In this document: piece by piece, positions 1 to 64,000 of the stretch
Layout: every line of letters begins with the position of its first letter
Position numbering within the stretch: the first letter of the stretch is position 1
NCBI RefSeq assembly: GCF_945957525.1
Contig: NZ_CAMFLA010000002.1
Location: 248,001-312,000 of the forward strand
Direction of reading: 5' to 3'
Length of the DNA stretch: 64,000 nucleotides
DNA from: an uncultured Aquitalea sp.
GTDB lineage: Bacteria > Pseudomonadota > Gammaproteobacteria > Burkholderiales > Chromobacteriaceae
The notes under the pieces: generated by a model
Database searches by the model: none
What the model was told of the DNA's origin: nothing
Seen by the model: only the letters and a program-made list of their open reading frames with translations
Made by a program: the position numbers and the translations under genes

Positions 1-2
1 GC

Positions 3-86
3 ATTGGCGCAAACCCGCAGCTGTCGGTATATGCCTTCGCCTTGCGCTCAGCGCACAAGTTGGCCGAAACGCTGCAACGAGGGTGA
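3..86 (+). CDS. 3' end of an unidentified gene (partial)
   Basis: An open frame enters from the left edge and stops with TGA at 84-86, giving a 27-residue tail that ends in KLAETLQRG. It is followed by a strong rho-independent terminator, so a transcribed gene most likely ends here. The tail is too short to assign to a family. The frame is inferred from composition and the terminator position only; a competing frame stays open to 186 but runs through the terminator. Confidence 0.35.
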   Translation: MGANPQLSVYAFALRSAHKLAETLQRG

Positions 87-129
87 ATACGCCGGGCAGG
101 CCAAATTGTTTTGTTTGAGTATTTGCACC

Positions 130-155
130 AAAAAGCCGGCAAAGCCGGCTTTTTT
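130..155 (+). terminator. Rho-independent terminator
   Basis: AAAAAGCCGGC, a 3-base AAA loop, then GCCGGCTTTTT: an 11-bp stem ending in a T run. It closes the gene entering from the left edge and separates it from the efflux operon. Confidence 0.85.
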
Positions 156-221
156 CATGGCGATGTCTGCAAAAATGCGCAAGTAAATGACATTTCTCAA
201 CGGGAGTTCGCTGGCTGGCGT

Positions 222-255
222 TAGAATGGGCCTGTATTGATGAATGGTGATTCAT
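222..255 (+). promoter_or_regulatory. Likely promoter -10 and palindromic operator of the efflux operon
   Basis: A good -10 hexamer, TAGAAT, lies at 222-227; no convincing -35 is visible. Right after it, 240-255 is a perfect palindrome, ATGAAT-GGTG-ATTCAT, ending 7 bases before the TolC-like start codon. A palindrome just downstream of a -10 is a typical repressor site. The TetR protein encoded at 6825-7472 is the natural candidate, but this pairing is inference; the same palindrome is not seen upstream of that gene. Confidence 0.45.
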
Positions 256-262
256 TACTGCT

Positions 263-1588
263 ATGGCATTTTTCCGTTTGAATAAAGCCGTATTTGGCGT
301 GCTGCTGGCGTTAACGGGGCAGGCGCAGGCGGCGGAAACGCTGGAGCAAGCCTGGCAAGCGGCAGTGCAAGCCAGCAATGCCCTGCGCGCGGAAGCCCGG
401 CGCGTGGGCGCTGCCGGCGAGCAGGTCAAGGCGGCGGAAGCCGCTGCCGGGCCGACGCTGAAGCTGGAGGGCAGCTGGACGCAGCTGGACAGCACCCCGC
501 AAGCGCGCATTGATCTGACGCCGATGACGCAGGGGCTGGGCCCCTTGGCCGCGCGTCTGCCGTCTAGCGTGGACGCGCCGCTGTCCAGCAATCATCTGGG
601 CGTAGCCGACGCCAGGCTCAGTCTGCCGCTGTATACCAGTGGTCGCCTGCAAGCGCTGCGCGACGCGGCGCTGTCCTCCGAAGACGCTGCGCGGCAAGGC
701 TTGACGCAGGCGGAGCAGGAGCTGCGTTTGCAAGTGGCGGAGGCCTATTTCAATGTGCTGCGCGCCGGCCATGCTCACGACGTGGCGCGCCAGTATCTGG
801 CCAGCCTGGAAAGCTATCAGCGGGATGTCGGTAATTTCTTCCGCAAGGGGGTGGTGGCGCGCGGCGATCTGCTGGGTGCGGAAGTGGCCGTGGCGGACGC
901 TAGGCAAAAGCAGATTGTAGCCGCCCAGGCCAAGGCGCTGAGCCGCGCTGCTTATAACCGTCTGCTAGGGCGGGCATTCACACAAGAAGTGGCGTTGGCC
1001 GAGGTGGATTGGCCGCGCGAGACGCGCCCGCGCGCGCAATTGGCCGCCATGGCGGATCGGCAACGGCCCGAGCTGGCGGCGCTGGCCCGTTGGCGCGACG
1101 CGCTGGAAGCCAATGCCCGCAGCGTCAAAGCCGAGGGTGGGCCGCAGGTGGGCGCCTATGCCGCCTACAGTTATGCGGACAATCCCTATCTGGTGAACAA
1201 GGGTTATGGCTCGCTGGGCCTGGGCGTGAGCTGGACGCTGTTTGACAGCGGCCTGATCCGCGCGCGCGCCGCCGGCGTCAGCGAGCAGGCGCAGGCTATG
1301 GCGGATCAGCTTCAGGAAGCCAAAAGCCTGGTGGCGCTGGATGTGGAGCGCGCCGCCAGCGCCGAGCTGGAGTCCGCCGAGCGGGTGACGGTAGCGCAAA
1401 GCGCGCTCAAATCCGCCGACGAATACCTGGCCATACAGCGAGACCGCTACCGCAACGGTCTCGCCAATCAGACCGAAGTGCTGGCGGCCGAGGCGCGCCG
1501 CGCCGACAGTCAGCGCAATCTCTACAACGCCCGTTACGACCACGCGTTAGCCGTGGTGCGGCTGAAACGGGCCACGGGTGAGCTTTGA
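263..1588 (+). CDS. TolC-family outer-membrane efflux channel
   Basis: The 441-residue protein has a signal peptide (hydrophobic residues about 8-22, cleavage near AQA-AET) and the all-helical, internally repeated build of TolC/OprM proteins, rich in Ala, Gln and Glu. Such proteins form the outer-membrane exit duct of tripartite pumps. It is the first gene of a tightly packed operon with an HlyD-type adaptor, a double ABC ATPase and two ABC-2 permeases, so it probably gives this pump its own duct; E. coli YbhGFSR has no dedicated TolC gene beside it. Length is normal for the family. The substrate cannot be read from the sequence. Confidence 0.9.
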   Translation: MAFFRLNKAVFGVLLALTGQAQAAETLEQAWQAAVQASNALRAEARRVGAAGEQVKAAEAAAGPTLKLEGSWTQLDSTPQARIDLTPMTQGLGPLAARLPSSVDAPLSSNHLGVADARLSLPLYTSGRLQALRDAALSSEDAARQGLTQAEQELRLQVAEAYFNVLRAGHAHDVARQYLASLESYQRDVGNFFRKGVVARGDLLGAEVAVADARQKQIVAAQAKALSRAAYNRLLGRAFTQEVALAEVDWPRETRPRAQLAAMADRQRPELAALARWRDALEANARSVKAEGGPQVGAYAAYSYADNPYLVNKGYGSLGLGVSWTLFDSGLIRARAAGVSEQAQAMADQLQEAKSLVALDVERAASAELESAERVTVAQSALKSADEYLAIQRDRYRNGLANQTEVLAAEARRADSQRNLYNARYDHALAVVRLKRATGEL

Positions 1589-1589
1589 C

Positions 1590-2501
1590 ATGAAAAAAAC
1601 CGGATGGATTGTGGCGGCGCTGGTATTGGGCGTGGCTGGCGCAGTGGGGTATAGCCAGTGGCAGAACCGCGCGCGTGGTTTGCCGGACGGATTGATCCAG
1701 GCCAATGGGCGGCTGGAGGGCGACAGCGTGCTGATCGCCGGCAAGTACCCCGGCAGGTTGGCCGAAGTGCGCGCTCATGAAGGCGACGCGGTGACCAGCG
1801 GACAAGTGGTGGCGGTACTGGCGTCCGACGAGGTGACGGCGCGCCTCCATGCCGCTCAGGCTGCCGTGGCGTCGGCCCGGGCGCAAAAAGACCGTGCCGC
1901 TGCCGCCAGCGCGCAGGCCGGCAAGGATGCCGCCCGCTTTGCCGACTTGCTGGCGCGCGGATCGGTGGATCGCATGCATGCCGAGCAGATGCAGCTGGCC
2001 GCCGTCAGCGCCCGTACCGTGTTGCAGCAGGCCGACCAGCAGATCAGCCAGGCGGATGCCGCGAGGCGGGAAGCGCAGGCCGTGCTGGATGAGCTGACGC
2101 TGAAAGCGCCCAGTGGCGGCGTGGTGGTGAATCGCCTGCGCGAACCGGGAGAGGTGGTGGCGGCGGGCGCCGGCGTGGTGGAGCTGGTGGATCTCAATAA
2201 GCTGTACCTCAAGGTGTATGTGCCGGAAAACCAGATCGGCAAGGTCCGCTTGGGTTTGCCGGCGCAACTGCATACCGATGCCTTTCCTGATCAAGTGTTT
2301 GAGGCGCGCGTGACCCATATCGGCAGCAAGGCCGAGTTCACGCCCAAGGAGGTGCAGACGCCGGACGAGCGCGTCAAGCTGGTGTACGCGGTGAAGCTGT
2401 CGCTCAGCGCTAATCCGGGGTTCAGGCTCACCCCCGGGCTGCCGGCCGATGCGGTCATCCGCTGGAAGGATGATGTGCCTTGGCAGGCTCCGCACTGGTA
2501 A
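1590..2501 (+). CDS. HlyD/MacA-type periplasmic adaptor of ABC efflux pump
   Basis: The 303-residue protein starts at ATG 1590, one base after the TolC-like stop; an upstream GTG at 1578 would overlap that gene. Residues about 5-22 form a single N-terminal membrane anchor. It then shows a lipoyl-like half near residues 45-75, an Ala/Gln-rich coiled-coil hairpin (about 85-165), the second lipoyl half (KAPSGGVVVNRLREPGE) and a beta-barrel region. This is the membrane-fusion architecture of YbhG/YhiI, which bridges the inner-membrane ABC transporter and the outer-membrane channel. Its place between the channel and the ATPase gene supports this. Confidence 0.9.
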   Translation: MKKTGWIVAALVLGVAGAVGYSQWQNRARGLPDGLIQANGRLEGDSVLIAGKYPGRLAEVRAHEGDAVTSGQVVAVLASDEVTARLHAAQAAVASARAQKDRAAAASAQAGKDAARFADLLARGSVDRMHAEQMQLAAVSARTVLQQADQQISQADAARREAQAVLDELTLKAPSGGVVVNRLREPGEVVAAGAGVVELVDLNKLYLKVYVPENQIGKVRLGLPAQLHTDAFPDQVFEARVTHIGSKAEFTPKEVQTPDERVKLVYAVKLSLSANPGFRLTPGLPADAVIRWKDDVPWQAPHW

Positions 2502-2504
2502 ATC

Positions 2505-4430
2505 ATGAACGACGAAATCGTTATCCGCGCCACGGACTTCGGCAAACGTTACGCCCGTCACGCTGCGGTCTGCGGGCTCGATCTTGCCGTACGCAAGGGC
2601 GAGCTGTACGGCCTGATCGGCCCGGATGGGGCGGGCAAATCCAGCCTGATGAAGGCGGTTGCCGGCGTATTGGCTTTTGAGGAAGGCCGGCTGGAAGTAT
2701 TTGGCCTGCCGGTGGGCAGCGAGCGCGAGGCGGAGCGGGTAAAGGGACGCTTGGGCCTGATGCCGCAGGGGTTGGGGCAGAACCTGTATGGTGATCTGTC
2801 CATCGAGGAAAACGTGGATTTCTTCGCCCGCTTGCGGCAGGTGCCGGCGGCGGAAGCCGCCGCGCGCAAGGAGCGTTTGCTGGCTATTACCCGGCTGGCG
2901 GCTTTTCGCGCACGGCCGATGAAGCAGCTGTCCGGCGGCATGAAACAAAAGCTGGGGCTGGTGTGCACGCTGATTCACGCGCCGGACCTGATCATCCTCG
3001 ACGAGCCCACCACCGGCGTGGACCCGGTGTCTCGCCGTGATTTCTGGGCCATTCTCGCAGAGTTGATTGCCGATCAGGGCCTTACCGCATTGGTGTCCAC
3101 CGCCTATATGGATGAAGCCAGCCGCTTTACCCGCATGAGCTTGCTGCACGAGGGACGCGTGTTGGCCGAAGGTGCGCCGCAGGACATCCTGGCGCTGGCG
3201 CCGGGCGTGCTGGTGCAATGCCGGGTGGAGCCGCAATTGGAGGCAATCAGCCGCCTGGCGGCGGACTTCCCCCAGTGCGAAGCTATGGGGCCGGATATCC
3301 GCTTGTTTGCCGCGGGACTGGATGAAGCCGGCGCGCGCGCAGCGGTCGCGCAGAGGCTGGCCGGCTTGCCGTGTCAGCGTCTGGATGTCATGGAGCCGGA
3401 GCTGGAAGACGTTTTCGTCGCCATGTTGTCGAGGCAGGGCGCGGCCGCCGCCACGGCGCAGCCCGTCAGCGCGGCGGTGGCGAATGCCGAGGGACTGGCC
3501 ATCGAGGCGCGCGGGCTGTCCAAATGCTTTGGCGAATTTATCGCGGTGGGCGACGTCAGCTTCCAGGTGCGGCAGGGTGAAATCTTCGGCTTGCTGGGCG
3601 CTAACGGCGCTGGAAAAACCACCGCCATCAAGATGCTCACCGGTATCTTGCCGCCCACGCGCGGCGAGGGACGGGTAGCCGGCGCCGACATGAAGCAGGC
3701 CGGCGCGCTGATCAAGTCGCGCATCGGTTATATGTCGCAGGCCTTCTCCCTCTATCTGGATCTGACCGTGGCGGAAAACATCCGTCTTTACGCAGGCATT
3801 TACGGCCTGGACCGTCGCCGCCGCGACAGCCGTCTGGGCTGGATTCTCGATATGGCCGGCCTGCATGGTCACGAAAACGACCTGGCCTCGTCCTTGCCCA
3901 TGGGTCTGCGCCAGCGCCTGGCGCTGGGCTGTGCGCTGGTGCACGAACCCCGGGTACTGTTTCTGGACGAGCCCACCAGCGGCGTGGACCCCTTGGGGCG
4001 GCGCGCTTTCTGGGACATCCTGTTCCGACTGTCGCGCGTGGACGGCGTGGCCATGCTGGTGACCACCCATTACATGAGCGAGGCGGAACACTGCGACCAT
4101 CTGGCGTTGATGTTTGCCGGCAAGGTAGTGGCGGACGCCAGTCCTGAGGCGATGAAACAGGAAGTCATCGCCGAGGCCGGTCAGCTTTACCGTTTACAGG
4201 CCGACAACGCCGCGGCGCTGGTGCGCCCGCTGCAGGAGCATGGTTTTGCCAATGTTTCGCCGTATGGCGCCGCCTTGCATGTGCTGACGCGCGAGCCGGA
4301 GCGGCTGCGCAAGACGCTGGCGGGCATGGGCGTGCCGGCAGACCTGCGCGAGCGGCCCATCGCCATGGAGGATGTCTTCGTGCATCGCGTCAGCCAACTG
4401 GAAGCGGCCAGCCGGAAGGGACAGCCATGA
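2505..4430 (+). CDS. Fused double ABC ATPase of ABC-2 efflux pump (YbhF-like)
   Basis: At 641 residues it holds two nucleotide-binding domains in tandem. Domain 1 has Walker A GPDGAGKS (39-46), signature LSGGMKQ (142-148) and Walker B ending LDEPTTGVD. Domain 2 has Walker A GANGAGKT (about 364-371) and Walker B LFLDEPTSGVD, but its signature is changed to LPMGLRQ, so the second composite ATP site may be weak. It powers export through the two ABC-2 permeases encoded next, whose first start overlaps its stop by 4 bp. The layout matches E. coli YbhF. Substrate unknown; YbhF is linked to export of drugs and cations. Confidence 0.9.
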   Translation: MNDEIVIRATDFGKRYARHAAVCGLDLAVRKGELYGLIGPDGAGKSSLMKAVAGVLAFEEGRLEVFGLPVGSEREAERVKGRLGLMPQGLGQNLYGDLSIEENVDFFARLRQVPAAEAAARKERLLAITRLAAFRARPMKQLSGGMKQKLGLVCTLIHAPDLIILDEPTTGVDPVSRRDFWAILAELIADQGLTALVSTAYMDEASRFTRMSLLHEGRVLAEGAPQDILALAPGVLVQCRVEPQLEAISRLAADFPQCEAMGPDIRLFAAGLDEAGARAAVAQRLAGLPCQRLDVMEPELEDVFVAMLSRQGAAAATAQPVSAAVANAEGLAIEARGLSKCFGEFIAVGDVSFQVRQGEIFGLLGANGAGKTTAIKMLTGILPPTRGEGRVAGADMKQAGALIKSRIGYMSQAFSLYLDLTVAENIRLYAGIYGLDRRRRDSRLGWILDMAGLHGHENDLASSLPMGLRQRLALGCALVHEPRVLFLDEPTSGVDPLGRRAFWDILFRLSRVDGVAMLVTTHYMSEAEHCDHLALMFAGKVVADASPEAMKQEVIAEAGQLYRLQADNAAALVRPLQEHGFANVSPYGAALHVLTREPERLRKTLAGMGVPADLRERPIAMEDVFVHRVSQLEAASRKGQP

Positions 4431-5581
4431 ACCTGAAACGGGTGGCGGCCATCGCCTCCAAGGAATGGCGGGAGATCCTGCGCGACCGGCTGTTCTTTTC
4501 GCTGGCCTTTGTGGTGCCGGCCTTGTTGATGGTGCTGTTTGGCTACGGATTATCGCTGGATGTGGAAAACATCCCGTTCGCCGTGGTGGATCAGGATCGC
4601 AGCGCCGCAAGCCGGGATTACGCCTATCGTTTCATCGATTCACGCTATTTCAGCTTTCGCGGTTACGCCGCTAATCAGCGCGATGCCGAGCGTGCGCTAG
4701 CTGCCGGCGATGTGCGGGTGGTGCTGGTGATTCCGCCGCGCTTCGGCCAACGTCTGGCGCAGGGGCGCGAGGCCGGCATCCAGACGCTGGTGGACGGCAC
4801 GTTTCCCAGTCGCGCCATGACCACCAAGGGCTACGTTACCGCCATCAACGCGGCGTTCAGCCTGGCCTCGGTGACGCAGGCGGTGTCGCGCGTCACCGGC
4901 ATGCCGCCGGACGATGTGGCGGCGCAGCTGACGCCCATCGCGCTGGAAACGCGCTATCTCTACAACCAGAGCGTCACCAGCATTTGGTCGCTGGCGCCCA
5001 AGCTCATCATGGTGATCCTGATGTTGTCGCCCCCTTTTCTCACGGCGCTGGGCGTAGTGCGCGAGAAGGAAAACGGCTCCATCTTCAATATCTACGCGTC
5101 CAACGTCAGTCGGGGAGAGTTTCTTGCCGGCAAGCTGCTGCCCTACGTAGCCATTTCCAGCGTCAACATCCTGGTGTTGTGGCTGCTGGCTACGCTGTTG
5201 TACGGCGTGCCGTTCAAAGGCAGCTTGCTGTTCTTTCTGCCGGCCACCCTGGTGTATGTGCTGTGTACCACCGGCATCGGCTTGCTGGTGTCCGTGCTGG
5301 TGCGCACCCAAGTGGCGGCCATGATTGTCACCATGGTGGCCACCATGATTCCGGCGGTGCTGTATTCCGGCCTGATCATCCCCATCGTGTCGCTGGGGCC
5401 GGGTGCGCGGCAGGTGGCCGAACTGATGCCGGCCATGTACTACACCGACATCGTGGTGGGCTGCTTCCTCAAGGGCGTGGGGCTGCAGAGTCTGTGGCGA
5501 CCGTTGCTGGTGCTGTCCTTGTATGCCTGCCTGTTGTTTGCCGTCGGTTACGCCCTGTTCAGCAAGAGGCCAAAAACATGA
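4427..5581 (+). CDS. ABC-2 type permease (YbhS-like), first of two
   Basis: The 384-residue inner-membrane protein has one N-terminal helix (about 20-40), a large periplasmic domain (about 40-180) and a cluster of about five C-terminal helices, the build of ABC-2 drug-export permeases. The conserved VVREKENGSIFNI stretch at about 207-219 is the coupling region after the second helix. Start overlaps the ATPase stop (ATGA), and its own stop overlaps the next permease, so the subunits are probably translated in balance. It likely forms a heterodimer with the following gene. Confidence 0.9.
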   Translation: MNLKRVAAIASKEWREILRDRLFFSLAFVVPALLMVLFGYGLSLDVENIPFAVVDQDRSAASRDYAYRFIDSRYFSFRGYAANQRDAERALAAGDVRVVLVIPPRFGQRLAQGREAGIQTLVDGTFPSRAMTTKGYVTAINAAFSLASVTQAVSRVTGMPPDDVAAQLTPIALETRYLYNQSVTSIWSLAPKLIMVILMLSPPFLTALGVVREKENGSIFNIYASNVSRGEFLAGKLLPYVAISSVNILVLWLLATLLYGVPFKGSLLFFLPATLVYVLCTTGIGLLVSVLVRTQVAAMIVTMVATMIPAVLYSGLIIPIVSLGPGARQVAELMPAMYYTDIVVGCFLKGVGLQSLWRPLLVLSLYACLLFAVGYALFSKRPKT

Positions 5582-6738
5582 GCGATTTTCTCCTGTGGTG
5601 GCGGCTGGCGCTGCGGCGTTTCGCAGTGATGCTGGTGAAGGAGCTGAAACAGCTGGGGCGCGACCGGGTACTGCTGGCCTTCATCGTTTACGCCTTCACC
5701 GCTGATATTTTCCTTGCGGCGTCCGGGGTGTCCTTGTCGCTCAATCATGCGGCCATGTTGGTGCAGGACATGGATCGCACGCCGCAATCGCGCGAACTGG
5801 CGGCGCGCTTCGCCGAGCCGCACTTTCAGCAGGGCGGCGTGGTGACGCGTGACGCGCAAGGCCTGGCGGCGCTGGATCGCGGCGAAGCCATGATCGTGCT
5901 GTCGGTGCCGCCGGACTTCGGCAAACATCTGCAAAAGGGCGAACCCGTCGCCGTGGCCATGCAGGTGGACACCACCAATTCAGTGCTGGGTTTTCTGGCC
6001 ACCAGCTATGCGCAGGAAATCGTCGCCCGCTTTGGTCTGGAGTCGGCGATGCGCCGCTTGGGTCTGGCCGGCGGCGCGGCGGCCGAGCTGCCGCAGGCGG
6101 CCAACGAGGTGCGGGTCTGGTACAACCCGAATCAGGAAGACAGCTGGTTCATGGGTATTTCGGAGATGCTGAACATCGCCACCGTGTTTGCCGTGCTGTT
6201 GCCGGCGGCGGCCATGGTGCGAGAGAAAGAGCGCGGCACGGTGGAGCAGTTGATCGTTTCGCCGCTGACGCCGTTCGGCATCCTGTTTCCCAAGGTGGTG
6301 TCCATGACCGGGGTGATCCTGTGCGGTGTGGCGCTCAGCCTGTTTCTGGTGTTGATGCCGGTATTCGCCATTCCCGCCAAGGGCAGTCTGGCGCTGTTCT
6401 TTGCGCTGTCCGGCCTGTATGTGTTCACCACGGCGGGCTTGGGCTTGTTTGCGGCCACCATTGCCCGCAATCTGGCGCAGGCGGGCATGCTCTCCATCCT
6501 GATTCTGGCGCCCATGCTGTTTCTGTCCGGCGCCTGGACGCCGCCGGAGGCCATGCCGGCTTGGTTGCGCGGGCTGATGTTTGTCTCGCCGTTGCACTAT
6601 TACCTGGACATCGCCTTTGGCATCTTGCTGAAAGGGCAGGGGGTGACCGAGCTGTTGCCGGCCATCATGGGCATGACTGCCATCGGCGTAGGCGTGTTTG
6701 CCTTTGGCCTGCTGCTGTTTCGCCGGCAGTTTGATTGA
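5578..6738 (+). CDS. ABC-2 type permease (YbhR-like), second of two
   Basis: The 386-residue protein starts at ATG 5578, overlapping the preceding stop by 4 bp; the frame is open much further upstream, but that part is the shadow of the first permease. It has the same topology: one N-terminal helix, a periplasmic domain, then a helix cluster with the coupling motif MVREKERGTVEQL. It is the last gene of the five-gene efflux operon and ends before a bidirectional terminator. With the previous gene it should form the membrane channel of the pump. Confidence 0.9.
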   Translation: MSDFLLWWRLALRRFAVMLVKELKQLGRDRVLLAFIVYAFTADIFLAASGVSLSLNHAAMLVQDMDRTPQSRELAARFAEPHFQQGGVVTRDAQGLAALDRGEAMIVLSVPPDFGKHLQKGEPVAVAMQVDTTNSVLGFLATSYAQEIVARFGLESAMRRLGLAGGAAAELPQAANEVRVWYNPNQEDSWFMGISEMLNIATVFAVLLPAAAMVREKERGTVEQLIVSPLTPFGILFPKVVSMTGVILCGVALSLFLVLMPVFAIPAKGSLALFFALSGLYVFTTAGLGLFAATIARNLAQAGMLSILILAPMLFLSGAWTPPEAMPAWLRGLMFVSPLHYYLDIAFGILLKGQGVTELLPAIMGMTAIGVGVFAFGLLLFRRQFD

Positions 6739-6766
6739 TACGGCCCGAGCTGCGGGCCGGCAATGT

Positions 6767-6796
6767 AAAACGCCGTTCAATGCGAACGGCGTTTTT
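6767..6796. terminator. Bidirectional terminator between efflux operon and tetR
   Basis: AAAACGCCGTTC, loop AATGC, then GAACGGCGTTTT: a 12-bp stem flanked by A and T runs on both sides. It can stop transcription of the efflux operon from the left and of the TetR gene from the right. A smaller GC hairpin (CGGCCC/GGGCCG, 6741-6759) precedes it. Confidence 0.85.
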
Positions 6797-6811
6797 GCGT
6801 GGAGCCAAACC

Positions 6812-6821
6812 TTGGCCGAAG
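6812..6821 (+). repeat. Intergenic copy of dispersed 10-mer TTGGCCGAAG
   Basis: One of at least 21 exact copies in the window, lying between the terminator and the tetR stop codon. See the finding on the candidate uptake sequence. Confidence 0.7.
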
Positions 6822-6824
6822 GGC

Positions 6825-7472
6825 TCAACCGCCAGCGTGGCGGGCGCTCAGCGCGCGATAGGCATCCATGAAGTCCGGCTGTACGTAGGGCTTGAGCAGC
6901 GCCAGCACCTGACGCACGCCGCGATGGCCGGAAGCCTCGGTAATGGGCGCGCGCGGGCGGGAGGTTTGCTCGAAGGCAAACCAGAATTTCACCACCAGCC
7001 AGATGTTGACGCTGACCGCTTCGATGTCTTCCTCATCCATCTTCAGCAGGCCCAGGCGGATGAATTCGCGGAAGTGCTCGCCCAGAATGCCTTTCAGTTC
7101 GGTGTTGACGAACTGGTGGTACTCGGACTGCAGCTGGGTGTTGCGCGACAGCATGCCCGGCAGGTCGTAGAACATGAAACGGAACTGCCACATGGCAAGG
7201 AAAGCGGTGTCCAGATAGTTGACCAGATCGGTCACCGTGCGATGGCCGGTCTCCGGTACGGACAGACGCTCGGTGATGAAGTCCCGGTACATCAGGAAAA
7301 TCTGGTAGACGATCTCTTCCTTGTTGCGGAAGTGATAGTAGAGGTTGCCCGGGCTGATCCCCAGATGCGCCGCAATGTGATTGGTGGTGATATTGCGCTC
7401 GCCCTGTTCGTTGAACAGTTTGAGGCTTTCCAGAATGATGCGGTCGTAGGTTTTGATGCGGGGTTTGCTCAT
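6825..7472 (-). CDS. TetR/AcrR-family transcriptional regulator
   Basis: The 215-residue protein has an N-terminal TetR helix-turn-helix (about residues 10-55: NITTNHIAAHLGISPGNLYYHF) followed by a helical ligand/dimer domain. It converges on the efflux operon, sharing its terminator. E. coli ybhGFSR is controlled by a TetR protein (CecR/YbiH), so this gene probably has the matching role; the palindrome at 240-255 is a possible site. Upstream of its own start, 7500-7515 holds ACGAT-N6/7-ATCGT, a possible autoregulatory site. Target and ligand are inferred, not seen. Confidence 0.85.
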   Translation of the reverse strand: MSKPRIKTYDRIILESLKLFNEQGERNITTNHIAAHLGISPGNLYYHFRNKEEIVYQIFLMYRDFITERLSVPETGHRTVTDLVNYLDTAFLAMWQFRFMFYDLPGMLSRNTQLQSEYHQFVNTELKGILGEHFREFIRLGLLKMDEEDIEAVSVNIWLVVKFWFAFEQTSRPRAPITEASGHRGVRQVLALLKPYVQPDFMDAYRALSARHAGG

Positions 7473-7529
7473 GGGGCTACCGGATGGGAAGGCAAGGCAC
7501 GATTATAACCATCGTTTGGAGTTTGTGCT

Positions 7530-8390
7530 CTAATTTTTACCGTTGTTTGCCGGAATTTCCGGAAAACAACCTTCCATGAACTGATGGATGATGGCTTGCT
7601 CGATACGTTGCCGCTCTTTGGCGGGGATGGCGATGCGCAAGATCAACTGATAGCGTTTTTCGTCCACTGCCTGCATGCCGATGCGCGGCTCCACGGATGG
7701 GGTGTCCACCAGGTAACGCTCCGCCATGCGCTCCATGTGGCTGCGCGCAGCCTCCACGTGCAGGGCGCAATGCTCTTCCGCCGCCTGCAGCAGCAAACGC
7801 TGCGCGCGCGCTGGCGGTATGGCGTAACCCATGGGCACGTTGATGATGTGCATCACGTAATCGCCCATGTAGTTCTCGCGAATCACGGCGTTGGACAGCA
7901 ACAGGCTGTTGGGGAAGGTCAGGGCGCGGCCGGTCATCTGGTGCGCGTTGTGCTGCGGGCCGATCTCCATCACCGTGGTGGACAGCAGGCCGATGTCCAC
8001 CACGCGGCCGCGGATGCTGCCCACTTCGATGTGATCGCCTAGGCTGTAGCTGTTGGAGGCGTGACGAACGACAAAGCCCGACACGCAGAGGATCAGCTCC
8101 TTGGTGGCCAGAATCAGGGCCGCCGCAAAAGCCAGCATGGACACTGCGATGGTTTGCAGTTCGTTAGCCCAGATCAGTCCGATACCTGCCAGACCGCTGA
8201 TGAAGAGAAAATTGCGCGTGGTGATGGACCAGCGTCTGCGCTCTTCCACCGGTACATTGACGTTGCTGGCCAGGATATGCCCGACTACCACTCGGATCAG
8301 CACCAGCACCGCCACCAGCATCAGCGAACGGACTATCTCGTGCGAGTAGTCGGCGCGCAGGGCGTGGACGAGGTCGATCAGGCTGTACAT
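7530..8390 (-). CDS. MscS-family mechanosensitive ion channel
   Basis: The 286-residue membrane protein has three predicted N-terminal helices (about residues 20-40, 57-75 and 80-110), the last being the pore-lining helix rich in Ala and Gly, followed by the MscS beta domain (GDHIEVGSIRGRVVDIG) and a C-terminal alpha-beta domain. The family opens under membrane tension and protects against osmotic downshock. It lies 16 bp downstream of prfC on the same strand and may be cotranscribed with it. Length equals that of E. coli MscS (286), though the N-terminal part differs. Confidence 0.88.
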   Translation of the reverse strand: MYSLIDLVHALRADYSHEIVRSLMLVAVLVLIRVVVGHILASNVNVPVEERRRWSITTRNFLFISGLAGIGLIWANELQTIAVSMLAFAAALILATKELILCVSGFVVRHASNSYSLGDHIEVGSIRGRVVDIGLLSTTVMEIGPQHNAHQMTGRALTFPNSLLLSNAVIRENYMGDYVMHIINVPMGYAIPPARAQRLLLQAAEEHCALHVEAARSHMERMAERYLVDTPSVEPRIGMQAVDEKRYQLILRIAIPAKERQRIEQAIIHQFMEGCFPEIPANNGKN

Positions 8391-8406
8391 CGGGCGTATC
8401 CCTGGC

Positions 8407-10017
<1,611 letters not shown>

Positions 10018-10255
10018 GGAGATAAGCAGCCAAAATCAGGAAAGCCGGTGATTTTACAGGATTGACGTCCCGAGCGTAACCATGTCGCGCGTATAGGCGA
10101 GTGACGGGGTTTGGCTAAATTTCGCGGCAAATCAGCAAGATGGCGAATCAGGGCAAAACCCGGGCGGCGCAAAGGTCGGCAGGGGTGGCTGATTTGGTTA
10201 TGATTGGAGGATTCGCAGCCCTTTTCGGGCAATTCCGAATCGGCATGGTTTCCCT

Positions 10256-10271
10256 CCCGCCGCAGGGCGGG
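10256..10271 (+). other. Small GC hairpin before ribE; no FMN riboswitch seen
   Basis: CCCGCC-GCAG-GGCGGG lies just upstream of the ribE ribosome-binding region. The 268-bp gap 10018-10285 otherwise shows no gene. I looked for the conserved RFN (FMN riboswitch) blocks ahead of the riboflavin genes and did not find them. Confidence 0.4.
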
Positions 10272-10285
10272 CAGAAAGGCAAGAG

Positions 10286-10900
10286 ATGTTTACCGGCATC
10301 GTTCAAGGCATGGCCGAGGTGGTGGCCATTGAAGAGAAGCAGGATTTCCGTCGCCACGTGGTGCGTCTGCCGGCGCACATGTTGGGCGGCATCGAACTGG
10401 GCGCCTCCATCGCCCACAACGGTTGTTGTCTCACGGTGACGCAGGTGGACAACGATCTGGTGGCCTTTGACCTGATGAAAGAAACGCTGGCGGTTACCAA
10501 TCTGGGCCGGCTGGTGGTGGGCGACCGGGTTAATGTGGAGCGCGCCGCGCGCTTTGGGGATGAAATCGGCGGCCACGCCATGTCCGGTCACATCCTCTGT
10601 CTGGCCGAGGTGCTGGAAGTGATCCGCAGCCCCAATAATTGCACGGTGTGGTTTGAACTGCCGGCGGCTTTTGCCAAATACCTGTTTGCCAAAGGTTATA
10701 TCGGTATCGATGGCACCAGCCTCACCATTGGCGAGGTGCGCGACAACCGTTTCTGCGTGCATCTGATCCCGGAAACGTTGGAACGCACCATCATCAGCCA
10801 GCGCCGGGCGGGCGACAGCATCAATATCGAAATCGACCCGCAAACCCAGGCTATCGTCGATACCGTCGAGCGCGTGCTGGCGCAGCGAGGTCAGGCGTGA
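10286..10900 (+). CDS. ribE: Riboflavin synthase, alpha subunit
   Basis: The enzyme joins two lumazine molecules into riboflavin in the last step of the pathway. The 204-residue protein starts with the family hallmark MFTGIVQG and shows the internal repeat of two lumazine-binding barrels (half 1 about 1-95, half 2 about 97-190, beginning GHAMSGHI). It opens the operon ribE - Dph6-like ATPase - ribBA - ribH. The next gene starts within its stop (4-bp overlap), suggesting coupled translation. Confidence 0.96.
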   Translation: MFTGIVQGMAEVVAIEEKQDFRRHVVRLPAHMLGGIELGASIAHNGCCLTVTQVDNDLVAFDLMKETLAVTNLGRLVVGDRVNVERAARFGDEIGGHAMSGHILCLAEVLEVIRSPNNCTVWFELPAAFAKYLFAKGYIGIDGTSLTIGEVRDNRFCVHLIPETLERTIISQRRAGDSINIEIDPQTQAIVDTVERVLAQRGQA

Positions 10901-11562
10901 GCGCTCTCGCGGGCGTGTTGCTGGCTGCGTCCTGGAGCGGCGGCAAGGACTCCTGCCTGGCGCTGTGGCGGGCAAAGCAGGCCGGTGCAAAGGTGCATTG
11001 CCTGCTCAACATGCTGGACGAAAACGGCGAACGCTCCCGTTCGCACGGCGTGCGCCCGGAGGTGCTGACCGCGCAGGCCGAGGCAATGGGTCTGCCGCTG
11101 GTGAGCGGCAAGGCCAGCTGGGCCGCTTACGAAGCAGAGTTTGTTTCCCGCCTGCGGGCATTGCATGGCGAGGGTGTGCAAGCCATGGTGTTTGGCGATA
11201 TCGACCTTGAGCCGCACCGCGAGTGGGAAGAAAAGGTGTGCGCGGCGGCATCGCTGCAAGCCTTGCTGCCCTTGTGGCAGGAGGCGCGCGAGAAACTGGT
11301 GCGGGAATTCGTCGATGCGGGTTTTTCCGCGCGCATCGTTATGCTCAACACCGATATGGTGAGTAAAAAATGGTTGGGCCAAACGCTTGATCATGCGCTG
11401 ATTGACGCCATGTTGGCCGAAGGGGTGGATCCGTGCGCGGAAGGCGGCGAATTCCACACGCTGGTGACCGACGGCCCGCTGTTCGCTGCGCCGCTGCGTC
11501 TGCGCGTCGGCGAAGAGCGCCGGGACGGCTGCTATGCCAGCCTCGATTTCATGCTGTCCTGA
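10897..11562 (+). CDS. Dph6-like ATP pyrophosphatase (COG2102 / DUF71 family)
   Basis: The 221-residue protein has the PP-loop SWSGGKDS at residues 12-19 and the family's C-terminal EGGEFHT motif near 180, so it should activate a substrate by adenylation and transfer ammonia. Eukaryotic and archaeal members make diphthamide on EF2, which bacteria lack; bacterial members have been linked by comparative genomics to B12 salvage. Here it sits inside the riboflavin operon, starting at a GTG that overlaps the ribE stop. The start is supported by that coupling. Its substrate is unknown; a role around flavins or their derivatives is only suggested by position. Confidence 0.85.
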   Translation: MSALAGVLLAASWSGGKDSCLALWRAKQAGAKVHCLLNMLDENGERSRSHGVRPEVLTAQAEAMGLPLVSGKASWAAYEAEFVSRLRALHGEGVQAMVFGDIDLEPHREWEEKVCAAASLQALLPLWQEAREKLVREFVDAGFSARIVMLNTDMVSKKWLGQTLDHALIDAMLAEGVDPCAEGGEFHTLVTDGPLFAAPLRLRVGEERRDGCYASLDFMLS

Positions 11563-11600
11563 GCCGGGCTCGGGACGCGACACGACAAAGGAAGCAGGAC

Positions 11601-12707
11601 ATGATCATTTCTCCGATTCAGGACATCATCGCCGACATCAAGGCCGGCAAGATGGTGGTGCTGGCTGATGCGGAAGACCGCGAAAACGAAGGCGATATCG
11701 TCATGGCGGCTGAGTTCGTCACGCCCGAAGCCATCAATTTCATGGCCAAGCACGCGCGCGGCCTGATTTGCCTCACCCTGTCCGAACAGCGCTGCAAGCA
11801 GCTGAACCTGCCGATGATGGCCACCAACAACGGCACCTCCTTCGGCACCAATTTCACGGTATCCATCGAAGCGGCCGAAGGCGTGACCACCGGCATTTCC
11901 GCCGCCGACCGCGCCCGCACCGTGCAAGTGGCGGTGGCGCGCAACGCCAAGGCCAGCGACCTGGTGCAGCCGGGCCATGTCTTTCCGCTCAAGGCGCAAA
12001 ACGGCGGCGTGCTGATTCGCGCCGGCCATACGGAAGCCGCCTGCGATCTGGCCATGCTGGCGGACTTGGAGCCGGCGGGCGTCATCTGCGAAATCATGAA
12101 CGACGACGGCACCATGGCGCGCATGCCGGAGCTGTTGGAGTTTGCCCAGCAGCACGGGCTGAAGGTGGGCACCATCGCCGATCTGATCCACTACCGCAGC
12201 CGCACCGAATCGCTGGTGGAAAAAGTAGGCCAGCGCCCGGTGGAAACGCCATTCGGCTCTTTTGAGCTGCATGTGTTCCAGGACGCCACCACTCGTGAAA
12301 CCCACATGGCGCTGGTGAAGGGCGACATTACCGAGCATGAAGAAACCCTGGTGCGCGTGCATGAGCCGCTGTCGGTGATGGACTTGCTCGACCCGTTGTG
12401 CCGCCAGCATTCCTGGACGGTGCCGGGCGCGCTGGAGGCGATTGAAGAGGCCGGCAAGGGCGTGGTGGTGCTGATGTATCGCGACGAATGCGGCGAGCAG
12501 CTGCTGCAGCGCGCACTGGGGCAAAACGTCAAGCGCGGCGCCTGGGACGGCAAGACCTTCGGCGTTGGCGCGCAAATGCTTAAGGCTTTGGGCGTGCGCA
12601 AGATGAAACTGATGTCCTCGCCGGTGAATGTGCCCTCCATGACCGGCTTTGATCTTGAAGTCAGCGGTTTCTGTCAGCCCGAACACTTCCACATCGAAAT
12701 CGGTTAA
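11601..12707 (+). CDS. ribBA: 3,4-dihydroxy-2-butanone 4-phosphate synthase with degenerate RibA-like domain (RibBX type)
   Basis: The N-terminal domain (about 1-200) is a full DHBP synthase, making the four-carbon unit of riboflavin from ribulose 5-phosphate: the acidic loop DAEDRENEGD (about 23-32), a GTNFTVSIEA segment and RAGHTEAACDL are present. The C-terminal domain (about 205-368) has the fold of GTP cyclohydrolase II, but the zinc-binding cysteine cluster (C-x10-C-x-C) that should follow the KGD segment is missing, so it is probably not a cyclohydrolase. Such proteins are common in Betaproteobacteria and need a separate RibA, which is not in this window. ribH follows 80 bp downstream. 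Confidence 0.93.
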   Translation: MIISPIQDIIADIKAGKMVVLADAEDRENEGDIVMAAEFVTPEAINFMAKHARGLICLTLSEQRCKQLNLPMMATNNGTSFGTNFTVSIEAAEGVTTGISAADRARTVQVAVARNAKASDLVQPGHVFPLKAQNGGVLIRAGHTEAACDLAMLADLEPAGVICEIMNDDGTMARMPELLEFAQQHGLKVGTIADLIHYRSRTESLVEKVGQRPVETPFGSFELHVFQDATTRETHMALVKGDITEHEETLVRVHEPLSVMDLLDPLCRQHSWTVPGALEAIEEAGKGVVVLMYRDECGEQLLQRALGQNVKRGAWDGKTFGVGAQMLKALGVRKMKLMSSPVNVPSMTGFDLEVSGFCQPEHFHIEIG

Positions 12708-12787
12708 AATAGCCGGTTTTCCGTCATGACGAATCCGGAGCCGGCACAGCCGTCTCCGGTCAAACCTGTTCTGCAGTGAGGAATTCC

Positions 12788-13255
12788 ATGCTTGAAGCCA
12801 TCCAGCGCATTACCCCCGACCTTAACGGCAAAGGCCTGAAAATCGGCGTGGTCATGGCCCGTTTCAACGAGCCGGTGTGTCACGGCCTGCGCGATGCCTG
12901 CCTCGCCGAGCTGAAGGTGCTGGGCGTGGAGCCGTCCGATGTGGTGCTGGCCACCGTGCCGGGCGCGCTGGAAGTGCCGCTGGTGTTGCAAACCATGGCC
13001 AAGAGCGGCCGTTTCGATGCGCTGGTGGCGCTGGGCGCGGTCATCCGCGGCGAGACCTACCATTTTGAACTGGTATCCAATGAATCCGGCGCTGGCGTTA
13101 CCCGCGTGGGCCTGGATTTCGACATCCCGGTCGCCAATGCCATCCTCACCACTGAAACCGACGAACAGGCTGAAGTGCGCATGCTGGAAAAAGGCCGCGA
13201 CGCTGCCCGCGTTGCGGTGGAAATGGTCAATCTGCACAAATCGCTGCGCGGCTGA
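12788..13255 (+). CDS. ribH: 6,7-dimethyl-8-ribityllumazine synthase
   Basis: The enzyme condenses the pyrimidine and the four-carbon unit to lumazine, the substrate of RibE. The 155-residue length and motifs fit: [10 protein letters not shown] near the N-terminus, the PGALEVPL loop, [12 protein letters not shown] with the catalytic His, and the VSNE segment. ATG 12788 has a GAGGAATT ribosome-binding site; an upstream GTG at 12776 is embedded in that site and is unlikely. It belongs to the ribE-ribBA run and is followed by nusB, the common ribH-nusB pair. Confidence 0.96.
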
Positions 13256-13312
13256 TGCCCTCGGGGGCCGCCCAGGTGGCGGCCGCGCGCTTGCTCTTTC
13301 AGGAAAAAACAT

Positions 13313-13759
13313 ATGAAAACCGCCCGTCGCCGCGCCCGTGAATTTGCCGTTCAGGGCATTTACGAGTGGGAAATGAATCCGGATCGTCCGGCTTCCATGA
13401 TCGAAAAGCACCTGCGCGAGAACGAATACTTCGTCAAGGCTGACGAAGCCCTGTTCCGCGCCGTGTTGTACGGTGTGCTCAAGGATGTGCCGCTGCTGTC
13501 CGGCCGCATTCGTCCTTACTACGAGCGCGCCGAAGAAGAAGTCAGCCCGGTGGAGCGCGCCGTGCTGTTGATGGCCGCGCTGGAGTTGACCGAACACGTG
13601 GAAACGCCTTACCCGGTGATCATCAACGAAGCCATCGAAATCACCAAAACCTTTGGCGGCACCGATGGCCATAAATTCGTCAACGGCGTGCTGGACAAGC
13701 TGGCCGCTGACGTGCGCGCCGACGAAGTGGCTGCGCAAAAGGCTCGCCGTCAGGGTTGA
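13313..13759 (+). CDS. nusB: Transcription antitermination factor NusB
   Basis: NusB binds boxA RNA with NusE (S10) and is part of the rRNA antitermination complex. The 148-residue helical protein shows the conserved start RRRAREFAVQGIYEWE, the middle PYYERA segment and the C-terminal motif INEAIEITKTFG.TDGHKFVNGVLDKLA. It follows ribH by 57 bp, as in many bacteria, and ends just before a terminator. Confidence 0.96.
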   Translation: MKTARRRAREFAVQGIYEWEMNPDRPASMIEKHLRENEYFVKADEALFRAVLYGVLKDVPLLSGRIRPYYERAEEEVSPVERAVLLMAALELTEHVETPYPVIINEAIEITKTFGGTDGHKFVNGVLDKLAADVRADEVAAQKARRQG

Positions 13760-13785
13760 TGGCGCACTGCACTTTATCTCAGACG

Positions 13786-13809
13786 ACACCCGCCACGGCG
13801 GGTGTTTTT
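13786..13809 (+). terminator. Terminator after nusB
   Basis: ACACCCGCC-AC-GGCGGGTGT followed by TTTT. It sits between nusB and thiL, only 11 bases before the thiL start codon, so it may attenuate rather than fully separate the two groups. Confidence 0.8.
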
Positions 13810-13819
13810 GCGTGAACGC

Positions 13820-14776
13820 ATGAACGAATTTGACTTGATACGCCATTGCTTCACCCGCGAAGCCCGCCATAGCGTGCTGGGCGTGGGCGATGATGCGGCC
13901 ATCCTTCGGCCAACCCCGGGCTGCGATCTGCATGTTTCCACCGACATGTTGGTGGAAGGGCGGCACTTTTTTACTGATGTCGATCCGCACGCCCTGGGTC
14001 ACAAAACGCTGGCGGTGAATTTGTCGGACATGGCGGCGATGGGCGCTGTGCCGCGCTGGGCCTTTCTGTCACTGGCGCTGCCTGCGGCAGAGGCGGGCTG
14101 GGCGCAAAGATTTGCCGAAGGGCTGTTTGCGCTGGCCTATGAGCATGGCGTGGATCTGGCTGGCGGCGACACCACGCGCGGCCCGCTGACCTTGTCGGTC
14201 ACCATCATGGGCGAGGCGCCGCAAGGGCTGGCGCTGCGCCGCGACGCCGCTCTTGTGGGCGACGACGTGTGGGTGAGCGGCGAGCTGGGTCTAGGCGCGC
14301 TGGCGTTGGCGGAGCGCTTGGGTGGCGAAGTGGCGGTGGAGGCGGGCTTGCTGGCGGCGGCTAGGCAGCGGCTGGACTATCCACAACCGCGTGTTGCGCT
14401 GGGGCGGGCATTGCTGGGGGTGGCGCATGCGGCCATTGATGTATCGGATGGCTTGATGGCGGATCTGGGTCATGTCCTGACCGCCTCCGGCGTGGGGGCG
14501 GAGGTGTGGCTGGACAGCCTGCCTTCTCATGCCGGCATGGAGGCGGATCGACCGCGCTACCTCGCTTGTCTGGCGGCAGGCGGCGATGATTATGAGCTGT
14601 GCTTCACCGCGCCGCAGGCGGCGCGCGCCGCCGTGCTGGCGGCGGGCGAGGCAACGGGTTGCCGGGTGACGCGGGTTGGCCGCGTGACGGCGGCGTCTGG
14701 CGGCAGGCTGCTTGATGCGTCGGGAAATGTCGTGTCATTGGCAAGGACGGGTTATGACCACTTCACACAAGGCTAA
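13820..14776 (+). CDS. thiL: Thiamine-monophosphate kinase
   Basis: ThiL makes thiamine pyrophosphate from thiamine monophosphate and ATP. The 318-residue protein carries the ATP/Mg motifs of the PurM-like fold: GVGDDAAILRP near residue 22, a strand STDMLVEGRHF, HKTLAVNLSDMAAMGA, GGDTTRG and IDVSDGLMADLGH, then GGDDYELCF. The ATG at 13820 is preferred because the next residues (NEFDLI) are the usual N-terminus; an upstream GTG at 13802 falls inside the terminator stem. It overlaps pgpA by 23 bp. Confidence 0.95.
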   Translation: MNEFDLIRHCFTREARHSVLGVGDDAAILRPTPGCDLHVSTDMLVEGRHFFTDVDPHALGHKTLAVNLSDMAAMGAVPRWAFLSLALPAAEAGWAQRFAEGLFALAYEHGVDLAGGDTTRGPLTLSVTIMGEAPQGLALRRDAALVGDDVWVSGELGLGALALAERLGGEVAVEAGLLAAARQRLDYPQPRVALGRALLGVAHAAIDVSDGLMADLGHVLTASGVGAEVWLDSLPSHAGMEADRPRYLACLAAGGDDYELCFTAPQAARAAVLAAGEATGCRVTRVGRVTAASGGRLLDASGNVVSLARTGYDHFTQG

Positions 14777-15263
14777 GCCGGCATTCAAGCCGGATTGGGC
14801 TTTTTTGCTGCGCCGTCCGGCGCATCTGCTGGCTTTTGGTTTTGGCAGCGGGCTGGCGCCCAAGGCGCCGGGTACTTGGGGCACGCTGGTGGCTTATCCG
14901 CTGTTTGCGCTGTGTCTGGCGGCGGGGATGAGCGCTACTGTGATTGCCGTGCTGTGCCTGCCTTTATTTGTGCTGGGCGTCTGGGCTTGTCAGGTGACGG
15001 GCGATGCGCTGGGTGTGCATGACTATGGCGGCATAGTCTGGGATGAGGTGGTGGCCATGCTGCTGGTGTTGGCCTTTGCGCCGGCAACGCCGCTTGGCTG
15101 GCTGATCGCTTTTGCGCTGTTCCGCTTTTTTGACATCATCAAGCCCTGGCCCATTGGCTGGTTCGATCGGCGCGTTCATGGCGGGCTGGGCGTCATGCTG
15201 GATGACGTGATTGCCGCCTTGTTCGCGATGGCGGTGCAGGCGGTGCTGGCAAAGTGGTATTGA
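14754..15263 (+). CDS. pgpA: Phosphatidylglycerophosphatase A
   Basis: PgpA removes the phosphate of phosphatidylglycerophosphate in phospholipid synthesis at the inner membrane. The 169-residue protein has three to four membrane segments and the family motifs [18 protein letters not shown] near the N-terminus, [14 protein letters not shown] with conserved acidic residues, [11 protein letters not shown] and a C-terminal DDVIAA. The ATG at 14754 lies within the end of thiL; thiL-pgpA is a common pair. Confidence 0.94.
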
Positions 15264-15279
15264 ATCGGGGAGAGACGGC

Positions 15280-16155
15280 ATGCGTTGGGATGGCAATCGG
15301 GAAAGCGACAATGTGGAGGATCGCCGTGATGAGAATGGCGGCGGTGGCAGTGGTTTCAGTCTGGGCGGCGGCACGATAGGGATTGGCACCATCGCTGTTG
15401 GTTTGGTCGCCTGGCTGGTGTTTGGCGCCAATCCCTTGCAGGTAATCAGCGCACTTAGCGGGCATCAGTCTGCGCAGACGCAGCAGCCCCCCGCGCACAA
15501 GCCGCCGGCGGACGATCGCGAAGCCAAATTCGTGCGGGTGGTGCTGGCGGATACCGAAGATGTCTGGGGTGGTGTCTTTCGTCAGCGCGGCGGCCAGTAT
15601 CAGGCGCCCAAGCTGGTGCTGTTCAATGGCGCTACGCCCACCGCCTGCGGGCAGGGGCAATCGGCCATGGGCCCGTTTTATTGCCCGGCAGACCGCAAGG
15701 TGTATATCGACCTGGCCTTCTATCGCACTTTGCAAGACCAGTTGGGCGCGCCGGGCGAGTTTGCCCAGGCGTACGTGATTGCCCATGAGGTGGGCCATCA
15801 CGTGCAGAACTTGCTGGGCATTTCCTCCAAGGTGGATGCGGAGCGTCAGCGCAGCAGCGAAGCCCGGGCCAATGCGCTGTCTGTCCGGCTTGAGTTGCAG
15901 GCGGATTGCTTTGCCGGGGTGTGGGGCAATCACGCCGACAAGGCGCGGCATATTCTTGAGAGCGGCGATCTTGAGTCCGCGCTCAATGCGGCCTCAAAGA
16001 TTGGCGACGATACGCTGCAGCGCTCGGCGGGTCGCGCGGTGGTGCCGGACTCCTTCACGCATGGCAGCAGCGAACAGCGGGTGCGCTGGTTCAAGCGAGG
16101 GTTTGATAGCGGCGAAATCGATCAGTGTAATACGTTTGCCGAACGCCGCTTGTGA
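15280..16155 (+). CDS. YpfJ-type neutral zinc metallopeptidase
   Basis: The 291-residue protein begins [16 protein letters not shown], a conserved start of this family, has one membrane segment at about 31-52 with a preceding Gly-rich stretch, and then a peptidase domain with the zincin motif HEVGHH at about 169-174 and a downstream [11 protein letters not shown] helix providing the third ligand. It is probably anchored in the inner membrane with the domain in the periplasm. ATG 15280 has an AGAGA site. The biological substrate is not known for the family. It stands 16 bp after pgpA. Confidence 0.88.
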
Positions 16156-16197
16156 GCGGGTTTTGATGGGAAGCGGGTTGCCGCCTTCGTGGAGAGC

Positions 16198-16229
16198 AAA
16201 AATCCCGCAGCATGTCTGCGGGATTTTTT
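16198..16229. terminator. Terminator after the metallopeptidase
   Basis: AAAAATCCCGCAG, loop CATGT, then CTGCGGGATTTTTT: a 13-bp stem with a long T run on the plus strand and an A run on the other side, so it can work both ways. Confidence 0.88.
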
Positions 16230-16311
16230 CATGTTTGCGGGCGCTGAAGCCCAATAGGGGCGGGCTTTGTGGTATTCTTGCGCCCCTCTCGTTGTGACCC
16301 GTCACTCATCC

Positions 16312-16659
16312 ATGAAAGACCCTTGCGATCACTACACCTTCGACTTGATCGGCGGTGTGCAAAAAAAACCCGGCCGCAAGCCGCTGGGCGAGCGCGCCAT
16401 GACGGTGGCCGAGCGCAAGCGTCGCAGTCGCGAGTTGCGCCGCAATCGTTTGCAAGAGCTGTCGGTAACGGTGGAACTGAGTCGCGATGCGCAGAAGTCG
16501 CTCGACAAGATGATTGAATGGTGGGGAGTCAGCAAGAAAGAGGCGATCAATCGCGCGCTGCAGATTGCCTGTCAATCGCAGACAGGGCGCACCGGCATGT
16601 TGTTTGATCTGGATATGCCTCCGCCGGCGACGGCAAAGCGCCGACGCAAGTTGGAGTGA
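16312..16659 (+). CDS. Small basic protein, likely ribbon-helix-helix DNA-binding type
   Basis: The 115-residue protein is strongly basic at both ends (RKPLGERAMTVAERKRRSRE; KRRRKLE). In between, LSVTVELSRDAQKSLDKMI followed by a helix with KKEAINRALQIA resembles the beta strand plus two helices of ribbon-helix-helix regulators. This is a pattern reading, not a family match. The start at ATG 16312 is chosen over upstream non-ATG starts. It stands alone between two terminators, directly before an IS and pseudogene island. It could regulate itself or a lost neighbour. Confidence 0.6.
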   Translation: MKDPCDHYTFDLIGGVQKKPGRKPLGERAMTVAERKRRSRELRRNRLQELSVTVELSRDAQKSLDKMIEWWGVSKKEAINRALQIACQSQTGRTGMLFDLDMPPPATAKRRRKLE

Positions 16660-16669
16660 TGCGGATGCA

Positions 16670-16709
16670 AAAAGACTTCGGCCAACCTTTGTGTTGGCCG
16701 AAGTCTTTT
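16670..16709. terminator. Terminator built from an inverted pair of TTGGCCGAAG
   Basis: Left arm AAAAGACTTCGGCCAAC (16670-16686), loop CTTTGT, right arm GTTGGCCGAAGTCTTTT (16693-16709): a perfect 17-bp stem bounded by A and T runs. Each arm contains one exact copy of the dispersed 10-mer. Paired uptake sequences acting as terminators are known in Haemophilus and Neisseria. Confidence 0.9.
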
Positions 16710-16819
16710 CACGTGTGCGCGGCGTTCCGTTGGCATTGAGCCGGGAGGAGGCGCTTGGAGCCGCTCTAAATCGCTGATGCCGGGTTGCGCCTCCTTATCT
16801 TGATCTTGTTCGTGTTGGG

Positions 16820-17105
16820 AGGAGCTGCTTCAGGAACTAGGCTTCGGCAGCGGCATGACCTGTTGGAGGCGACTGCGGGACTGGCTGGCGCTAGGCGTTT
16901 GGGATCATCTACATCTAACCCTGCTGATACGACTGCGCTAACACGATCAAATGGATTGGAGTCGAGCCAGCATTGACGGGGCGAGTGTTACCAGCCCCCT
17001 GGGGGCCAACAAACTAGCCCCAATCCCACCGGCCGCGGCAAGCCCGGTAGCAAACGGCACATCGTCGTAGGTCGCCGTGGCCTGCCCTTGGCGCTGTGTT
17101 ACTAG
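16820..17105 (+). pseudogene. Degenerate IS5-family transposase remnant
   Basis: Translation gives a recognisable stretch of an IS5-family (IS427-like) transposase: GFGSGMTCWRRLRDW followed by LALGVWDHLHLTLL, then an in-frame TAA near 16940, continuing with DWSRASIDGASV, which holds the first catalytic Asp region. After a frameshift it goes on as PNPTGRGKPGSKRHIVV. It then stops at TAG 17103 and is fused to a different gene. No terminal inverted repeats are visible. Stop codon, frameshift and truncation at both ends show that it is dead. Confidence 0.75.
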
Positions 17106-17882
17106 GGCTCCAGCATCTGGAACCGCGACGACAGCCGCCGCCTGCAGGATCCGCTGAGCTTTCGCGATAGCGTCTTCGTGCTCGGCGAAGTGGCTCGCGC
17201 CTACGCCGAAGCGCGCTCCCTGCTGGCAGTGCAGCTTAACTCCTCGGACGACAATCCGGGCGTGGCCGTCGGCGTAACACCCAAGGGCACGCTGTGGCAG
17301 GAGAAGAAGAACTACGTGACCAGCAGGGCTGCGGCGGGCGCAGTCTTGCCGAGCGCCAACTTCGAACCGCTACCGGGGGTCATCGCCTTCGAACAACTGG
17401 GTATCGCGCTGGCGCACAACTCGATCACCTCGGCGCTGCGCACGAGCAAGCTGGACTCGCCTGATTTCACCGGTGGGATGGAACGCTACCTGGGTACCGA
17501 AAAGTCGTATCACGCCTTCGGCGCCATGGAAAAGCCGGCGGTAGCATTAGCCATGGAGAATAAGGTGCTGGCAACACCGGTATCGACAGAGTTCTTGCCG
17601 ATCGCAGGCCAAGTCGAGGACATCGCCACCAACGCCAGCCAAGTAGTCAAGCGCCTGCAGAAGCAGATCGACAATTCCTACTTGCTGCTTGGCATCGAGC
17701 TGGTCCACGCCGCGCAGGCAGTCGACCTGCGTGGAGCCAGGCAGCCCGACTTCGCCTTGGCGCCGGCAACCACCGGCCTCTACAACGCGCTGCGCGCGCG
17801 CGTTACCAAGCTTGAGGAAGATCGCCCGCTGACGCCGGACTTCCGAGCCGCGGCGCAGGTTCTCAGCGCCTATCGCGAATAA
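17106..17882 (+). pseudogene. C-terminal fragment of aromatic amino-acid (histidine) ammonia-lyase family
   Basis: The 258-residue open frame runs from an in-frame TAG at 17103. It matches the C-terminal half of HAL/PAL enzymes: LQDPLSFR at the start, a SDDNPG segment in the usual TDNP position, an AHNSITSALRTSKLDSPDF segment, MENKVLATPVSTEFLPIAGQVEDIATNA (the AENKVL...SVDSIPTSAGQEDHVS region) and IELVHAAQAVDLR. The N-terminal half with the Ala-Ser-Gly that forms the MIO cofactor is missing, replaced by IS debris, so it cannot be active. A GTG at 17178 could start translation of the fragment. The DIATNA reading differs from the DHVSMG of true HutH, so the parent may have used another substrate. 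Confidence 0.75.
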
Positions 17883-18195
17883 CGGCATGGCAGCAACGGC
17901 GATTCGTGGCCGAAGAGGCGGGCGACATGGGAAATGGAGGCCCATCGTATATTGCCGCTCATTCAGAACGCGTTTGTGCTCTTCCGAGTAAGCGAAAGCG
18001 GCAATGGCCAAACGTGGTTGGCGGGAGGCGGAATGCCCCGTATGCAACAAGGCGTGCAAGGCGCGATGCCCCGGTGTGCGAAGTCACAGCGATATGCGAA
18101 AAGCGTAGGACGGAAGCCTCCGGTTTTTTTGGAGGCGTGCCGCCGCGATGCAGCCAGCCAAACAGACAAAAACGGCAATGTTCAGACGTGGTTGG
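17883..18195. other. Gap with diverged direct repeats, no supported gene
   Basis: No convincing coding signal. Two related stretches occur about 171 bp apart: CGGCAATGGCCAAACGTGG near 18000 and CGGCAATGTTCAGACGTGG near 18171. Between them is a small hairpin, GCCTCC-N9-GGAGGC (18117-18137), whose T run is in the loop, so it is not a normal terminator. The second repeat copy is cut by the IS end described next. The stretch looks like decayed mobile or duplicated DNA. Confidence 0.5.
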
Positions 18196-18275
18196 GCTTT
18201 GTGGCACAAATCAGCCACAGGTCGAACTACCCCAATCCCCAGGCGGATTTATCCCATGCGGCGTGCTCAGTGGGG
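18196..18275 (-). mobile_element. Inverted terminal remnant of the IS5/IS903-like element also found at 47.4-47.9 kb
   Basis: It begins GGCTTTGTGGCACAAATC, close to the terminal repeat of IS5/IS903-type elements. Read on the minus strand the segment contains GCATGGGATAAATCCGCC and TGGGGATTGGGG and ends TGATTTGTGCCACAAAGCC. This parallels, with a deletion and scattered differences, the right end of the truncated element at 47830-47908. No transposase-coding length remains. From here to the msrB stop (18276-18409) the DNA is AT-rich, with AAAATTGG and CCAATTTT arms at 18308-18343 forming a possible hairpin. Confidence 0.7.
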
Positions 18276-18409
18276 TGAGGTAGGGTAAGAGGGAAGGAAA
18301 TTAAGCAAAAAATTGGACGACCTCTTCAGGTACGCCCAATTTTGGTGCAAATTTCCAAGTATAAAGTTATTAACTTCAATAACTTAACGTCCCTGCACCT
18401 GCAAGCGGG

Positions 18410-18805
18410 CTAGGCCTTGCGAAAATCCAGGCACACCGAATTGATGCAATAGCGCTCGCCGGTGGGTTCCGGACCGTCGGGGAAGACATGGCCAAGGTGG
18501 GCGTCGCAGCTGGAGCAGCGCACTTCGGTGCGAATCATGCCGTGCGAGGTGTCTTCGATGCGCCGGATGTTGGCGCCCGCCGCTTCGGCCCAGAAGCTGG
18601 GCCAGCCGCAGCCGGCGTCGAACTTGGTGTCCGAGTGGAACAGCCGCGCGCCGCAGCAAACGCAGTAGTAATCGCCGTGTTCGTTGTGGAAGTAATGCTC
18701 GCCGGTGAACGGGCGTTCGGTGCCTCCTTGCCGGGCGACGCGGTATTGCTCCGGCGTGAGTTGGGCGCGCCATTGGGCGTCGGTTTTGCTTGTGATGTCG
18801 CTCAT
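18410..18805 (-). CDS. msrB: Peptide-methionine (R)-S-oxide reductase
   Basis: MsrB repairs methionine-R-sulfoxide in proteins using thioredoxin. The start at 18805 gives 131 residues beginning MSDITSK; the frame is open far upstream but that part is not MsrB. The two zinc pairs are present (CVCC and CSSC), with [10 protein letters not shown], the catalytic RYCINS near the C-terminus and a following Cys (SVCLDF). Length is typical of single-domain MsrB. It lies downstream of a histidine phosphatase and dgt on the same strand. Confidence 0.95.
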
Positions 18806-18864
18806 GATGGGTGTCCTTGAGAGTGGGTGACGGTTGGTCGCGCGGGCGGCGGCTTTCTGACGCG

Positions 18865-19500
18865 TCAGAGTTCGTCCAGTGTTTCCGCCAGATGGGATTC
18901 GTCGGCCCACTTTTCCAGCACCCAGCCCTGCGGGCCCACGCTCAACCAGTTCAGGGCGGCGTTGGGAATGGGGAAGTCGCGCGGTTTTTGCAGCGGCGTA
19001 CCCGTGGCGTGGCGGTAGATCATTTCCAGCACGCCGCCGTGCGCCACCACCAGCACGGTTTGCGCCGGATGCGCTTCGGCCAACCAATTGATGTGACTGA
19101 TGATGCGCTGGTGAAAGCCCTGTAGGGTTTCGCCGCCGTCCATATCGTAATGCGGGTCTCGATCCTGATGCTTGCGCCAGGCTTCCGGCATGGCGGTGCG
19201 GGCTTCGTCGTAGGTCTTGCCTTGAAAGGCGCCGTAGTGACGTTCCTTGAGTGCGTCGTGAAACTGGGCGATCAGCTTCAGTTTGTCCACCAGCGGCGCT
19301 GCGGTCTGCCGGGTGCGGGTGAGACTGCTCACATGCAGGCTGTCAAAGCGCTGCCCGCGCAGTTGCAGGGCGGTGGCCAGCCGCAGGGCCTGTTCCTCGC
19401 CTTGCCGGTTGAGCGGGATGTCCAGATGGCCTTGCAGGCGGCGTTCTCGATTCCAGTCGGTTTCGCCGTGGCGAACAATGCAGAAGCGGGTGGTGTGCAT
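18865..19500 (-). CDS. Histidine phosphatase superfamily protein (phosphoglycerate mutase-like)
   Basis: The 211-residue protein opens with the phosphohistidine motif [10 protein letters not shown] (residues 8-17) and has the second His in [11 protein letters not shown], plus the [16 protein letters not shown] segment with the proton-donor Glu. Such enzymes act on small phosphorylated molecules; close relatives include GpmB and CobC, and the substrate cannot be told. It sits 21 bp after dgt on the same strand and may be cotranscribed, consistent with a nucleotide or general phosphatase role. Confidence 0.88.
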
Positions 19501-19520
19501 GGTGTGCGTGTGTCGGGAGG

Positions 19521-20888
19521 TCAGAGAATCCCTACGCCGGAAATTTCCCGGGCGAGGTTGGCGGCGTAGTTGTCGGTCATGCCGCCCAGGTAATCCAGCA
19601 CTTTCATGTAAGCGTGATAGAGGCTGTCGTCCGGCTGGATATGGCGTTCCAGCAGGCCCATGGCCAGGTGTTCGCGCGGGGTGAGCTGGTCCGGGCCTTT
19701 GCTGATGCAGGCGTGCACGGCCGGCACCAGCACATCGAGAATGGTGGACATGCAGGGGTAGGAGGCCAGCTCGGTAACCAGTTTGGTGCGGTGGCGGTAT
19801 ACCTTGTTGCTGGCCAGCTCCTTGGCCTGGATCAGCGCTTCCTGCACCGCCGGCTCGGTGAGGTTGATGAGGTCCTTGGCGGGGAAGTTGCCCGCCAGCA
19901 GCGAATCATGGTGCAGCATGAATTTCTGTGCCACTTCGGAGACGCAGCGGCCAATGGCGATGCCGCGCAGCATGGCGCATTTTTGTTTGACGTCGTGGAT
20001 GGCCCAGACGCGTTCGTACTCGGTGAAGTGAGCGAACAGCCGTTCGAACTCATGGATGTCGAGAATACCGATTTCCACCGCGTCTTCGAGGTCGAGGATG
20101 GCGTAGCAGATGTCGTCCGCCGCTTCCATCAGATAGGACAGTGGGTGGCGTCCCCACTCCAGCTCGCCCTTGCGCGGCAGCTTGAGCTCTTCCGCCACGC
20201 GCTGGAAGTAAGGCAGCTCAGTGCGGTAGATGTTGAATTTGTCTCGCTGCAGCGCCATGGGCGCGTCCGAAGTCCACGGATACTTGATCAACGCGCCGAT
20301 GGCGGCGGAGGTGAGGCGCATGCCGCCTTCGCCGGCATACATTTCCAGCGAGGCGACCATGCGCAGGCCGTGAGCGTTGCCTTCATAGGTTTGCACGTCG
20401 CGTACTTCAGCGGCTGTAAGGTTTTGCAGGTAGGCGGCGTTGCGTCCGGCGCGGAACCAGTCGCGCAGGGCGTCTTCGCCAGTATGGCCAAAGGGCGGAT
20501 TGCCGATGTCGTGGGCCAGGCAGGCCACTTGCACCACCGCGCCGATGTCGTAAGGGCTGTAGCCCTCGGGCATCAGGCCTGCATGCTCCAGCATCACGCC
20601 CACGCGGTTGCCCAGGCTGCGGCCGACGCTGGCCACCTCTACGCTGTGTGTCAGCCGGTTGTGGGTGTGGTCGTTCTGCGCCAGCGGATGCACCTGGGTT
20701 TTGCGGCCCAGCCGGCGGAAGGCGCTGGAGAACACCACGCGGTCATGGTCGATGTGAAAGTCGCTGCGCAAGCCCGGACTGCCTTCTTCCGTGGCGGGAG
20801 TGCGGGTGGGCAGTACTTCGCCCTGGATCACCTTGAAACGCTGGGTGGAAAGCAGGGAGGCCCACTGCTGGCGGAGAGGCTGGTTCAT
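19521..20888 (-). CDS. dgt: Deoxyguanosinetriphosphate triphosphohydrolase-like protein
   Basis: An HD-superfamily enzyme that splits dNTPs into deoxynucleoside and triphosphate. The 455-residue protein has the family N-terminus (FHIDHDRVVFSSAFRRLGRKTQV), H of LTHSVEVA, the HD pair in CLAHDIGNPPFGHTGE and a later HPLSYLMEAADDICYAILDLED helix with further metal and substrate residues. Members of this length often lack strict dGTP preference, so the exact nucleotide is uncertain. The first of a minus-strand run with the phosphatase and msrB. Confidence 0.92.
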   Translation of the reverse strand: MNQPLRQQWASLLSTQRFKVIQGEVLPTRTPATEEGSPGLRSDFHIDHDRVVFSSAFRRLGRKTQVHPLAQNDHTHNRLTHSVEVASVGRSLGNRVGVMLEHAGLMPEGYSPYDIGAVVQVACLAHDIGNPPFGHTGEDALRDWFRAGRNAAYLQNLTAAEVRDVQTYEGNAHGLRMVASLEMYAGEGGMRLTSAAIGALIKYPWTSDAPMALQRDKFNIYRTELPYFQRVAEELKLPRKGELEWGRHPLSYLMEAADDICYAILDLEDAVEIGILDIHEFERLFAHFTEYERVWAIHDVKQKCAMLRGIAIGRCVSEVAQKFMLHHDSLLAGNFPAKDLINLTEPAVQEALIQAKELASNKVYRHRTKLVTELASYPCMSTILDVLVPAVHACISKGPDQLTPREHLAMGLLERHIQPDDSLYHAYMKVLDYLGGMTDNYAANLAREISGVGIL

Positions 20889-21158
20889 GATGGACGACGG
20901 GTGGGTGGCGACAGGTCGATGATATTGGGTTTGTCCGCGCGGTGAAAGCCGCTGGCGGTCTGGAATGCGGCAGGGCCCGGCATGGCCGGGCCCTGATCTG
21001 GCGGCACGGGCCGGCGAAACTGGTGGCGGCGCGTGCCCAGACTATTGGAAACGCTCACAAAACTCCTTAAGCACCAGAGCGACGACGCACAGGTGCTGGC
21101 AGCAAGTTGCCTGCCGCCCGGCGGCGCAAAGCAGGGCCAGGGGGTTTGTCAGTGGGTC

Positions 21159-21371
21159 TTAGTGCTTCTTGGTGGTTTGGTTGCCGATGACGCCGCCAAC
21201 GGCTGCGCCGCCAACCGTGCCCAGCGCGGAACCGTCGGTCAGCACCGAGCCCAGCACGGCGCCGGCGGTGGCGCCAATGGCGGTATTGCGTTGCGTGCGG
21301 TTCATGCTGCCGCAACCGGCCAGCAGCGAGACAGCCAGCAGGGCGGCGACGGGGTAGGTGATTTTGTTCAT
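21159..21371 (-). CDS. Small glycine-zipper lipoprotein (OsmB-like)
   Basis: The 70-residue protein starts at 21371 with a GGAAG ribosome-binding sequence nearby. It has a lipoprotein signal ending in the lipobox LLAGC, then a stretch with regular Gly spacing (AIGATAGAVLGSVL...GTVGGAAVGGVIGNQ), a glycine-zipper transmembrane pair as in OsmB and SlyB-type outer-membrane lipoproteins. Function of these proteins is unclear; some are osmotically or stress induced. An in-frame upstream ATG at 21407 would spoil the signal peptide. Confidence 0.82.
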   Translation of the reverse strand: MNKITYPVAALLAVSLLAGCGSMNRTQRNTAIGATAGAVLGSVLTDGSALGTVGGAAVGGVIGNQTTKKH

Positions 21372-21471
21372 AGGAAGCTCCTTGCAAGATGCGTTGTTGC
21401 CTTGCAAGGACTGGCGGCAGCTTGCAGAGGTTCCGCTTTTGGCTGCCTTGTTTTGTAACCGATTGTCAATC

Positions 21472-22635
21472 TCAAGGGGTATAAACCCTGATCACTTGGC
21501 CATGCCGATCGTCGGTCAGGTACAGTGCGCCATCCGGGCCCACCCGTATCTCTACCGGACCGCCCGGGCCCTTGGCGTCTTTCCATTGCCCCAGCAATTC
21601 CACCGGCTTGCCCTTCGGCAAACCTTGCTTGTCCACCGGCCAGGCCATCAGCCGGTGCCCGTGTTGCCGGTAGCCGTGATAGCCCACTACCAGCCAGTTG
21701 CGAAAGCGTGCCGGAGCCAGCTCGCCTTGCCACCAGGCAAGGCCCAGAGGGGCGGAATGCGCTGGCAGCAGCATGTAGGGCGCGACGGTTTTGCGGCAAT
21801 CGTAGGCGGGAAATTCCGGCGCCGACAGGCGATTGTCGTAGCAGTAGGGCCAGCCGTAGTGTTTGCCGGCTTGCAGGATGTTCAACTCGTCGTGCGGTAG
21901 CTCATTGTCGTTGGGCAGGCCCAGCTTCAACTGGATGGCGTCGCGGCTGTTTTCCGCTTGCAGCACCAGCCCGCTTTGCGCATTCACGCCCAGCGCCATG
22001 CTGTTGCGCAGGCCACGAGCGAATATGCCCAGATCGCTGATTTTGCCGTCGTCCGCGATGTGGTAGCGGCGCACCACGCCCACCGGGTTGTCGCCTTCCG
22101 CTTCCGGGCAGAAGCCGGCGCGCTGTTGCGCTGGCGAGGCTTGATCGCAGTTGTCCGACGAGCTGCCGACATTGACGTAGAGGTCGCCGTCCGGCGACAG
22201 GGCGAAGGTGCTGAGTGGGTGGCGCTGCCTGATGGGCAAGCTGATGACGGTTTCGCGCTGGGTCGGGTTGTTCAGTGCAAAGCGCACGATGCGGCCCACC
22301 TCGCCGACGTAAATCTTGCCATCCGGCCCGCGCATCACGCCGTGTGGGCGGTCAAAACCCGTGGCGATAAGGGTTTTCTCCCAGCCGTCTTTGCCAGCTT
22401 TCAGTTGAATGAGCCGGCCATTGGCGGCATCCCAACGCACCATTTCCGTTACCAGCAGGCTGCCGTCGTCCAGTACAGCCAAGCCGCGCGGCATGGCCAG
22501 GCCGCTGCTGATGACGCTGGCGCACAATCCGGCCGCCGGCTTGGCGGACGGCCCCTTGGCCGGCGGGCAGGCGGCGCGCGCCAGCGGGCTGGCCAACAGG
22601 GCAGTCATCAGGAGCAGACGGAGGATGATCGGCAT
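21472..22635 (-). CDS. Secreted sorbosone/glucose dehydrogenase-like beta-propeller protein
   Basis: The 387-residue protein has a signal peptide (about 1-20, ending ARA-AC) and the beta-propeller repeats of PQQ-dependent soluble glucose/sorbosone dehydrogenases: MPRGLAVLDDGSLLVTE, RPHGVMRGPDGKIYVGE, FALSPDGDLYVNVGSSSDNC, ARGLRNSMALG and GRPDG-like repeats at the C-terminus. It is expected to be periplasmic and to oxidise sugars or aldoses with PQQ, although PQQ genes are not in view. The start at 22635 lies 72 bp from the divergent transporter start chosen here. Confidence 0.85.
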   Translation of the reverse strand: MPIILRLLLMTALLASPLARAACPPAKGPSAKPAAGLCASVISSGLAMPRGLAVLDDGSLLVTEMVRWDAANGRLIQLKAGKDGWEKTLIATGFDRPHGVMRGPDGKIYVGEVGRIVRFALNNPTQRETVISLPIRQRHPLSTFALSPDGDLYVNVGSSSDNCDQASPAQQRAGFCPEAEGDNPVGVVRRYHIADDGKISDLGIFARGLRNSMALGVNAQSGLVLQAENSRDAIQLKLGLPNDNELPHDELNILQAGKHYGWPYCYDNRLSAPEFPAYDCRKTVAPYMLLPAHSAPLGLAWWQGELAPARFRNWLVVGYHGYRQHGHRLMAWPVDKQGLPKGKPVELLGQWKDAKGPGGPVEIRVGPDGALYLTDDRHGQVIRVYTP

Positions 22636-22649
22636 AAATAAACCTTTTG

Positions 22650-22671
22650 GTTTGTAAATTGAATGACAAAC
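22650..22671. promoter_or_regulatory. Possible operator in the divergent promoter region
   Basis: Inverted repeat GTTTGT-N10-ACAAAC between the sugar dehydrogenase-like gene and the divergent MFS transporter. The spacing of about one helical turn fits a dimeric regulator; the HTH protein encoded at 23931 is a candidate. The repeat covers the possible ATG at 22663, which argues that the transporter starts further downstream. Confidence 0.4.
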
Positions 22672-22707
22672 TGCTATCTTGCCATGACTGCCACCAAAGT
22701 ATCCGTC

Positions 22708-23934
22708 ATGACTGTTACGCATCCCAAACTCATTCTGTTCACCGTTTGTCTCATCGCGCTGATGAGTACGGCCGGGGTGGCCATGCCTTATCCCATCCTG
22801 GCGCCGGTTTTCGTCGATATGGCGCCGGACGGTTTCAATCACTTCATGGGCCTGCCGCCCAAACTGTTGCTGGGCGTGGCGCTGGCGGTGAACCCGACCG
22901 GCATTTTGCTGGGCAGCCTGTTTATCGGCAGCCTGTCCGACCGACTGGGCCGCAAGACCGTGCTGCTAACCACCTTGGCATTGACGCTGTTGGGCTATGT
23001 GCTCACCGCCTACGCGCTGTGGAGCCGCAATTACCCCTTGTTTGTGCTGTCGCGCTTCGCCACCGGGCTAACCGAAGGCAATGTGGCGGTGGCGCGCGCC
23101 ATCGTGGCGGACCTGCATCCGCAGCTGGATCGCACGCGGTCGTTTGCTTTGCTCAATGCGGTGCTCTACACAGGCTGGCTGGTGGGGCCGCTGGTGGGCG
23201 GCTTGACGCTGCCCTTGGGCGAGCCGGTGCCGTTTGCGCTGGCGGCCGTTTCTTTGCTGCCTTGTCTGGTGATCCTGACCGTGTTCTTGCCGGAAACCGG
23301 CGAGCGGCTGCATGCCGACCGCTCGTTGCTGGCGGTAGTGCGCGAGAAAAACGCCTTTCGCCTGCTGGGCAAGGACCCAATGCTGGCGCGGTTATTCTGG
23401 ATGCAGCTGGCCTTCGCCATGGGCGTGAATGCTTTTTATGAGTTCTATCCGCTATGGCTCGTGGAGTTTGCCCGCCAGGACAGCCGCGGCATTGCGCTGG
23501 TGACGGCCGGGCTGTGCCTGATGATGACCGGCGCCAGCATCTGGGTGGGCAAGTGGTTTGCCGATAAACCGCATTTGCCGGTGGCGCGCACGCAGGCGCT
23601 GGTGTTTTCCGCTGGCTTGTTCCTGTTGTGCCTGCTGCCCGGCAAACAGGGCGTCTGGCTGATCATGGTGCTGGGCTTGCCGCTGTCCATCTACAACACC
23701 TTGCTGCCGGTCTGGTGCTCCGAGCGCTTTGATCATCTGGGTCAGGGTGGGGTGATGGGGCTGTTGTCCACCGTGTTTTGCCTTTCCAATGTGGCGATTG
23801 CCTTGCTGGGCAGCGTGCTCACCTTGCTGGACACCCGCCTAGTACTGCTGCTGGGCGCCTGCACCTGTTTGCTGGCCAGTGTGCGGCTGCAAGCGCTGAT
23901 CCGGCTGACGACCAGGCAAGGAGGGGGGGCATGA
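22708..23934 (+). CDS. Major facilitator superfamily transporter
   Basis: The protein of 408 residues (423 if it starts at 22663) has 12 predicted membrane helices and the MFS motif A in GSLSDRLGRKTVLL after helix 2, with RFATGLTEGNVAVARAIV at helix 4, a layout of Tet/Bcr-type drug and metabolite exporters. ATG 22708 is preferred because only six residues then precede helix 1 and because the palindrome 22650-22671 covers the first ATG; no start has a clear ribosome site. It shares an ATGA overlap with the regulator downstream. Substrate unknown. Confidence 0.85.
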   Translation: MTVTHPKLILFTVCLIALMSTAGVAMPYPILAPVFVDMAPDGFNHFMGLPPKLLLGVALAVNPTGILLGSLFIGSLSDRLGRKTVLLTTLALTLLGYVLTAYALWSRNYPLFVLSRFATGLTEGNVAVARAIVADLHPQLDRTRSFALLNAVLYTGWLVGPLVGGLTLPLGEPVPFALAAVSLLPCLVILTVFLPETGERLHADRSLLAVVREKNAFRLLGKDPMLARLFWMQLAFAMGVNAFYEFYPLWLVEFARQDSRGIALVTAGLCLMMTGASIWVGKWFADKPHLPVARTQALVFSAGLFLLCLLPGKQGVWLIMVLGLPLSIYNTLLPVWCSERFDHLGQGGVMGLLSTVFCLSNVAIALLGSVLTLLDTRLVLLLGACTCLLASVRLQALIRLTTRQGGGA

Positions 23935-24548
23935 ATATGGCCGATCGACTGCTGTATCTCCTCAAGACCCGTGGCGCCATGAGCGCGCAGCAGTTGGCCG
24001 AAGCGCTGGACATGACGGCCATGGGCGCGCGCAAGCATCTGCTGGCGCTGGAAGAAAAGGGCCTGTTGTTGTCCGAAGAGCGGGCGGAGGGGGTGGGCAG
24101 GCCGGCGCGTTACTGGCTGTTGAGCGACAAGGGTCATGCGCGCTTCCCGGACCGGCATGCTGATCTCGCTTTGCAGCTGCTGGGGCATGTGCGCGAACGC
24201 TTCGGCCAACAGGGCGTGGACGACCTGATAGCCGCCCGCGAGGCCGCCTCGTTCGACCAGTACGCTGAGGTGTTGGCGGCACAGGCTGATGTCGGCGGCA
24301 AGGTGCGCGCCCTGGCGGCCTTGCGTACTGCCGAAGGCTATATGGCCGAGGCGGCGCCGCAGGGGAGTGACTGGCTGCTGCTGGAGAATCACTGCCCCAT
24401 CTGCGCCGCAGCACGCGAGTGCCAGGGTTTTTGTCGTTCCGAGCTGGCGCTTTTCCAGCAATTGTTCCAGCCCTTGGCGGAAGTGCGGCGCGAGGAGCAC
24501 TTGCTGGCCGGTGCGCGGCGCTGCGTCTATCGCATCCATCCGTTGTAG
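23931..24548 (+). CDS. HTH regulator with C-terminal cysteine cluster (SufR/COG2345-like)
   Basis: The 205-residue protein has an N-terminal winged helix (about 1-75: TRGAMSAQQLAEALDMTAMGARKHL) and a C-terminal part with CPIC, a Cys in ARECQGFC and a late Cys in GARRC. This spacing resembles the Fe-S binding cysteines of SufR-type repressors, so it may sense iron-sulfur or redox state; this is inference. It starts inside the MFS stop codon (ATGA), so transporter and regulator are one operon, and may control the palindrome at 22650-22671. Confidence 0.8.
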   Translation: MNMADRLLYLLKTRGAMSAQQLAEALDMTAMGARKHLLALEEKGLLLSEERAEGVGRPARYWLLSDKGHARFPDRHADLALQLLGHVRERFGQQGVDDLIAAREAASFDQYAEVLAAQADVGGKVRALAALRTAEGYMAEAAPQGSDWLLLENHCPICAAARECQGFCRSELALFQQLFQPLAEVRREEHLLAGARRCVYRIHPL

Positions 24549-24637
24549 GTTTGGGGTGTGTATTGCGTGCACTTGGCGCTGCCGGCGGACGAGGCCGCCG
24601 TTGGCATACGAAACTGCTTGCGGTGGTAGCCTGCCTC

Positions 24638-24666
24638 AATGATAATAATTGAGAATCATTATCATT
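24638..24666. promoter_or_regulatory. Fur box
   Basis: AATGATAATAATTGAG followed by AATCATTATCATT: a near-perfect match to the Fur operator (overlapping GATAAT/ATTATC hexamers in inverted orientation). It ends 15 bp before the ATG of the membrane protein gene at 24681, so Fur with iron should block that gene. Confidence 0.88.
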
Positions 24667-24680
24667 AAAGAGGTGGCCCC

Positions 24681-25232
24681 ATGTTCTGGAATACTCTGTT
24701 CCTTGCCGGTCTGGGCGGCGTCATTCTCATCCGCATGATGTTCGTCGTGTTGCTGCAGTCCACGCCCGGCGCCATGCCGGGAGCGCGCTATCTGGGCTGG
24801 CCGGTGGTGGCGGGCATGTGGCTGGCGCCGCTTCTTCTGGCGCTGGCGGGTTGGCCGAAGGCATTGCCGGTCACACTGCCGCCCTTGCTGCCGGCGCTGG
24901 GTGTTTTATTGCTGGCCTTGTCGGTGTGGCTGTTCTGGCGCAGCCACGCCGATGTGCTGATGGGTAATCTGCAAGCAGGCAATCAACGGGGGCGGGGGGT
25001 GTACCAGCGCATTCGCCATCCGATGCTGCTGTCTCTATGGCTGCTGATGGTTGCCGAGTTGTTGTTGCTGGGCGATGCCTTGCCGGCCGTCATCGGCTTG
25101 TTGGCCTTGAGCGTGGATTTGCGCCGTCGGCTTGAGCGCGAAGACGACAGCCAGCGTCGACTGCTGGGCGCGGACTACGCGCGCTACCGCAGCGAGACCG
25201 GTGGGTTCTGGCCTCGCTCGCTGGCGGGCTAG
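24681..25232 (+). CDS. Iron-regulated membrane protein, isoprenylcysteine methyltransferase-like
   Basis: The 183-residue protein has about five membrane helices and a C-terminal region typical of ICMT/PEMT-like membrane methyltransferases: GVYQRIRHPMLLSLWLLM (the RHP motif), then RLEREDDSQRRLLGADYARYR with the conserved acidic pair and Tyr. The reaction and substrate are unknown. An almost perfect Fur box directly upstream places it in the iron-starvation response. It ends before a strong bidirectional terminator, so it is a single-gene unit. Confidence 0.75.
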   Translation: MFWNTLFLAGLGGVILIRMMFVVLLQSTPGAMPGARYLGWPVVAGMWLAPLLLALAGWPKALPVTLPPLLPALGVLLLALSVWLFWRSHADVLMGNLQAGNQRGRGVYQRIRHPMLLSLWLLMVAELLLLGDALPAVIGLLALSVDLRRRLEREDDSQRRLLGADYARYRSETGGFWPRSLAG

Positions 25233-25261
25233 CACTGGCGGAGCCACGGGATGCGGCAAAG

Positions 25262-25309
25262 CAAAACGGCTGAAAGTGCGGTGTTTAGTCCGCCGTTTCA
25301 GCCGTTTTG
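25262..25309. terminator. Bidirectional terminator
   Basis: CAAAACGGCTGAAA (25262-25275) pairs with TTTCAGCCGTTTTG (25296-25309), a perfect 14-bp stem with a 20-base loop containing a weaker inner pairing. It serves the membrane protein gene from the left and the lipoprotein gene from the right. Confidence 0.85.
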
Positions 25310-25335
25310 TCATGCGTCCCTGCTCAGTAAAGTCT

Positions 25336-25968
25336 TTAGCCGCCTTGCAGGTTGCTCAGCATGTTGCGGATGTCTTGCGGGCGGGCAATCTCCGTTTTGC
25401 CATCGCGATAAACCGTCAGCTTGCCGTTTTCCACCAGCCCCACTTCCATTTCCTTACTGCCCGGGTCCAGCAGCAGATAAGCCATCTCGCTGCCGCCCTC
25501 ATGCGGCTTGTTGCCGGAAGCGTAATACACGCCGTCTTTTTGCAAGGGTGAACTCACCTGCATATTAGCGTTGAATACGGACAGCTTGTCGCCCAGCAGC
25601 GCGCGCAGGCGTTCTGCCACCATGCCCTTGCTGTAAAGGCTGGTTTCCGTCGGGTACTTGCCGACTTGTTTTTCCAGTTGCTGCCAGCCTGCGGCTTCTT
25701 CGCCATGCCCGGCGGCTTCCTTGATGATGGTGACGGCCGCCCCAAGCAAGGGGTTATCCTGGCCGGCCTGTTCCACTTTCTGTTTGGCCTCGCCGAGGAC
25801 TGCGCTGGCGTGCTGTTTCAAATCGCCCAAGGGGGCGCTGGCGTCGCCCAGCGCCTGCGCAGCCGCGCCAACCGCGGCGGAGGCGGTTTGCTGCGCCTGC
25901 TCGGTCTGTTGCTGGGTGCAGGCCGCCAGTGAAATCAGGGCGAGTAGGGGGAAAGTGAGCTTGCGCAT
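25336..25968 (-). CDS. Putative lipoprotein of unknown function
   Basis: The 210-residue protein has a lipoprotein signal with lipobox SLAAC at about residues 13-17, an Ala/Gln-rich helical stretch (about 20-110) likely to form a coiled coil, and a C-terminal globular part (about 110-210) with regular strands and a YYASGNKPHEGGSEMAYLLLDP segment. No family is recognised. It faces the membrane protein gene across a shared terminator and is divergent from pflB, with 364 bp between. Confidence 0.7.
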   Translation of the reverse strand: MRKLTFPLLALISLAACTQQQTEQAQQTASAAVGAAAQALGDASAPLGDLKQHASAVLGEAKQKVEQAGQDNPLLGAAVTIIKEAAGHGEEAAGWQQLEKQVGKYPTETSLYSKGMVAERLRALLGDKLSVFNANMQVSSPLQKDGVYYASGNKPHEGGSEMAYLLLDPGSKEMEVGLVENGKLTVYRDGKTEIARPQDIRNMLSNLQGG

Positions 25969-26332
25969 ATTGAAGTTTCTCCATCAATAGATAGAAGAGT
26001 CTGAGCATGTGCTGCTACATTCGGTTCCCGTTGCTGGTGGCCAGGCTGAAATCATCAACTACAAATGTTCATAATCGAACATCGCTGTTTGCTATACTGA
26101 ATTACTGGGTGAAATTAATGCATATCAATAAATTCAATGACTTGTGGTATTTTTTGGTAAGCCCTGAAAAGTGAATTTATAATGACGAAACGATTTTGCA
26201 GTGCAATAACATGTTGTGAGCTTATTACAAACTGGCGCATTTGATCTGCGTCAACTTTTTGTGTTCGTAATCGAATGTAAGATGGTTTCGAAATATGACA
26301 CAACGTCGTATCGAATCAATCAGGAGGTGGTC
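25969..26332 (+). promoter_or_regulatory. pflB upstream region with FNR-type box and a repeated 16-bp site
   Basis: The AT-rich 364-bp gap holds no gene. TTGAT-CTGC-GTCAA at 26241-26254 matches the FNR/ANR consensus TTGAT-N4-ATCAA with one mismatch, about 80 bp before the pflB start, fitting anaerobic activation. TGTTCATAATCGAACA (26066-26081, a palindrome with arms TGTTC/GAACA) recurs as TGTTCGTAATCGAATG at 26262-26277, directly beside the FNR box; this may be a site for a second regulator. Confidence 0.65.
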
Positions 26333-28660
26333 ATGGAATCCTTGTCTCGTACCGCAGTTCAGGCTGATCCCTGGCGCGGATTTCAGTCCGGCGAGTGGCA
26401 GACCCGTGTCGATGTGCGCGACTTCATTCAACGCAACTACACGCCTTACGAGGGCGATGACCGCTTCCTGGCCCCGGCAACCGAGCGCACGCAGAAACTC
26501 TGGGCCACGCTGGGCGAGCTGCTGAAGGCTGAGCGCGAGAAGGGCGTGCTGGATGTGTCGGCCGATCGCGCCACCTCCATCACCGCGCACGACGCTGGTT
26601 ATATCGATAAAGACAGCGAAGTGATCGTCGGCTTGCAAACCGACGCCCCGCTGAAGCGCGCCATCATGCCCAACGGCGGCCTGCGCATGGTGGAGGCCGG
26701 CCTGGCGGCTTACGGTTTCGAGCTTGACCCCATGGTCAAGGAAATCTGGACCAAATACCGCAAGAGCCACAACCAGGGTGTGTTTGATGTGTATACCCCG
26801 GAAATCATGGCTTGCCGCAAATCCGGCGTCATCACCGGCCTGCCGGACGCCTATGGTCGCGGCCGCATTATCGGCGACTACCGCCGCGTGGCGTTGTACG
26901 GGGTGGACTACCTGCGCGCCGAGCGCCAGCAGCGTTTCCACGAACTGGACGACGCCGTGTTCAACGACGACACGCTGCGTTTGCGCGAAGAGCTGTCCGA
27001 GCAATTCCGCGCGCTGGACGAACTCAAGCAGATGGCCGCCAAATATGGCTACGACATCAGCCGCCCCGCTGCCGACGCCCGCGAAGCCGTGCAGTGGGTG
27101 TACTTTGCCTATCTGGCCGCCGTGAAGGAACAAAACGGCGCCGCCATGTCCTTTGGCCGCGTATCCACCTTCCTTGATGTGTACATCCAGCGCGATCTGG
27201 AGTCCGGCGCACTGACCGAAGCGCAGGCTCAGGAAATGATCGACGACCTGGTGATCAAGCTGCGCATCGTGCGCTTCCTGCGCACCCCGGAATACGATCA
27301 ACTGTTCTCGGGCGACCCGACCTGGGTAACCGAATCCATCGGCGGCATGGGTGAAGATGGCCGCACCCTGGTCAGCAAAACCAGCTTCCGCTTCCTCAAT
27401 ACCCTGTACAACCTGGGCCCGGCGCCGGAGCCCAATCTCACGGTGTTGTGGTCCACCCGCTTCCCGCAAGGCTTCAAGCACTTCTGCGCCAAAGTGTCCA
27501 TCGACACCAGCGCCATCCAGTACGAAAACGACGATCTGATGCGTCCGTACTGGGGCGATGATTACGGCATCGCCTGCTGCGTGTCGGCCATGCGCATCGG
27601 CAAGCAGATGCAGTTCTTCGGCGCGCGCGCCAACCTGGCCAAGGCTTTGCTGTACGCGATCAACGGCGGCGTGGACGAGAAGAGCGGCGTGCTGGTGGCC
27701 AAGGGTTTCGAGCCCATCACCGCTGACGTGTTGAGCTACGAAGAGGTGCTGCCCAAGCTGGAAAAAATGATGGACTGGCTGGCGGCCACTTATGTGAAGG
27801 CGCTCAACAGCATTCACTACATGCACGACAAATATGCTTACGAGCGCATCGAGATGGCACTGCACGACCGCGACATCGTACGCACCATGGCTTGCGGCAT
27901 TGCCGGCTTGTCCGTGGCGGCGGATTCGCTGTCGGCCATCAAATACGCCAAAGTCAGTGTGGTGCGCAATGAGCAGGGTTTGGCTGTCGACTACAAGATC
28001 GAGGGCGACTACCCGGCCTTTGGCAACAACGACGACCGCGTGGACGACATCGCCGTCTGGCTGACCAAGGAGTTCATGGACAAGATCAAGGCGCAGCCGT
28101 ACTTCTACCGCGACGCCAAGCCGACCCAGTCGGTGCTGACCATCACCTCCAACGTGGTGTACGGCAAGAAAACCGGCAATACGCCGGACGGTCGCCGCGC
28201 CGGCGAGCCGTTCTCGCCGGGCGCCAATCCGATGAACGGCCGCGACGTGAAGGGCTTTGTCGCCGCCGGCGCCTCGGTGGCCAAGCTGCCGTACGACGCC
28301 GCGCTGGATGGCATCAGCTGGACCGCATCGGCCACGCCGGATGCGCTGGGGCATACCGCGCAAGAGCGCATTGCCAACCTGGCCAACTGCCTGGACGGTT
28401 TTGCCGCCGCCCACCCCACCAGTTTCAGCTCGGCCAAGTGCACGCCGTTTGATTGCGAGGGCGAGCGCGACATTGAAGGCGGCGGCTTCCACGTCAACGT
28501 CAACGTGTTCAAGCGCGAAACCTTGCTGGACGCCATGGAACACCCGGAACTGTATCCGCAGCTCACTATCCGCGTTTCGGGTTATGCGGTGAACTTCGTC
28601 AAGCTCACTCGCGAACAGCAACTGGATGTGATCAACCGCACTTTCCACGGCACGATGTAA
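26333..28660 (+). CDS. pflB: Formate C-acetyltransferase (pyruvate formate-lyase)
   Basis: PFL splits pyruvate and CoA into acetyl-CoA and formate during anaerobic growth, using a glycyl radical. The start ATG 26333 follows AGGAGGTGG closely and gives 775 residues, close to the 760 of E. coli; an upstream ATG at 26216 in frame lies within the promoter. The catalytic Cys pair is in [13 protein letters not shown] (about residues 413-425) and the radical site in RVSGYAVNF near the C-terminus. The activase gene follows. An FNR-type box lies upstream. The formate channel focA is not next to it. Confidence 0.97.
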
Positions 28661-28724
28661 TATCTGTCTGACCGGGCCCGTCCGCCGCATCGCCGGCGGG
28701 CGGGCTCTTTGCTTGCCGGAAGCC

Positions 28725-28734
28725 CTTCGGCCAA
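28725..28734 (-). repeat. Intergenic copy of dispersed 10-mer TTGGCCGAAG
   Basis: Found on the minus strand, in the extended form AAGGTTGGCCGAAG, just before the pflA ribosome-binding region. See the finding on the candidate uptake sequence. Confidence 0.7.
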
Positions 28735-28749
28735 CCTTGGAGACAAGCC

Positions 28750-29517
28750 ATGAGTCCCCCTGTCGATCTTGCCGCCGAGCTGCTGGCCACGCGCGGTTTT
28801 GTGCACTCCACCGAAAGCGGCGCCGGGGTGGACGGGCCGGGCATGCGCTTTGTGTTTTTTGTTTCCGGCTGCCAGTTTCGCTGCCAGTACTGCCACAACC
28901 CGGACACCTGGAAACTGCACGCCGGCCGCGAAGTGAGCGTGGCCGATGCGCTGAAAGAAGTAGGGGCTTATGCCGGTTTCCTGAAGTTTGCGGGCGGGGT
29001 CACCATTTCCGGCGGCGAGCCCTTGATGCAGCCCGAGTTTGTCGGCGCGCTGTTTCATGCCGTCAAGCAACGCTACGGGCTGCATACCGCGCTGGATACC
29101 CAGGGTTTCCTGCACGCCAATGTTGCTGACGACTGGTTTGATGATGTGGATCTGGTGCTGCTGGATATCAAGCACAGCGACCCGGCGCGCTATCACGACA
29201 TTACCGGCAAGGACTTGCAGCCCACGCTGGATTTCGCCCGCCGCCTGCAGAGGCTGGGCAAGAAAATGTGGATTCGTTATGTGCTGGTGCCGGGCTTGAC
29301 CGATGGCGAAGCGGACATTCGCTGCCTGGCGACGTTTATCGCGTCGCTGGGTGGTGGGGTGGAGCGAGTGGAGGTGTTGCCATTCCATCAACTGGGCAAA
29401 GACAAATGGCACAAGCTGGGGATGATCTACCCGCTGGAAGACACGCCGGTGCCGACATCTGAGCAGGTAAAGAATGCGCGCGAATGGTTTGCCGAAGCTG
29501 GTTTGACGGTGACTTGA
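28750..29517 (+). CDS. pflA: Pyruvate formate-lyase-activating enzyme
   Basis: This radical-SAM enzyme puts the glycyl radical on PflB. The 255-residue protein has the cluster motif CQFRCQYC (Cys-x3-Cys-x2-Cys, about residues 37-44) followed by HNPDTW, the GGEPLMQPEF SAM-binding segment and the DIKH motif in the expected place. Start ATG 28750 has a GGAGAC site. It lies 89 bp after pflB, probably in the same operon; GC-rich complementary stretches in the gap may tune the ratio. Confidence 0.96.
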   Translation: MSPPVDLAAELLATRGFVHSTESGAGVDGPGMRFVFFVSGCQFRCQYCHNPDTWKLHAGREVSVADALKEVGAYAGFLKFAGGVTISGGEPLMQPEFVGALFHAVKQRYGLHTALDTQGFLHANVADDWFDDVDLVLLDIKHSDPARYHDITGKDLQPTLDFARRLQRLGKKMWIRYVLVPGLTDGEADIRCLATFIASLGGGVERVEVLPFHQLGKDKWHKLGMIYPLEDTPVPTSEQVKNAREWFAEAGLTVT

Positions 29518-29613
29518 GCAATATTGCTGGCGGTTTTAATCTTTGCGAATTTATCAAGAAATACTGACAAAAACTAAGAATTTTCCTACAGTTTGACGAT
29601 GTTGTGTCGTATA

Positions 29614-29649
29614 GACTTTGCCTTGTTATTTAATTAACAAGACAAAGTC
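29614..29649 (+). promoter_or_regulatory. Large hairpin directly before a start codon
   Basis: GACTTTGCCTTGTTA (29614-29628) pairs with TAACAAGACAAAGTC (29635-29649), 15 positions with one mismatch, loop TTTAAT. The right arm touches the ATG at 29650 and would bury the ribosome-binding region. There is no T run, so it is not a terminator. It may be an RNA switch for translation or a DNA operator palindrome. Confidence 0.5.
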
Positions 29650-29946
29650 ATGATTGATACCGCTTTTATGGCCCTGAGTGGTCCTGATCTTTTCAAGGAT
29701 GGCGCAGGGCATCGTCTGGTAAGTGAACAAATCTGCACCATCATCAATCGCATCGCACGCAAGGGGCGCTGCATCGTCATCTGGGAGCGCGGCAAACTGT
29801 TGTTTTGCTCGATGGACAGTCGCAATGCGTCCCGTTACCTCGCCAAGCCCACCTGCCTCGGCGTTTACGACGAAGAAGTCACATTTTCCGAACTGCAGGG
29901 CGACCTCAAAGCCGTTTTGCTGAATCAGGAGGCTGTGCCTGCCTGA
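29650..29946 (+). CDS. Small protein of unknown function
   Basis: The 98-residue soluble protein has no signal peptide and matches no family I recognise. It is mixed in charge, with a HRLVSEQICTIINRIARKG helix and a strand-rich middle (CIVIWERGKLLFCSMD), containing three Cys between residues 29 and 69. It sits alone 132 bp after pflA, ends before a terminator, and is preceded by an unusual hairpin touching its start codon. The AT-rich leader contrasts with its GC-rich surroundings. It could be a regulator or stress protein; no function is claimed. Confidence 0.6.
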   Translation: MIDTAFMALSGPDLFKDGAGHRLVSEQICTIINRIARKGRCIVIWERGKLLFCSMDSRNASRYLAKPTCLGVYDEEVTFSELQGDLKAVLLNQEAVPA

Positions 29947-30032
29947 TCGCGCCGTATCAATCCTGTGCGCGGCATGATGATGCTCCGATTTGGAGATTGG
30001 CTCGGTCTTCCTTCCGTGCCGCAGTGAGAAAG

Positions 30033-30066
30033 CCAGTGTTGCGCCTCTGCGCTCGCTGGTTTTTTT
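30033..30066 (+). terminator. Terminator after the small unknown gene
   Basis: CCAG-TG-TT-GCGC, loop CTCT, GCGC-TCG-CTGG, followed by seven T. The stem is interrupted but ends in a strong T run. Confidence 0.6.
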
Positions 30067-30089
30067 GTGTCCTGGCACCACTTGAGACT

Positions 30090-30437
30090 CTATTTCTGGC
30101 AGTCTGCATGCGCAGGGGCGTCTGGTGAGATCAGTAGCGCCAAACGCTTGCGCATATCCTGATTCGCCAGCGTCCAAACGCCTGTTGTTACCGATGCTCT
30201 CAGTCCTGCCTGCCAGAACGGGTCTTCTTCCAGCAAGGTTTGCGCTGCCTCGCGGCTGTCAGCTTCCATGAGCCACAGGGCGCCGTAGGGTGCTGAGGTG
30301 ACCGTCTCGCGCAGCGAGCCTGCCAGTAAGATACATTCGGCCTGCCTGTCCAGCCAGGCGAGGTGGGCTTCGAGATGCTTTTGCCGTACATCGCCGCAGC
30401 CCGGCTTGTCAGTGAACTGAATGATAAAGATGGGCAT
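30090..30437 (-). CDS. YCII-family protein
   Basis: The 115-residue protein starts at 30437 (MPIFIIQFTDKPG). It has the ferredoxin-like YCII pattern: an early RQKHLEAHLAWLDRQ with the conserved His, a GSLRE segment, ALWLMEADSREAAQTLLEEDPFWQAGL and the terminal strand. Family members bind small molecules and are suspected enzymes, with YciI itself poorly defined. It is a lone gene. A longer frame to 30482 exists but the YCII fold begins at the chosen start. Confidence 0.85.
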   Translation of the reverse strand: MPIFIIQFTDKPGCGDVRQKHLEAHLAWLDRQAECILLAGSLRETVTSAPYGALWLMEADSREAAQTLLEEDPFWQAGLRASVTTGVWTLANQDMRKRLALLISPDAPAHADCQK

Positions 30438-30659
30438 GCATGTTCCTGCGTGCGAGTTGGATGATCGAGTCTTGGGTGGCAATGCCGCCTGGATGCGTGT
30501 GCGCGCCGAGATGCTGATTTTGCATGCGATTAGCTATCAGAAAAGCTGTTGCTTGGGTGTTGGCGATTGTATTTGGCAATGGCCCGTTTACCCCTGCCAG
30601 CCTGTCGGGTAGAGTCCGGCATCCTTTAACGGCCTGCGGCGGCAGCCGCGACCTTGCTC

Positions 30660-31244
30660 ATGCACTACACCATCTTCGATACCCCTGTTTTGCGCACGTT
30701 GTTGTGCTGGATTTCCCGCTTGGCCCTGCGTCTGGCCGGCTGGCGCATTCGCGGCGATTTTGCCGATATCCCGCGCTATGTGCTGATTGGCGCGCCTCAC
30801 ACCAGCAATTGGGATTTCCCTCTGACACTGGCAGTCTGCTTCTCGCGTCGGGCCAAGCTCTACTGGATGGGCAAGCACACCTTGTTTGCAGGTCCGGCCG
30901 GGCCGATCATGCGCTGGCTGGGCGGCATCCCGGTGAAGCGCAGCCAGAACAATTCGCTCGTGCAACAGATGGTAGAGGTCTATGGCCGTTCCGAGCGGCT
31001 GGTGGTGGCCATTCCGCCTGAGGGGACGCGCAAGCATGTCACTGAGTGGAAGACCGGGTTCTATTACATCGCGCATGGCGCGGGGGTGCCGGTATTGCTG
31101 GCGTATATGGATTACGCGCGCAAGGAGTGTGGTTTCGGCCCCTTGTTCACCACTACCGGGGATATTGAGGCCGACATGCCGCGCATCCGTGCTTTCTATC
31201 AGGACAAAACCGGCAAATATCCGCCGTCTGTCGAAGACCGCTAG
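30660..31244 (+). CDS. PlsC-like acyltransferase
   Basis: The 194-residue protein carries the acyltransferase motifs HTSNWD (His-x4-Asp, about residues 44-49), a GGIPVKR segment and PPEGTRK, in the spacing seen in 1-acyl-glycerol-3-phosphate acyltransferases. It lacks the N-terminal double helix of PlsC itself and belongs to the shorter, soluble or peripheral set that often acts on lysophospholipids or related alcohols. Substrate not determined. ATG 30660 is used; a TTG two codons upstream is possible. Confidence 0.85.
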   Translation: MHYTIFDTPVLRTLLCWISRLALRLAGWRIRGDFADIPRYVLIGAPHTSNWDFPLTLAVCFSRRAKLYWMGKHTLFAGPAGPIMRWLGGIPVKRSQNNSLVQQMVEVYGRSERLVVAIPPEGTRKHVTEWKTGFYYIAHGAGVPVLLAYMDYARKECGFGPLFTTTGDIEADMPRIRAFYQDKTGKYPPSVEDR

Positions 31245-31248
31245 TCTG

Positions 31249-31283
31249 AAAAAACCGTCGCCGTAGATCGCCGACGTTTTTTT
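31249..31283 (+). terminator. Terminator after the acyltransferase
   Basis: AAAAAACCGTCG and CGACGTTTTTTT pair with one bulged base around an 11-base loop. The T run is strong on the plus strand. Confidence 0.6.
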
Positions 31284-31304
31284 CTTGCCGGTGGGGCGAT
31301 ATGT

Positions 31305-32048
31305 TCAATGCGCTGCCGAGGCTGCCGCGCTGACCGGCAGAAACTGCAGGAAGGGGCCGGCCACCAGCGACTGGCCGAAATCGATGGCGCTTCGGCGAAC
31401 CTTTTCATCGTTCATCTCCGCTAGCAACTCCAGCCGGGCCATCATGCGGCCCATTTCACGCTCAAACGTCAGATTGCGCCCCTTGTCGCTGATTTCATTG
31501 GCCAGCAGCAACGGCTTGCCGTCCGTCGCCGTGCGATTGTTCAGCAGCCAGGCAGCCACTTCGATGTTGTAGGCGGCATTGGCCAGTTGTTGGGCGTCCA
31601 GACCGTGTACGAGATAAAGCTGTGTGCGGCCGCCGTAGGCATCCACCAGCATGCTGCCCAGTCCGTAGGCCAAGGCGCCGGCACGGTCGCCGGTAAATTG
31701 CGGATCAAAGGCGGTGGTGAGGGCGGCAGTGCCACGCACTTGGCCCAGGGCGGGCAGCGGCGTGTTGCTGCGTACGGCCTGCATCACCAGATTGACAGCG
31801 GCGTCGCGGTTGCCGGCGCCGCTTTTGCGCCATTCGGCGGGGTTGCGCTTGTAGAGTTTGTCCAGCAGCAGTTGCAGGGAGGCAAGGTTGTCGCGCATGG
31901 CCAGGTTGGCGGCGCGATTGGCGGCGCTCTGGCCTAGTTCCGAGGAGTCGAAATCATCGCCGTGCACCGGTTTTTTTGCCGGGGCGCTACTGCAGGCTGA
32001 CAGGGTTAGCGCAAGCAGGACAAGAATGGAAAAGCGGGGTAGCGACAT
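31305..32048 (-). CDS. Putative lipoprotein of unknown function
   Basis: The start at 32048 (MSLPRF) gives 247 residues with a lipoprotein signal ending in LSACSS. The mature protein is helical and Ala/Leu rich, with long stretches such as RAANLAMRDNLASLQLLLDK and a conserved-looking LVDAYGGRTQLYLVHGLDAQQL. I do not recognise the family with certainty. It probably faces the periplasm from a membrane. The DUF1415 gene follows in the upstream direction on the same strand 61 bp away. Confidence 0.75.
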   Translation of the reverse strand: MSLPRFSILVLLALTLSACSSAPAKKPVHGDDFDSSELGQSAANRAANLAMRDNLASLQLLLDKLYKRNPAEWRKSGAGNRDAAVNLVMQAVRSNTPLPALGQVRGTAALTTAFDPQFTGDRAGALAYGLGSMLVDAYGGRTQLYLVHGLDAQQLANAAYNIEVAAWLLNNRTATDGKPLLLANEISDKGRNLTFEREMGRMMARLELLAEMNDEKVRRSAIDFGQSLVAGPFLQFLPVSAAASAAH

Positions 32049-32109
32049 GGGGCGGCCGGACGGAGTGGATGCCGTCTTTGTACCGCCATGTCGCCGCAGG
32101 GGCAAGGCC

Positions 32110-32670
32110 TCAGGGTTTGGCGGCTTCGGCAAACAGCGCTTTCCAGCCGTCCAGGCCCAGTTCGGTCACTGTTTCGATATTGCGTTCGAAAATGGCTTCA
32201 GCTTCTGGGAAGGCTTCTACGGCGCGGTCGATGCTGCTTTCGCGAATCAGGTGCAGCGTTGGCCACGGCGAGCGGTTGGTGTAGTTGCCGATATCGTTGA
32301 CCCCGGTGCCGTCAAACTGGAATTTGGGGTGAAATGCCGCTACCTGCAGCATGCCTTCCAGTTCCAGCTCATCGACGATCGCGTCAGCCACATCGAGAAA
32401 TTCGTTGAAATCGAGAAACCGCTGCAGCGCGTAGGGGTGGATCAGCAGCGTGGTGTCGGTTTCTTCCGGCGAGGTATCAGCCAGCAGCTTGAGTTCGGCG
32501 GCCAATTGTTCGGCCAGTTGCGCCGGGTCGGTGGCGTCGCTGACGACGAAGCGCACCTGGTTTTTAACGTAAACCGATTTGGCGAAAGGGCAGAGGTTAA
32601 GGCCGATGACGGCTTTTTCCAGCCATTGGCGGGTATCTTCCAGTGCTTGTTCGGGCGTGGGCTTTTGCAT
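32110..32670 (-). CDS. DUF1415-family protein
   Basis: The 186-residue soluble protein matches the DUF1415 pattern: a starting helix with TRQWLEKAVIGLNLCPFA (Cys in LNLCPFA), TTLLIHPYALQRFLDFNEFL, QVAAFHPKFQFDGT and RSPWPTLHLIRESSID. The function is unknown for the family. The start at 32670 gives the usual length. It is followed by the lipoprotein on the same strand, and separated from cspA upstream by a strong palindromic terminator. Confidence 0.88.
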   Translation of the reverse strand: MQKPTPEQALEDTRQWLEKAVIGLNLCPFAKSVYVKNQVRFVVSDATDPAQLAEQLAAELKLLADTSPEETDTTLLIHPYALQRFLDFNEFLDVADAIVDELELEGMLQVAAFHPKFQFDGTGVNDIGNYTNRSPWPTLHLIRESSIDRAVEAFPEAEAIFERNIETVTELGLDGWKALFAEAAKP

Positions 32671-32692
32671 GATGTGCCTCGGGAGAAAGCAA

Positions 32693-32718
32693 AAAAACCC
32701 GGACATGTCCGGGTTTTT
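32693..32718. terminator. Palindromic terminator between cspA and DUF1415 gene
   Basis: AAAAACCCGGACA followed by TGTCCGGGTTTTT is a perfect 26-bp palindrome with A and T runs on either end. It should terminate cspA on the minus strand. Confidence 0.9.
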
Positions 32719-32743
32719 ATCAGATTCGAATCCGTGTTGCGGA

Positions 32744-32947
32744 TTACAGAGTCTGGATGTTGGAGGCTTGCTTGCCTTTCGGGCCATCGACGATGTCGAA
32801 GCTTACGCGCTGGTTTTCGGCCAGGGTGCGGAAGCCTTTGGCGGTGATTTGGGAGAAGTGAGCGAACACGTCGTCGCCGCCTTCGTCCGGGGTGATGAAA
32901 CCAAAGCCTTTAGCGTCGTTGAACCACTTAACGGTACCAGTTGCCAT
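32744..32947 (-). CDS. cspA: Cold-shock protein
   Basis: The 67-residue single-domain protein carries both RNA-binding motifs, KGFGFI (RNP1) and DVFAHF (RNP2), and the conserved GTVKWFND start. Cold-shock proteins bind single-stranded RNA and melt secondary structure. It stands alone with a leader of more than 100 bases on its minus-strand upstream side (32948-33080), as is usual for csp genes, which are often controlled through that leader. It could equally be a constitutive or stationary-phase paralogue. Confidence 0.95.
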
Positions 32948-33172
32948 TTTGTTAATCCTCAAAACGAGCAGTTGAAAAAGCGCACGAAGTTCAAGGGAAA
33001 TGGCGACTGTGGTACGGACAATGCCACTACAACAACTACACATCCACAACTTGAGCATCCTGCAGACCGGCATAGTGCCGATAGTTGAGAATCCTGGCAA
33101 GTCTTTTCTGCAAAGGATTTGCTCAAATTTTGATTATGACCTGATTTGAATAAGGGTTTTCGTCGTCGGGGT

Positions 33173-33772
33173 TCAGGCACCGAAGAAGCCGCGCGCTTCC
33201 GCGTCGTCCAGCGCAGCCCTCAACCATTGGCCGGCGAGGGGGCTGCCGTCACTCACTTTTGAAGCCGCCATGCGTATCACTTGCTCCTTGCTGACGCCGT
33301 TTTCTCGCCAGCTTTGGCCTTCGCGGTTGAGGTTGAGCAGGATGGGCATCAGCCGGTCCATGGCGCGGGCAAAACGGGCTTCAGCACTTTCGCGGGCTTC
33401 AAACTCGCGCCACAGCGTCTCCAGCCCCGCTGCTTGCGCCGCCGGCAGCAGGCCGACGATGCGGCGAATGGCTGCCAGCTCCTCTTGTTCGCGCGCAGCG
33501 CTGTCCACTTCGGCGTAGACAATCATGTCGCCGGTGTCGATTTCGCCCAGATCGTGGATCAGCAGCATGCGGATGACTTTGCCGATATCCACGGGTTCGG
33601 CGGCGTGCTCGGCCATGACCAGAGCCAGCAAAGCCACTTGCCAGCTGTGCTCGGCCGAATTTTCGTAGCGATCGAGTCCCACGGGTTTGGTCTTGCGCAG
33701 GACGGTTTTGAGCTTGTCTACTTCCAGGATGAAGGCGATGTGCTGATGCAGGGCGGCTAGGGCAGTATTCAT
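33173..33772 (-). CDS. HD-domain phosphohydrolase (HDDC2/YfbR-like)
   Basis: The 199-residue protein has the HD metal site: His in SAEHSWQVALLA, the HD pair in LLIHDLGEIDTGD and a late Asp in ARAMDRLMPILLN. This pattern marks the COG1896 group, which includes 5'-deoxynucleotidases. It likely removes phosphate from nucleoside monophosphates, but the exact substrate is unknown. It is a single gene, divergent from the HPt/HD-GYP protein with 181 bp between them. Confidence 0.85.
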   Translation of the reverse strand: MNTALAALHQHIAFILEVDKLKTVLRKTKPVGLDRYENSAEHSWQVALLALVMAEHAAEPVDIGKVIRMLLIHDLGEIDTGDMIVYAEVDSAAREQEELAAIRRIVGLLPAAQAAGLETLWREFEARESAEARFARAMDRLMPILLNLNREGQSWRENGVSKEQVIRMAASKVSDGSPLAGQWLRAALDDAEARGFFGA

Positions 33773-33796
33773 GGCTTATGGCTTGTCACGAGAAGG

Positions 33797-33806
33797 TTGG
33801 CCGAAG
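33797..33806 (+). repeat. Intergenic copy of dispersed 10-mer TTGGCCGAAG
   Basis: Extended form AAGGTTGGCCGAAG, in the divergent gap before the HPt/HD-GYP gene. Confidence 0.7.
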
Positions 33807-33953
33807 GCCGCACATTATGCGCCCGGCGGCGCGCCCTGTCTGCTTCGGGGGCGGGCGGCAGTCGCTGGCATGACTTATAGTGATGGTTGGGTGGCCGATG
33901 CTCCCTGCTGGTTTTCAGGCTACCCTTAACCTACTCAGGATATCCATTCAATC

Positions 33954-35057
33954 ATGGAAGATTCTCAGCAATTGGAGTTTGTGCGGGAGGATGCGGAAGG
34001 GTTTCAGGACTTTCGGGATGCCCTGTCGGACTACGCGCCGCAAATGGAGCAGGTGTTGGGCAAGCTGGGACAGAACCCGACCTCGCCCGAGCTGATCGCC
34101 GATTTGTTTCGCCTGGTGCATACCATCAAGGGCGACGCCGGATTGTGCCGGGTGATGTTTGTCGTGCCTTACGCGCATGCGCTGGAGGGTTTGCTGGCGC
34201 GGCTCCGCGCCGGCGAGTTTGCCTGGCAGGAGGTGATGGGCGACCTCTTGATGCTGGTGCTGGATCGCATCGAATTGGTGATGTCGCAGGTGGCTTCGGC
34301 AAGGCAGGTGGACGCAGGCCAGATGGCGCATCTGTTGGCAACGCTGCAAACGCTTGAGCATCAGCCGCTGGCATCGGTGCTGGCCACCTGTTCGCGACTG
34401 GTGTCTGCGCTGGTGGGGGTGCGCGACAAGCAGGCACCGGCGCCGGCGGCCAAGAATACCGCCAACGCGCAGTCTGAGCGGCAGCAGGACATGTTGCTGT
34501 TCCGCACGCTGGCCTTGCAGTTGGAGCAGCGCATGCCGGAGTTTGTGGGCCGTACCGAACGCAATCTCAAGCTGGCGCTGGAAATCAATCGCCTGTCCGG
34601 CGGTTGGGTGGATGCGCAGCAGCTGCAGGCAGCCGTATACCTGCACGATGTCGGGATGATGTTCCTGCCGGAGTCGCTCTGGCTGAAAAACGGCCAGCTC
34701 AGCGACGAGGAGCGCCGCATGATGTCCATGCACCCGGCCTGGGTGTCCGGCTTGCTCGGGCGCATGCCGGGCTGGGAGGAGGCGGCGCTGATGGTGCTGC
34801 AGCATCATGAAACGCCGGATGGAGAGGGCTACCCTTACGGGCTGGTGGCCGGAGAGATCGTGCCGGGCGCGCGCATACTGGCGCTGGTGGATGCCTTCGA
34901 GTCCGTCATGCTCAAGCATCAGCACAGGGGGCAGCGCCGTTCCATGCTGCGTGCGGCGGCAGAACTCAATGCGGCGGAAAACCAGTTCGATCGCGCCTGG
35001 CTTGACCCCTTCAACCAGGTGGTGCGCCGCATGCTGGAAACCAGCGAGGCAGCTTGA
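33954..35057 (+). CDS. HPt domain fused to HD-GYP-type output domain
   Basis: The 367-residue protein starts with a histidine phosphotransfer domain (about 10-110) with the phosphorylatable His56 in LVHTIKGDAG. After a linker (about 140-165, QAPAPAAKNTANAQ) comes an HD-GYP-like domain: YLHDVGMMFLPESLWLK, MMSMHPAWVSGLLGR, VLQHHETPDGEGYPYGL and ARILALVDAFESV. HD-GYP domains degrade cyclic di-GMP; here the GYP is in the canonical HHE..D-G-x-GYP block. A receiver domain, the usual partner, is absent and replaced by HPt. No kinase is next to it. Confidence 0.85.
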   Translation: MEDSQQLEFVREDAEGFQDFRDALSDYAPQMEQVLGKLGQNPTSPELIADLFRLVHTIKGDAGLCRVMFVVPYAHALEGLLARLRAGEFAWQEVMGDLLMLVLDRIELVMSQVASARQVDAGQMAHLLATLQTLEHQPLASVLATCSRLVSALVGVRDKQAPAPAAKNTANAQSERQQDMLLFRTLALQLEQRMPEFVGRTERNLKLALEINRLSGGWVDAQQLQAAVYLHDVGMMFLPESLWLKNGQLSDEERRMMSMHPAWVSGLLGRMPGWEEAALMVLQHHETPDGEGYPYGLVAGEIVPGARILALVDAFESVMLKHQHRGQRRSMLRAAAELNAAENQFDRAWLDPFNQVVRRMLETSEAA

Positions 35058-35091
35058 GCAAGGTTTGCCGAAGGCTTTCGGCAAACCTTGC
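35058..35091. terminator. Terminator with variant of the dispersed word
   Basis: GCAAGGTTTGCCGAA, loop GGCT, then TTCGGCAAACCTTGC: a perfect 15-bp stem starting one base after the upstream stop codon. Each arm holds GGTTTGCCGAA, one base away from GGTTGGCCGAA. It has no strong T run, so termination may be weak. Confidence 0.6.
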
Positions 35092-35100
35092 GTTCCCCCG

Positions 35101-35940
35101 TCAGGGTTTCATGCCATGGCTTTCCAGCCAGGCAATGAGCCGTTGCCAGCCGTCCCGGGCTGCTGACTCCACATAGGAGGGTCGGTAGTCGGCATTGAAG
35201 GCGTGCCCGGCCTCCGGGTACACCACGATTTCAGATCCGCTCTTGCCTGCGCTCAACGCGCTTCGCATTGCTTCCACGCTGTCCAGCGGGATGCCGCCAT
35301 CCTTGCCGCCGTACAGACCCAGCACCGGCACGCTCAAGCTTGGGGCGATGTCCACTGCTTGTCGGGGCTGCAACTCGGTCTTGTCGCCCACCAGCTTGCC
35401 GTACCAGGCCACGCCGGCCTTGATGGAGGGGTTGTGCGCCGCATACAGCCAGGTGATGCGACCGCCCCAGCAAAAGCCGGTGATGGCGGCGCGATTGGCG
35501 TCGCCGCCTTGCTTCTCCCCCCAGGCAAGAGTGGCGTCCAGATCGCCCAGCACCTGAGCGTCCGGCACCTTGCTCACAATCTTGCTCATCAGTGTGGGGA
35601 TGTCAGCGACAGCGCGCGGGTCGCCCTGACGGAAGTACAATTCGGGCGCGATGGCCAGATAACCCAGTTTGGCCAGGCGACGGCAAATATCCTGTATGTG
35701 CTCGTGCACGCCGAAAATCTCCTGCACCACCAGCACCACGGGCAGCTTGCCGGCGTGTTCGATAGGACGGGCCATGTAGGCGGGCAGGCTGTCCTTGCCG
35801 ATGGTGACCGGGCCGGCATTCAGGCCCTGGCTGTCGGTGGCGATGGCCTCGGCCGTTACCGGCTGTACGGCGAGGGCGAAACCAGTGGCGACGGCGCCAA
35901 GCAGAAACTCTCGGCGATCCAGAATGTTGCTGTCGTTCAT
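35101..35940 (-). CDS. Exported dienelactone hydrolase-family protein
   Basis: The 279-residue protein has a twin-arginine-like signal ([19 protein letters not shown]) and an alpha/beta-hydrolase domain: the nucleophile Cys in GFCWGG, with acid and His in GGKDGG and PEAGHAF. This Cys-Asp-His triad is that of dienelactone hydrolases (carboxymethylenebutenolidase). Members outside catechol pathways have broad esterase activity. It is probably periplasmic. It stands between two HD-GYP-type genes on the opposite strand. Confidence 0.88.
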
Positions 35941-36133
35941 TCGGGTGGGCTCCGCAGGAGGGTGGGGCGTTCATTTTTGTCGCGCGGCCCCGGCAAGGCA
36001 AGCGAAACCCCGTGCCATGCTTGTCCTTTGTCGCCACTGCCGCCACAATGCCTGCTTTCTCGCGACGGGCGGGCCTCTCAAGGCTTTTGTCTTGTCTACA
36101 CTGCATTAAAGATGGTTTGATTCCAGACTCTCC

Positions 36134-37285
36134 ATGTCCGACAACTCCGCAAAAATCCGTCTGCCCAGCCGCTTTGTTCGCGTGGGGCAGGAAGTGCCGG
36201 TGGATGTTTACGCCAAGAACGGCCTGTTGTTGCTCAAAAAAGGGCACTATGTACTGACCGACGCCCAGCGCGAGCGGCTGGTGGAGATGGCGCACGGCGA
36301 CGCTGAAGAGGTGGCTGTCCGGCTGGAGCGCGAGCGGCTGGATCGCGCGGCCCAACGCGAAAAGGACGCCGAGGCCTCTGCGCCGAAGAATCCGCTTGTG
36401 GAGGCGGGTTTTTTGGCCGGTCGACTGGAAAAACTGCTGCTGCACGGCTTGTCCGTACCGGGCTTGGCCGGGCGCGTTGAGGAGTTGGCCGAAGGATTGC
36501 AGGCGCTGTGCGAGCGCTTCCAGGACGGTATGATCGCCGCCATGTTCATGCTACCGGTGCGATCGCACAGTTTTCATGTGGCGACCGTGCTGGCGATTTT
36601 GGGACGCCGACTGGGTTTTGCGCCCGAGCGACTGCACAGCCTGGTGTGCGCGGGCATGACCATGAATATCGCCATTGCCCCCTTGCTGAACCAGCTGTCG
36701 CAACAAACCAGCCCGCTGAGCGAGGAGCAGCGCGAGGCGTTGTTTGCCCACCCGGTGCTGGGTTCCGCCATCCTGCGCGAAGCCGGCGTCAGCGACGAGC
36801 ACTGGCATCTGCTGGTGCAGACGCATCACGAAACCATGTCGGGCGATGGCTATCCGCAGGGTTTGTCCGGCGAAGAGGTGCATCAGGACGCCAGACTGAT
36901 CGGGCTGGTGGATCAATTGTGCGAATTGCTGACGCTGGACGACGGGCCCTTGCCCTCGCAAACCATGTCGGCGCTGTTCCGTGGCGAGTTGGGCGAGGTG
37001 GACCCGCAGTGGCTGACCTTGCTGATTCGCGAGTTGGGCATTTATCCGCCGGGCAGTTTTGTGCGCCTGGCCAGCGGCGAAATCGCCGTTGTCACCTATC
37101 GCGGCGACAAGGCCAATCAGCCGCGTGTGGCCGCCTTGCGCAAGGAAAACGGCCCGCCGTACGCGGATGCCTTGCTGCGTGATACGCGGCAGACGGCCTA
37201 CAGGGTGGTCGGGTCGGCGACGCTGGCGGATGCGGTGGTGAAAACGGCCTATCTGGCCAAGCTGTGGACGTCCCGCATGGGCTAA
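36134..37285 (+). CDS. HD-GYP-domain protein with degenerate HD pair
   Basis: The 383-residue protein has an N-terminal region with beta strands (about 1-60) and charged linkers, then an HD-GYP domain. The GYP block is kept (THHETMSGDGYPQGL), as is ARLIGLVDQLCELL, but the position of the HD pair reads AGMTMNIAI, without His-Asp. Metal binding and phosphodiesterase activity are therefore doubtful; it may act as a c-di-GMP sensor or partner. ATG 36134 lies 34 bp past the end of the divergent DLH gene's upstream region. The second HD-GYP-type protein within 2.3 kb. Confidence 0.82.
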   Translation: MSDNSAKIRLPSRFVRVGQEVPVDVYAKNGLLLLKKGHYVLTDAQRERLVEMAHGDAEEVAVRLERERLDRAAQREKDAEASAPKNPLVEAGFLAGRLEKLLLHGLSVPGLAGRVEELAEGLQALCERFQDGMIAAMFMLPVRSHSFHVATVLAILGRRLGFAPERLHSLVCAGMTMNIAIAPLLNQLSQQTSPLSEEQREALFAHPVLGSAILREAGVSDEHWHLLVQTHHETMSGDGYPQGLSGEEVHQDARLIGLVDQLCELLTLDDGPLPSQTMSALFRGELGEVDPQWLTLLIRELGIYPPGSFVRLASGEIAVVTYRGDKANQPRVAALRKENGPPYADALLRDTRQTAYRVVGSATLADAVVKTAYLAKLWTSRMG

Positions 37286-37310
37286 GCTCCTCACGTTTGC
37301 TCCCCTGGAC

Positions 37311-37335
37311 AAAAGCCGCCCGCTGGGCGGCTTTT
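37311..37335. terminator. Terminator after HD-GYP gene
   Basis: AAAAGCCGCC, loop CGCTG, then GGCGGCTTTT: a 10-bp stem with A and T runs, usable from both sides. Confidence 0.85.
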
Positions 37336-37358
37336 GTTTGCCGATGCGACAGGGCGCC

Positions 37359-37940
37359 CTACTGCGCTGGCGAGGCTGGCGCCGCCAGAGGCCGGATGTC
37401 GATGCGGACGCTGTCCTTCACCTTCCAGACGCGACTCAGGTGGCCGAAATCGCGCCGGTGCTGATCGCTCAGGCTGTATGAGGGGCGGAATGACAGATCC
37501 AGCGCCACTTCGCCCAGATAAAGCGTTTGCCCCGCCTCAAGGTGGAATCGGGTATTGATGGGGAAGCTGGCCGAGCGCCAGGTTCGCGTCCAGCCCATTT
37601 CCTCAGTCCAGTTGCCCCAAGCGTCGCGCACTTCGTAATCGCCGGGCGGCAGGGTAAACAGCTGCAAGCGACCATCGACCGGGCTCATGCCTTCTTCGCC
37701 AAACACCGTATCCGTATTCATGCTGGCGTAACCGGAGGCCACAACCGTGCCGTTGGGGTCGGCAATGCGGATGCCTGCGGTGGCGGAGTCCTGATCAAAG
37801 GCTTTGGCGGTCAGGGATAACAGCACATGCCCCGTGCCGGGCGGCGGAGCGATGCTGCCCTGCAGCTTGTCGGCCATGCTGGCGCAGCCTGCCAGCAGGA
37901 CAAGCCCGCAAAGGGGCAGTAGACGGGAAACACACTTCAT
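37359..37940 (-). CDS. Putative lipoprotein of unknown function
   Basis: The start at 37940 (MKCVSRLL) gives 193 residues with a lipoprotein signal and lipobox LLAGC at about residues 14-18. The mature part is beta-rich, with HVLLSLTAKAFD, a FTLPPGDYEVRDAWG strand pair typical of carboxypeptidase-like or PEGA-like beta folds, and a Trp-rich WGNWTEEMGWTRTW stretch. No defined family. It converges on the HD-GYP gene through the shared terminator and is divergent to ppnP. Confidence 0.72.
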   Translation of the reverse strand: MKCVSRLLPLCGLVLLAGCASMADKLQGSIAPPPGTGHVLLSLTAKAFDQDSATAGIRIADPNGTVVASGYASMNTDTVFGEEGMSPVDGRLQLFTLPPGDYEVRDAWGNWTEEMGWTRTWRSASFPINTRFHLEAGQTLYLGEVALDLSFRPSYSLSDQHRRDFGHLSRVWKVKDSVRIDIRPLAAPASPAQ

Positions 37941-38141
37941 CGGCGATCTCCGCACAGTTTCAATGTTGAATGCGCCAGCGCAGCGCCCATTCTGACACGA
38001 GCCGTCATGAGCGGCATGCGGGAAAACGACATGCGCTGTCGGCCGCCGGGTTTTGCCGCAACGCGGCATCAGGTATGCTGGCTGGCTCGGCGTCTTCAAG
38101 GCGCCGGCAGTGCCTAATTACATACTACAAAGGATAAAGAG

Positions 38142-38453
38142 ATGGATCAGATCGACAACGTCAGCGTGGCCAAGCGCGCCAATGTTTACTTCGACGGCAA
38201 ATGCGTGAGCCATAGCATTACGCTGGCGGACGGCACCAAGAAGTCGGTGGGCGTGATCCTGCCGGCGCGGCTGATTTTCAATACCGGCGCACCTGAGATC
38301 ATGGAGTTGGTGGAAGGTCGCTGCAAAGTCACCCTGAACGGCGCCGGCGACGCGGTGGAGTATGTCGGCGGCCAGCAGTTTGCCGTGCCGGGCGACAGTT
38401 CTTTCCAGATTGAGGTGCTGGAGACCCTGCATTATGTTTGCCATTTTGGCTAA
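38142..38453 (+). CDS. ppnP: Pyrimidine/purine nucleoside phosphorylase PpnP
   Basis: PpnP (formerly DUF1255) splits many nucleosides with phosphate into free base and ribose 1-phosphate. The 103-residue cupin-like protein fits the family in length and motifs: [27 protein letters not shown], the [14 protein letters not shown] loop and the C-terminal [13 protein letters not shown]-like segment (here [15 protein letters not shown]). It is preceded by AAAGGATAAAG, a good ribosome site. The binding protein gene follows 9 bp later, though no functional link is obvious. Confidence 0.93.
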
Positions 38454-38462
38454 GGACATCCA

Positions 38463-39377
38463 GTGACGCGGTGTGCCGGCATGCGACTTCGGCTGCTGAT
38501 CGGCCTGTCGGCCTTGAGCCTGCTGGCGCTCTTGCCGGCGCGCGCAGGCGGGCAGGCCGTAGTACTGCGTTATCCTATGCAGGAAGCCTCGGGCGATCAA
38601 CGCTACGCTTACTATTGGCAGCTCTTGCAAGCCGCGCTTGATGCCACCGAGAAGGATTACGGCAAGGCGGTGCTGCAGCCGTCGACCGCGCCGATGAACG
38701 CCAGCCGCGCCCTGGTGGCCTTGCAAAGCGGCGCCATTCAGGTGTTGGCCCGAGTCACTAGCCAGCAGCTGGAAAACGATCTGGTGCCGATACGGATTCC
38801 ACTGGACAAAGGCCTGACCGGTTACCGCCTGTTTCTGGTGAATGCCGAGCGGCAACCGGAGCTGGACAAGGTTGGCACGCTAAAACAATTGGGACGATTC
38901 AGCATCGGCCAGGAATCCCGCTGGGTGGATGTGGAAATACTGCGCGCAGCGGGGCTGACCGTCGTGACAGGAGACACTTACACTGGATTGTTCGGCATGC
39001 TGGGCAGTGGACGTTTCGATCTCTTGTCGCGCGGGGTGGATGAAATTGCCGCCGAGCAGGCGATGTATCAGCACGTTGCGCCGCGCATGGTGGTAGAGCG
39101 CCGCTTGCTCTTGCATTACCCCTTGCCGCGCTACTACTTCACCGCGTCCAGCAAAGCGGGTCGAAAGCTGGCGTCACGCATAGCGGTGGGGTTGGAAAGG
39201 TTGCGGGAAAGCGGCGAGTTTGAGCGTCGCTACCGGGCTTACCGCGCCGTCATGCTCAAACCTCTGCGCCTGCAGGGGCGGCGGTTGCTGGAAATCAGCA
39301 ACCCGCAGTTGCCGCTGGCCACGCCCTTGCAAGACAAGAGCTTATGGGATGATTTGTCCGACCTGACCCGGGGCTAG
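38463..39377 (+). CDS. Periplasmic solute-binding-like protein
   Basis: The 304-residue protein starts at GTG 38463, which has AAGGA eight bases upstream; the ATG at 38481 would also keep the signal peptide (about 9-28, ending ARA-GG). The rest has an ABC solute-binding lobe pattern: ALDATEKDYG, QSGAIQVLARVTSQQ, GRFSIGQESRWVDVEILRAAGL and GRFDLLSRGVDEIAAE. It resembles family-3-like binding proteins without a transporter beside it. The role may be sensing or an orphan transport protein. Two other genes of this kind lie at 41689 and 52470. Confidence 0.75.
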   Translation: MTRCAGMRLRLLIGLSALSLLALLPARAGGQAVVLRYPMQEASGDQRYAYYWQLLQAALDATEKDYGKAVLQPSTAPMNASRALVALQSGAIQVLARVTSQQLENDLVPIRIPLDKGLTGYRLFLVNAERQPELDKVGTLKQLGRFSIGQESRWVDVEILRAAGLTVVTGDTYTGLFGMLGSGRFDLLSRGVDEIAAEQAMYQHVAPRMVVERRLLLHYPLPRYYFTASSKAGRKLASRIAVGLERLRESGEFERRYRAYRAVMLKPLRLQGRRLLEISNPQLPLATPLQDKSLWDDLSDLTRG

Positions 39378-39393
39378 CCCGGGCCGGGTTTTT
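39366..39393 (+). terminator. Terminator after the binding-protein gene
   Basis: ACCCGG ... CCGGGT followed by TTTT, with an inner GGGC-TA-GCCC pairing. It overlaps the stop codon of the preceding gene. Confidence 0.6.
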
Positions 39394-39407
39394 CTCCCCG
39401 CCGAGGA

Positions 39408-39647
39408 TCAGCGGCGGATCAGGTAGCGGATGGTTGGGCCGTCTTGCTGGATATCCAGCACTTCGTAGCCGTGGTTGCGTGCGTCCAGCGGAATGTTGTT
39501 GATGGATTGCGGGCAATCGGTCACCACCTCCAGCACTTCGCCCGGCCGCAATTGCGGCATGGCTTCCAGCGTGGCTACAGCCGGGTAAGGGCAGGGCTCG
39601 CCGGTCATGTCCAGTCGGTAATCGGGAACGGGTGTGGTCTTGTTCAT
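39408..39647 (-). CDS. yedF: TusA-like sulfurtransferase (YedF type)
   Basis: The 79-residue protein has the TusA/SirA signature: LDMTGEPCPYPAVATLEAM (Cys of CPYP, about residue 19), then GEVLEVVTDCPQSINNIP with a second Cys and the terminal strand. TusA-like proteins carry sulfur as a persulfide. It starts 4 bp inside the end of yedE, a conserved pairing that in other bacteria works in thiosulfate uptake or selenium metabolism. Single-domain; no rhodanese attached. Confidence 0.9.
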   Translation of the reverse strand: MNKTTPVPDYRLDMTGEPCPYPAVATLEAMPQLRPGEVLEVVTDCPQSINNIPLDARNHGYEVLDIQQDGPTIRYLIRR

Positions 39648-40855
39648 GCCTTTTCCTCCACGATGCTCATGGTCAGTCCCTTGCGCGCAAAGAAGCGTTT
39701 TTCCCACCACAGAATGGCCAGCAGCGCTGCGCCCAGCATGGCGTAGGTGGCAATCAGCCCGCCCATGGGGCCGAATACCTGCAGCAAATTCACTTTGGCG
39801 TAATTGGTGGCCACGGTTGGTGCAATGTCGTCCCAGCCGGCGGCCAGCAGCGTGGCGCCGATGATATTGCCCAGGCCCACCCACCAGTAGTGCACTTGTC
39901 CTTCCACCGCGCGGTACATCCAGCCGGTTTCGCAGCCGCCGGCCAGTACGATGCCAAAACCGAACAGTAGCCCGCCGATGACAGCGTTGGGGCCTGCCCA
40001 CATGATCTTTGGCGCTACGCCCAGTTGCACATAGCTGAAGATGCCGATGGCGCTCACCGCCATGCCGGCGACGATGGCCTTGGCCATCTGGGTGCGTCCG
40101 GTCAGCCACAGGTCGCGGAAGGCGGAGGTGAAGCAGATTTGCGCCCGTTCGATCAGCAGGCCGAAGCCCAGGCCAAACAGCACCGCCAGACCCAGCTTGG
40201 GCGCATCCATGGCGCGCGACAGCCCCCACAATGCGAACGAGGCGAAAATCAGCATGCCGAGGCGGAAGCGGCGCGCTGCTTGTTGCGGGTTTTGGGTCAG
40301 CGCTTGCGCAGCGTTTACCTTTTGCAGCTTGACCGGCACGCGGAAGATGGGCAGCAAGGTGAAGCGCGCGCCAAACCAGGAGCCGGCGGCAGTGGCCAGC
40401 GCGAAGAACCAGGCGTGCAGCGAAAACTGGGGAATGCCGGTGAAGAAGGCGGCCAGGTTGCAGCCCATGGCCAGTCGCGCGCCAAAGCCGGCGATGATGC
40501 CGCCCGCCACCGCCTGAACGATGCGGATGCGGTGTTGCGGCAGGCGCAGCTTGACGTTGTTGGCCCATAGCGCAGCCGACAGGCAGCCGGCGAACATGCC
40601 GATGATCATCATGCCGTCCACCCGGTCAAGCGGAGTGCCTTCGAGATGGATCACCTTGAAGTAGCCCCAGTTTTCCGGGTGTTGGCCGAAGAGCTGCAGA
40701 AGATGCCCGCCCCAGCGGGTGAATTCGCCGGTAACTGCCCAGAAGGTGCCGGTCAGGCCAAAGTAATAGGCGGACAGAATGCCGGCGGCGATCACGGCGG
40801 GAAAGGGCGACCAGAAGGTTACAAGATAGTCGCGTTTGAAATTATGCCAGTTCAT
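39644..40855 (-). CDS. yedE: YeeE/YedE-family membrane transporter of sulfur compounds
   Basis: The 403-residue membrane protein has about ten helices and the cysteine-bearing repeats of the family: AMGCNLAAFFTG, RAQICFTSAFRDL and AGGCETGW. The related YeeE (TsuA) takes up thiosulfate by relaying it along such cysteines; YedE has been tied to selenium. The TusA-like gene overlaps its end by 4 bp, so imported sulfur is probably handed to it. Regulation not visible. Confidence 0.9.
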   Translation of the reverse strand: MNWHNFKRDYLVTFWSPFPAVIAAGILSAYYFGLTGTFWAVTGEFTRWGGHLLQLFGQHPENWGYFKVIHLEGTPLDRVDGMMIIGMFAGCLSAALWANNVKLRLPQHRIRIVQAVAGGIIAGFGARLAMGCNLAAFFTGIPQFSLHAWFFALATAAGSWFGARFTLLPIFRVPVKLQKVNAAQALTQNPQQAARRFRLGMLIFASFALWGLSRAMDAPKLGLAVLFGLGFGLLIERAQICFTSAFRDLWLTGRTQMAKAIVAGMAVSAIGIFSYVQLGVAPKIMWAGPNAVIGGLLFGFGIVLAGGCETGWMYRAVEGQVHYWWVGLGNIIGATLLAAGWDDIAPTVATNYAKVNLLQVFGPMGGLIATYAMLGAALLAILWWEKRFFARKGLTMSIVEEKA

Positions 40856-40952
40856 CGACGATGTTCTCCGGAACGCGCGACAGGCGCCGCGACGACAAAG
40901 ACAGCAAAAAAGAAGGCGCGCATTCTACGCCCCGTTCGCGCCGGGCGGCAAA

Positions 40953-41462
40953 TCAGTCTGCGGGTGCGTCGAGTTTGCGCGGTACGGGAAGAATGCGCGG
41001 TGGATGGCGGGTCAGCGCGAGAAAACGCAGCAGTTCGGCGGTGGGTAGCGCCAGCGTGGCGGTATTGACCAGCGGATGGCAGAGCACGGCATCCGCTTCG
41101 ACCAACTCCGCATCGATCAGCACGTCCACCTTGGCGTCAACGTCGCAAAACGCCGCCAGCAGGGTGACGGAGCCGGCCTCCAGTCCCAGGGTCTCGCGCA
41201 GGCGTTCGGCGGAGGCAAAGCCCAGATTCTTGCAGCCTACGGTGGCTGCCAGGGCCTTCAGGTCCACCCGGGCTTCAGCCGGTACCGCCGCCAGCAGGTA
41301 GCGGCCGCTGTTTCCGGCTTTGAGAAACAGGTTTTTCGTTTCCGCGCCGGGTAGGCCGGGGATGATCCGGCTGGCTTCCTCGCAGGTGTAAACCGGCGGG
41401 TGATCGAAGCGCAGGTGGGCAATGCCGTGTTTGGCAAGAAAGGCCAGCAGTTGTTTTTCCAT
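40953..41462 (-). CDS. Prolyl-tRNA editing-domain protein (YbaK/ProX-like)
   Basis: The 169-residue protein is a free-standing editing domain that removes wrongly attached amino acids from tRNA. It shows RFDHPPVYTCEEA, GAETKNLFLKAG (the conserved Lys), YLLAAVPAEARVDLKALAA, the GSVTLLAAFCD segment and DAVLCHPLVNTATLAL. This set is close to ProXp-ala (PrdX), which acts on Ala-tRNA(Pro), but specificity needs a family alignment. Single gene. Confidence 0.9.
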   Translation of the reverse strand: MEKQLLAFLAKHGIAHLRFDHPPVYTCEEASRIIPGLPGAETKNLFLKAGNSGRYLLAAVPAEARVDLKALAATVGCKNLGFASAERLRETLGLEAGSVTLLAAFCDVDAKVDVLIDAELVEADAVLCHPLVNTATLALPTAELLRFLALTRHPPRILPVPRKLDAPAD

Positions 41463-41688
41463 GGCGGGTAGAGTAGCACCATTGTCATCAATGGGTCTGC
41501 CAAGCGCGATGCCTTCGAGGCCTGCATCGAGTGCCTGTACTGGATGACAACGCCTCGCAGAGAATCGGAGTCAGAGCGCGCCGACTTGAGTATGGCAAGG
41601 GGCGCGACGCTAGATCGGGGGCGGACATTAACCTTTGCTGGACGCTGCCGGGCGCATGTCTTAGCCTTGCTGGTGTTGTGTTCGGGAA

Positions 41689-42438
41689 ATGGGAAACGCC
41701 ATGGTTGGCCGAAGGATACTGGCGGTGCTGCTATTGGCGGCGAGCACGGTGCAGGCGGGGGTGACAGCCTGCGGCGGCGACAATCAGTGGCCGCCGTCTT
41801 CGTATCGTCTGCCGGCGGCGCCGGAACAGGTAGTGGGTTACTCCCCCGACGTATTGAAGGCGGCGCTGCCTGCGCCGTGGAAGCCTGACTTCCGGCTGAT
41901 GCCCTTTGCGCGCTGTCTGTCCAGCGCGGCGCAGGGGGAGGGCGTGCAGATCGTAATGGGCGCCAGCAAAACCCCGGAACGCGAGAAGCAGTTCTTGTTT
42001 TCGCAATCTTATTTGCGGCTCAATCCGGTAGCGGCGAGCTTGCGGCGGCCACCCTCAGCCAATCGCGCGGTGCGCGAATGGTGCGGCATCCATGGTTTCA
42101 ATTACAAGGCTTTTGGTTTGACGGATGCGCAAGTGGACAGCGGTTCGGCCAACTACGCCGACTTGATGCGCAAGCTGGAGGCCGGGCATTGCCGGCAGTT
42201 TGTTGAGTATCGCGAGGTGTTGCTGGGGCTGGGCAAGCTGGGCGTGCTGGATCCAGTGGGGCAGTTGGTTTACCGGCCGCTGCCGGGGGCGAAGCCGGTG
42301 GACGCGTATTTCATGATTTCACGGCGCGCGCCGCAAGCGGAGCGTTTGCTGGCGCAACTCAATGTCGGCTTGTCGCGACTGGAAGCGCGCGGCGAGTTGA
42401 AGCGGCTGCTGGCCGAGCGCCTGCAGAATCAGCGCTGA
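41689..42438 (+). CDS. Periplasmic solute-binding-like protein (SBP family 3-like)
   Basis: The 249-residue protein has a signal peptide (about 5-23, ending VQA-GV) and a family-3-type binding-protein body: VVGYSPDVLKAAL, DFRLMPFARCLSSAA, the VQIVMGASKTPEREKQFLFS hinge and a YADLMRKLEAGHCRQFV segment. No transporter genes are next to it. The second codon region overlaps a copy of the dispersed 10-mer at 41705. It overlaps the end of the convergent gene at 42429 by 10 bp. Confidence 0.75.
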   Translation: MGNAMVGRRILAVLLLAASTVQAGVTACGGDNQWPPSSYRLPAAPEQVVGYSPDVLKAALPAPWKPDFRLMPFARCLSSAAQGEGVQIVMGASKTPEREKQFLFSQSYLRLNPVAASLRRPPSANRAVREWCGIHGFNYKAFGLTDAQVDSGSANYADLMRKLEAGHCRQFVEYREVLLGLGKLGVLDPVGQLVYRPLPGAKPVDAYFMISRRAPQAERLLAQLNVGLSRLEARGELKRLLAERLQNQR

Positions 42439-42827
42439 GCAGTCTTCAACCGGCGCATGTCTTCTTGTACCACCGCTGCGTTTTCCAGCATTTCCGCCAG
42501 CAGGGGCGCGCAGGCGGCGTGTGCTGCCAGCGTGCTTTCCGGCACGGCCTGGCGACAGCGCTCGGCGGCGGTGCAAACCTCTACGGCAGCATTGAAATCC
42601 GCCGGGCTGATAACCTTGCCATTGCGCAACTTGCGGGCGTGGATGCGACACATGCCGGCGTATTGCCCGGCGCGCTCCGCGCTGGCGAACAGGGCGTCCA
42701 TCGCCTCCAGCGCCAGAATGTCGAGAATGCGGCGGCAGGCCTGCTCTGCGCGGGCAAAGCGTTTTTCCTCCGCCTGGCGCGCCGCCTTGTCCGGCTGGGC
42801 TGATGGCTTGTCACGGTTTTTTTTCAT
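42429..42827 (-). CDS. Cys-containing helical protein of unknown function
   Basis: The 132-residue protein is helical, with a Lys/Arg-rich start (MKKNRDKPSAQPDKAARQAEEKR is within residues 1-23) and several Cys placed in helices (EQACRRILD, AGMCRIHARKL, VEVCTAAERCRQ, AHAACAPLLAEM). There is no signal peptide. I recognise no family. Its C-terminus overlaps the convergent binding-protein gene by 10 bp. It lies downstream of tRNA-Tyr, beyond a terminator. Confidence 0.6.
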   Translation of the reverse strand: MKKNRDKPSAQPDKAARQAEEKRFARAEQACRRILDILALEAMDALFASAERAGQYAGMCRIHARKLRNGKVISPADFNAAVEVCTAAERCRQAVPESTLAAHAACAPLLAEMLENAAVVQEDMRRLKTAQR

Positions 42828-42872
42828 GTCGGCGGCCTGATTGAGAAATGGAATGACAGCGGAGGAATGACA

Positions 42873-42898
42873 AAAGGCCCGACATGTGTCGGGCCTTT
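42873..42898 (-). terminator. Terminator downstream of tRNA-Tyr
   Basis: On the plus strand AAAGGCCCGACA-TG-TGTCGGGCCTTT, a 12-bp stem; on the minus strand it is followed by TTTT. It lies 9 bp beyond the tRNA 3' end. Confidence 0.88.
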
Positions 42899-42906
42899 CG
42901 CGAAAC

Positions 42907-42991
42907 TGGTGGAGGGAGAAGGATTCGAACCTTCGAAGGCAGAGCCGTCAGATTTACAGTCTGATCCCTTTGACCGCTCGGGAATCCCTCC
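42907..42991 (-). tRNA. tRNA-Tyr: tRNA-Tyr (anticodon GTA)
   Basis: Read on the minus strand the 85-base gene starts GGAGGGATTCCCGAG and ends TCCCTCCACCA with an encoded CCA. The acceptor stem GGAGGGA pairs perfectly with TCCCTCC. The anticodon loop CTGTAAAT within CAGACTGTAAATCTG gives GTA (Tyr). A long variable arm (class II) and the T-loop GGTTCGAATCC are present. A terminator follows. Confidence 0.97.
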
Positions 42992-43131
42992 AGAAGAGTT
43001 GCGCATAATACTTGTCGGATTTTATCCCGTCAAGCCCGTTGCGCTGAGTAAAATTTGGCGAGGCCTGGGCGATGCTGCCCTTGGCCGGCGGGCCGGCGCG
43101 TGAGCCGTGTCATCAGGAGATGATTGAATCC

Positions 43132-43716
43132 ATGCAATATCGTGAGAGCGCGCAGCCGCTTTTGCTGCTCATAGACATGCAGCAAGGTGTCGATCAACCC
43201 GTCTGGGGGCCGCGCAATAACCCAGGAGCGGAACAGGTGGTTGCGGGTCTGCTCGCGCGCTGGCGAGCCGCCGGCTGGCCCATCATCCATGTGCGGCACG
43301 ACTCTCTGGAGCCGGGTTCTACGTATCGGCCCGGTCAGCCCGGCCATGCGTTCAAGCCCGAGGCCCAGCCCTTGCCCGGGGAAGTGGTGGTGGCCAAATC
43401 GACCAATAGCGCCTTCGTCGGTACCGATCTTGCGCAAAGGTTGGCCGAAGCGGGCAATCCGCCTCTGGTGGTGGCCGGCGTGTCCACCAGCAATTCGGTG
43501 GAGGCGACGGTGCGCATGGGCGGCAATCTGGGCTACCGCATCTGGCTGGTGGCCGATGCCTGCTTTACCTTTGACAAGACCGATTGGCATGGCCGCCTGG
43601 TGCCGGGGGAGGCGGTGCATGCCTTGTCTCTGGCCAATATGGATGGAGAATATTGCCGGGTAATCAACAGCAGGGTGTTGGGCGGGGCGCTGAAGGTCGG
43701 CTGGCAGGCGGGGTAA
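43132..43716 (+). CDS. Isochorismatase-family hydrolase lacking the catalytic cysteine
   Basis: The 194-residue protein has the family Asp in LLLIDMQQG (about residue 17) and the Lys in VVVAKSTNSAF, but the block that should hold the catalytic Cys (G-x-x-T-x-x-C-V) reads GVSTSNSVEATVR, with Ser in its place. Nicotinamidase-like amidase chemistry is therefore unlikely, while isochorismatase-type vinyl-ether hydrolysis, which needs no Cys, is possible. The ATG at 43132 has CAGGAG at a usual distance; the ATG at 43120 is directly behind that site. Lone gene, convergent with ynfA. Confidence 0.85.
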   Translation: MQYRESAQPLLLLIDMQQGVDQPVWGPRNNPGAEQVVAGLLARWRAAGWPIIHVRHDSLEPGSTYRPGQPGHAFKPEAQPLPGEVVVAKSTNSAFVGTDLAQRLAEAGNPPLVVAGVSTSNSVEATVRMGGNLGYRIWLVADACFTFDKTDWHGRLVPGEAVHALSLANMDGEYCRVINSRVLGGALKVGWQAG

Positions 43717-44060
43717 TCAGCTCTTTGCTGCGGGTTGCAGCGCGATGATCGCCATGCCCAGCAGCGCGACGGTCGCCCCGGCGATGTCCCATCGCGTTAA
43801 CGGCTGACCGTCCACACAACGCAGCCATGCCAGCGCCACGACGATATACATGCCGCCATAGGCTGCGTAGGTTCTGCCGGCTGCGCTAGGGTGCAGGGTA
43901 AGCAAAAAGGCGAACAGCGCCAGTGACAGCGCGGCGGGCAACAGCAGCCAGACGTTCCGGCTTTTTTGAGCACGAGCCAGGGTGGATAGCAGCCGACGAT
44001 TTCCGCCAATGCCGTCAGGCCGAACAGCACTACCATCTTCAGGAACTGCATCCAGTTCAT
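43717..44060 (-). pseudogene. ynfA: ynfA (UPF0060 membrane protein), frameshifted
   Basis: The first part reads [15 protein letters not shown] and then [18 protein letters not shown], the N-terminus of YnfA. At a run of six A (six T at 43962-43967 on the plus strand) the frame is lost, and the rest continues in another frame as [15 protein letters not shown]...[19 protein letters not shown]...WLRCVDG. One extra A would restore a protein of about 110 residues with four helices, the normal size. YnfA is a small multidrug-resistance-like inner-membrane protein. The break may be a real slippage mutation or a base-calling error. Confidence 0.85.
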
Positions 44061-44299
44061 TGCCTGTTTTCCTTTCATTGTCGCCTTGGCGCCGAGCGCG
44101 CCGGGTGTTGCTTTTGCGACAGGTCAAGGCGTTGGCGGTTTTGCCTGACCCACCGGATTGTACGCGCAACTCATGCTTTGGATTGAGAGCGTTTGCCTGT
44201 AAAATTCGCGTGGCATTGGCAATGACATGCTTTCAGTTGGCGAGAGCGATATTGGCGTGCCTACTCTGGAAAACCATTTTTGATTATTCGAGGTGACTT

Positions 44300-44974
44300 A
44301 TGAAGCGAGTGGCTTCAGTCGCGCTGGCGTCGATGACGCTGGCCGCAGTGTTGGCGGGTTGTGCAACCGAAAGCTACCAGAGCGTAGCCGTGCAAAAAGT
44401 AGCCACGGCGGACAAGCCGTATGCCGGTCCGCGCGCGCCTATTGCCGTAGGCAAGTTCGATAACCGTTCTTCCTTCATGCGCGGCCTGTTCTCCGACGGC
44501 GTGGACCGTCTGGGCAGCCAGGCCAAGACCATTCTGGTAACCCATCTGCAGCAGACCAACCGCTTCAGCGTGCTGGATCGCGACAATATGGCGGAAACCA
44601 AACAGGAAGCGGCCATCAAGCAGCAGGCGCAGAAGCTCAAGGGCGCGGATTACATCATCACGGGCGATGTAACCGAATTTGGCCGCAAGGAAGTGGGCGA
44701 CCAGCAGTTGTTCGGCATTCTTGGCCGAGGCAAGCAGCAAGTGGCTTACGCCAAGGTGAGCCTGAACGTGGTGGATAGCGGCACTTCCGAAGTGGTGTAT
44801 TCGGTGCAGGGTGCGGGTGAGTACAGCCTGTCCAGCCGCGAGGTGATCGGTTTTGGCGGCACCTCCAGTTATGACTCCACGCTCAATGGAAAAGTGTTGG
44901 ATCTGGCCATGCGCGAAGCAGTGAACAATCTGACCGCCGCCATCGACTCCGGTGCCTGGAAGCCGGTGAAGTAA
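44300..44974 (+). CDS. CsgG-like lipoprotein, first of a three-lipoprotein operon
   Basis: The 224-residue protein has a lipoprotein signal (VLAGC at about 17-21) and the CsgG/TolB-N-like fold: IAVGKFDNRSSF, LVTHLQQTNRFSVLDRDNMAE, QKLKGADYIITGDVTEFGRK and a FGILGRGKQQ loop. In Neisseria and other bacteria such a protein is encoded with a DUF4810 and a DUF799 (GNA1162) lipoprotein, proposed to form one envelope complex. The two partners follow at once here, in the same order. Role in envelope assembly or export is inferred; curli genes are absent. Confidence 0.87.
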   Translation: MKRVASVALASMTLAAVLAGCATESYQSVAVQKVATADKPYAGPRAPIAVGKFDNRSSFMRGLFSDGVDRLGSQAKTILVTHLQQTNRFSVLDRDNMAETKQEAAIKQQAQKLKGADYIITGDVTEFGRKEVGDQQLFGILGRGKQQVAYAKVSLNVVDSGTSEVVYSVQGAGEYSLSSREVIGFGGTSSYDSTLNGKVLDLAMREAVNNLTAAIDSGAWKPVK

Positions 44975-44997
44975 GCGATATTTTCGGATAAAAGACA

Positions 44998-45357
44998 ATG
45001 AAAAAAAACCATAGAACCAGACTGCTGCTTTGCGCAAGCGCGGCAGTGCTGTTGGCAGGCTGCGCTTCTGCCCCTCAACCGCTGTATCAGTGGGAGAGCT
45101 ACCAGACGCAGGTGTATGACTACTTCAAGGGTGAAAGCAAGGAAAAGCAGATTGAGGCGTTGGAGCGCGATCTGGAAAAAATGCGCGCCAAGAATCATGT
45201 AGCGCCGCCGGGAGTGCAGGCGCATTTGGGCCTGCTGTATGCGGAAGTGGGCAATGACGGCAAGGCGGCGGAGCATCTGGCCGCCGAAAAAGCCCTGTAT
45301 CCGGAGTCGGCAGCCTATATCGACTTCTTGCTGAAAAAATACGCCAAGGCCAACTAA
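44998..45357 (+). CDS. DUF4810-family lipoprotein
   Basis: The 119-residue protein has a lipoprotein signal with LLAGC at about 18-22, followed by PLYQWESYQTQVYDYFKG and a helical repeat-like region (EKQIEALERDLEKMRAKN...VQAHLGLLYAEVGNDGKAAEHLAAEKALYPES) resembling a TPR. DUF4810 proteins are always found with CsgG-like and DUF799 lipoproteins. It is the middle gene of this trio, 23 bp after the first and 12 bp before the third, so the three should be one transcript. Confidence 0.88.
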   Translation: MKKNHRTRLLLCASAAVLLAGCASAPQPLYQWESYQTQVYDYFKGESKEKQIEALERDLEKMRAKNHVAPPGVQAHLGLLYAEVGNDGKAAEHLAAEKALYPESAAYIDFLLKKYAKAN

Positions 45358-45369
45358 GGGAACGCTGAC

Positions 45370-46029
45370 ATGAAAAAACTGTTGCAAGTCGGCATCCTGG
45401 CCGCTTCCGCCCTGCTGCTGGCCGCTTGCGCCAGCAAGCCAGTCAATTACGACTACACCGCTTACAAGGAAAGCAAGCCACGTTCCATTCTGGTGTTGCC
45501 GCCGGTAAACCAGTCGCCGGACGTCAACGCCAGCCTGAGCATGCTGTCCGTGGCCACCGTACCGTTGGCCGAAGCCGGCTATTACGTGATGCCGGTGACG
45601 CTGGTGAGCGAAACCTTCAAGCAGAACGGCGTTACGGTAGCCAATGACGCGCAGGATGTGCCGATCAAGAAGCTGCATGACATCTTCGGCGCTGATGCCG
45701 GGCTGTACATCACTGTCAACAAATACGGTACTAGCTATCGCGTGTTCGACAGCGTGGTTGAGGTGTCCGCCAGCGCCAAGTTGGTGGATCTGCGCAGCGG
45801 CGCGCTGTTGTGGCAGGGCTCCGCCATGGCGTCCAGCGCGGAAAATCAGAACAATAGCAGCGGCGGCCTGATCGGCATGCTGGTGAGTGCGGCCATTAAC
45901 CAGGTGGTGCACAACCTGGCGGATCACAGTCACGACGTGGCCAAAGTTGCCAGCTACCGTTTGCTGTCTACCGGTTATCAGGGTGGTTTGTTGTATGGCC
46001 CGTACAACCCGAAATACGGGACAGACTGA
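45370..46029 (+). CDS. DUF799 lipoprotein (GNA1162-like)
   Basis: The 219-residue protein has a lipobox LLAAC near residue 20 and the DUF799 features: PVNYDYTAYKESKPRSILVLPP, a NQSPDVNASLSMLSVATVPLAEAGYYV segment, NKYGTSYRVFDSV and a hydrophobic helix GGLIGMLVSAAINQVV. The Neisseria homologue GNA1162 is a surface or periplasmic lipoprotein, structurally like the N-domain of TolB. Last gene of the trio, with a strong terminator after it. Confidence 0.9.
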   Translation: MKKLLQVGILAASALLLAACASKPVNYDYTAYKESKPRSILVLPPVNQSPDVNASLSMLSVATVPLAEAGYYVMPVTLVSETFKQNGVTVANDAQDVPIKKLHDIFGADAGLYITVNKYGTSYRVFDSVVEVSASAKLVDLRSGALLWQGSAMASSAENQNNSSGGLIGMLVSAAINQVVHNLADHSHDVAKVASYRLLSTGYQGGLLYGPYNPKYGTD

Positions 46030-46058
46030 GTGGCATGTTTGCCGAAGGTCATGACGAC

Positions 46059-46094
46059 CCATGAAAAGCCCGCCTGTCGGCGGGTTTTTCATGG
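46059..46094 (+). terminator. Terminator of the lipoprotein operon
   Basis: CCATGAAAAGCCCGCC, loop TGTC, then GGCGGGTTTTTCATGG: a 16-bp stem with one G-T pair and a T run inside the right arm. A variant of the dispersed word, TTTGCCGAAG, lies just before it at 46038. Confidence 0.88.
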
Positions 46095-46097
46095 GCG

Positions 46098-46119
46098 CAC
46101 GCTATGTGGTAGCTGTTGC
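46098..46119 (+). repeat. Left 22-bp inverted repeat around the nested IS segment
   Basis: CACGCTATGTGGTAGCTGTTGC, identical in inverse orientation to 48015-48036. The 108 bp between this repeat and the IS3 element carry no gene but hold a hairpin, CAGATGGCTGC-N12-GCAGCCATCTG (46142-46175). Confidence 0.75.
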
Positions 46120-46294
46120 ACAACTCATGGCATGCCGGAATCAGATGGCTGCGATACCTAACATGCAGCCATCTGGAAGGTGTTGGTAGTCTTTAGCAAA
46201 CAGCATTGTGCTGTTAGAGGTGGTCTCGACGTCCCCCCGATATTGAGTAGCACGTGACTTTAGAGTCCAATCCACCATGACACGGAGATTGGAT

Positions 46295-46558
46295 ATGAAG
46301 AAACGATTCACCGAAGAACAGATCATCGGCTTCCTGCGCGAAGCAGAAGCGGGAATGCCCATCGCCGAGCTGTGCCGCAAGCACGCCTTCTCGGAAGCCA
46401 GCTATTACCTCTGGCGCAACAAATTCGGTGGCATGAATGTTTCGGAGGCAAAGCGTCTCAAGGAGCTAGAGACAGAGAATGCGCGCCTGAAAAAACTCCT
46501 GGCCGAGACCATGCTCGAGAACGAGATTGCCAAAGAAGCCCTGAGAAAAAAGTGGTGA
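46295..46558 (+). CDS. IS3-family transposase OrfA
   Basis: The 87-residue protein has an HTH domain ([36 protein letters not shown]) and a C-terminal leucine-zipper helix ([17 protein letters not shown]). It binds the element's ends and assists OrfB. The slippery run AAAAAAG at 46546-46552, in the frame A-AAA-AAG, permits a -1 shift near its end into orfB, making the fusion transposase OrfAB. The start ATG 46295 has a GGAG site. Confidence 0.92.
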
Positions 46559-47415
46559 GCGCACCGTCACGGTGGGAGCTGGTGCGCCATCTGGTGGGCA
46601 AAGGACTCAGCGAGCGAAAATCGCTGCGCCTGGCCGGCATGAGTCCCAGTTCATTCCGCTATCAGCCCGCCACCGATCGCAATGCCGCCTTGAAAGCGAA
46701 GATCATCGCGCTTGCGCAACGGCACCGACGCTACGGCGCCGGCATGATCTATTTAAAACTGCGGCAGAGCGGCATGGTGGTCAATCACAAGCGGGTGGAT
46801 CGGCTCTATGTTGAGGCGGGACTGCAAATTCGCCGGCGCAAGCGCAAGAAAATCCCTGTGGCCGACCGTCACCCACTGGCCCGTCCTTTGGCCGCAAATC
46901 AGGTCTGGTCGATGGACTTTGTGTTCGACCGAACGGCAGAGGGGAGGGTCATCAAGAGCCTGACCGTGGTCGATGATGCCACGCATGAGGCAGTCGCCAT
47001 TGTTCCGGAACGTGCGATGGGAGGTCTGCATCTGACCCGTGTCCTCGACCAGTTGGCGAAGACACGTGGCTTGCCCAAAGCCATTCGGACCGATAACGGC
47101 AAGGAATTCTGCAGCCGAGCGATGTTGACCTGGGCACACACCCGTGGGGTGCAGCTCTTTCTGATCGAGCCAGGTAAGCCGAATCAGAACGCTTACATCG
47201 AATCCTTTAACGGGCGCTTCCGGGATGAGTGCCTGAACGAACACTGGTTCACCAGCCTGCGCCATGCCCAGATCGTCATCGAAGCCTGGCGCAGGGAATA
47301 CAACAACGAAAGGCCCAAGAAAGCACTTGGCGGTTTAACGCCGGCTGCTTATGCCGAATCACTTGCAGAGAAATCAGGTAAATTAAGCTCGGACTCTAAA
47401 GTTCCCTGCTACTGA
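46552..47415 (+). CDS. IS3-family transposase OrfB (DDE integrase core)
   Basis: The frame from GTG 46552 gives 287 residues, normally made as OrfAB by -1 frameshifting. It shows the HTH_21-like segment ([15 protein letters not shown]) and the rve core with catalytic residues: D of WSMDFVFD, D of RTDNGKEF and E of [21 protein letters not shown]. This is the D-D-35-E pattern. No stop codon or frameshift interrupts it, so the element may be active. Confidence 0.92.
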
Positions 47416-47431
47416 AAGCGGGGGGACGTCG

Positions 47432-47908
47432 GCTGGACTTGACTGGGCCGTTCCCGACTTCAGTACGCTTTCCCGCCGGCAGAAAGAGTTGCAGGTCCGC
47501 ATCCCGGTACAGAAAAAGCAGGGTTGTCTGCATCTCCTGGTGGATAGCACCGGCATCAAAATGATGGGTGAAGGCGAGTGGAAAGTGAAAAAGCATGGTG
47601 CTGACTACCGCCGCCAATGGCGCAAACTGCATCTGGGAATTGATGCTCAAACGCTGGAAATCCGTGCCATGGAAGTGACCGACAATCGCACCGGTGATGC
47701 CACGATGCTGCCAGAGCTGCTATCGCAAATTCCGGCGACAGAGGGACTGGTGACCGTGACCACGGATGGGGCGTACGACACACGTCTATGTCACGCAGCG
47801 ATTCTAAATCGCTTCACAGCACTGGGCACGCCGCAAACGGTCCGCATGGGATAAGTCCGTCTGGGGATTGGGGCGGCTCGGCCTTTAACTGATTTGTGCA
47901 ACAAAGCC
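47432..47908 (+). mobile_element. Truncated IS5-family (IS903-like) element
   Basis: The transposase frame is open from the IS3 edge to 47854 and reads GLDWAVPDFSTLSRRQK, VVCI-free LHLLVDSTGIKMMGEGEW, then YRRQWRKLHLGIDAQTLEIRA and VTTDGAYDTRLCHAAI. These contain the first two catalytic Asp blocks (DSTG, DGAYD). The N-terminal part is missing at the IS3 junction and the C-terminal Glu region is lost after 47854. The right end GATTTGTGCAACAAAGCC (47891-47908) is an IS903-like terminal repeat. A decayed copy of this end is at 18196-18275. Confidence 0.82.
47489..47854 (+). pseudogene. Partial IS5-family transposase gene
   Basis: The 121-residue frame from the first ATG-type start holds the DSTG and DGAYD catalytic blocks but not the N-terminus or the C-terminal Glu motif. 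It runs out at VRMG followed by a stop codon close to the element's end, indicating an internal deletion before the right terminal repeat. It cannot be an active transposase. Confidence 0.8.
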
Positions 47909-47976
47909 TCACCAAGTAGCCGGGCGCGCTTGGTGATTAACCACTTGAGAGATGGGGGCGTTCGAATCGTGCTCAT

Positions 47977-48003
47977 ACCCGCAAGCCTAGGTAGCTTGCG
48001 GGT
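47977..48003 (+). terminator. Hairpin in the gap after the truncated IS
   Basis: ACCCGCAAGC, loop CTAGGTA, then GCTTGCGGGT, followed by a short T stretch. The 303-bp gap 47855-48157 otherwise holds the IS right end, the 22-bp repeat and the next terminator, but no gene. Confidence 0.6.
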
Positions 48004-48014
48004 TTAGAGAAAGG

Positions 48015-48036
48015 GCAACAGCTACCACATAGCGTG
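48015..48036 (-). repeat. Right 22-bp inverted repeat around the nested IS segment
   Basis: GCAACAGCTACCACATAGCGTG, the exact reverse complement of 46098-46119. Together they enclose about 1.94 kb with the IS3 element and the truncated IS5 element. Confidence 0.75.
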
Positions 48037-48105
48037 GGCGCAAGCTTGCGGCATTCTGCGCGAGCCGAGAGCGTCAGCAGCTAAGCGGTGGCTAGCTTGA
48101 AATGA

Positions 48106-48138
48106 CTTCGGGATGCGCGTGCGCATCCCGAAGTTTTT
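48106..48138 (+). terminator. Strong hairpin/terminator at the end of the radical-SAM gene
   Basis: CTTCGGGATGCGC-GT-GCGCATCCCGAAG followed by TTTTT on the plus strand: a perfect 13-bp stem. The T run favours plus-strand use, but its place 20 bp beyond the minus-strand stop codon suggests that it also protects that gene's 3' end. Confidence 0.8.
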
Positions 48139-48157
48139 GGCTGAAGGCCGAGGCTGC

Positions 48158-49552
48158 TTATAGTTGGCGCATATGCTTGAAGCGAACGTCGATGAACTTG
48201 CGTCGCCAGGCGAAGAGATCGTCCAGCGACATGTTGTAAGGCTTGATCACGCAGCCCTCCTGGTGAGCGCGTACCGGTTCTTGCCAGAGGTTGCCTACAT
48301 CGATGCCGTCGATGAACAGATTGTCGCGCACGCATTGATCGAACACCGGCGTGCCGGGAAAGGGAATCAGGGCACCTACCCAGTTCCGGTCCAGCTTCAG
48401 TTCGTCGATCATGTCCATGGTCTCCTGCAGCGTCTCGTTGGTGTCCTCCGGGAAGCCCATGATCCAGTTGCCGGCCAGGCTGACGCGGTGCTTTTTCAGG
48501 TCCTCCACTACTTTGTAGATGGTGTCCCGTTTCAACCCCTTCTTGATGACGGTATTGCGGATGTACTCGGAGCCGTGCTCCGGGGCCAGCAGGGCGGAGG
48601 TCATGCCGGCCGCTACCATGGCGTCGATCACCTCGGTTTTCAGGCTGTTCATGCCCAGACCGCCCGCCGTGGTGAACTGGATATCCAGCCCGCGACGCAG
48701 GATCTCGTTGCAGATGCCGAGGATGTGCTTGTTGTCGACGGTGAGATTGTCGTCCATGAAGGTGAAAAAGCGCTGCCCCTTCTCCTTGACGAGGTATTCC
48801 AGTTCGTCGACAAAGCGCTCCGGCGTGCGGCGGCGCAATTTGCGGCCCTGCACCAGATACATGTCGCAGAAGGTGCACTTGAACGGACAGCCGCGCTCCG
48901 AAATCACCGGCACTACATTCTTGATGTCGTGGCCCTTGAAGTTGGAGTAGTTGCTGAGATCCATCTCGAATTCAGTGAAATCCACCATATCCCAAGCCTG
49001 CATGGGCAGGTCTTCGTAGTTGATCCACTCCCGGTCGCGATTGATGCGCACCTTGCCGTTTTCGTCGCGGAAGGCGAATGACTTGATTTCGTTGAGATTG
49101 CCCAAATCGCCACGGGCAATACGGTTGGCCATTTCCACCATTTGCGGCTCGCCTTCGCCCAGCGCGATGTAGTCGAAATCGTGGCAGAGGCTGAGGATTT
49201 CTTCCGGGTAGGTGGTGGCGTGGATGCCGCCGGTCATGATCTGGAGCGAGGGGTCGGTGGCCTTGACAGTGCGGGCATATTCCATCGCCGTTTTCATGAA
49301 ACCGGAAAACAGAAAGGAAATGCCGACAAAGCCTGGGCGCTCGCGCTGGATGGCGTCCACGATGCGCTCATGGCAGTAGCGGGTGGGTTCGGCTTGTTGG
49401 TGGGTGCGCTTGCTGTTGAGGTCGAGCAGGACAGGCTCGTGTCCCTCCGTGCGCAGTACCGCCGCCAGACTGAGCAGGGCGGCGGAGGGCAGGAAGTCAT
49501 TGCGCTTGATTTGTGGGTCGTCCAGATACGGACAGATCAGCAGTACTTTCAA
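48158..49552 (-). CDS. B12-binding radical-SAM protein
   Basis: The protein has an N-terminal cobalamin-binding-like domain (LKVLLICPYLDDPQIKRNDFLP, then FVGISFLFSGFMKTA and MTGGIHATTYPEE), and a radical-SAM core with the cluster motif CPFKCTFC at about residues 225-232 and an RRRTPERFVDELEYL segment. The group includes BchE, HpnJ and many methyl- or ring-forming enzymes; the reaction here is unknown. TTG 49552 is chosen because GGGAGAGA lies upstream and the domain starts there (464 residues); an ATG at 49618 adds 22 unlikely residues. It is next to IS debris but looks intact. Confidence 0.82.
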   Translation of the reverse strand: MKVLLICPYLDDPQIKRNDFLPSAALLSLAAVLRTEGHEPVLLDLNSKRTHQQAEPTRYCHERIVDAIQRERPGFVGISFLFSGFMKTAMEYARTVKATDPSLQIMTGGIHATTYPEEILSLCHDFDYIALGEGEPQMVEMANRIARGDLGNLNEIKSFAFRDENGKVRINRDREWINYEDLPMQAWDMVDFTEFEMDLSNYSNFKGHDIKNVVPVISERGCPFKCTFCDMYLVQGRKLRRRTPERFVDELEYLVKEKGQRFFTFMDDNLTVDNKHILGICNEILRRGLDIQFTTAGGLGMNSLKTEVIDAMVAAGMTSALLAPEHGSEYIRNTVIKKGLKRDTIYKVVEDLKKHRVSLAGNWIMGFPEDTNETLQETMDMIDELKLDRNWVGALIPFPGTPVFDQCVRDNLFIDGIDVGNLWQEPVRAHQEGCVIKPYNMSLDDLFAWRRKFIDVRFKHMRQL

Positions 49553-49747
49553 GTTCTCTCTCCCGTGTGCGTCGGCTTGTCGCGCCGGATTCGCTGGCCG
49601 GGCGGGCGGTGGGCCCATCGGCGTCAGCCATTCTGCATGGGGGAGTGCGCGTGGGCAATGTCAGTGCATTGTCCTCGTCAAAGTTGTGGTATTTGCCTGC
49701 GTCGTAACAAAAAAGCCTTGCTTGCGTTTAGAAGGCTGCTGGTTGGT

Positions 49748-50797
49748 TCAGCTTGTGCGTTGTTGTTTGCGCTGCAACCGGCTAGCGTCGATCACATGCG
49801 CTGCGCGGGCGCGCAGCTGGCCGCAGCCGCCGTCCACGTCCTGGCCGGCGGAGTCGCGAATCTTGGTCAATACGCCGTGAGCATGCAGATAGCGCTTGAA
49901 GTGGTCAACGCGCTCCGCGCTGGGACGCTGGAAGCTGTCGCCTTCCACGCTGTTGTACGGAATGATGTTGAGCAGGCCAAACTTGCCCTTGAGCAGCCGG
50001 ATGGCGGCATCCATTTCCTCTTGGGTATCGTTGATGCCGGCCAGCAGGGTCCACTGGTATTGAATGGGGTAGCCCACGCTGCGTGCGTATTCTTCCCCCA
50101 TGGCCACCAGGTCGGCCGGCGCAATGCGCGGCGCGCGCGGCAGTAGTTGTTCGCGCAGGTCGGCGCGGGTGGTATGCAGCGACAGCGCCAGCGCCGGCCG
50201 CACCGGTTGCTGTGGTAGTTTTTCAAACACGCGCGGGTCGCCCACGCTGGAGAACACCAGATTTTTGTGGCCGATATTGCCGTCGCTGCCCAGCAGATTG
50301 ATGGCCTCCAGCACGTTGTCCATATTATGGGCCGGCTCGCCCATGCCCATGAACACCACTTTTTTTACCGGACGGATGCGTCGCGCCAGCGCCACCTGAG
50401 CGGCGATTTCCGCGCTGCCCAGTTGGCGGAGCAGGCCCGACTTGCCTGTCATGCAGAATGTGCAGCCCACCGCGCAGCCCACCTGGCTGGATACGCACAG
50501 GCCACCGCGGGGCAGTAGCACGCTTTCCACCATCTGCCCATCGCTCAGCGCCACCAGCAGGCGCAGTGAGCCATCTTCCGCTTCGTGCTGCGAGTGAATG
50601 CGCGCCAAGGCGTCCACCTGCGTCTGAATCGGGGCAATGCCTTCACGCACGGATAGCGGGTAATAATCCTCACTTTTCTGATGGCGGGTGCCAGTGGCCA
50701 GCGGCAAGCCTTTGAGCCAGGCGCGATTGATGCGGCCGATGTGGCAGGGCTGGGCGCCGATGGCGGCGAGGGCGTGATGGAAATCCTGGATGCGCAT
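49748..50797 (-). CDS. RlmN/Cfr-family radical-SAM RNA methyltransferase
   Basis: The 349-residue protein fits the RlmN family: LCVSSQVGCAVGCTFCMTG with the CxxxCxxC cluster motif, FMGMGEPAHNMDNV (SAM contact), VFSSVGDP, LALSLHTT and, near the end, DSAGQDVDGGCGQL with the Cys that forms the methyl-RNA intermediate. RlmN makes m2A in 23S rRNA and some tRNAs. It is shorter than typical RlmN (about 360-385) and not beside ndk or pilW/bamB, so it may be a paralogue with another target. The genome's main rlmN could be elsewhere. Confidence 0.87.
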   Translation of the reverse strand: MRIQDFHHALAAIGAQPCHIGRINRAWLKGLPLATGTRHQKSEDYYPLSVREGIAPIQTQVDALARIHSQHEAEDGSLRLLVALSDGQMVESVLLPRGGLCVSSQVGCAVGCTFCMTGKSGLLRQLGSAEIAAQVALARRIRPVKKVVFMGMGEPAHNMDNVLEAINLLGSDGNIGHKNLVFSSVGDPRVFEKLPQQPVRPALALSLHTTRADLREQLLPRAPRIAPADLVAMGEEYARSVGYPIQYQWTLLAGINDTQEEMDAAIRLLKGKFGLLNIIPYNSVEGDSFQRPSAERVDHFKRYLHAHGVLTKIRDSAGQDVDGGCGQLRARAAHVIDASRLQRKQQRTS

Positions 50798-50981
50798 GAC
50801 GAAAACGACGGGTTTGAATCAAGGCGCACAGGGTAACGCAAGTGGGCGGGAATGGGTATGGGCGCGCCGGGCTTACCGCGACTGATACGCTGTGGATATG
50901 ACAGAAGGCTGGAAAAAGTATTTCTCTTTATGGCAGAAAGCGGACACCCTGTCTGTCGACACTGCATAGAGAACAATAAAC

Positions 50982-51881
50982 GTGGATAACTCCCACTCCG
51001 CCAACCGTTTGGGCGTGGCGCTGGCTTTGCTGGCAGCTTTTGGTTTTTCCTTCAAGGCCATTTTCGTCAAGCTGGCCTATCAGGCCGCGTCGGTGGATGC
51101 CGTGAGCCTGATTGCGCTGCGCATGCTGTTCTGTCTGCCTTTTGTGCTGGCGCTGGCGCTCATCACCTTGAGGGAAATGCCGCGCCTGACTGCACCGCAG
51201 GCCGGCCTGCTTACTTTGTTGGGAGTGGTGGGCTATTACGGCTCCAGCGTGCTGGATTTTTACGGCCTGCAATACATCACCGCCGGGCTGGAACGCTTGA
51301 TCCTGTTTACCTACCCGATGCTCACCATCCTGATTGGCATCCTCTTCATGGGCAAGAAAGCGGAGCCCGGCCTGCTGGTGGCGGCCTTGCTGTCCTATGC
51401 CGGCATCGCCATTGCGTTTGCCCACGATGTCAGCCAAAACGGCGATATGGCCAGCGTGGCCGCGGGCGCTGGTTTTGTGTTTGCCTGTGCGGTGCTGTAC
51501 GCCGTTTACAGCGCCGGCTCGGAAGTGGCTATTCGCCGCTTGGGCACCATGCCGTTTTCCATTCTCTCCATCCTGATTTCCACGGTGGCGGTCTGTCTGC
51601 ATTTTTTGTTGACGCACAGGCCGAGCGCGCTGCGCCTGCCCATGCCGGTGTATGGCTACAGCATGGCAATGGCGCTGTTTTCCACGGTGTTGCCCATCTT
51701 GTGGCAGTCAGCCGCCATCCGCCGCATCGGCGCGGCGCGCACGGTATTGATTGGCACGCTGGGGCCCGGGCTGACCATCTTCTTTGGCTGGCGGCTACTG
51801 GGCGAGCCCGTTTCCCTGTCGCAACTGGCCGGCACGGGATTGGTCATGGCCGGGGTGATGATGGCCAGTCGCCGCAAGTGA
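50982..51881 (+). CDS. DMT-superfamily (EamA) transporter
   Basis: The 299-residue protein has ten predicted helices in two EamA repeats; the second begins near residue 155 (AGFVFACAVLYAVYSAGSEVAIRR) and ends with a helix ending in ASRRK. The starting GTG 50982 leads to a short hydrophilic N-terminus (MDNSHSANRL) before helix 1; no better ATG is near. Such proteins export amino acids, purines or metabolites; the substrate is unknown. The VOC-family gene follows 21 bp downstream. Confidence 0.87.
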   Translation: MDNSHSANRLGVALALLAAFGFSFKAIFVKLAYQAASVDAVSLIALRMLFCLPFVLALALITLREMPRLTAPQAGLLTLLGVVGYYGSSVLDFYGLQYITAGLERLILFTYPMLTILIGILFMGKKAEPGLLVAALLSYAGIAIAFAHDVSQNGDMASVAAGAGFVFACAVLYAVYSAGSEVAIRRLGTMPFSILSILISTVAVCLHFLLTHRPSALRLPMPVYGYSMAMALFSTVLPILWQSAAIRRIGAARTVLIGTLGPGLTIFFGWRLLGEPVSLSQLAGTGLVMAGVMMASRRK

Positions 51882-51902
51882 AACCACTTTTTGGAGCGCT
51901 AG

Positions 51903-52295
51903 ATGATTGCAAGCATCGACCATATCGTCCTTACTACTGCTCGTCTTGACGCCTGCGTGGCGTTTTATCGCGATGTGCTGGGCATGAGGCTGGAGAGCTT
52001 CATTGGCGGTACGCCGCCGGTAGAGCGCCTGGCGCTGGTGTTTGGCGCGCAGAAGATCAATTTGCATGTTAAAGGCCGAGAATTCGAACCCAAGGCGCAA
52101 TTGCCGACGCCCGGCGCGCTGGATCTGTGCTTCATCGCCGCAGTGCCGCTGGAGGAGGCCATGCGCCGCTTGACCGAGCACGGCGTGGCGATTGAAGAGG
52201 GCCCGGTAACCCGCACCGGGGCGCGCGGTAAAATCCAGTCGATCTACGTGCGCGACCCGGATTTGAATCTGGTAGAAATATCGGTCTATCTCTGA
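51903..52295 (+). CDS. VOC (glyoxalase/bleomycin-resistance) superfamily protein
   Basis: The 130-residue protein shows paired beta-alpha-beta-beta-beta modules: IDHIVLTTARLDACVAFYRDVLGMRLES, a FGAQKINLH strand with a metal-type His, and a C-terminal half with SIYVRDPDLNLVEIS and the Glu ligand. The RDP.GN.VE motif is close to GLOD5-type 'glyoxalase domain' proteins of unknown function. Likely metal-dependent. 21 bp behind the DMT transporter, possibly one transcript. Confidence 0.88.
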   Translation: MIASIDHIVLTTARLDACVAFYRDVLGMRLESFIGGTPPVERLALVFGAQKINLHVKGREFEPKAQLPTPGALDLCFIAAVPLEEAMRRLTEHGVAIEEGPVTRTGARGKIQSIYVRDPDLNLVEISVYL

Positions 52296-52469
52296 GCCGT
52301 CCAAGATTGGCCGAGCGCCGAAGCGGCAGTTTGCCGACATGCGCCATATTTCCGCTGTTGCTTTGCTGACGCACTGTCGAGGTGGAGATTTCATCGTGCT
52401 TGCGAAGCCGCCTCTCATGGAGTACGCCTGCTACGGTCGATACGTATAACAACACGGCGGGGAGGCGGG

Positions 52470-53248
52470 ATGTTCAGGACTGGTGCTATCGCAATGCTGG
52501 CGCTGCTTGGTTTGCCGATGTCGGCCCAAAGTGAAGCGTTGATGATGAAAACCTTGGCGCAAAGCGGCTATGAGGCGAAGTTCAACGCGCAAGATGCCAT
52601 CTATCCGGGATTCATGGTTGAGGTGATGCGTGCCTTGAGTCGCGACAGTCCCGATATCAGGATTGTCGGCGTGGATACATATGCCAGTTTGCCGCGCATT
52701 GAGACCGCGCTGAAGTCGGGCCGGGTAGACGTTTTTTTGGCATGGCCAGAACGGACGACCGTGATCGGTATTTGAAATTCAGCGAAATACCGGTGTACGA
52801 AACGTATTATCAGTTTGCCGTGAGGAGCGAGGACGTGTTCCTCTACCCGAGTGTGGGCGCGATAGTGCGCGACAGTGAGAACGAGGCAGTGCTTCTCACT
52901 ACCGCGGACACTAATGAGGGGTTCCTGAAATCTGCCGGTATCAAGCGGATTGACGCGGGCGCCGGTACGGTCACGGAAAACCTGAAAAAACTGATTGCCC
53001 AGCGCGGGCGCTGGTATTTCGCATCTTCGTTAAGCTTGAAAACCACCATCAAGCGCAAGGGCTTTGCATCTGCTGTCGCAGTGCTGCCCCTCAAACTGAT
53101 TCCCACCAAAATCTATATTGTTTTCTCCTCTCGCGCCCAGCCTGGCATGGTGGCGCAAATCAATGCCGGCATGGCGCATCTGGCCGCATCGGGCGAGTTG
53201 GAGCGCATCCGGCTGCGCTATATGGGAATCGGAAGCGCTGGCGCCTAA
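52470..53248 (+). pseudogene. Periplasmic binding protein (SBP family 3-like), frameshifted at a T7 run
   Basis: The first 101-residue frame has a signal peptide (ending AQS-EA) and runs to ESGRVDVFLAW before a stop at 52775. The second frame (from 52742) continues exactly where the family requires: ARTDDRDRYLKFSEIPVYETYY, then VTENLKKLIAQRGRWYFASS and AQPGMVAQINAGMAHL. One extra T in the run at 52732-52738 would join them as VDVFFGMARTDDRDRYL and restore about 259 residues. Either a recent slippage mutation or a base-calling error. No transporter genes beside it. Confidence 0.82.
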
Positions 53249-53540
53249 CGACACGCTGATTTCCAGCGCGGTGGTCAATCAGTCCTACAGTGACAAATCG
53301 ATGTGGATCAGCATGGCGGTGCAAGTGGCTTACGGCACCGATCTGGACATGGCGCTGGCCATTTTGCGCGAGGCGGCCATCCATCCGCGCGTGCAAACCG
53401 CGCCCGCGCCAGCAGCCTATGTGTCCGCCTTTGCTGACAGCGGCATCGAAATGCCTTTCCCGCCACGGGTAGTCAAAATCGTCAAGGACGATGCGCCGTT
53501 GGCGCGTCACGCCCCAGCCCGTCAGACGGTGGCTGTTTAA
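53237..53540 (+). pseudogene. Decayed C-terminal fragment of an MscS-family channel
   Basis: The frame reads APNDTLISSAVVNQSYSD, then VQVAYGTDLDMALAILREAA and APAAYVSAFADSGIE, which is the beta-domain to C-terminal domain of MscS proteins. It then jumps to MPFPPRVVKIV, the very last part of such proteins; the roughly 40 residues that should lie between are missing. The whole membrane part is absent upstream. The fragment overlaps the end of the frameshifted binding-protein gene, so a deletion has joined the two. Non-functional. Confidence 0.75.
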
Positions 53541-53588
53541 AAGTATCAGGCTCGGTGTCGCGACCGGGCCTGGCGCATGGCCGGCGCG

Positions 53589-53598
53589 CTTCGGCCAA
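53589..53598 (-). repeat. Intergenic copy of dispersed 10-mer TTGGCCGAAG
   Basis: Extended form AAGGTTGGCCGAAG on the minus strand, 76 bp before sbcD. The rest of the gap 53541-53673 shows nothing else. Confidence 0.7.
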
Positions 53599-53673
53599 CC
53601 TTGTCGGGCAGAGCATGCCGCCGGCCTGCGTCGCTTGCTACAATCACGCTCTTGGCAAACCACGTCCTCACGC

Positions 53674-54894
53674 ATGCGCATCCTCCACACCTCAGACTGG
53701 CACCTTGGCCAGTACTTCATGGGCAAAAGCCGCCAGGCGGAACATCAGGCCTTTATCGACTGGATGCTGACGCAGGTGCGCCAGCATCAGGTAGACGCCG
53801 TCATTGTGGCCGGCGACGTGTTCGATACCGGCGCGCCGCCCAGCTATGCCCGCGAGCTTTACAACCGCCTAGTGGTGGACCTGCGCGACGCAGGCGCGGC
53901 GCTGCTGGTGTTGGGCGGCAATCATGATTCCGTCGCCACGCTGGAAGAAAGCCGCAGCCTGCTCGCCTGCCTGGGCGCTACCGTGGTGGCCGCCGTCAGC
54001 GACGACCCGGCCGAACAGGCGCTGGTGTTGAACGACCGCAACGGCAAGCCCGGCGCGATTGTTTGCGCCATCCCCTTTGTGCGCCCGCGCGATGTACTGC
54101 AAAGCCAGGCCGGGCAAAGCGCTGAAGACAAGCAACTGGGCTTGCAGGAAGCCATTCGCGAGCATTACCACGCGGTATATCAGCAGGCTTGCGCCAAGCG
54201 CGACGCGCTGCGCCTGCCGCTGCCCATCATCGCCACCGGCCACCTCACCACAGTGGGCGCCAGCGCCAGCGAGTCGGTGCGGGAAATCTACGTTGGCGCG
54301 CTGGAGGCTTTCCCCACCAGCGCCTTTCCGCCGGTGGATTACGTGGCGCTGGGCCATATCCACCGCCCGCAAAAAGTGGGCGGGCTAGAACAGGTGCGCT
54401 ATTGCGGATCGCCCATTCCACTGAGTTTTGACGAGGCCAGCCAGCAAAAAGAAGTGCTGCTGGTGGATGTGGACGCCATCGGTCTGATGGGCGTTACACC
54501 GTTGATCGTGCCGCGCTTCCAGCCCTTGGCGTCGCTCAAGGGCACGCTGGAGCAACTGGCTTTGCAGATTGCCGAGGCCGCCGCGCTGGGCAGCGAGGCT
54601 TTGCCGGTGTGGCTGGAAATCACCGTGCAGGGCGACGACTACTTGTCCGATTTGCAAACCCGTCTGCAAGCCATCACCGAAGACCTGCCGCTGCAAGTGC
54701 TGCGCCTGCGCAAGGATCGCGGCAACGCCGTGGCCGCCCTGCAGGCCGCGGAGCGGGAAACACTGGACGAACTGACGCCTTATGAGGTGTTCGGCAAACG
54801 TCTGGCGCAAGAGACGCTGGACGACGCCTTGCAGACCGGCTTGCAGCAGCGTTACCGCGAAGTGCTGCTCAGTCTGGAGGAGGGCCAAGCATGA
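53674..54894 (+). CDS. sbcD: Exonuclease subunit SbcD
   Basis: SbcD is the Mre11-type nuclease that, with SbcC, cuts DNA hairpins and blocked ends. The 406-residue protein has the phosphoesterase blocks DWHLGQ (8-13), GDVFDTG, GGNHDS, TGHLT and GHIHRPQ, the metal-ligand set of the family, and a C-terminal SbcC-binding region. ATG 53674 is the family start; the frame is open further upstream without similarity. sbcC starts within its stop (4-bp overlap). Confidence 0.96.
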
Positions 54895-57800
54895 AAATCC
54901 TCACGTTGCGGCTGAAAAACCTCAATTCGCTCAAGGGCGAGTGGAAGATCGACTTCACCAAGCCGCCGTTTCGCGATAATGGCCTGTTTGCCATTACCGG
55001 CCCCACCGGCGCGGGCAAATCCACCTTGCTGGACGCTATCTGTCTGGCGCTCTATCACAAGACCCCGCGGCTGGACACCATCTCCGCCGGCGGTAACGAG
55101 ATCATGACCCGCCACACGGCGGACTGCCTTGCCGAGGTGGAATTTGAAGTCAAAGGCCAAGCCTATCGCGCCTTCTGGAGCCAGCGCCGTGCCCGCGACA
55201 AGGCCGACGGCGCACTGCAGGCCCCGCGCGTGGAGCTGGCCGATGGCGAGGGAAACATCCTCACCACTCACATCAACGACAAGCTCAAACGCATTGAAGC
55301 CATCACTGGGCTGGATTTTGGCCGCTTCACCAAATCCATGCTGCTGGCGCAGGGCGGATTCGCCGCCTTCCTCAACGCCAGCGCCAATGAGCGCGCCGAG
55401 TTGCTGGAAGAGCTGACCGGCACCGACATTTACGGCCAGATATCCCGACGTGTGTTCGAGCGGGCGCGCGATGCCAAACAGGCGCTGGATCAACTGCAAG
55501 CGCGCGCCGACGGCATGGAGCTGCTGACGGACGACAAGCGCGACGCCATGCGCCAGCAAGTCGAGGCGCTGGGCGAGCAGTTGCGCGGCCTGCAGTCCCG
55601 GCAAGCGCAAACGGACAAGCTGCGCCAATGGCGCGTGGCGCTGGCCGAGGCCGGGCAGGCGCAGACTGCCGCACAGCAAACCGAACTGACAGCACGGCAG
55701 GCCTTGCAGGACGCCGAGCCGCAACTGGCCGCCTGGCGCGCCAGCCAGCCGGCGGAAGCCTTGCGCCCTGTGTGGCAAAGCCGGCAAGACGCCGCCGGTC
55801 GCCTGCAAACAGCGCAGGCGGCAGCGGAGCGGGCACAGGCGGAGCTCAATGCCGCGCAGGCCGATTCGCTGGCCGCGCAATGGCGCGCCTGCCGGTTGGC
55901 CGAAGGATTGGCCGCTGCCGAACAGGCACAGCTGGATGAGATCAATCAGCAAGCGCTGGCCGCGCAAGACTGGCTCGTCCGGCATGCTCATTTCGGCGGA
56001 CTGGGAGAAAGCCTCAGCGGCTGGCTAAGCCGGCAAGAACGCATCCAGCAGCAGGCCGCCGAAGCGCAAAGCCTGAGCCGGCAAGAGCAAGAAGCGCAGC
56101 AGGCGCAGGCCCGGCTTCTGCAGCAACTCGCGGCACAGCAAGCCGTGCTGCAAACAGCGCAAACCCGCCATCAGCAGTGCGCGCAGCAAACCACCGTCGC
56201 CAGTGCCGCCTTGCAGGCCCTCCAGGCCGGCGACAGCCCCGCCGAGCTTGGCGCGCGCTGGCAACAGGCGCTGGCCGAACTTCAACACTGGCGCGATGCC
56301 CAGCGGCTGGCCGGTCAACTGCGCCAGCTCTTCAGCCAACAGGGGCGGCAAGAGGCCGAGACGCAGGCGGCGCGGCAACAAGTTACTGAACTGGAAGCCC
56401 GTCTCGAAACCTTGCGCGTCGACTATCGCCAGCTCAAAGAGCAGGTGGACGACAAGCGCAGGCTGCTGCAACAGGAGCAGCGCATCCAGAGCCTGGAGGC
56501 GCATCGCGCCGCCTTGCAGCCTGGCGAAGCCTGCCCACTGTGCGGCGCCGTGGAGCATCCCGGCATTGCCCACTATCAGCAATTGAATGTCACGCAAACC
56601 GAACAGGCCTTGCAGGCCAAAGAGGCCTTGCTGCAACAGCTGCAGGAGCAAGGCCTGGCGCTGAAAAATGAAATCTCCACCCTGAATGGCCAGCTGGAAC
56701 AGCTGCGTCGCACCCAGGACGAACAGGCCGTGCAATGGCGTCAGACGCTGGCGCAATGGACGCCGCTGGCGGCCGCATTGCAACGAGCGGACGCGGACTG
56801 GCAGCAGGAGGCGTTGCTGACGGAGGCGCTGGCGGATGCAGAAAAGCGGGAAACGCAACTGAAACAGCGCGCGGCCGACGCCGAGCAGGCGCGGCAGCAG
56901 CTTGCGCAAGCCGAGCGGCAGCAGGCTGCCAGCGCCGCAGACTTGCAGCAGGCGCAGACCCAGCAACAGTTGCAGCAACAACAGGCAGACAGCCTGGACA
57001 AGGCGCTGAAAACCCTGCACGGCCAACATCTGGCGGCAGAGGCGGCGTGGCAGCAGGGGCGGGACGCCTTGTTGGCGGATATCCGCGCAAGCGGCTTCAC
57101 GCCGGAGGCTGCGCTGGCCGAATGGCTGGCCGACCGCGCGCAGGACTGGCGCGCATGGCAGGAAAAGCAGCAGCAACAAGCTGCGCTGCAAGGTGAACAG
57201 CGTTTGCTGCAGGCCCGCCAGCAGCAGGCCGCACACACCGCCGCCCAGTGGCGACAGCGCTGGCAAGCGCTGGGCGCGGCCGAACCGGTATCGACGCCGC
57301 CCGCGGTGTGCGACGCCGAGGCGCTGGCCAGCGCCGTCAGCGCGGTTGATGGCGCGGTGGCGCGGCTGGCCAGTCTGCAAGGCCGCGCCACGCAGTTGCA
57401 GCTGGATTGCCAAGCGCTGGCGGAGCAGGCCGGCCTGGCGGAAAGCCAGTGGCAGGCCGCGTTGCGCGACAGCGTGTTTGCCGATGAAGCCGCCTTCAGC
57501 CAGGCCCTGCTGCCAGAGGCGGAACGCCAACGCCTGCAAAGCCTGCAGCAACAACTGAGCGACGCGCTGGCGCGCGCCGAAGCGGTAGCCCAGACCGCCG
57601 CCACCTCGCTGACGGCCTTGCAAGAACAGGCGCTGACGGAGGCTACGCTGGCGGAACTGGAGCAAAACCTGGCGGAGCTGGACGCCGCCCGCCAGCAGTT
57701 GTCCGCCGAGCAGGGCGCTTTGCAGGCGCTGCTGGCCGACGATGCCCAACGCCGCGACAACCAGCAGGCCCTGTTTGCCGACATCGCCCGACAGAGCGAG

Positions 57801-58310
57801 GACGTGGATGTCTGGCAGCGTCTCAACAGCCTGATCGGCTCACGCGAGGGCGACAAATACCGCAAGTTCGCCCAAGGGCTGACGCTGGATCACCTCATGC
57901 ATCTGGCCAATCGCCATTTGGCCCGCCTGCATGGCCGTTACTTGTTGCAGCGCAAACCGGGCGGCGAACTGGAGCTGGAGATTCTCGACACCTGGCAAGC
58001 CGACGCCGCGCGCGATACCCGCACTTTGTCCGGCGGCGAAAGCTTTCTGGTGAGTCTGGCGCTGGCCCTGGGTTTGTCGGACCTGGTCAGCCACAAAACC
58101 TCCATCGATTCGCTGTTTCTCGACGAAGGTTTCGGCACGCTGGACGGGGACACGCTGGAAGTGGCGCTGGACGCGCTGGACGCGCTCAACGCCAGCGGCA
58201 AGACCATCGGCGTGATCAGCCACGTGGCTGCGTTGAAGGAGCGCATTGCGGTGCAGGTGCGCATCGGCAAGACGCAGGGCATGGGCGAAGCCAGCCTGGA
58301 GATCGTCTAG
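54891..58310 (+). CDS. sbcC: Exonuclease subunit SbcC (SMC-like ATPase)
   Basis: The 1139-residue protein has Walker [10 protein letters not shown] at 37-45, two very long Gln/Ala/Leu-rich coiled coils, the zinc hook CPLC at about 548-551 in the middle and the C-terminal half-ATPase with the signature LSGGES and Walker [15 protein letters not shown]. This Rad50-type layout, with the hook near the centre, is textbook for SbcC. With SbcD it processes palindromes and stalled forks. The length exceeds the 1048 of E. coli, due to longer coiled coils. It overlaps sbcD by 4 bp. Confidence 0.96.
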
Positions 58311-58360
58311 CGCAGGCCGGCCGGGGGCAGGCTGACGGCTTGCCAACCCGCCCTGCCGGG

Positions 58361-59491
58361 TCAGCTGGCCTTGGCCGGCTGCCAGCCCGTTTCGCGCAGC
58401 GCGCGCAACAGCATGTCGCCATCCAGCGCCACCGCTTTCCGTCCCAGATTGCCCTCGGTGTTTTCCGCCGCGAGCAGCACATTGACGATGGCTTCTTCCA
58501 CCGCCTCGGCCGCGGCTTCAAACAGCAGCGAAATGTGATCCGGGCTGACCATGCGCACGGTATGGGTCAGCGGGCCTTGCCGCGCGTAATCCGCCACCGG
58601 CAGATTGCTGTTGCCGGTAGCGAAGGCCAGGAAGATATCGCCGCTGGAGTCCTCGGTGCCGCCGCCGGTGCGGGCAACGCCCAGCCCGGCCCGCAACGCC
58701 AGGCGTCGGCATTGTTCCGGCAGCAACGGGGCGTCGGTGGCCAGCACCACCACGATGGAGCCCATGCCCGGCTGCGGCAGCGCCTCGGCGCTGAAAGGCG
58801 AGGGCGCCACGCCCTCATGCAGCGCTTTGCCCACCGGGTAGCCCTGCACCAGCAGCGCACCGCGCTTGCCATGGTTGGCCTGCACCAGCGCGCCCACCGT
58901 CCAACCGCCGGCGGCGGGCGGCAAACGACGCGAAGCCGTACCGATGCCGCCCTTGAATTCGTGGCAGATCATGCCGCTGCCGCCGCCCACGCAGCCTTCG
59001 GCGGGCAGGCCGGGCCCGGCGTTGCGCAGTGCTTCCGCCACGTGTTCGGGGCCGACATGAAAACCGTTGATGTCGTTGAGGAGGCCGTCAAAGGTTTCCA
59101 TCACCACCGGCATGGTCCAGTACACCGCATCCTGCGGGCCCAGCCGCTCTCTTTCCTGCCGGATCAAGCTGTCGCGCACCAAGCCCACGCTGTGGGTGTT
59201 GGTCAGGCCGATGGCGGTGGTCAGCAGGCCGGCTTCGCGTATCCATTCCAGTCCGGCGGCATCGCCGTTGCCGTTCAATACGTGCAGGCCGGCAAAGCAG
59301 GGCGACAGTCTTGCCTCACCCGGGCGGGGCTCCACCACGGTTACGCCGGTGCAGGCGCGCCGGCCATCGGCAAAGCTGTGTCTGACCGAGCTGTGGCCGA
59401 CGCGCACACCGGGTACGTCGGTAATGGCGTTGAGCGGGCCGGGCTGGCCCTGTCCGATGCGAATGCCCAAGTCTCTGGCGCGTGGTTTCAT
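58361..59491 (-). CDS. P1 (S58, DmpA-like) family peptidase
   Basis: The 376-residue protein belongs to the self-cleaving N-terminal-nucleophile aminopeptidases: the start ARDLGIRIGQGQPGPLNAITDVPGVRVGH, NDINGFHVGPEHVAEAL, and the cleavage block GGGSGMICHEFKGGIGTASR, where the Ser after Thr-Ala in DmpA relatives becomes the new N-terminus. They release N-terminal residues from small peptides, including D-residues and beta-peptides. It overlaps the upstream amino-acid permease gene by 4 bp (same strand), so import of the products and peptide cleavage are likely linked. Confidence 0.92.
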   Translation of the reverse strand: MKPRARDLGIRIGQGQPGPLNAITDVPGVRVGHSSVRHSFADGRRACTGVTVVEPRPGEARLSPCFAGLHVLNGNGDAAGLEWIREAGLLTTAIGLTNTHSVGLVRDSLIRQERERLGPQDAVYWTMPVVMETFDGLLNDINGFHVGPEHVAEALRNAGPGLPAEGCVGGGSGMICHEFKGGIGTASRRLPPAAGGWTVGALVQANHGKRGALLVQGYPVGKALHEGVAPSPFSAEALPQPGMGSIVVVLATDAPLLPEQCRRLALRAGLGVARTGGGTEDSSGDIFLAFATGNSNLPVADYARQGPLTHTVRMVSPDHISLLFEAAAEAVEEAIVNVLLAAENTEGNLGRKAVALDGDMLLRALRETGWQPAKAS

Positions 59492-60861
59492 GATTCTTCC
59501 TGTTGAGAAGGGGTGAGCAAGGGGTCTTGCCGCTGATAGCGTCCCAGCAGCAGTCCGGCGGAAGCAATGCCGAGGATGATCAGCCAGTCGCGCGGCGGCG
59601 CATCCTGCAAAATGGCCCACAGCGTGTACAGCGTGCCGAAGATCGCCAGCAAGGCTGGCAGCGGCCACCAGGGCATGATGTAGGGGTGGTGAACGTCTTC
59701 GCGGCGGCGGCTGATCAGCGCGCATACGGCCATGATCAGGTAGGTCAGCAAAATCACGATCACGGTGAAACTGGTCAGCTCTTCCAGATTGGAACTGAAG
59801 GTGAGCAGGCCGGAGGGCAGCGCAAACAGTAAGGTGGCGATCCATGGCGTGCCGAAGCGGGGATGGATGCGCACCAGCGCGCGGTTCATCGCCGGCGGCC
59901 ACAGCCGGTCGCGACCGCTGGCGTAGAGAAAGCGGCTGCTTTGCAGCACCAGCGCAATGATGGCGTTGAACACGGAGAGGAAAATCCCGCCGCTGATCAC
60001 TCGCGCCAGCAGCGGAGAACCCAGCTGGCTGACCACGTAGCTGATCGGGTCCGGCTGGCGCGCCACCTCGGCCAGCGAAGGCGCGCCCAGCAACAGCGCG
60101 GTCAGCGGCAATAGCTCAACCAGCACCACAATGACCAGCGTCACCATGACGGCCCGCGCCATGGGTCTGCCGGTTTCTCGCATGTCTTCCGCCAGGTAAA
60201 TGGCGCCGCCGAAGCCGTTATAGGAAAACACCGCGCTGCCGATGGTGGCCGCAACGGCGGCTACCGGTGCCACCATCAACGCGCCGTGAGCATCCGGCAT
60301 TACCGGGTTGAGCAGCACGCTGACGGGCTGATGCGGTTGGCCGAAGCCAAGGACGGCTATCACCAGCAGCACCAGCATTTCCAGGCAAAGAAACAGGCCG
60401 GTCACCATGGCGTTGAACTTGATGTCGAGCACACCGATGGCGTAGCACAGCAGCACCACGCACAGGGCGGCCGTGGCGCTGTCCAGATGCGTGCCCAGCG
60501 CCGTGTTGAGATAAGCCACCGCGCCGGTGGCCAGTACCGCCGGCACAAACAACAGCAGGCATAGCACGAAAAGATACATTTGCAGGCCAGCCAGTTTGCC
60601 GAAGAGGCGCTGCACAATCACGTATTCGCCGCCGGCGTTGGGGTGGGCCGCGCCCAGCTCCGCATAGCAAAGCGCGTACATGAGTGCCAGCATCGCCGCC
60701 AGCGTGAACGACAGAAAAGCCCCGCTGCCGGCGCTGTGAATGGCGAAGGGGGCGATAACGAACAGCGAGCTGGCCGGCGTCACCCCGGACACGGTGATCA
60801 ACACCACATCGGCCACGCTGAGGGACCGCCTCAGCCCGCCGCCTTGCATTTCCTTTGACAT
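59488..60861 (-). CDS. APC-superfamily amino-acid permease
   Basis: The 457-residue protein has about twelve helices and the APC pattern: SVADVVLITVSGVTPASSLFVIAPFA at helix 1, LMYALCYAELGAAHPNAGGEYVIVQR, and VFSYNGFGGAIYLAEDMRETGRPMARAV around helix 6. It probably imports amino acids or related amines by proton symport. The peptidase gene starts within its stop codon, forming a two-gene operon. The divergent LuxR-type regulator at 60966 may control it, as the intergenic region is about 100 bp. Confidence 0.9.
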   Translation of the reverse strand: MSKEMQGGGLRRSLSVADVVLITVSGVTPASSLFVIAPFAIHSAGSGAFLSFTLAAMLALMYALCYAELGAAHPNAGGEYVIVQRLFGKLAGLQMYLFVLCLLLFVPAVLATGAVAYLNTALGTHLDSATAALCVVLLCYAIGVLDIKFNAMVTGLFLCLEMLVLLVIAVLGFGQPHQPVSVLLNPVMPDAHGALMVAPVAAVAATIGSAVFSYNGFGGAIYLAEDMRETGRPMARAVMVTLVIVVLVELLPLTALLLGAPSLAEVARQPDPISYVVSQLGSPLLARVISGGIFLSVFNAIIALVLQSSRFLYASGRDRLWPPAMNRALVRIHPRFGTPWIATLLFALPSGLLTFSSNLEELTSFTVIVILLTYLIMAVCALISRRREDVHHPYIMPWWPLPALLAIFGTLYTLWAILQDAPPRDWLIILGIASAGLLLGRYQRQDPLLTPSQQEES

Positions 60862-60965
60862 GTCTGTGTTTCTCCTGTTGTAGTCAGCACCTTGTTCTCA
60901 GGTGTGTGGCGACGAGTGTAGGCGCGGGCCGGCACAGGGCCTATTCCCGGCAAGGGGTAGCCGTT

Positions 60966-61781
60966 ATGGGGGAGACGATGGAAGGATTGTTGCGGGAGCT
61001 GCCCTTGCATCACGGGATGGCAAGGCTGTTCGACCAGCTTGGCGAGCCGGGCTTCTGGCGCGCGCTGGTACTGCTGTTGCGCCAGCTGGCCCCGGTGGAC
61101 AACGCGCTGGCGGCGCGGTTTCAGCGCGGCCAGCCGCCGCTGGTGCTGGAAGAGTGCGGCTTTGGCCCGGGCGGCGGTGCGTCGCCCATGCCGTTTTACT
61201 GCCAGGGCCTGTACCTGTTGGACCCGTTCTATCAATTGGCTTGCGGGGTGTTCGACAGCGGGCTGCATCATCTGCCGGACATCGCCCCGGACCAGTTCCA
61301 CCAGGGCGAGTATTACCTGAGCTATCTCAGCCGCGAGGTGGGGCAGGATGAAACGCAATACCTGTTGCGGCTCGGGCCTGACGCCGTGTTGTCATTGTCC
61401 TTGGGCTGCGCCGGGTTTTATCCGCCAGAGGCCATAGGCCGCCTGCGGGTAGTGCAGGGCTGGGTGCTGGCGGCAATGCGGCGGCATTGGGCGCTGGCCG
61501 ATACCGCCGCGCCGCCTGCCGCGCAAAGCACTTTGTCCGACCAGTTGGGTGCCATGCTGCAACAGTTCGGCCAGGGCCGGCTGACCGAGCGCGAGGCGGA
61601 AATCGCCCGCCTGACCCTGCGCGGGTTGTCCAGCAAAGCCGTGGCCCAGCAGCTGGCCATCTCGCCGGAAACTGTGAAAACACATCGCCGCAACATGTTT
61701 CTCAAATTGGGCGTGGCCAATCATACCGAGCTGTTCAATTGCTTCATGAGTCAGTTGCAGGCGCAGGAACGTCAGGGCTGA
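60966..61781 (+). CDS. LuxR-family HTH transcriptional regulator
   Basis: The 271-residue protein has a C-terminal LuxR-type HTH (about 200-262): LTEREAEIARLTLRGLSSKAVAQQLAISPETVKTHRRNMFLKLG. The N-terminal part has no autoinducer-binding or receiver motif that I can see, but has a GAF-like or unclassified character. ATG 60966 has AAGGGG at a proper distance; ATG 60978 is possible. It is divergent from the permease-peptidase operon and may regulate it in response to an amino-acid-type signal; this is inference. Confidence 0.85.
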   Translation: MGETMEGLLRELPLHHGMARLFDQLGEPGFWRALVLLLRQLAPVDNALAARFQRGQPPLVLEECGFGPGGGASPMPFYCQGLYLLDPFYQLACGVFDSGLHHLPDIAPDQFHQGEYYLSYLSREVGQDETQYLLRLGPDAVLSLSLGCAGFYPPEAIGRLRVVQGWVLAAMRRHWALADTAAPPAAQSTLSDQLGAMLQQFGQGRLTEREAEIARLTLRGLSSKAVAQQLAISPETVKTHRRNMFLKLGVANHTELFNCFMSQLQAQERQG

Positions 61782-61861
61782 GACAGGTTTGTCGCGGATC
61801 ATTGTCCACGCCATGCCAGCGTGCTAGTTTGCCTGCCATTGCCCCGCTAACGGAAATCACC

Positions 61862-62362
61862 ATGAAACTTGCCAAACGTCTTCTCTGTGTTCTTGCCTTT
61901 GCTTCCAGCGCCGCCATGGCCGCGCCGGCCAGCGAGGCCTCCATTCATGAACTGCTGGAAGTAACGCAGGTGCACAAGTTGCTGGACGGCATCCAGTCGC
62001 AGTACGCCGGCATGATGGATGCCGGCGTGCAGCAAGCGCTGAAAGGCAAGGTGCCTACTGCCCACCAGCAGCAAGCCATCGACAAAATGAAAACCCGCAT
62101 GCTCGGGCTGATGAAAGACACGCTGGCCTGGGGCAAGCTGGAGCCGTCCTATGTGCGGCTTTACACGGAAACCTTCTCCGAGGACGAAGTGGCCGGCATG
62201 CTGGCGTTTTACCGCACGCCGGCAGGCCAGGCGGTAATCAACAAAATGCCCTTGTTGATGCAGAAAAACATGGTGCTGGTGCAGCAGATCCTGGCTGGCG
62301 TTACCCCGCAAATCCAGCAGATCCAGCGCGATTTCATCGCTGAGATCAAAGCAGCCAATTAG
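61862..62362 (+). CDS. DUF2059-family periplasmic protein
   Basis: The 166-residue protein has a signal peptide (about 1-21, ending AMA-AP) and an all-helical mature part typical of DUF2059: SIHELLEVTQVHKLLDGI, then a block with LGLMKDTLAWGKLEPSYVRLYTETFSEDEVAGMLAFYRTPAGQAVINKMP split over several helices. The EVAGMLAFYRTPAG motif is the family hallmark. Function unknown. It is a lone gene, 80 bp after the LuxR regulator. Confidence 0.88.
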   Translation: MKLAKRLLCVLAFASSAAMAAPASEASIHELLEVTQVHKLLDGIQSQYAGMMDAGVQQALKGKVPTAHQQQAIDKMKTRMLGLMKDTLAWGKLEPSYVRLYTETFSEDEVAGMLAFYRTPAGQAVINKMPLLMQKNMVLVQQILAGVTPQIQQIQRDFIAEIKAAN

Positions 62363-62374
62363 AGCGACCGACAA

Positions 62375-62480
62375 TCCGCATCACGGCTGAGGCAAGGCGC
62401 GCCGACGCGGGCAGTAATTGAGTAAGGCAAGGAGGCGCAACGCAGCATCAGGCGGGTTGTTGGCGGGACTTAATTGCGCC
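62375..62480 (-). repeat. Intergenic repeat, copy 1 of an inverted pair
   Basis: Read on the minus strand it contains GCTGCGTTGCGCCTCC, TTACTCAATTACTGCC and GCGTCGGCGCGCCTTG. The same order of blocks, diverged, is on the plus strand at 63533-63635. The remaining gap 62481-62562 holds a hairpin: GCTATTCCGCC at 62493-62503 with GGCGGAATAGC at 62531-62541. Confidence 0.7.
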
Positions 62481-62562
62481 GCCGCCTGCCGCGCTATTCC
62501 GCCGCCGGTGGATTTCTTCCTACGCGCCATGGCGGAATAGCCCGTACAGCGGGGTTGGCTTG

Positions 62563-63426
62563 TCAATCAAGCTGGTAGTCGTCGCAGGCCGGCAAGGGGC
62601 GGTTGGGCAGGTATTGTTGACGGGCCTCGTCAAACGTAAACACCCGCCGGTAGCTGCAGGCTTTGTCCACGGCCTGGACGATGTCTTTCTTGCGGAGCGG
62701 CGGGGCGCTCAAAGAATCGCGCTGCCGCGAAACCGTGCCGGGGAAGCTTGTGGCGCGCGTGCGGTAGATCAGTCTCGGCATGGCTTTCGTATTGCCTGCA
62801 TCCAGCGCGATGCGGCCGTTAAAAGTGTATTCGTCGTGACATGCGCCGGCCCGTTGGCGCATGTCGCGCTCAGAAAAACAGGCGCGGATCATTGCCCAAA
62901 ACCCGTCTTGCACCCCCAGCACCTGTGTCAGTTGCAAAGTGCCAGCTTGCCGGTGCGCCTGCAAAAGCAGCAGATTGCTCTGATTGGCGCCGCCGCCGGA
63001 GTACATGGTGCGTGCGTTTTGCAGCACCCCCACAATCAAGCTGTCAGGGTTTTGCCCCAAAGTGATGACATAGGGCCAGAGCGTATATTCGAGGTTGTCG
63101 GCATTCTGCAACTGCAGCGCCGCGAGATCGCCGGCGGCGAGGCGGCTGTCGCCCTTGCCAGCCACAGACAGCTTGCGCTCGCCGTTCTCGCCGGATTCCA
63201 GCGTCAGGCACAAGGTGCCATCCGCCGTACAGCCTTGCATGGCAGTGGCGTTGGCGCCCTGCGAGGCGGCGTCTTGCAGCGCCAGCGCTTGCATGACGTT
63301 GCCGGCTTGGTCGGTGACGGGGCGCTCTGAGGCGGCAGCCTGGACGGCCGGCGCAGTCAGCCCGCAGAGCAGGGCGAAAACGGTAAGCATCAGGCGGCGA
63401 CAAGATGCTGTTGATGAGGGGTTCAT
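62563..63426 (-). CDS. Secreted protein of unknown function
   Basis: The 287-residue protein starts at 63426 and has a signal peptide (hydrophobic about 12-28, ending VQA-AA). The mature part includes a DGTLCLTLESGENGERKLSVAGKG strand region, LEYTLWPYVITLGQNPDSLIVGVLQNARTMYSGGG split in beta strands and several paired Cys (residues near 85, 91, 182, 195, 260, 279), hinting at disulfides in the periplasm. I recognise no family. It is bracketed by an inverted pair of intergenic repeats. Confidence 0.72.
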   Translation of the reverse strand: MNPSSTASCRRLMLTVFALLCGLTAPAVQAAASERPVTDQAGNVMQALALQDAASQGANATAMQGCTADGTLCLTLESGENGERKLSVAGKGDSRLAAGDLAALQLQNADNLEYTLWPYVITLGQNPDSLIVGVLQNARTMYSGGGANQSNLLLLQAHRQAGTLQLTQVLGVQDGFWAMIRACFSERDMRQRAGACHDEYTFNGRIALDAGNTKAMPRLIYRTRATSFPGTVSRQRDSLSAPPLRKKDIVQAVDKACSYRRVFTFDEARQQYLPNRPLPACDDYQLD

Positions 63427-63532
63427 GTGTGCGCTGGATAAACAGGAAAGCCAGCATCTTGCCTGCGCGATAGCTAAAGGGCGAGCGTTGACGGAGCTTG
63501 ACGGGCCGGATGGACAGGCAGACAGATGCCTG

Positions 63533-63635
63533 CGCCGCAATTAAACCCCCAACAAGCCCTCTGATCCTGCGTTGCGCCGCTTTGTCGTACTCAAGTACTG
63601 CCAGCGTCGGGGTGCCTTGGCTCAGGGCTTTGCTG
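63533..63635 (+). repeat. Intergenic repeat, copy 2 of an inverted pair
   Basis: Contains CCTGCGTTGCGCCGC, TACTCAAGTACTGCC and GCGTCGGGGTGCCTTG, a diverged inverted copy of 62375-62480. The 274-bp gap 63427-63700 shows no other feature. Confidence 0.7.
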
Positions 63636-63700
63636 GGTTTTGTTGGCCGCGCTTACTTTCCCGGTAAACTGAATGCCTTTTTCTCCGCCACGCCAACCCC

Positions 63701-64000
63701 ATGCCACACAACGACATCAGCAATTTGCAAACCCATCTTGGCTACTGGCTGCGGCTGGTTTCCAACAGCGTGTCCGACAGCTTCGCCCGTCAGTTGGAAC
63801 AGCACGGCGTAACGGTAAGCGAATGGGTGGCCTTGCGGCTGTTGTACGACCTGCCGGACGCCACCCACGCCGACCTCACTCAGCGCATGGGTCTGACCAA
63901 GGGCGCGGTGTCCAAGGTGATAGCGCGCTTGCAGGAAAAACAGCTGTTGAGCCGTCAGGGCGATGCCGACGACGCCCGGGCCTTGCGGCTGCGCCTGACC
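63701..64000 (+). CDS. MarR-family transcriptional regulator (partial, cut by window end)
   Basis: The first 100 residues are in the window: a helical N-terminus (ISNLQTHLGYWLRLVSNSVSDSFARQLE) and the winged-helix DNA-binding domain (THADLTQRMGLTKGAVSKVIARLQEKQLL), followed by the wing (DADDARALRL). These are hallmarks of MarR proteins, which repress genes until a phenolic or other ligand binds. The ATG at 63701 is used. Its target gene lies outside the window or is itself. Confidence 0.88.
   Translation, partial: MPHNDISNLQTHLGYWLRLVSNSVSDSFARQLEQHGVTVSEWVALRLLYDLPDATHADLTQRMGLTKGAVSKVIARLQEKQLLSRQGDADDARALRLRLT

Follow-up and report, generated by a model that had tools for sequence, protein, structure and literature searches.

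What keeps a single short word recurring along this stretch of DNA? The 64-kb stretch analysed here (the window) comes from a divergent Aquitalea (Chromobacteriaceae) and carries many dispersed copies of the 10-mer TTGGCCGAAG, which an earlier note had read as a DNA uptake sequence (DUS) in a dialect new to science.

Copies and form of the word

The 21 copies listed in that note were all found at exactly the positions and on the strands given for them, and a copy that it had missed, at 23994–24003 (+) outside called genes, brings the total to 22. The expectation is 0.25 copies (mean of 100 dinucleotide shuffles, with a maximum of 3), so the excess claimed for the window stands, as does its estimated GC content of about 62% (measured 61.8%). 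Exact matches occur on the forward strand at 1758–1767, 6812–6821, 24851–24860, 36485–36494, 41705–41714, 43441–43450, 45565–45574 and 60337–60346, and on the reverse strand at 4741–4750, 13904–13913 and 19074–19083. Copies were also found in a gene for an RbbA-like ABC ATPase that scores below the curated RbbA cut-off (3162–3171, +), within a YedE/FdhT gene of the opposite strand (40682–40691, +), in sbcD (53589–53598, −) and in sbcC (55896–55905, +), and outside called genes at 11413–11422 (+), 24200–24209 (−), 28725–28734 (−) and 33797–33806 (+). The remaining two, at 16676–16685 (−) and 16694–16703 (+), are inverted with respect to each other and form a terminator-like hairpin at 16670–16709 with a 17-bp stem and a 6-nt loop (−36.2 kcal/mol, z −7.4). 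Pairing at terminators had been proposed as a trait of the word, and this pair conforms to it. However, only four close inverted pairs were present in a 448-kb sample of the host (the window plus 384 kb more of the same genome) when both word forms were counted, and two of the four lay within called genes; pairing therefore plays a minor part. A secondary form, TTTGCCGAAG, lies at 2537–2546 (−), 5916–5925 (−), 14111–14120 (+), 21613–21622 (−), 29488–29497 (+), 32124–32133 (−), 35064–35073 (+), 46038–46047 (+) and 60595–60604 (+).

The genome-wide count that had been suggested as a check gave 565 forward and 593 reverse copies of TTGGCCGAAG, 1158 in all, in 4.05 Mb, against 40 (16 and 24) for the reversed word. 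Since G precedes 21 of the 22 window copies, the repeated unit is at least GTTGGCCGAAG; the longer form AAGGTTGGCCGAAG is present in five of them, and the full word measures about 11–12 bases, (AG)GTTGGCCGAAG. In the 448-kb sample GTTGGCCGAAG occurred 127 times against 1.6 expected, and its single-base neighbours showed a sharp mutational spectrum. The change of G4 to T was the most frequent of those raised (54), followed by the last base to A (19) or C (12) and T3 to C (12); G1 to C and G5 to C were weakly raised (6 each), and most remaining neighbours stayed near expectation. An origin as a mobile repeat was rejected, as the copies lack strong conservation past about 12 bases.

Reading frames, strands and spacing

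In the 448-kb sample, 106 of 136 copies fell within genes, called by a simple GC3-filtered ORF method, and 30 fell outside them against 19.8 expected by length, a modest 1.5-fold excess. The word thus occurs on both strands and in coding and intergenic DNA, as had been stated. The coding copies were distributed over all six frame and strand classes (55, 6 and 7 on the same strand; 1, 15 and 22 on the opposite strand), and the word is therefore not tied to one reading frame. About half of them (55 of 106) are read as Leu-Ala-Glu, which is what a by-product of codon or amino-acid usage would predict, but the six classes and the copies outside genes contradict such an origin, in agreement with the earlier argument from several frames. 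The choice of leucine codon speaks against it as well: TTGGCCGAA occurs 39 times and CTGGCCGAA, the usual spelling of Leu-Ala-Glu, 5 times per 100 kb in the host, the opposite of word-poor Aquitalea (0 and 12; 160 kb). We consider a codon by-product hardly credible.

Chi, KOPS, matS-like and HIP1-type motifs are likewise short, dispersed and abundant, and the word could in principle belong with them, serving chromosome architecture or recombination or marking a site for methylation or restriction. Both of its orientations are, however, interleaved along a 340-kb stretch of the host, unlike those of polar chromosome motifs. The word is also non-palindromic, and the lesser form GTTTGCCGAAG, which the host carries too, disrupts the GGCC centre. 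Its background level in nine congeners and its genus-dependent ending likewise argue against such a motif or site, and we regard this explanation as very unlikely. Neither reading frame, codon usage nor strand polarity explains the word; a codon-usage origin and a polar chromosome motif were both rejected on the frame, intergenic, congener and strand-alternation data.

An even spread had been named as a further expectation, and the word and its T form, taken together, were spaced slightly more regularly than random (193 gaps, CV 0.88). The longest word-free gap (14.7 kb) was considered as a foreign island and rejected, because ribosomal-protein genes, rpoA and secY are located there (ORF starts recognised by eye).

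Related words and their probable loss in Chromobacteriaceae

Across Chromobacteriaceae, 23 of 61 genomes, in seven of ten genera, are rich in words with the core GTTGGCCG, followed at positions 9–10 by a genus-typical ending, AA, AG or CA, which was read in 22 of the 23. AG ahead of the core was enriched about 4- to 10-fold in all seven rich genomes tested. The weakest genome counted as rich, G026, has 184 copies of TTGGCCGAAG against 15 of the reversed word and 294 of GTTGGCCGMR, its endings being unread; among word-poor genomes the largest count is that of G024, with 245 copies of GTTGGCCGMR against 115 of its control. Among 386 sampled genomes outside the family none exceeded 223 copies of GTTGGCCGMR, a level at or near background. 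Three of the ten genera were also at or near background in the 61 family genomes examined.

Sister species had been expected to share the word, and here the outcome was divided: it is at or near background in the nine other Aquitalea genomes, but with its dialect endings it reaches high density in six other genera (22 genomes). Pooled samples of word-poor Aquitalea (160 kb), genus g7 (120 kb) and genus g8 (80 kb) showed a moderate excess of some words (in g7, for example, one at 17 places against 2.0 expected), and within these samples, in which a sparse word could escape, none came near two controls (32 against 0.5 and 47 against 0.6). A candidate repeat in genus g9 was rejected, as it proved to be the leader motif of pilins that stand together in a cluster, although in the 38 kb examined another word of g9 could be missed. 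In word-poor G066 a CRISPR-like array swamps the k-mer table.

The spacer between hisA and hisF, the one orthologous site compared, holds an inverted pair of words in five genera, each in its own dialect; in all four word-poor Aquitalea read, the pair had decayed. Intact pairs in some lineages and decayed pairs in others suggest an old system that was lost in some of them. Because the word is dense in six other genera and its hisA-hisF pairs have decayed, loss explains its absence from other Aquitalea better than chance does, and, judging from these sequence comparisons, the word was probably already present in the ancestor that the host shares with the other Aquitalea. The word might instead have been newly gained in the host, which on the ComEC tree is the one word-rich genome amid word-poor genomes of Aquitalea and g7. 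However, on the ComP tree the host sequence clusters with those of other Aquitalea (88/82, short of the starred level) and with no other word-rich genus, and the decayed pair at the same site also speaks against a new gain, which we judge quite unlikely.

ComP as candidate receptor, and comparison with known systems

ComP is the DUS receptor of Neisseria, and a look at the ComP-like minor pilin had been suggested as a further check. The host encodes the competence and type IV pilus genes for a ComP ortholog, ComEA and ComEC. As a single sequence, host ComP has Neisseria ComP 2m3k as its best solved-structure match (2.6e-10), and a 13-sequence profile matches 2nba at 4e-20 and 2m3k at 1.4e-18; 2m3k, 5hz7 and 2nba are the top three matches, so the host protein is a homologue of N. 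meningitidis and N. subflava ComP. The Pfam family ComP_DUS (PF16732) was rejected as a diagnostic, since every one of the 61 family genomes has a match (60 of them above the cut-off), frequently in several pilins, and a contig scan with the ComP alignment retained 80 loci, mostly other pilins. By eye, comP adjoins PilW/PilX-like ORFs in the host, and PilY1-like ORFs adjoin two of the pilin matches.

In Neisseria ComP, DNA is contacted by the beta1-beta2 loop together with some of the alpha1-beta1 loop (PMC4906244, PMC12061091). Chief among the features in contact with DNA is the DD region, which is stabilised by two disulfides linking four cysteines (PMC4906244). In motifs that were defined after the alignment had been seen, the alpha1-beta1 loop separated word-rich from word-poor genomes completely (23 of 23 against 0 of 34) and the beta1-beta2 loop nearly so (22 of 23 against 1 of 34); the 34 are the 38 word-poor genomes less four of g9, two of them unfetched and two with PilE-like best matches only. 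The word-rich ComPs of Chromobacteriaceae have a short C-terminal region, with the DD region missing or short and fewer than the four cysteines: past residue 40, 21 of 23 have two, and the other two have three, the extra one lying in the helix. None of the 23 has a cysteine at the beta1 position, so the second disulfide of the DD region is absent from them. The rich and poor labels require three changes on the ComP tree and four on the ComEC tree (50 of 61 genomes given, one row dropped by the program), and the correlation between loops and word therefore rests on few independent events. ComEA and ComEC are kept in nearly all genomes of the family examined, rich or poor, and the nine word-poor Aquitalea keep both together with ComP.

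ComP could be a bystander to a DUS read by another minor pilin, such as FimT or a second PilE-like pilin. Its retention in word-poor genomes of Aquitalea and g7 and the missing second disulfide fit this, and other candidate receptors are available in the host, where three further pilins score above the ComP_DUS cut-off and one of them adjoins a FimT-like ORF (named by eye). We nevertheless think it unlikely, since the candidate is a clear ortholog of Neisseria ComP and, in a comparison that covered ComP alone, seven of the ten columns best separating rich from poor genomes fall in the two stretches assigned to its DNA-contact loops.

Like the Neisseriaceae dialects (AT-DUS, AG-DUS, AG-simDUS, AG-kingDUS, AA-king3DUS and others), the host word has 10–12 bases and very many copies, on both strands, in genes and spacers, with related dialects in related genera; AG-DUS shares the AG ahead of the core, and both groups have a ComP ortholog. 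AGGTTGGCCGAA equals AG-simDUS AGGCTGCCTGAA at 9 of 12 ungapped positions (simDUS letters from PMC10715097). In all eight dialects of Frye et al. 2013 (PMC3630211) CTG occupies +6 to +8 and A occupies +10, whereas the Chromobacteriaceae core has CCG in place of CTG in the best ungapped alignment, and A10 survives where the ending is AA or CA and is lost where it is AG. The first two of these dialects part at position 9, which is also the site of an A/C difference between kingDUS and king3DUS (PMC3630211). As the earlier note had held of the known Neisseria DUS, the word differs from every known dialect word tested: five Neisseriaceae 10-mers other than those of eikDUS and wadDUS were at background in 448 kb of the host, with 0–4 copies each. 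Host and Neisseria ComP are both type IV minor pilins, and their pilin domains are similar, the TSTxWPxLP stretch among the shared parts, but the second disulfide and DD region described in PMC4906244 are confined to the latter, and the PilW/PilX-like neighbours of the host gene are a further difference. The uptake signal sequences (USS) of Pasteurellaceae would have a like general role if the DUS reading is right, but their word is different, as is the receptor, PpdA/ComN, proposed in PMC12616744; two USS 9-mers had 3 and 1 copies in 448 kb of the host.

The word is over-represented, occurs on both strands and in every frame and is spread rather evenly, and the host has a ComP ortholog; at the level of sequence these findings support the DUS reading. 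We estimate a probability of about 0.88 that the word is a DUS read by ComP, belongs to a set of Chromobacteriaceae dialects and was lost in the other Aquitalea. As a DUS it would serve natural transformation as a tag by which cells recognise DNA of their own kind. In a competent cell ComP would sit on the type IV pili, and its alpha1-beta1 and beta1-beta2 loops would bind (AG)GTTGGCCGAAG in free double-stranded DNA. Pilus retraction would carry the DNA to ComEA and ComEC, and chromosomal recombination of word-bearing fragments would keep the word abundant. The shared core with its genus-typical positions 9–10 would make these words related dialects, probably a new DUS dialect group outside Neisseriaceae. 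We lean slightly towards a wider reading, in which this is a separate DUS branch with a CCG-core word and a ComP lacking the DD region, lost several times and leaving fossils in hairpins that resemble terminators. The host would then lie between dialects, as it is the sole genome among those examined with GTTTGCCGAAG as a second abundant form.

Laribacter, Lutiella, Pseudogulbenkiania and Chromobacterium now belong to Chromobacteriaceae. DUS-type self-recognition was described in Neisseriaceae, and a 2013 study recorded five genomes of these four genera as being without obvious DUS (PMC3630211). Related words are now seen in Chromobacteriaceae, with some genera rich and others poor despite near-universal ComEA and ComEC, and the family offers a natural series for joint change of word and receptor. 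It allows one to ask whether specificity depends on the DD region and what becomes of a genome after loss of the system. If the branch is indeed separate and the host lies between dialects, change and loss of dialects would be testable through orthologous sites and ComP loops.

Abundance and placement in the host genome

The earlier note had described the 10-mer TTGGCCGAAG as dispersed far above chance on both strands, and the counts agree: the window (62% GC) holds 22 exact copies vs. 0.25 expected, and the 4.05 Mb host genome holds 1158 (565 and 593 per strand), compared with 40 copies of the reversed word. Flanks of the window copies define a longer unit, GTTGGCCGAAG. In 448 kb of host DNA (the window plus 384 kb of fetched sequence), the 11-mer form was found 127 times vs. 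1.6 expected, and several single-base neighbors were also raised: T in place of G4 (54), A (19) or C (12) as the last base, C in place of T3 (12) and, to a slight degree, C in place of G1 or G5 (6 each). In the host, AG directly preceded GTTGGCCGAA in 50 of 160 copies (8.4 expected). Word-poor congeners (160 kb) contained CTGGCCGAA at 12 per 100 kb vs. 5 in the host, and no TTGGCCGAA vs. 39 per 100 kb in the host.

Approximate gene calls from a simple GC3-filtered ORF method put 106 of the 136 10-mer copies found across the 448 kb inside genes and 30 outside, where 19.8 were expected by length. Coding copies were distributed over frame classes as 55, 6, and 7 (same strand) and 1, 15, and 22 (opposite strand). 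When the word and its G4-to-T variant were counted together, spacing between copies was a little more regular than random (CV 0.88), and strands alternated along the DNA. The longest word-free gap in the 448 kb (14.7 kb, host contig C1:32333-47006) contains a ribosomal-protein operon, rpoA and secY; constraint on these genes may leave too little room for word copies. Within the window, two inverted copies (16676/16694) fold into a 17-bp stem, and the recombination nuclease genes sbcD and sbcC (53491-58310) carry one copy each.

Distribution and dialects in Chromobacteriaceae

The host shares its genus with Aquitalea magnusonii (G008, contig NZ_QJKC01000010.1) and is therefore a GTDB Aquitalea, a genus of the Chromobacteriaceae. 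In a ComEC tree of 49 genomes the host formed a long branch whose sister group was the remaining Aquitalea (100/99), with genus g7 adjacent (g2-g10 denote the family genera beside Aquitalea). Counts of the pattern GTTGGCCGMR divided 61 family genomes into 23 word-rich and 38 word-poor. The rich genomes were the host (1442) and those of g2 (1236, 1018, 294), g3 (2348, 868), g4 (2079, 1724), g5 (n = 13; 2164-3107), g6 (1304) and g10 (1932); the poor were nine other Aquitalea (53-145), 19 g7 (72-220), six g8 (69-245) and four g9 (82-164). The reversed-pattern control gave 23-123 across the family. In an order-wide sample of 399 genomes, 13 of them in the family, none of the 386 outside it exceeded 223 copies. 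A CRISPR-like repeat (~68-71 copies in 60 kb, L176-L178) swamped the k-mer table of one word-poor g7 genome, G066.

Endings of the shared core GTTGGCCG, tallied from word counts in 20-kb stretches of 22 of the 23 rich genomes, were mostly AA in the host, g2, g3, g6 and g10, AG in g4 and CA in g5, with one exception among 13 (G031, mixed CC/CA in its 20 kb). Within the AA dialect the third base varied: the host, g2 and g6 have G, G011 (g3) has C, and g10 has either C or A. Stretches from 35 other genomes tallied had only 0-2 copies of GTTTGCCGAA per genome.

ComP and the competence genes

The ComP-like minor pilin that the earlier note proposed to look for is present: the host ortholog of ComP, the Neisseria DNA uptake sequence (DUS) receptor, is an ORF at C9:75171-75599, and the comP coding sequence itself contains one word copy, AGGTTGGCCGAAGC (L034:1533-1544). 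In an alignment of 57 ComP sequences (23 rich, 34 poor), seven of the ten columns with least rich/poor overlap fell in host residues 59-63 and 85-91 (trimmed ComP), and the remaining three were 75, 108, and 119. Based on alignment with Neisseria and the position of the beta1 cysteine, these two segments were assigned to the putative alpha1-beta1 and beta1-beta2 loops. Of two loop motifs, both defined post hoc, motif 1 occurred in 23/23 rich and 0/34 poor sequences, and motif 2 (N[TAV]D) in 22/23 rich (not G018) and 1/34 poor (G069). Three changes suffice to explain the rich/poor label on the ComP tree.

NMR studies of Neisseria ComP map its DNA contacts to the C-terminal DD region, to the beta1-beta2 loop and to a short portion of the alpha1-beta1 loop (PMC4906244, PMC12061091). 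In contrast to Neisseria ComP, the family ComP has no beta1 cysteine and a short C-terminal region; thus, if it reads the word, it would do so without a DD region.

ComEC was matched in 59 and ComEA in all 61 family genomes (59 above the cut-off), and word loss is therefore not loss of the whole pathway. The ComEC match in word-rich G018 is in two pieces (C3:1541296-1543079, L282; 80% complete), which may reflect a frameshift or an assembly error. Two g8 genomes (G075, G076), in which the word is not enriched, had sub-threshold ComEA matches only. The g9 genomes (G017, G025, G030, G034) had no clear ComP ortholog (best matches about 1e-7, none in G034); the word is not enriched in them, yet ComEA and ComEC were matched.

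Known DUS and the hisA-hisF spacer

Frye et al. (2013) (PMC3630211) examined five genomes from Laribacter, Lutiella, Pseudogulbenkiania, and Chromobacterium without finding an obvious DUS, and reported CTG at +6 to +8 in every dialect, whereas the host word has CCG. Compared with AG-simDUS (PMC10715097), it is the same at 9 of 12 positions. No report of the host word as a DUS was found among the matches listed in searches that covered mainly openly accessible papers. We infer that the word functions in uptake, and rate the system as following the same logic as known DUS, its novelty being a word set in another family and an altered receptor.

A close inverted pair recurs between hisA and hisF in word-poor Aquitalea (coordinates in five genomes, sequence read in three of these), and G001 has a similar pair in this spacer. 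Position 1 in these four Aquitalea pairs is C or T, not G, as would be expected of decayed words. An inverted pair was also found in the hisA-hisF spacer of the host, g10, g6, g5 and g4. In g5, one arm is in the CA dialect; the g4 pair is in the AG dialect, its arms are more widely separated and one of them begins with C. G011 (g3) has a degenerate hairpin. No pair was present in the spacers read from g7 (two genomes), g8 (one) and g9 (one); the comparison leaves out g2, whose spacer was not recovered by the search pattern. Although a single site, hisA-hisF gives this analysis its best evidence that the ancestor shared with Aquitalea had the uptake system, and that at a fixed place the dialect follows the genus.
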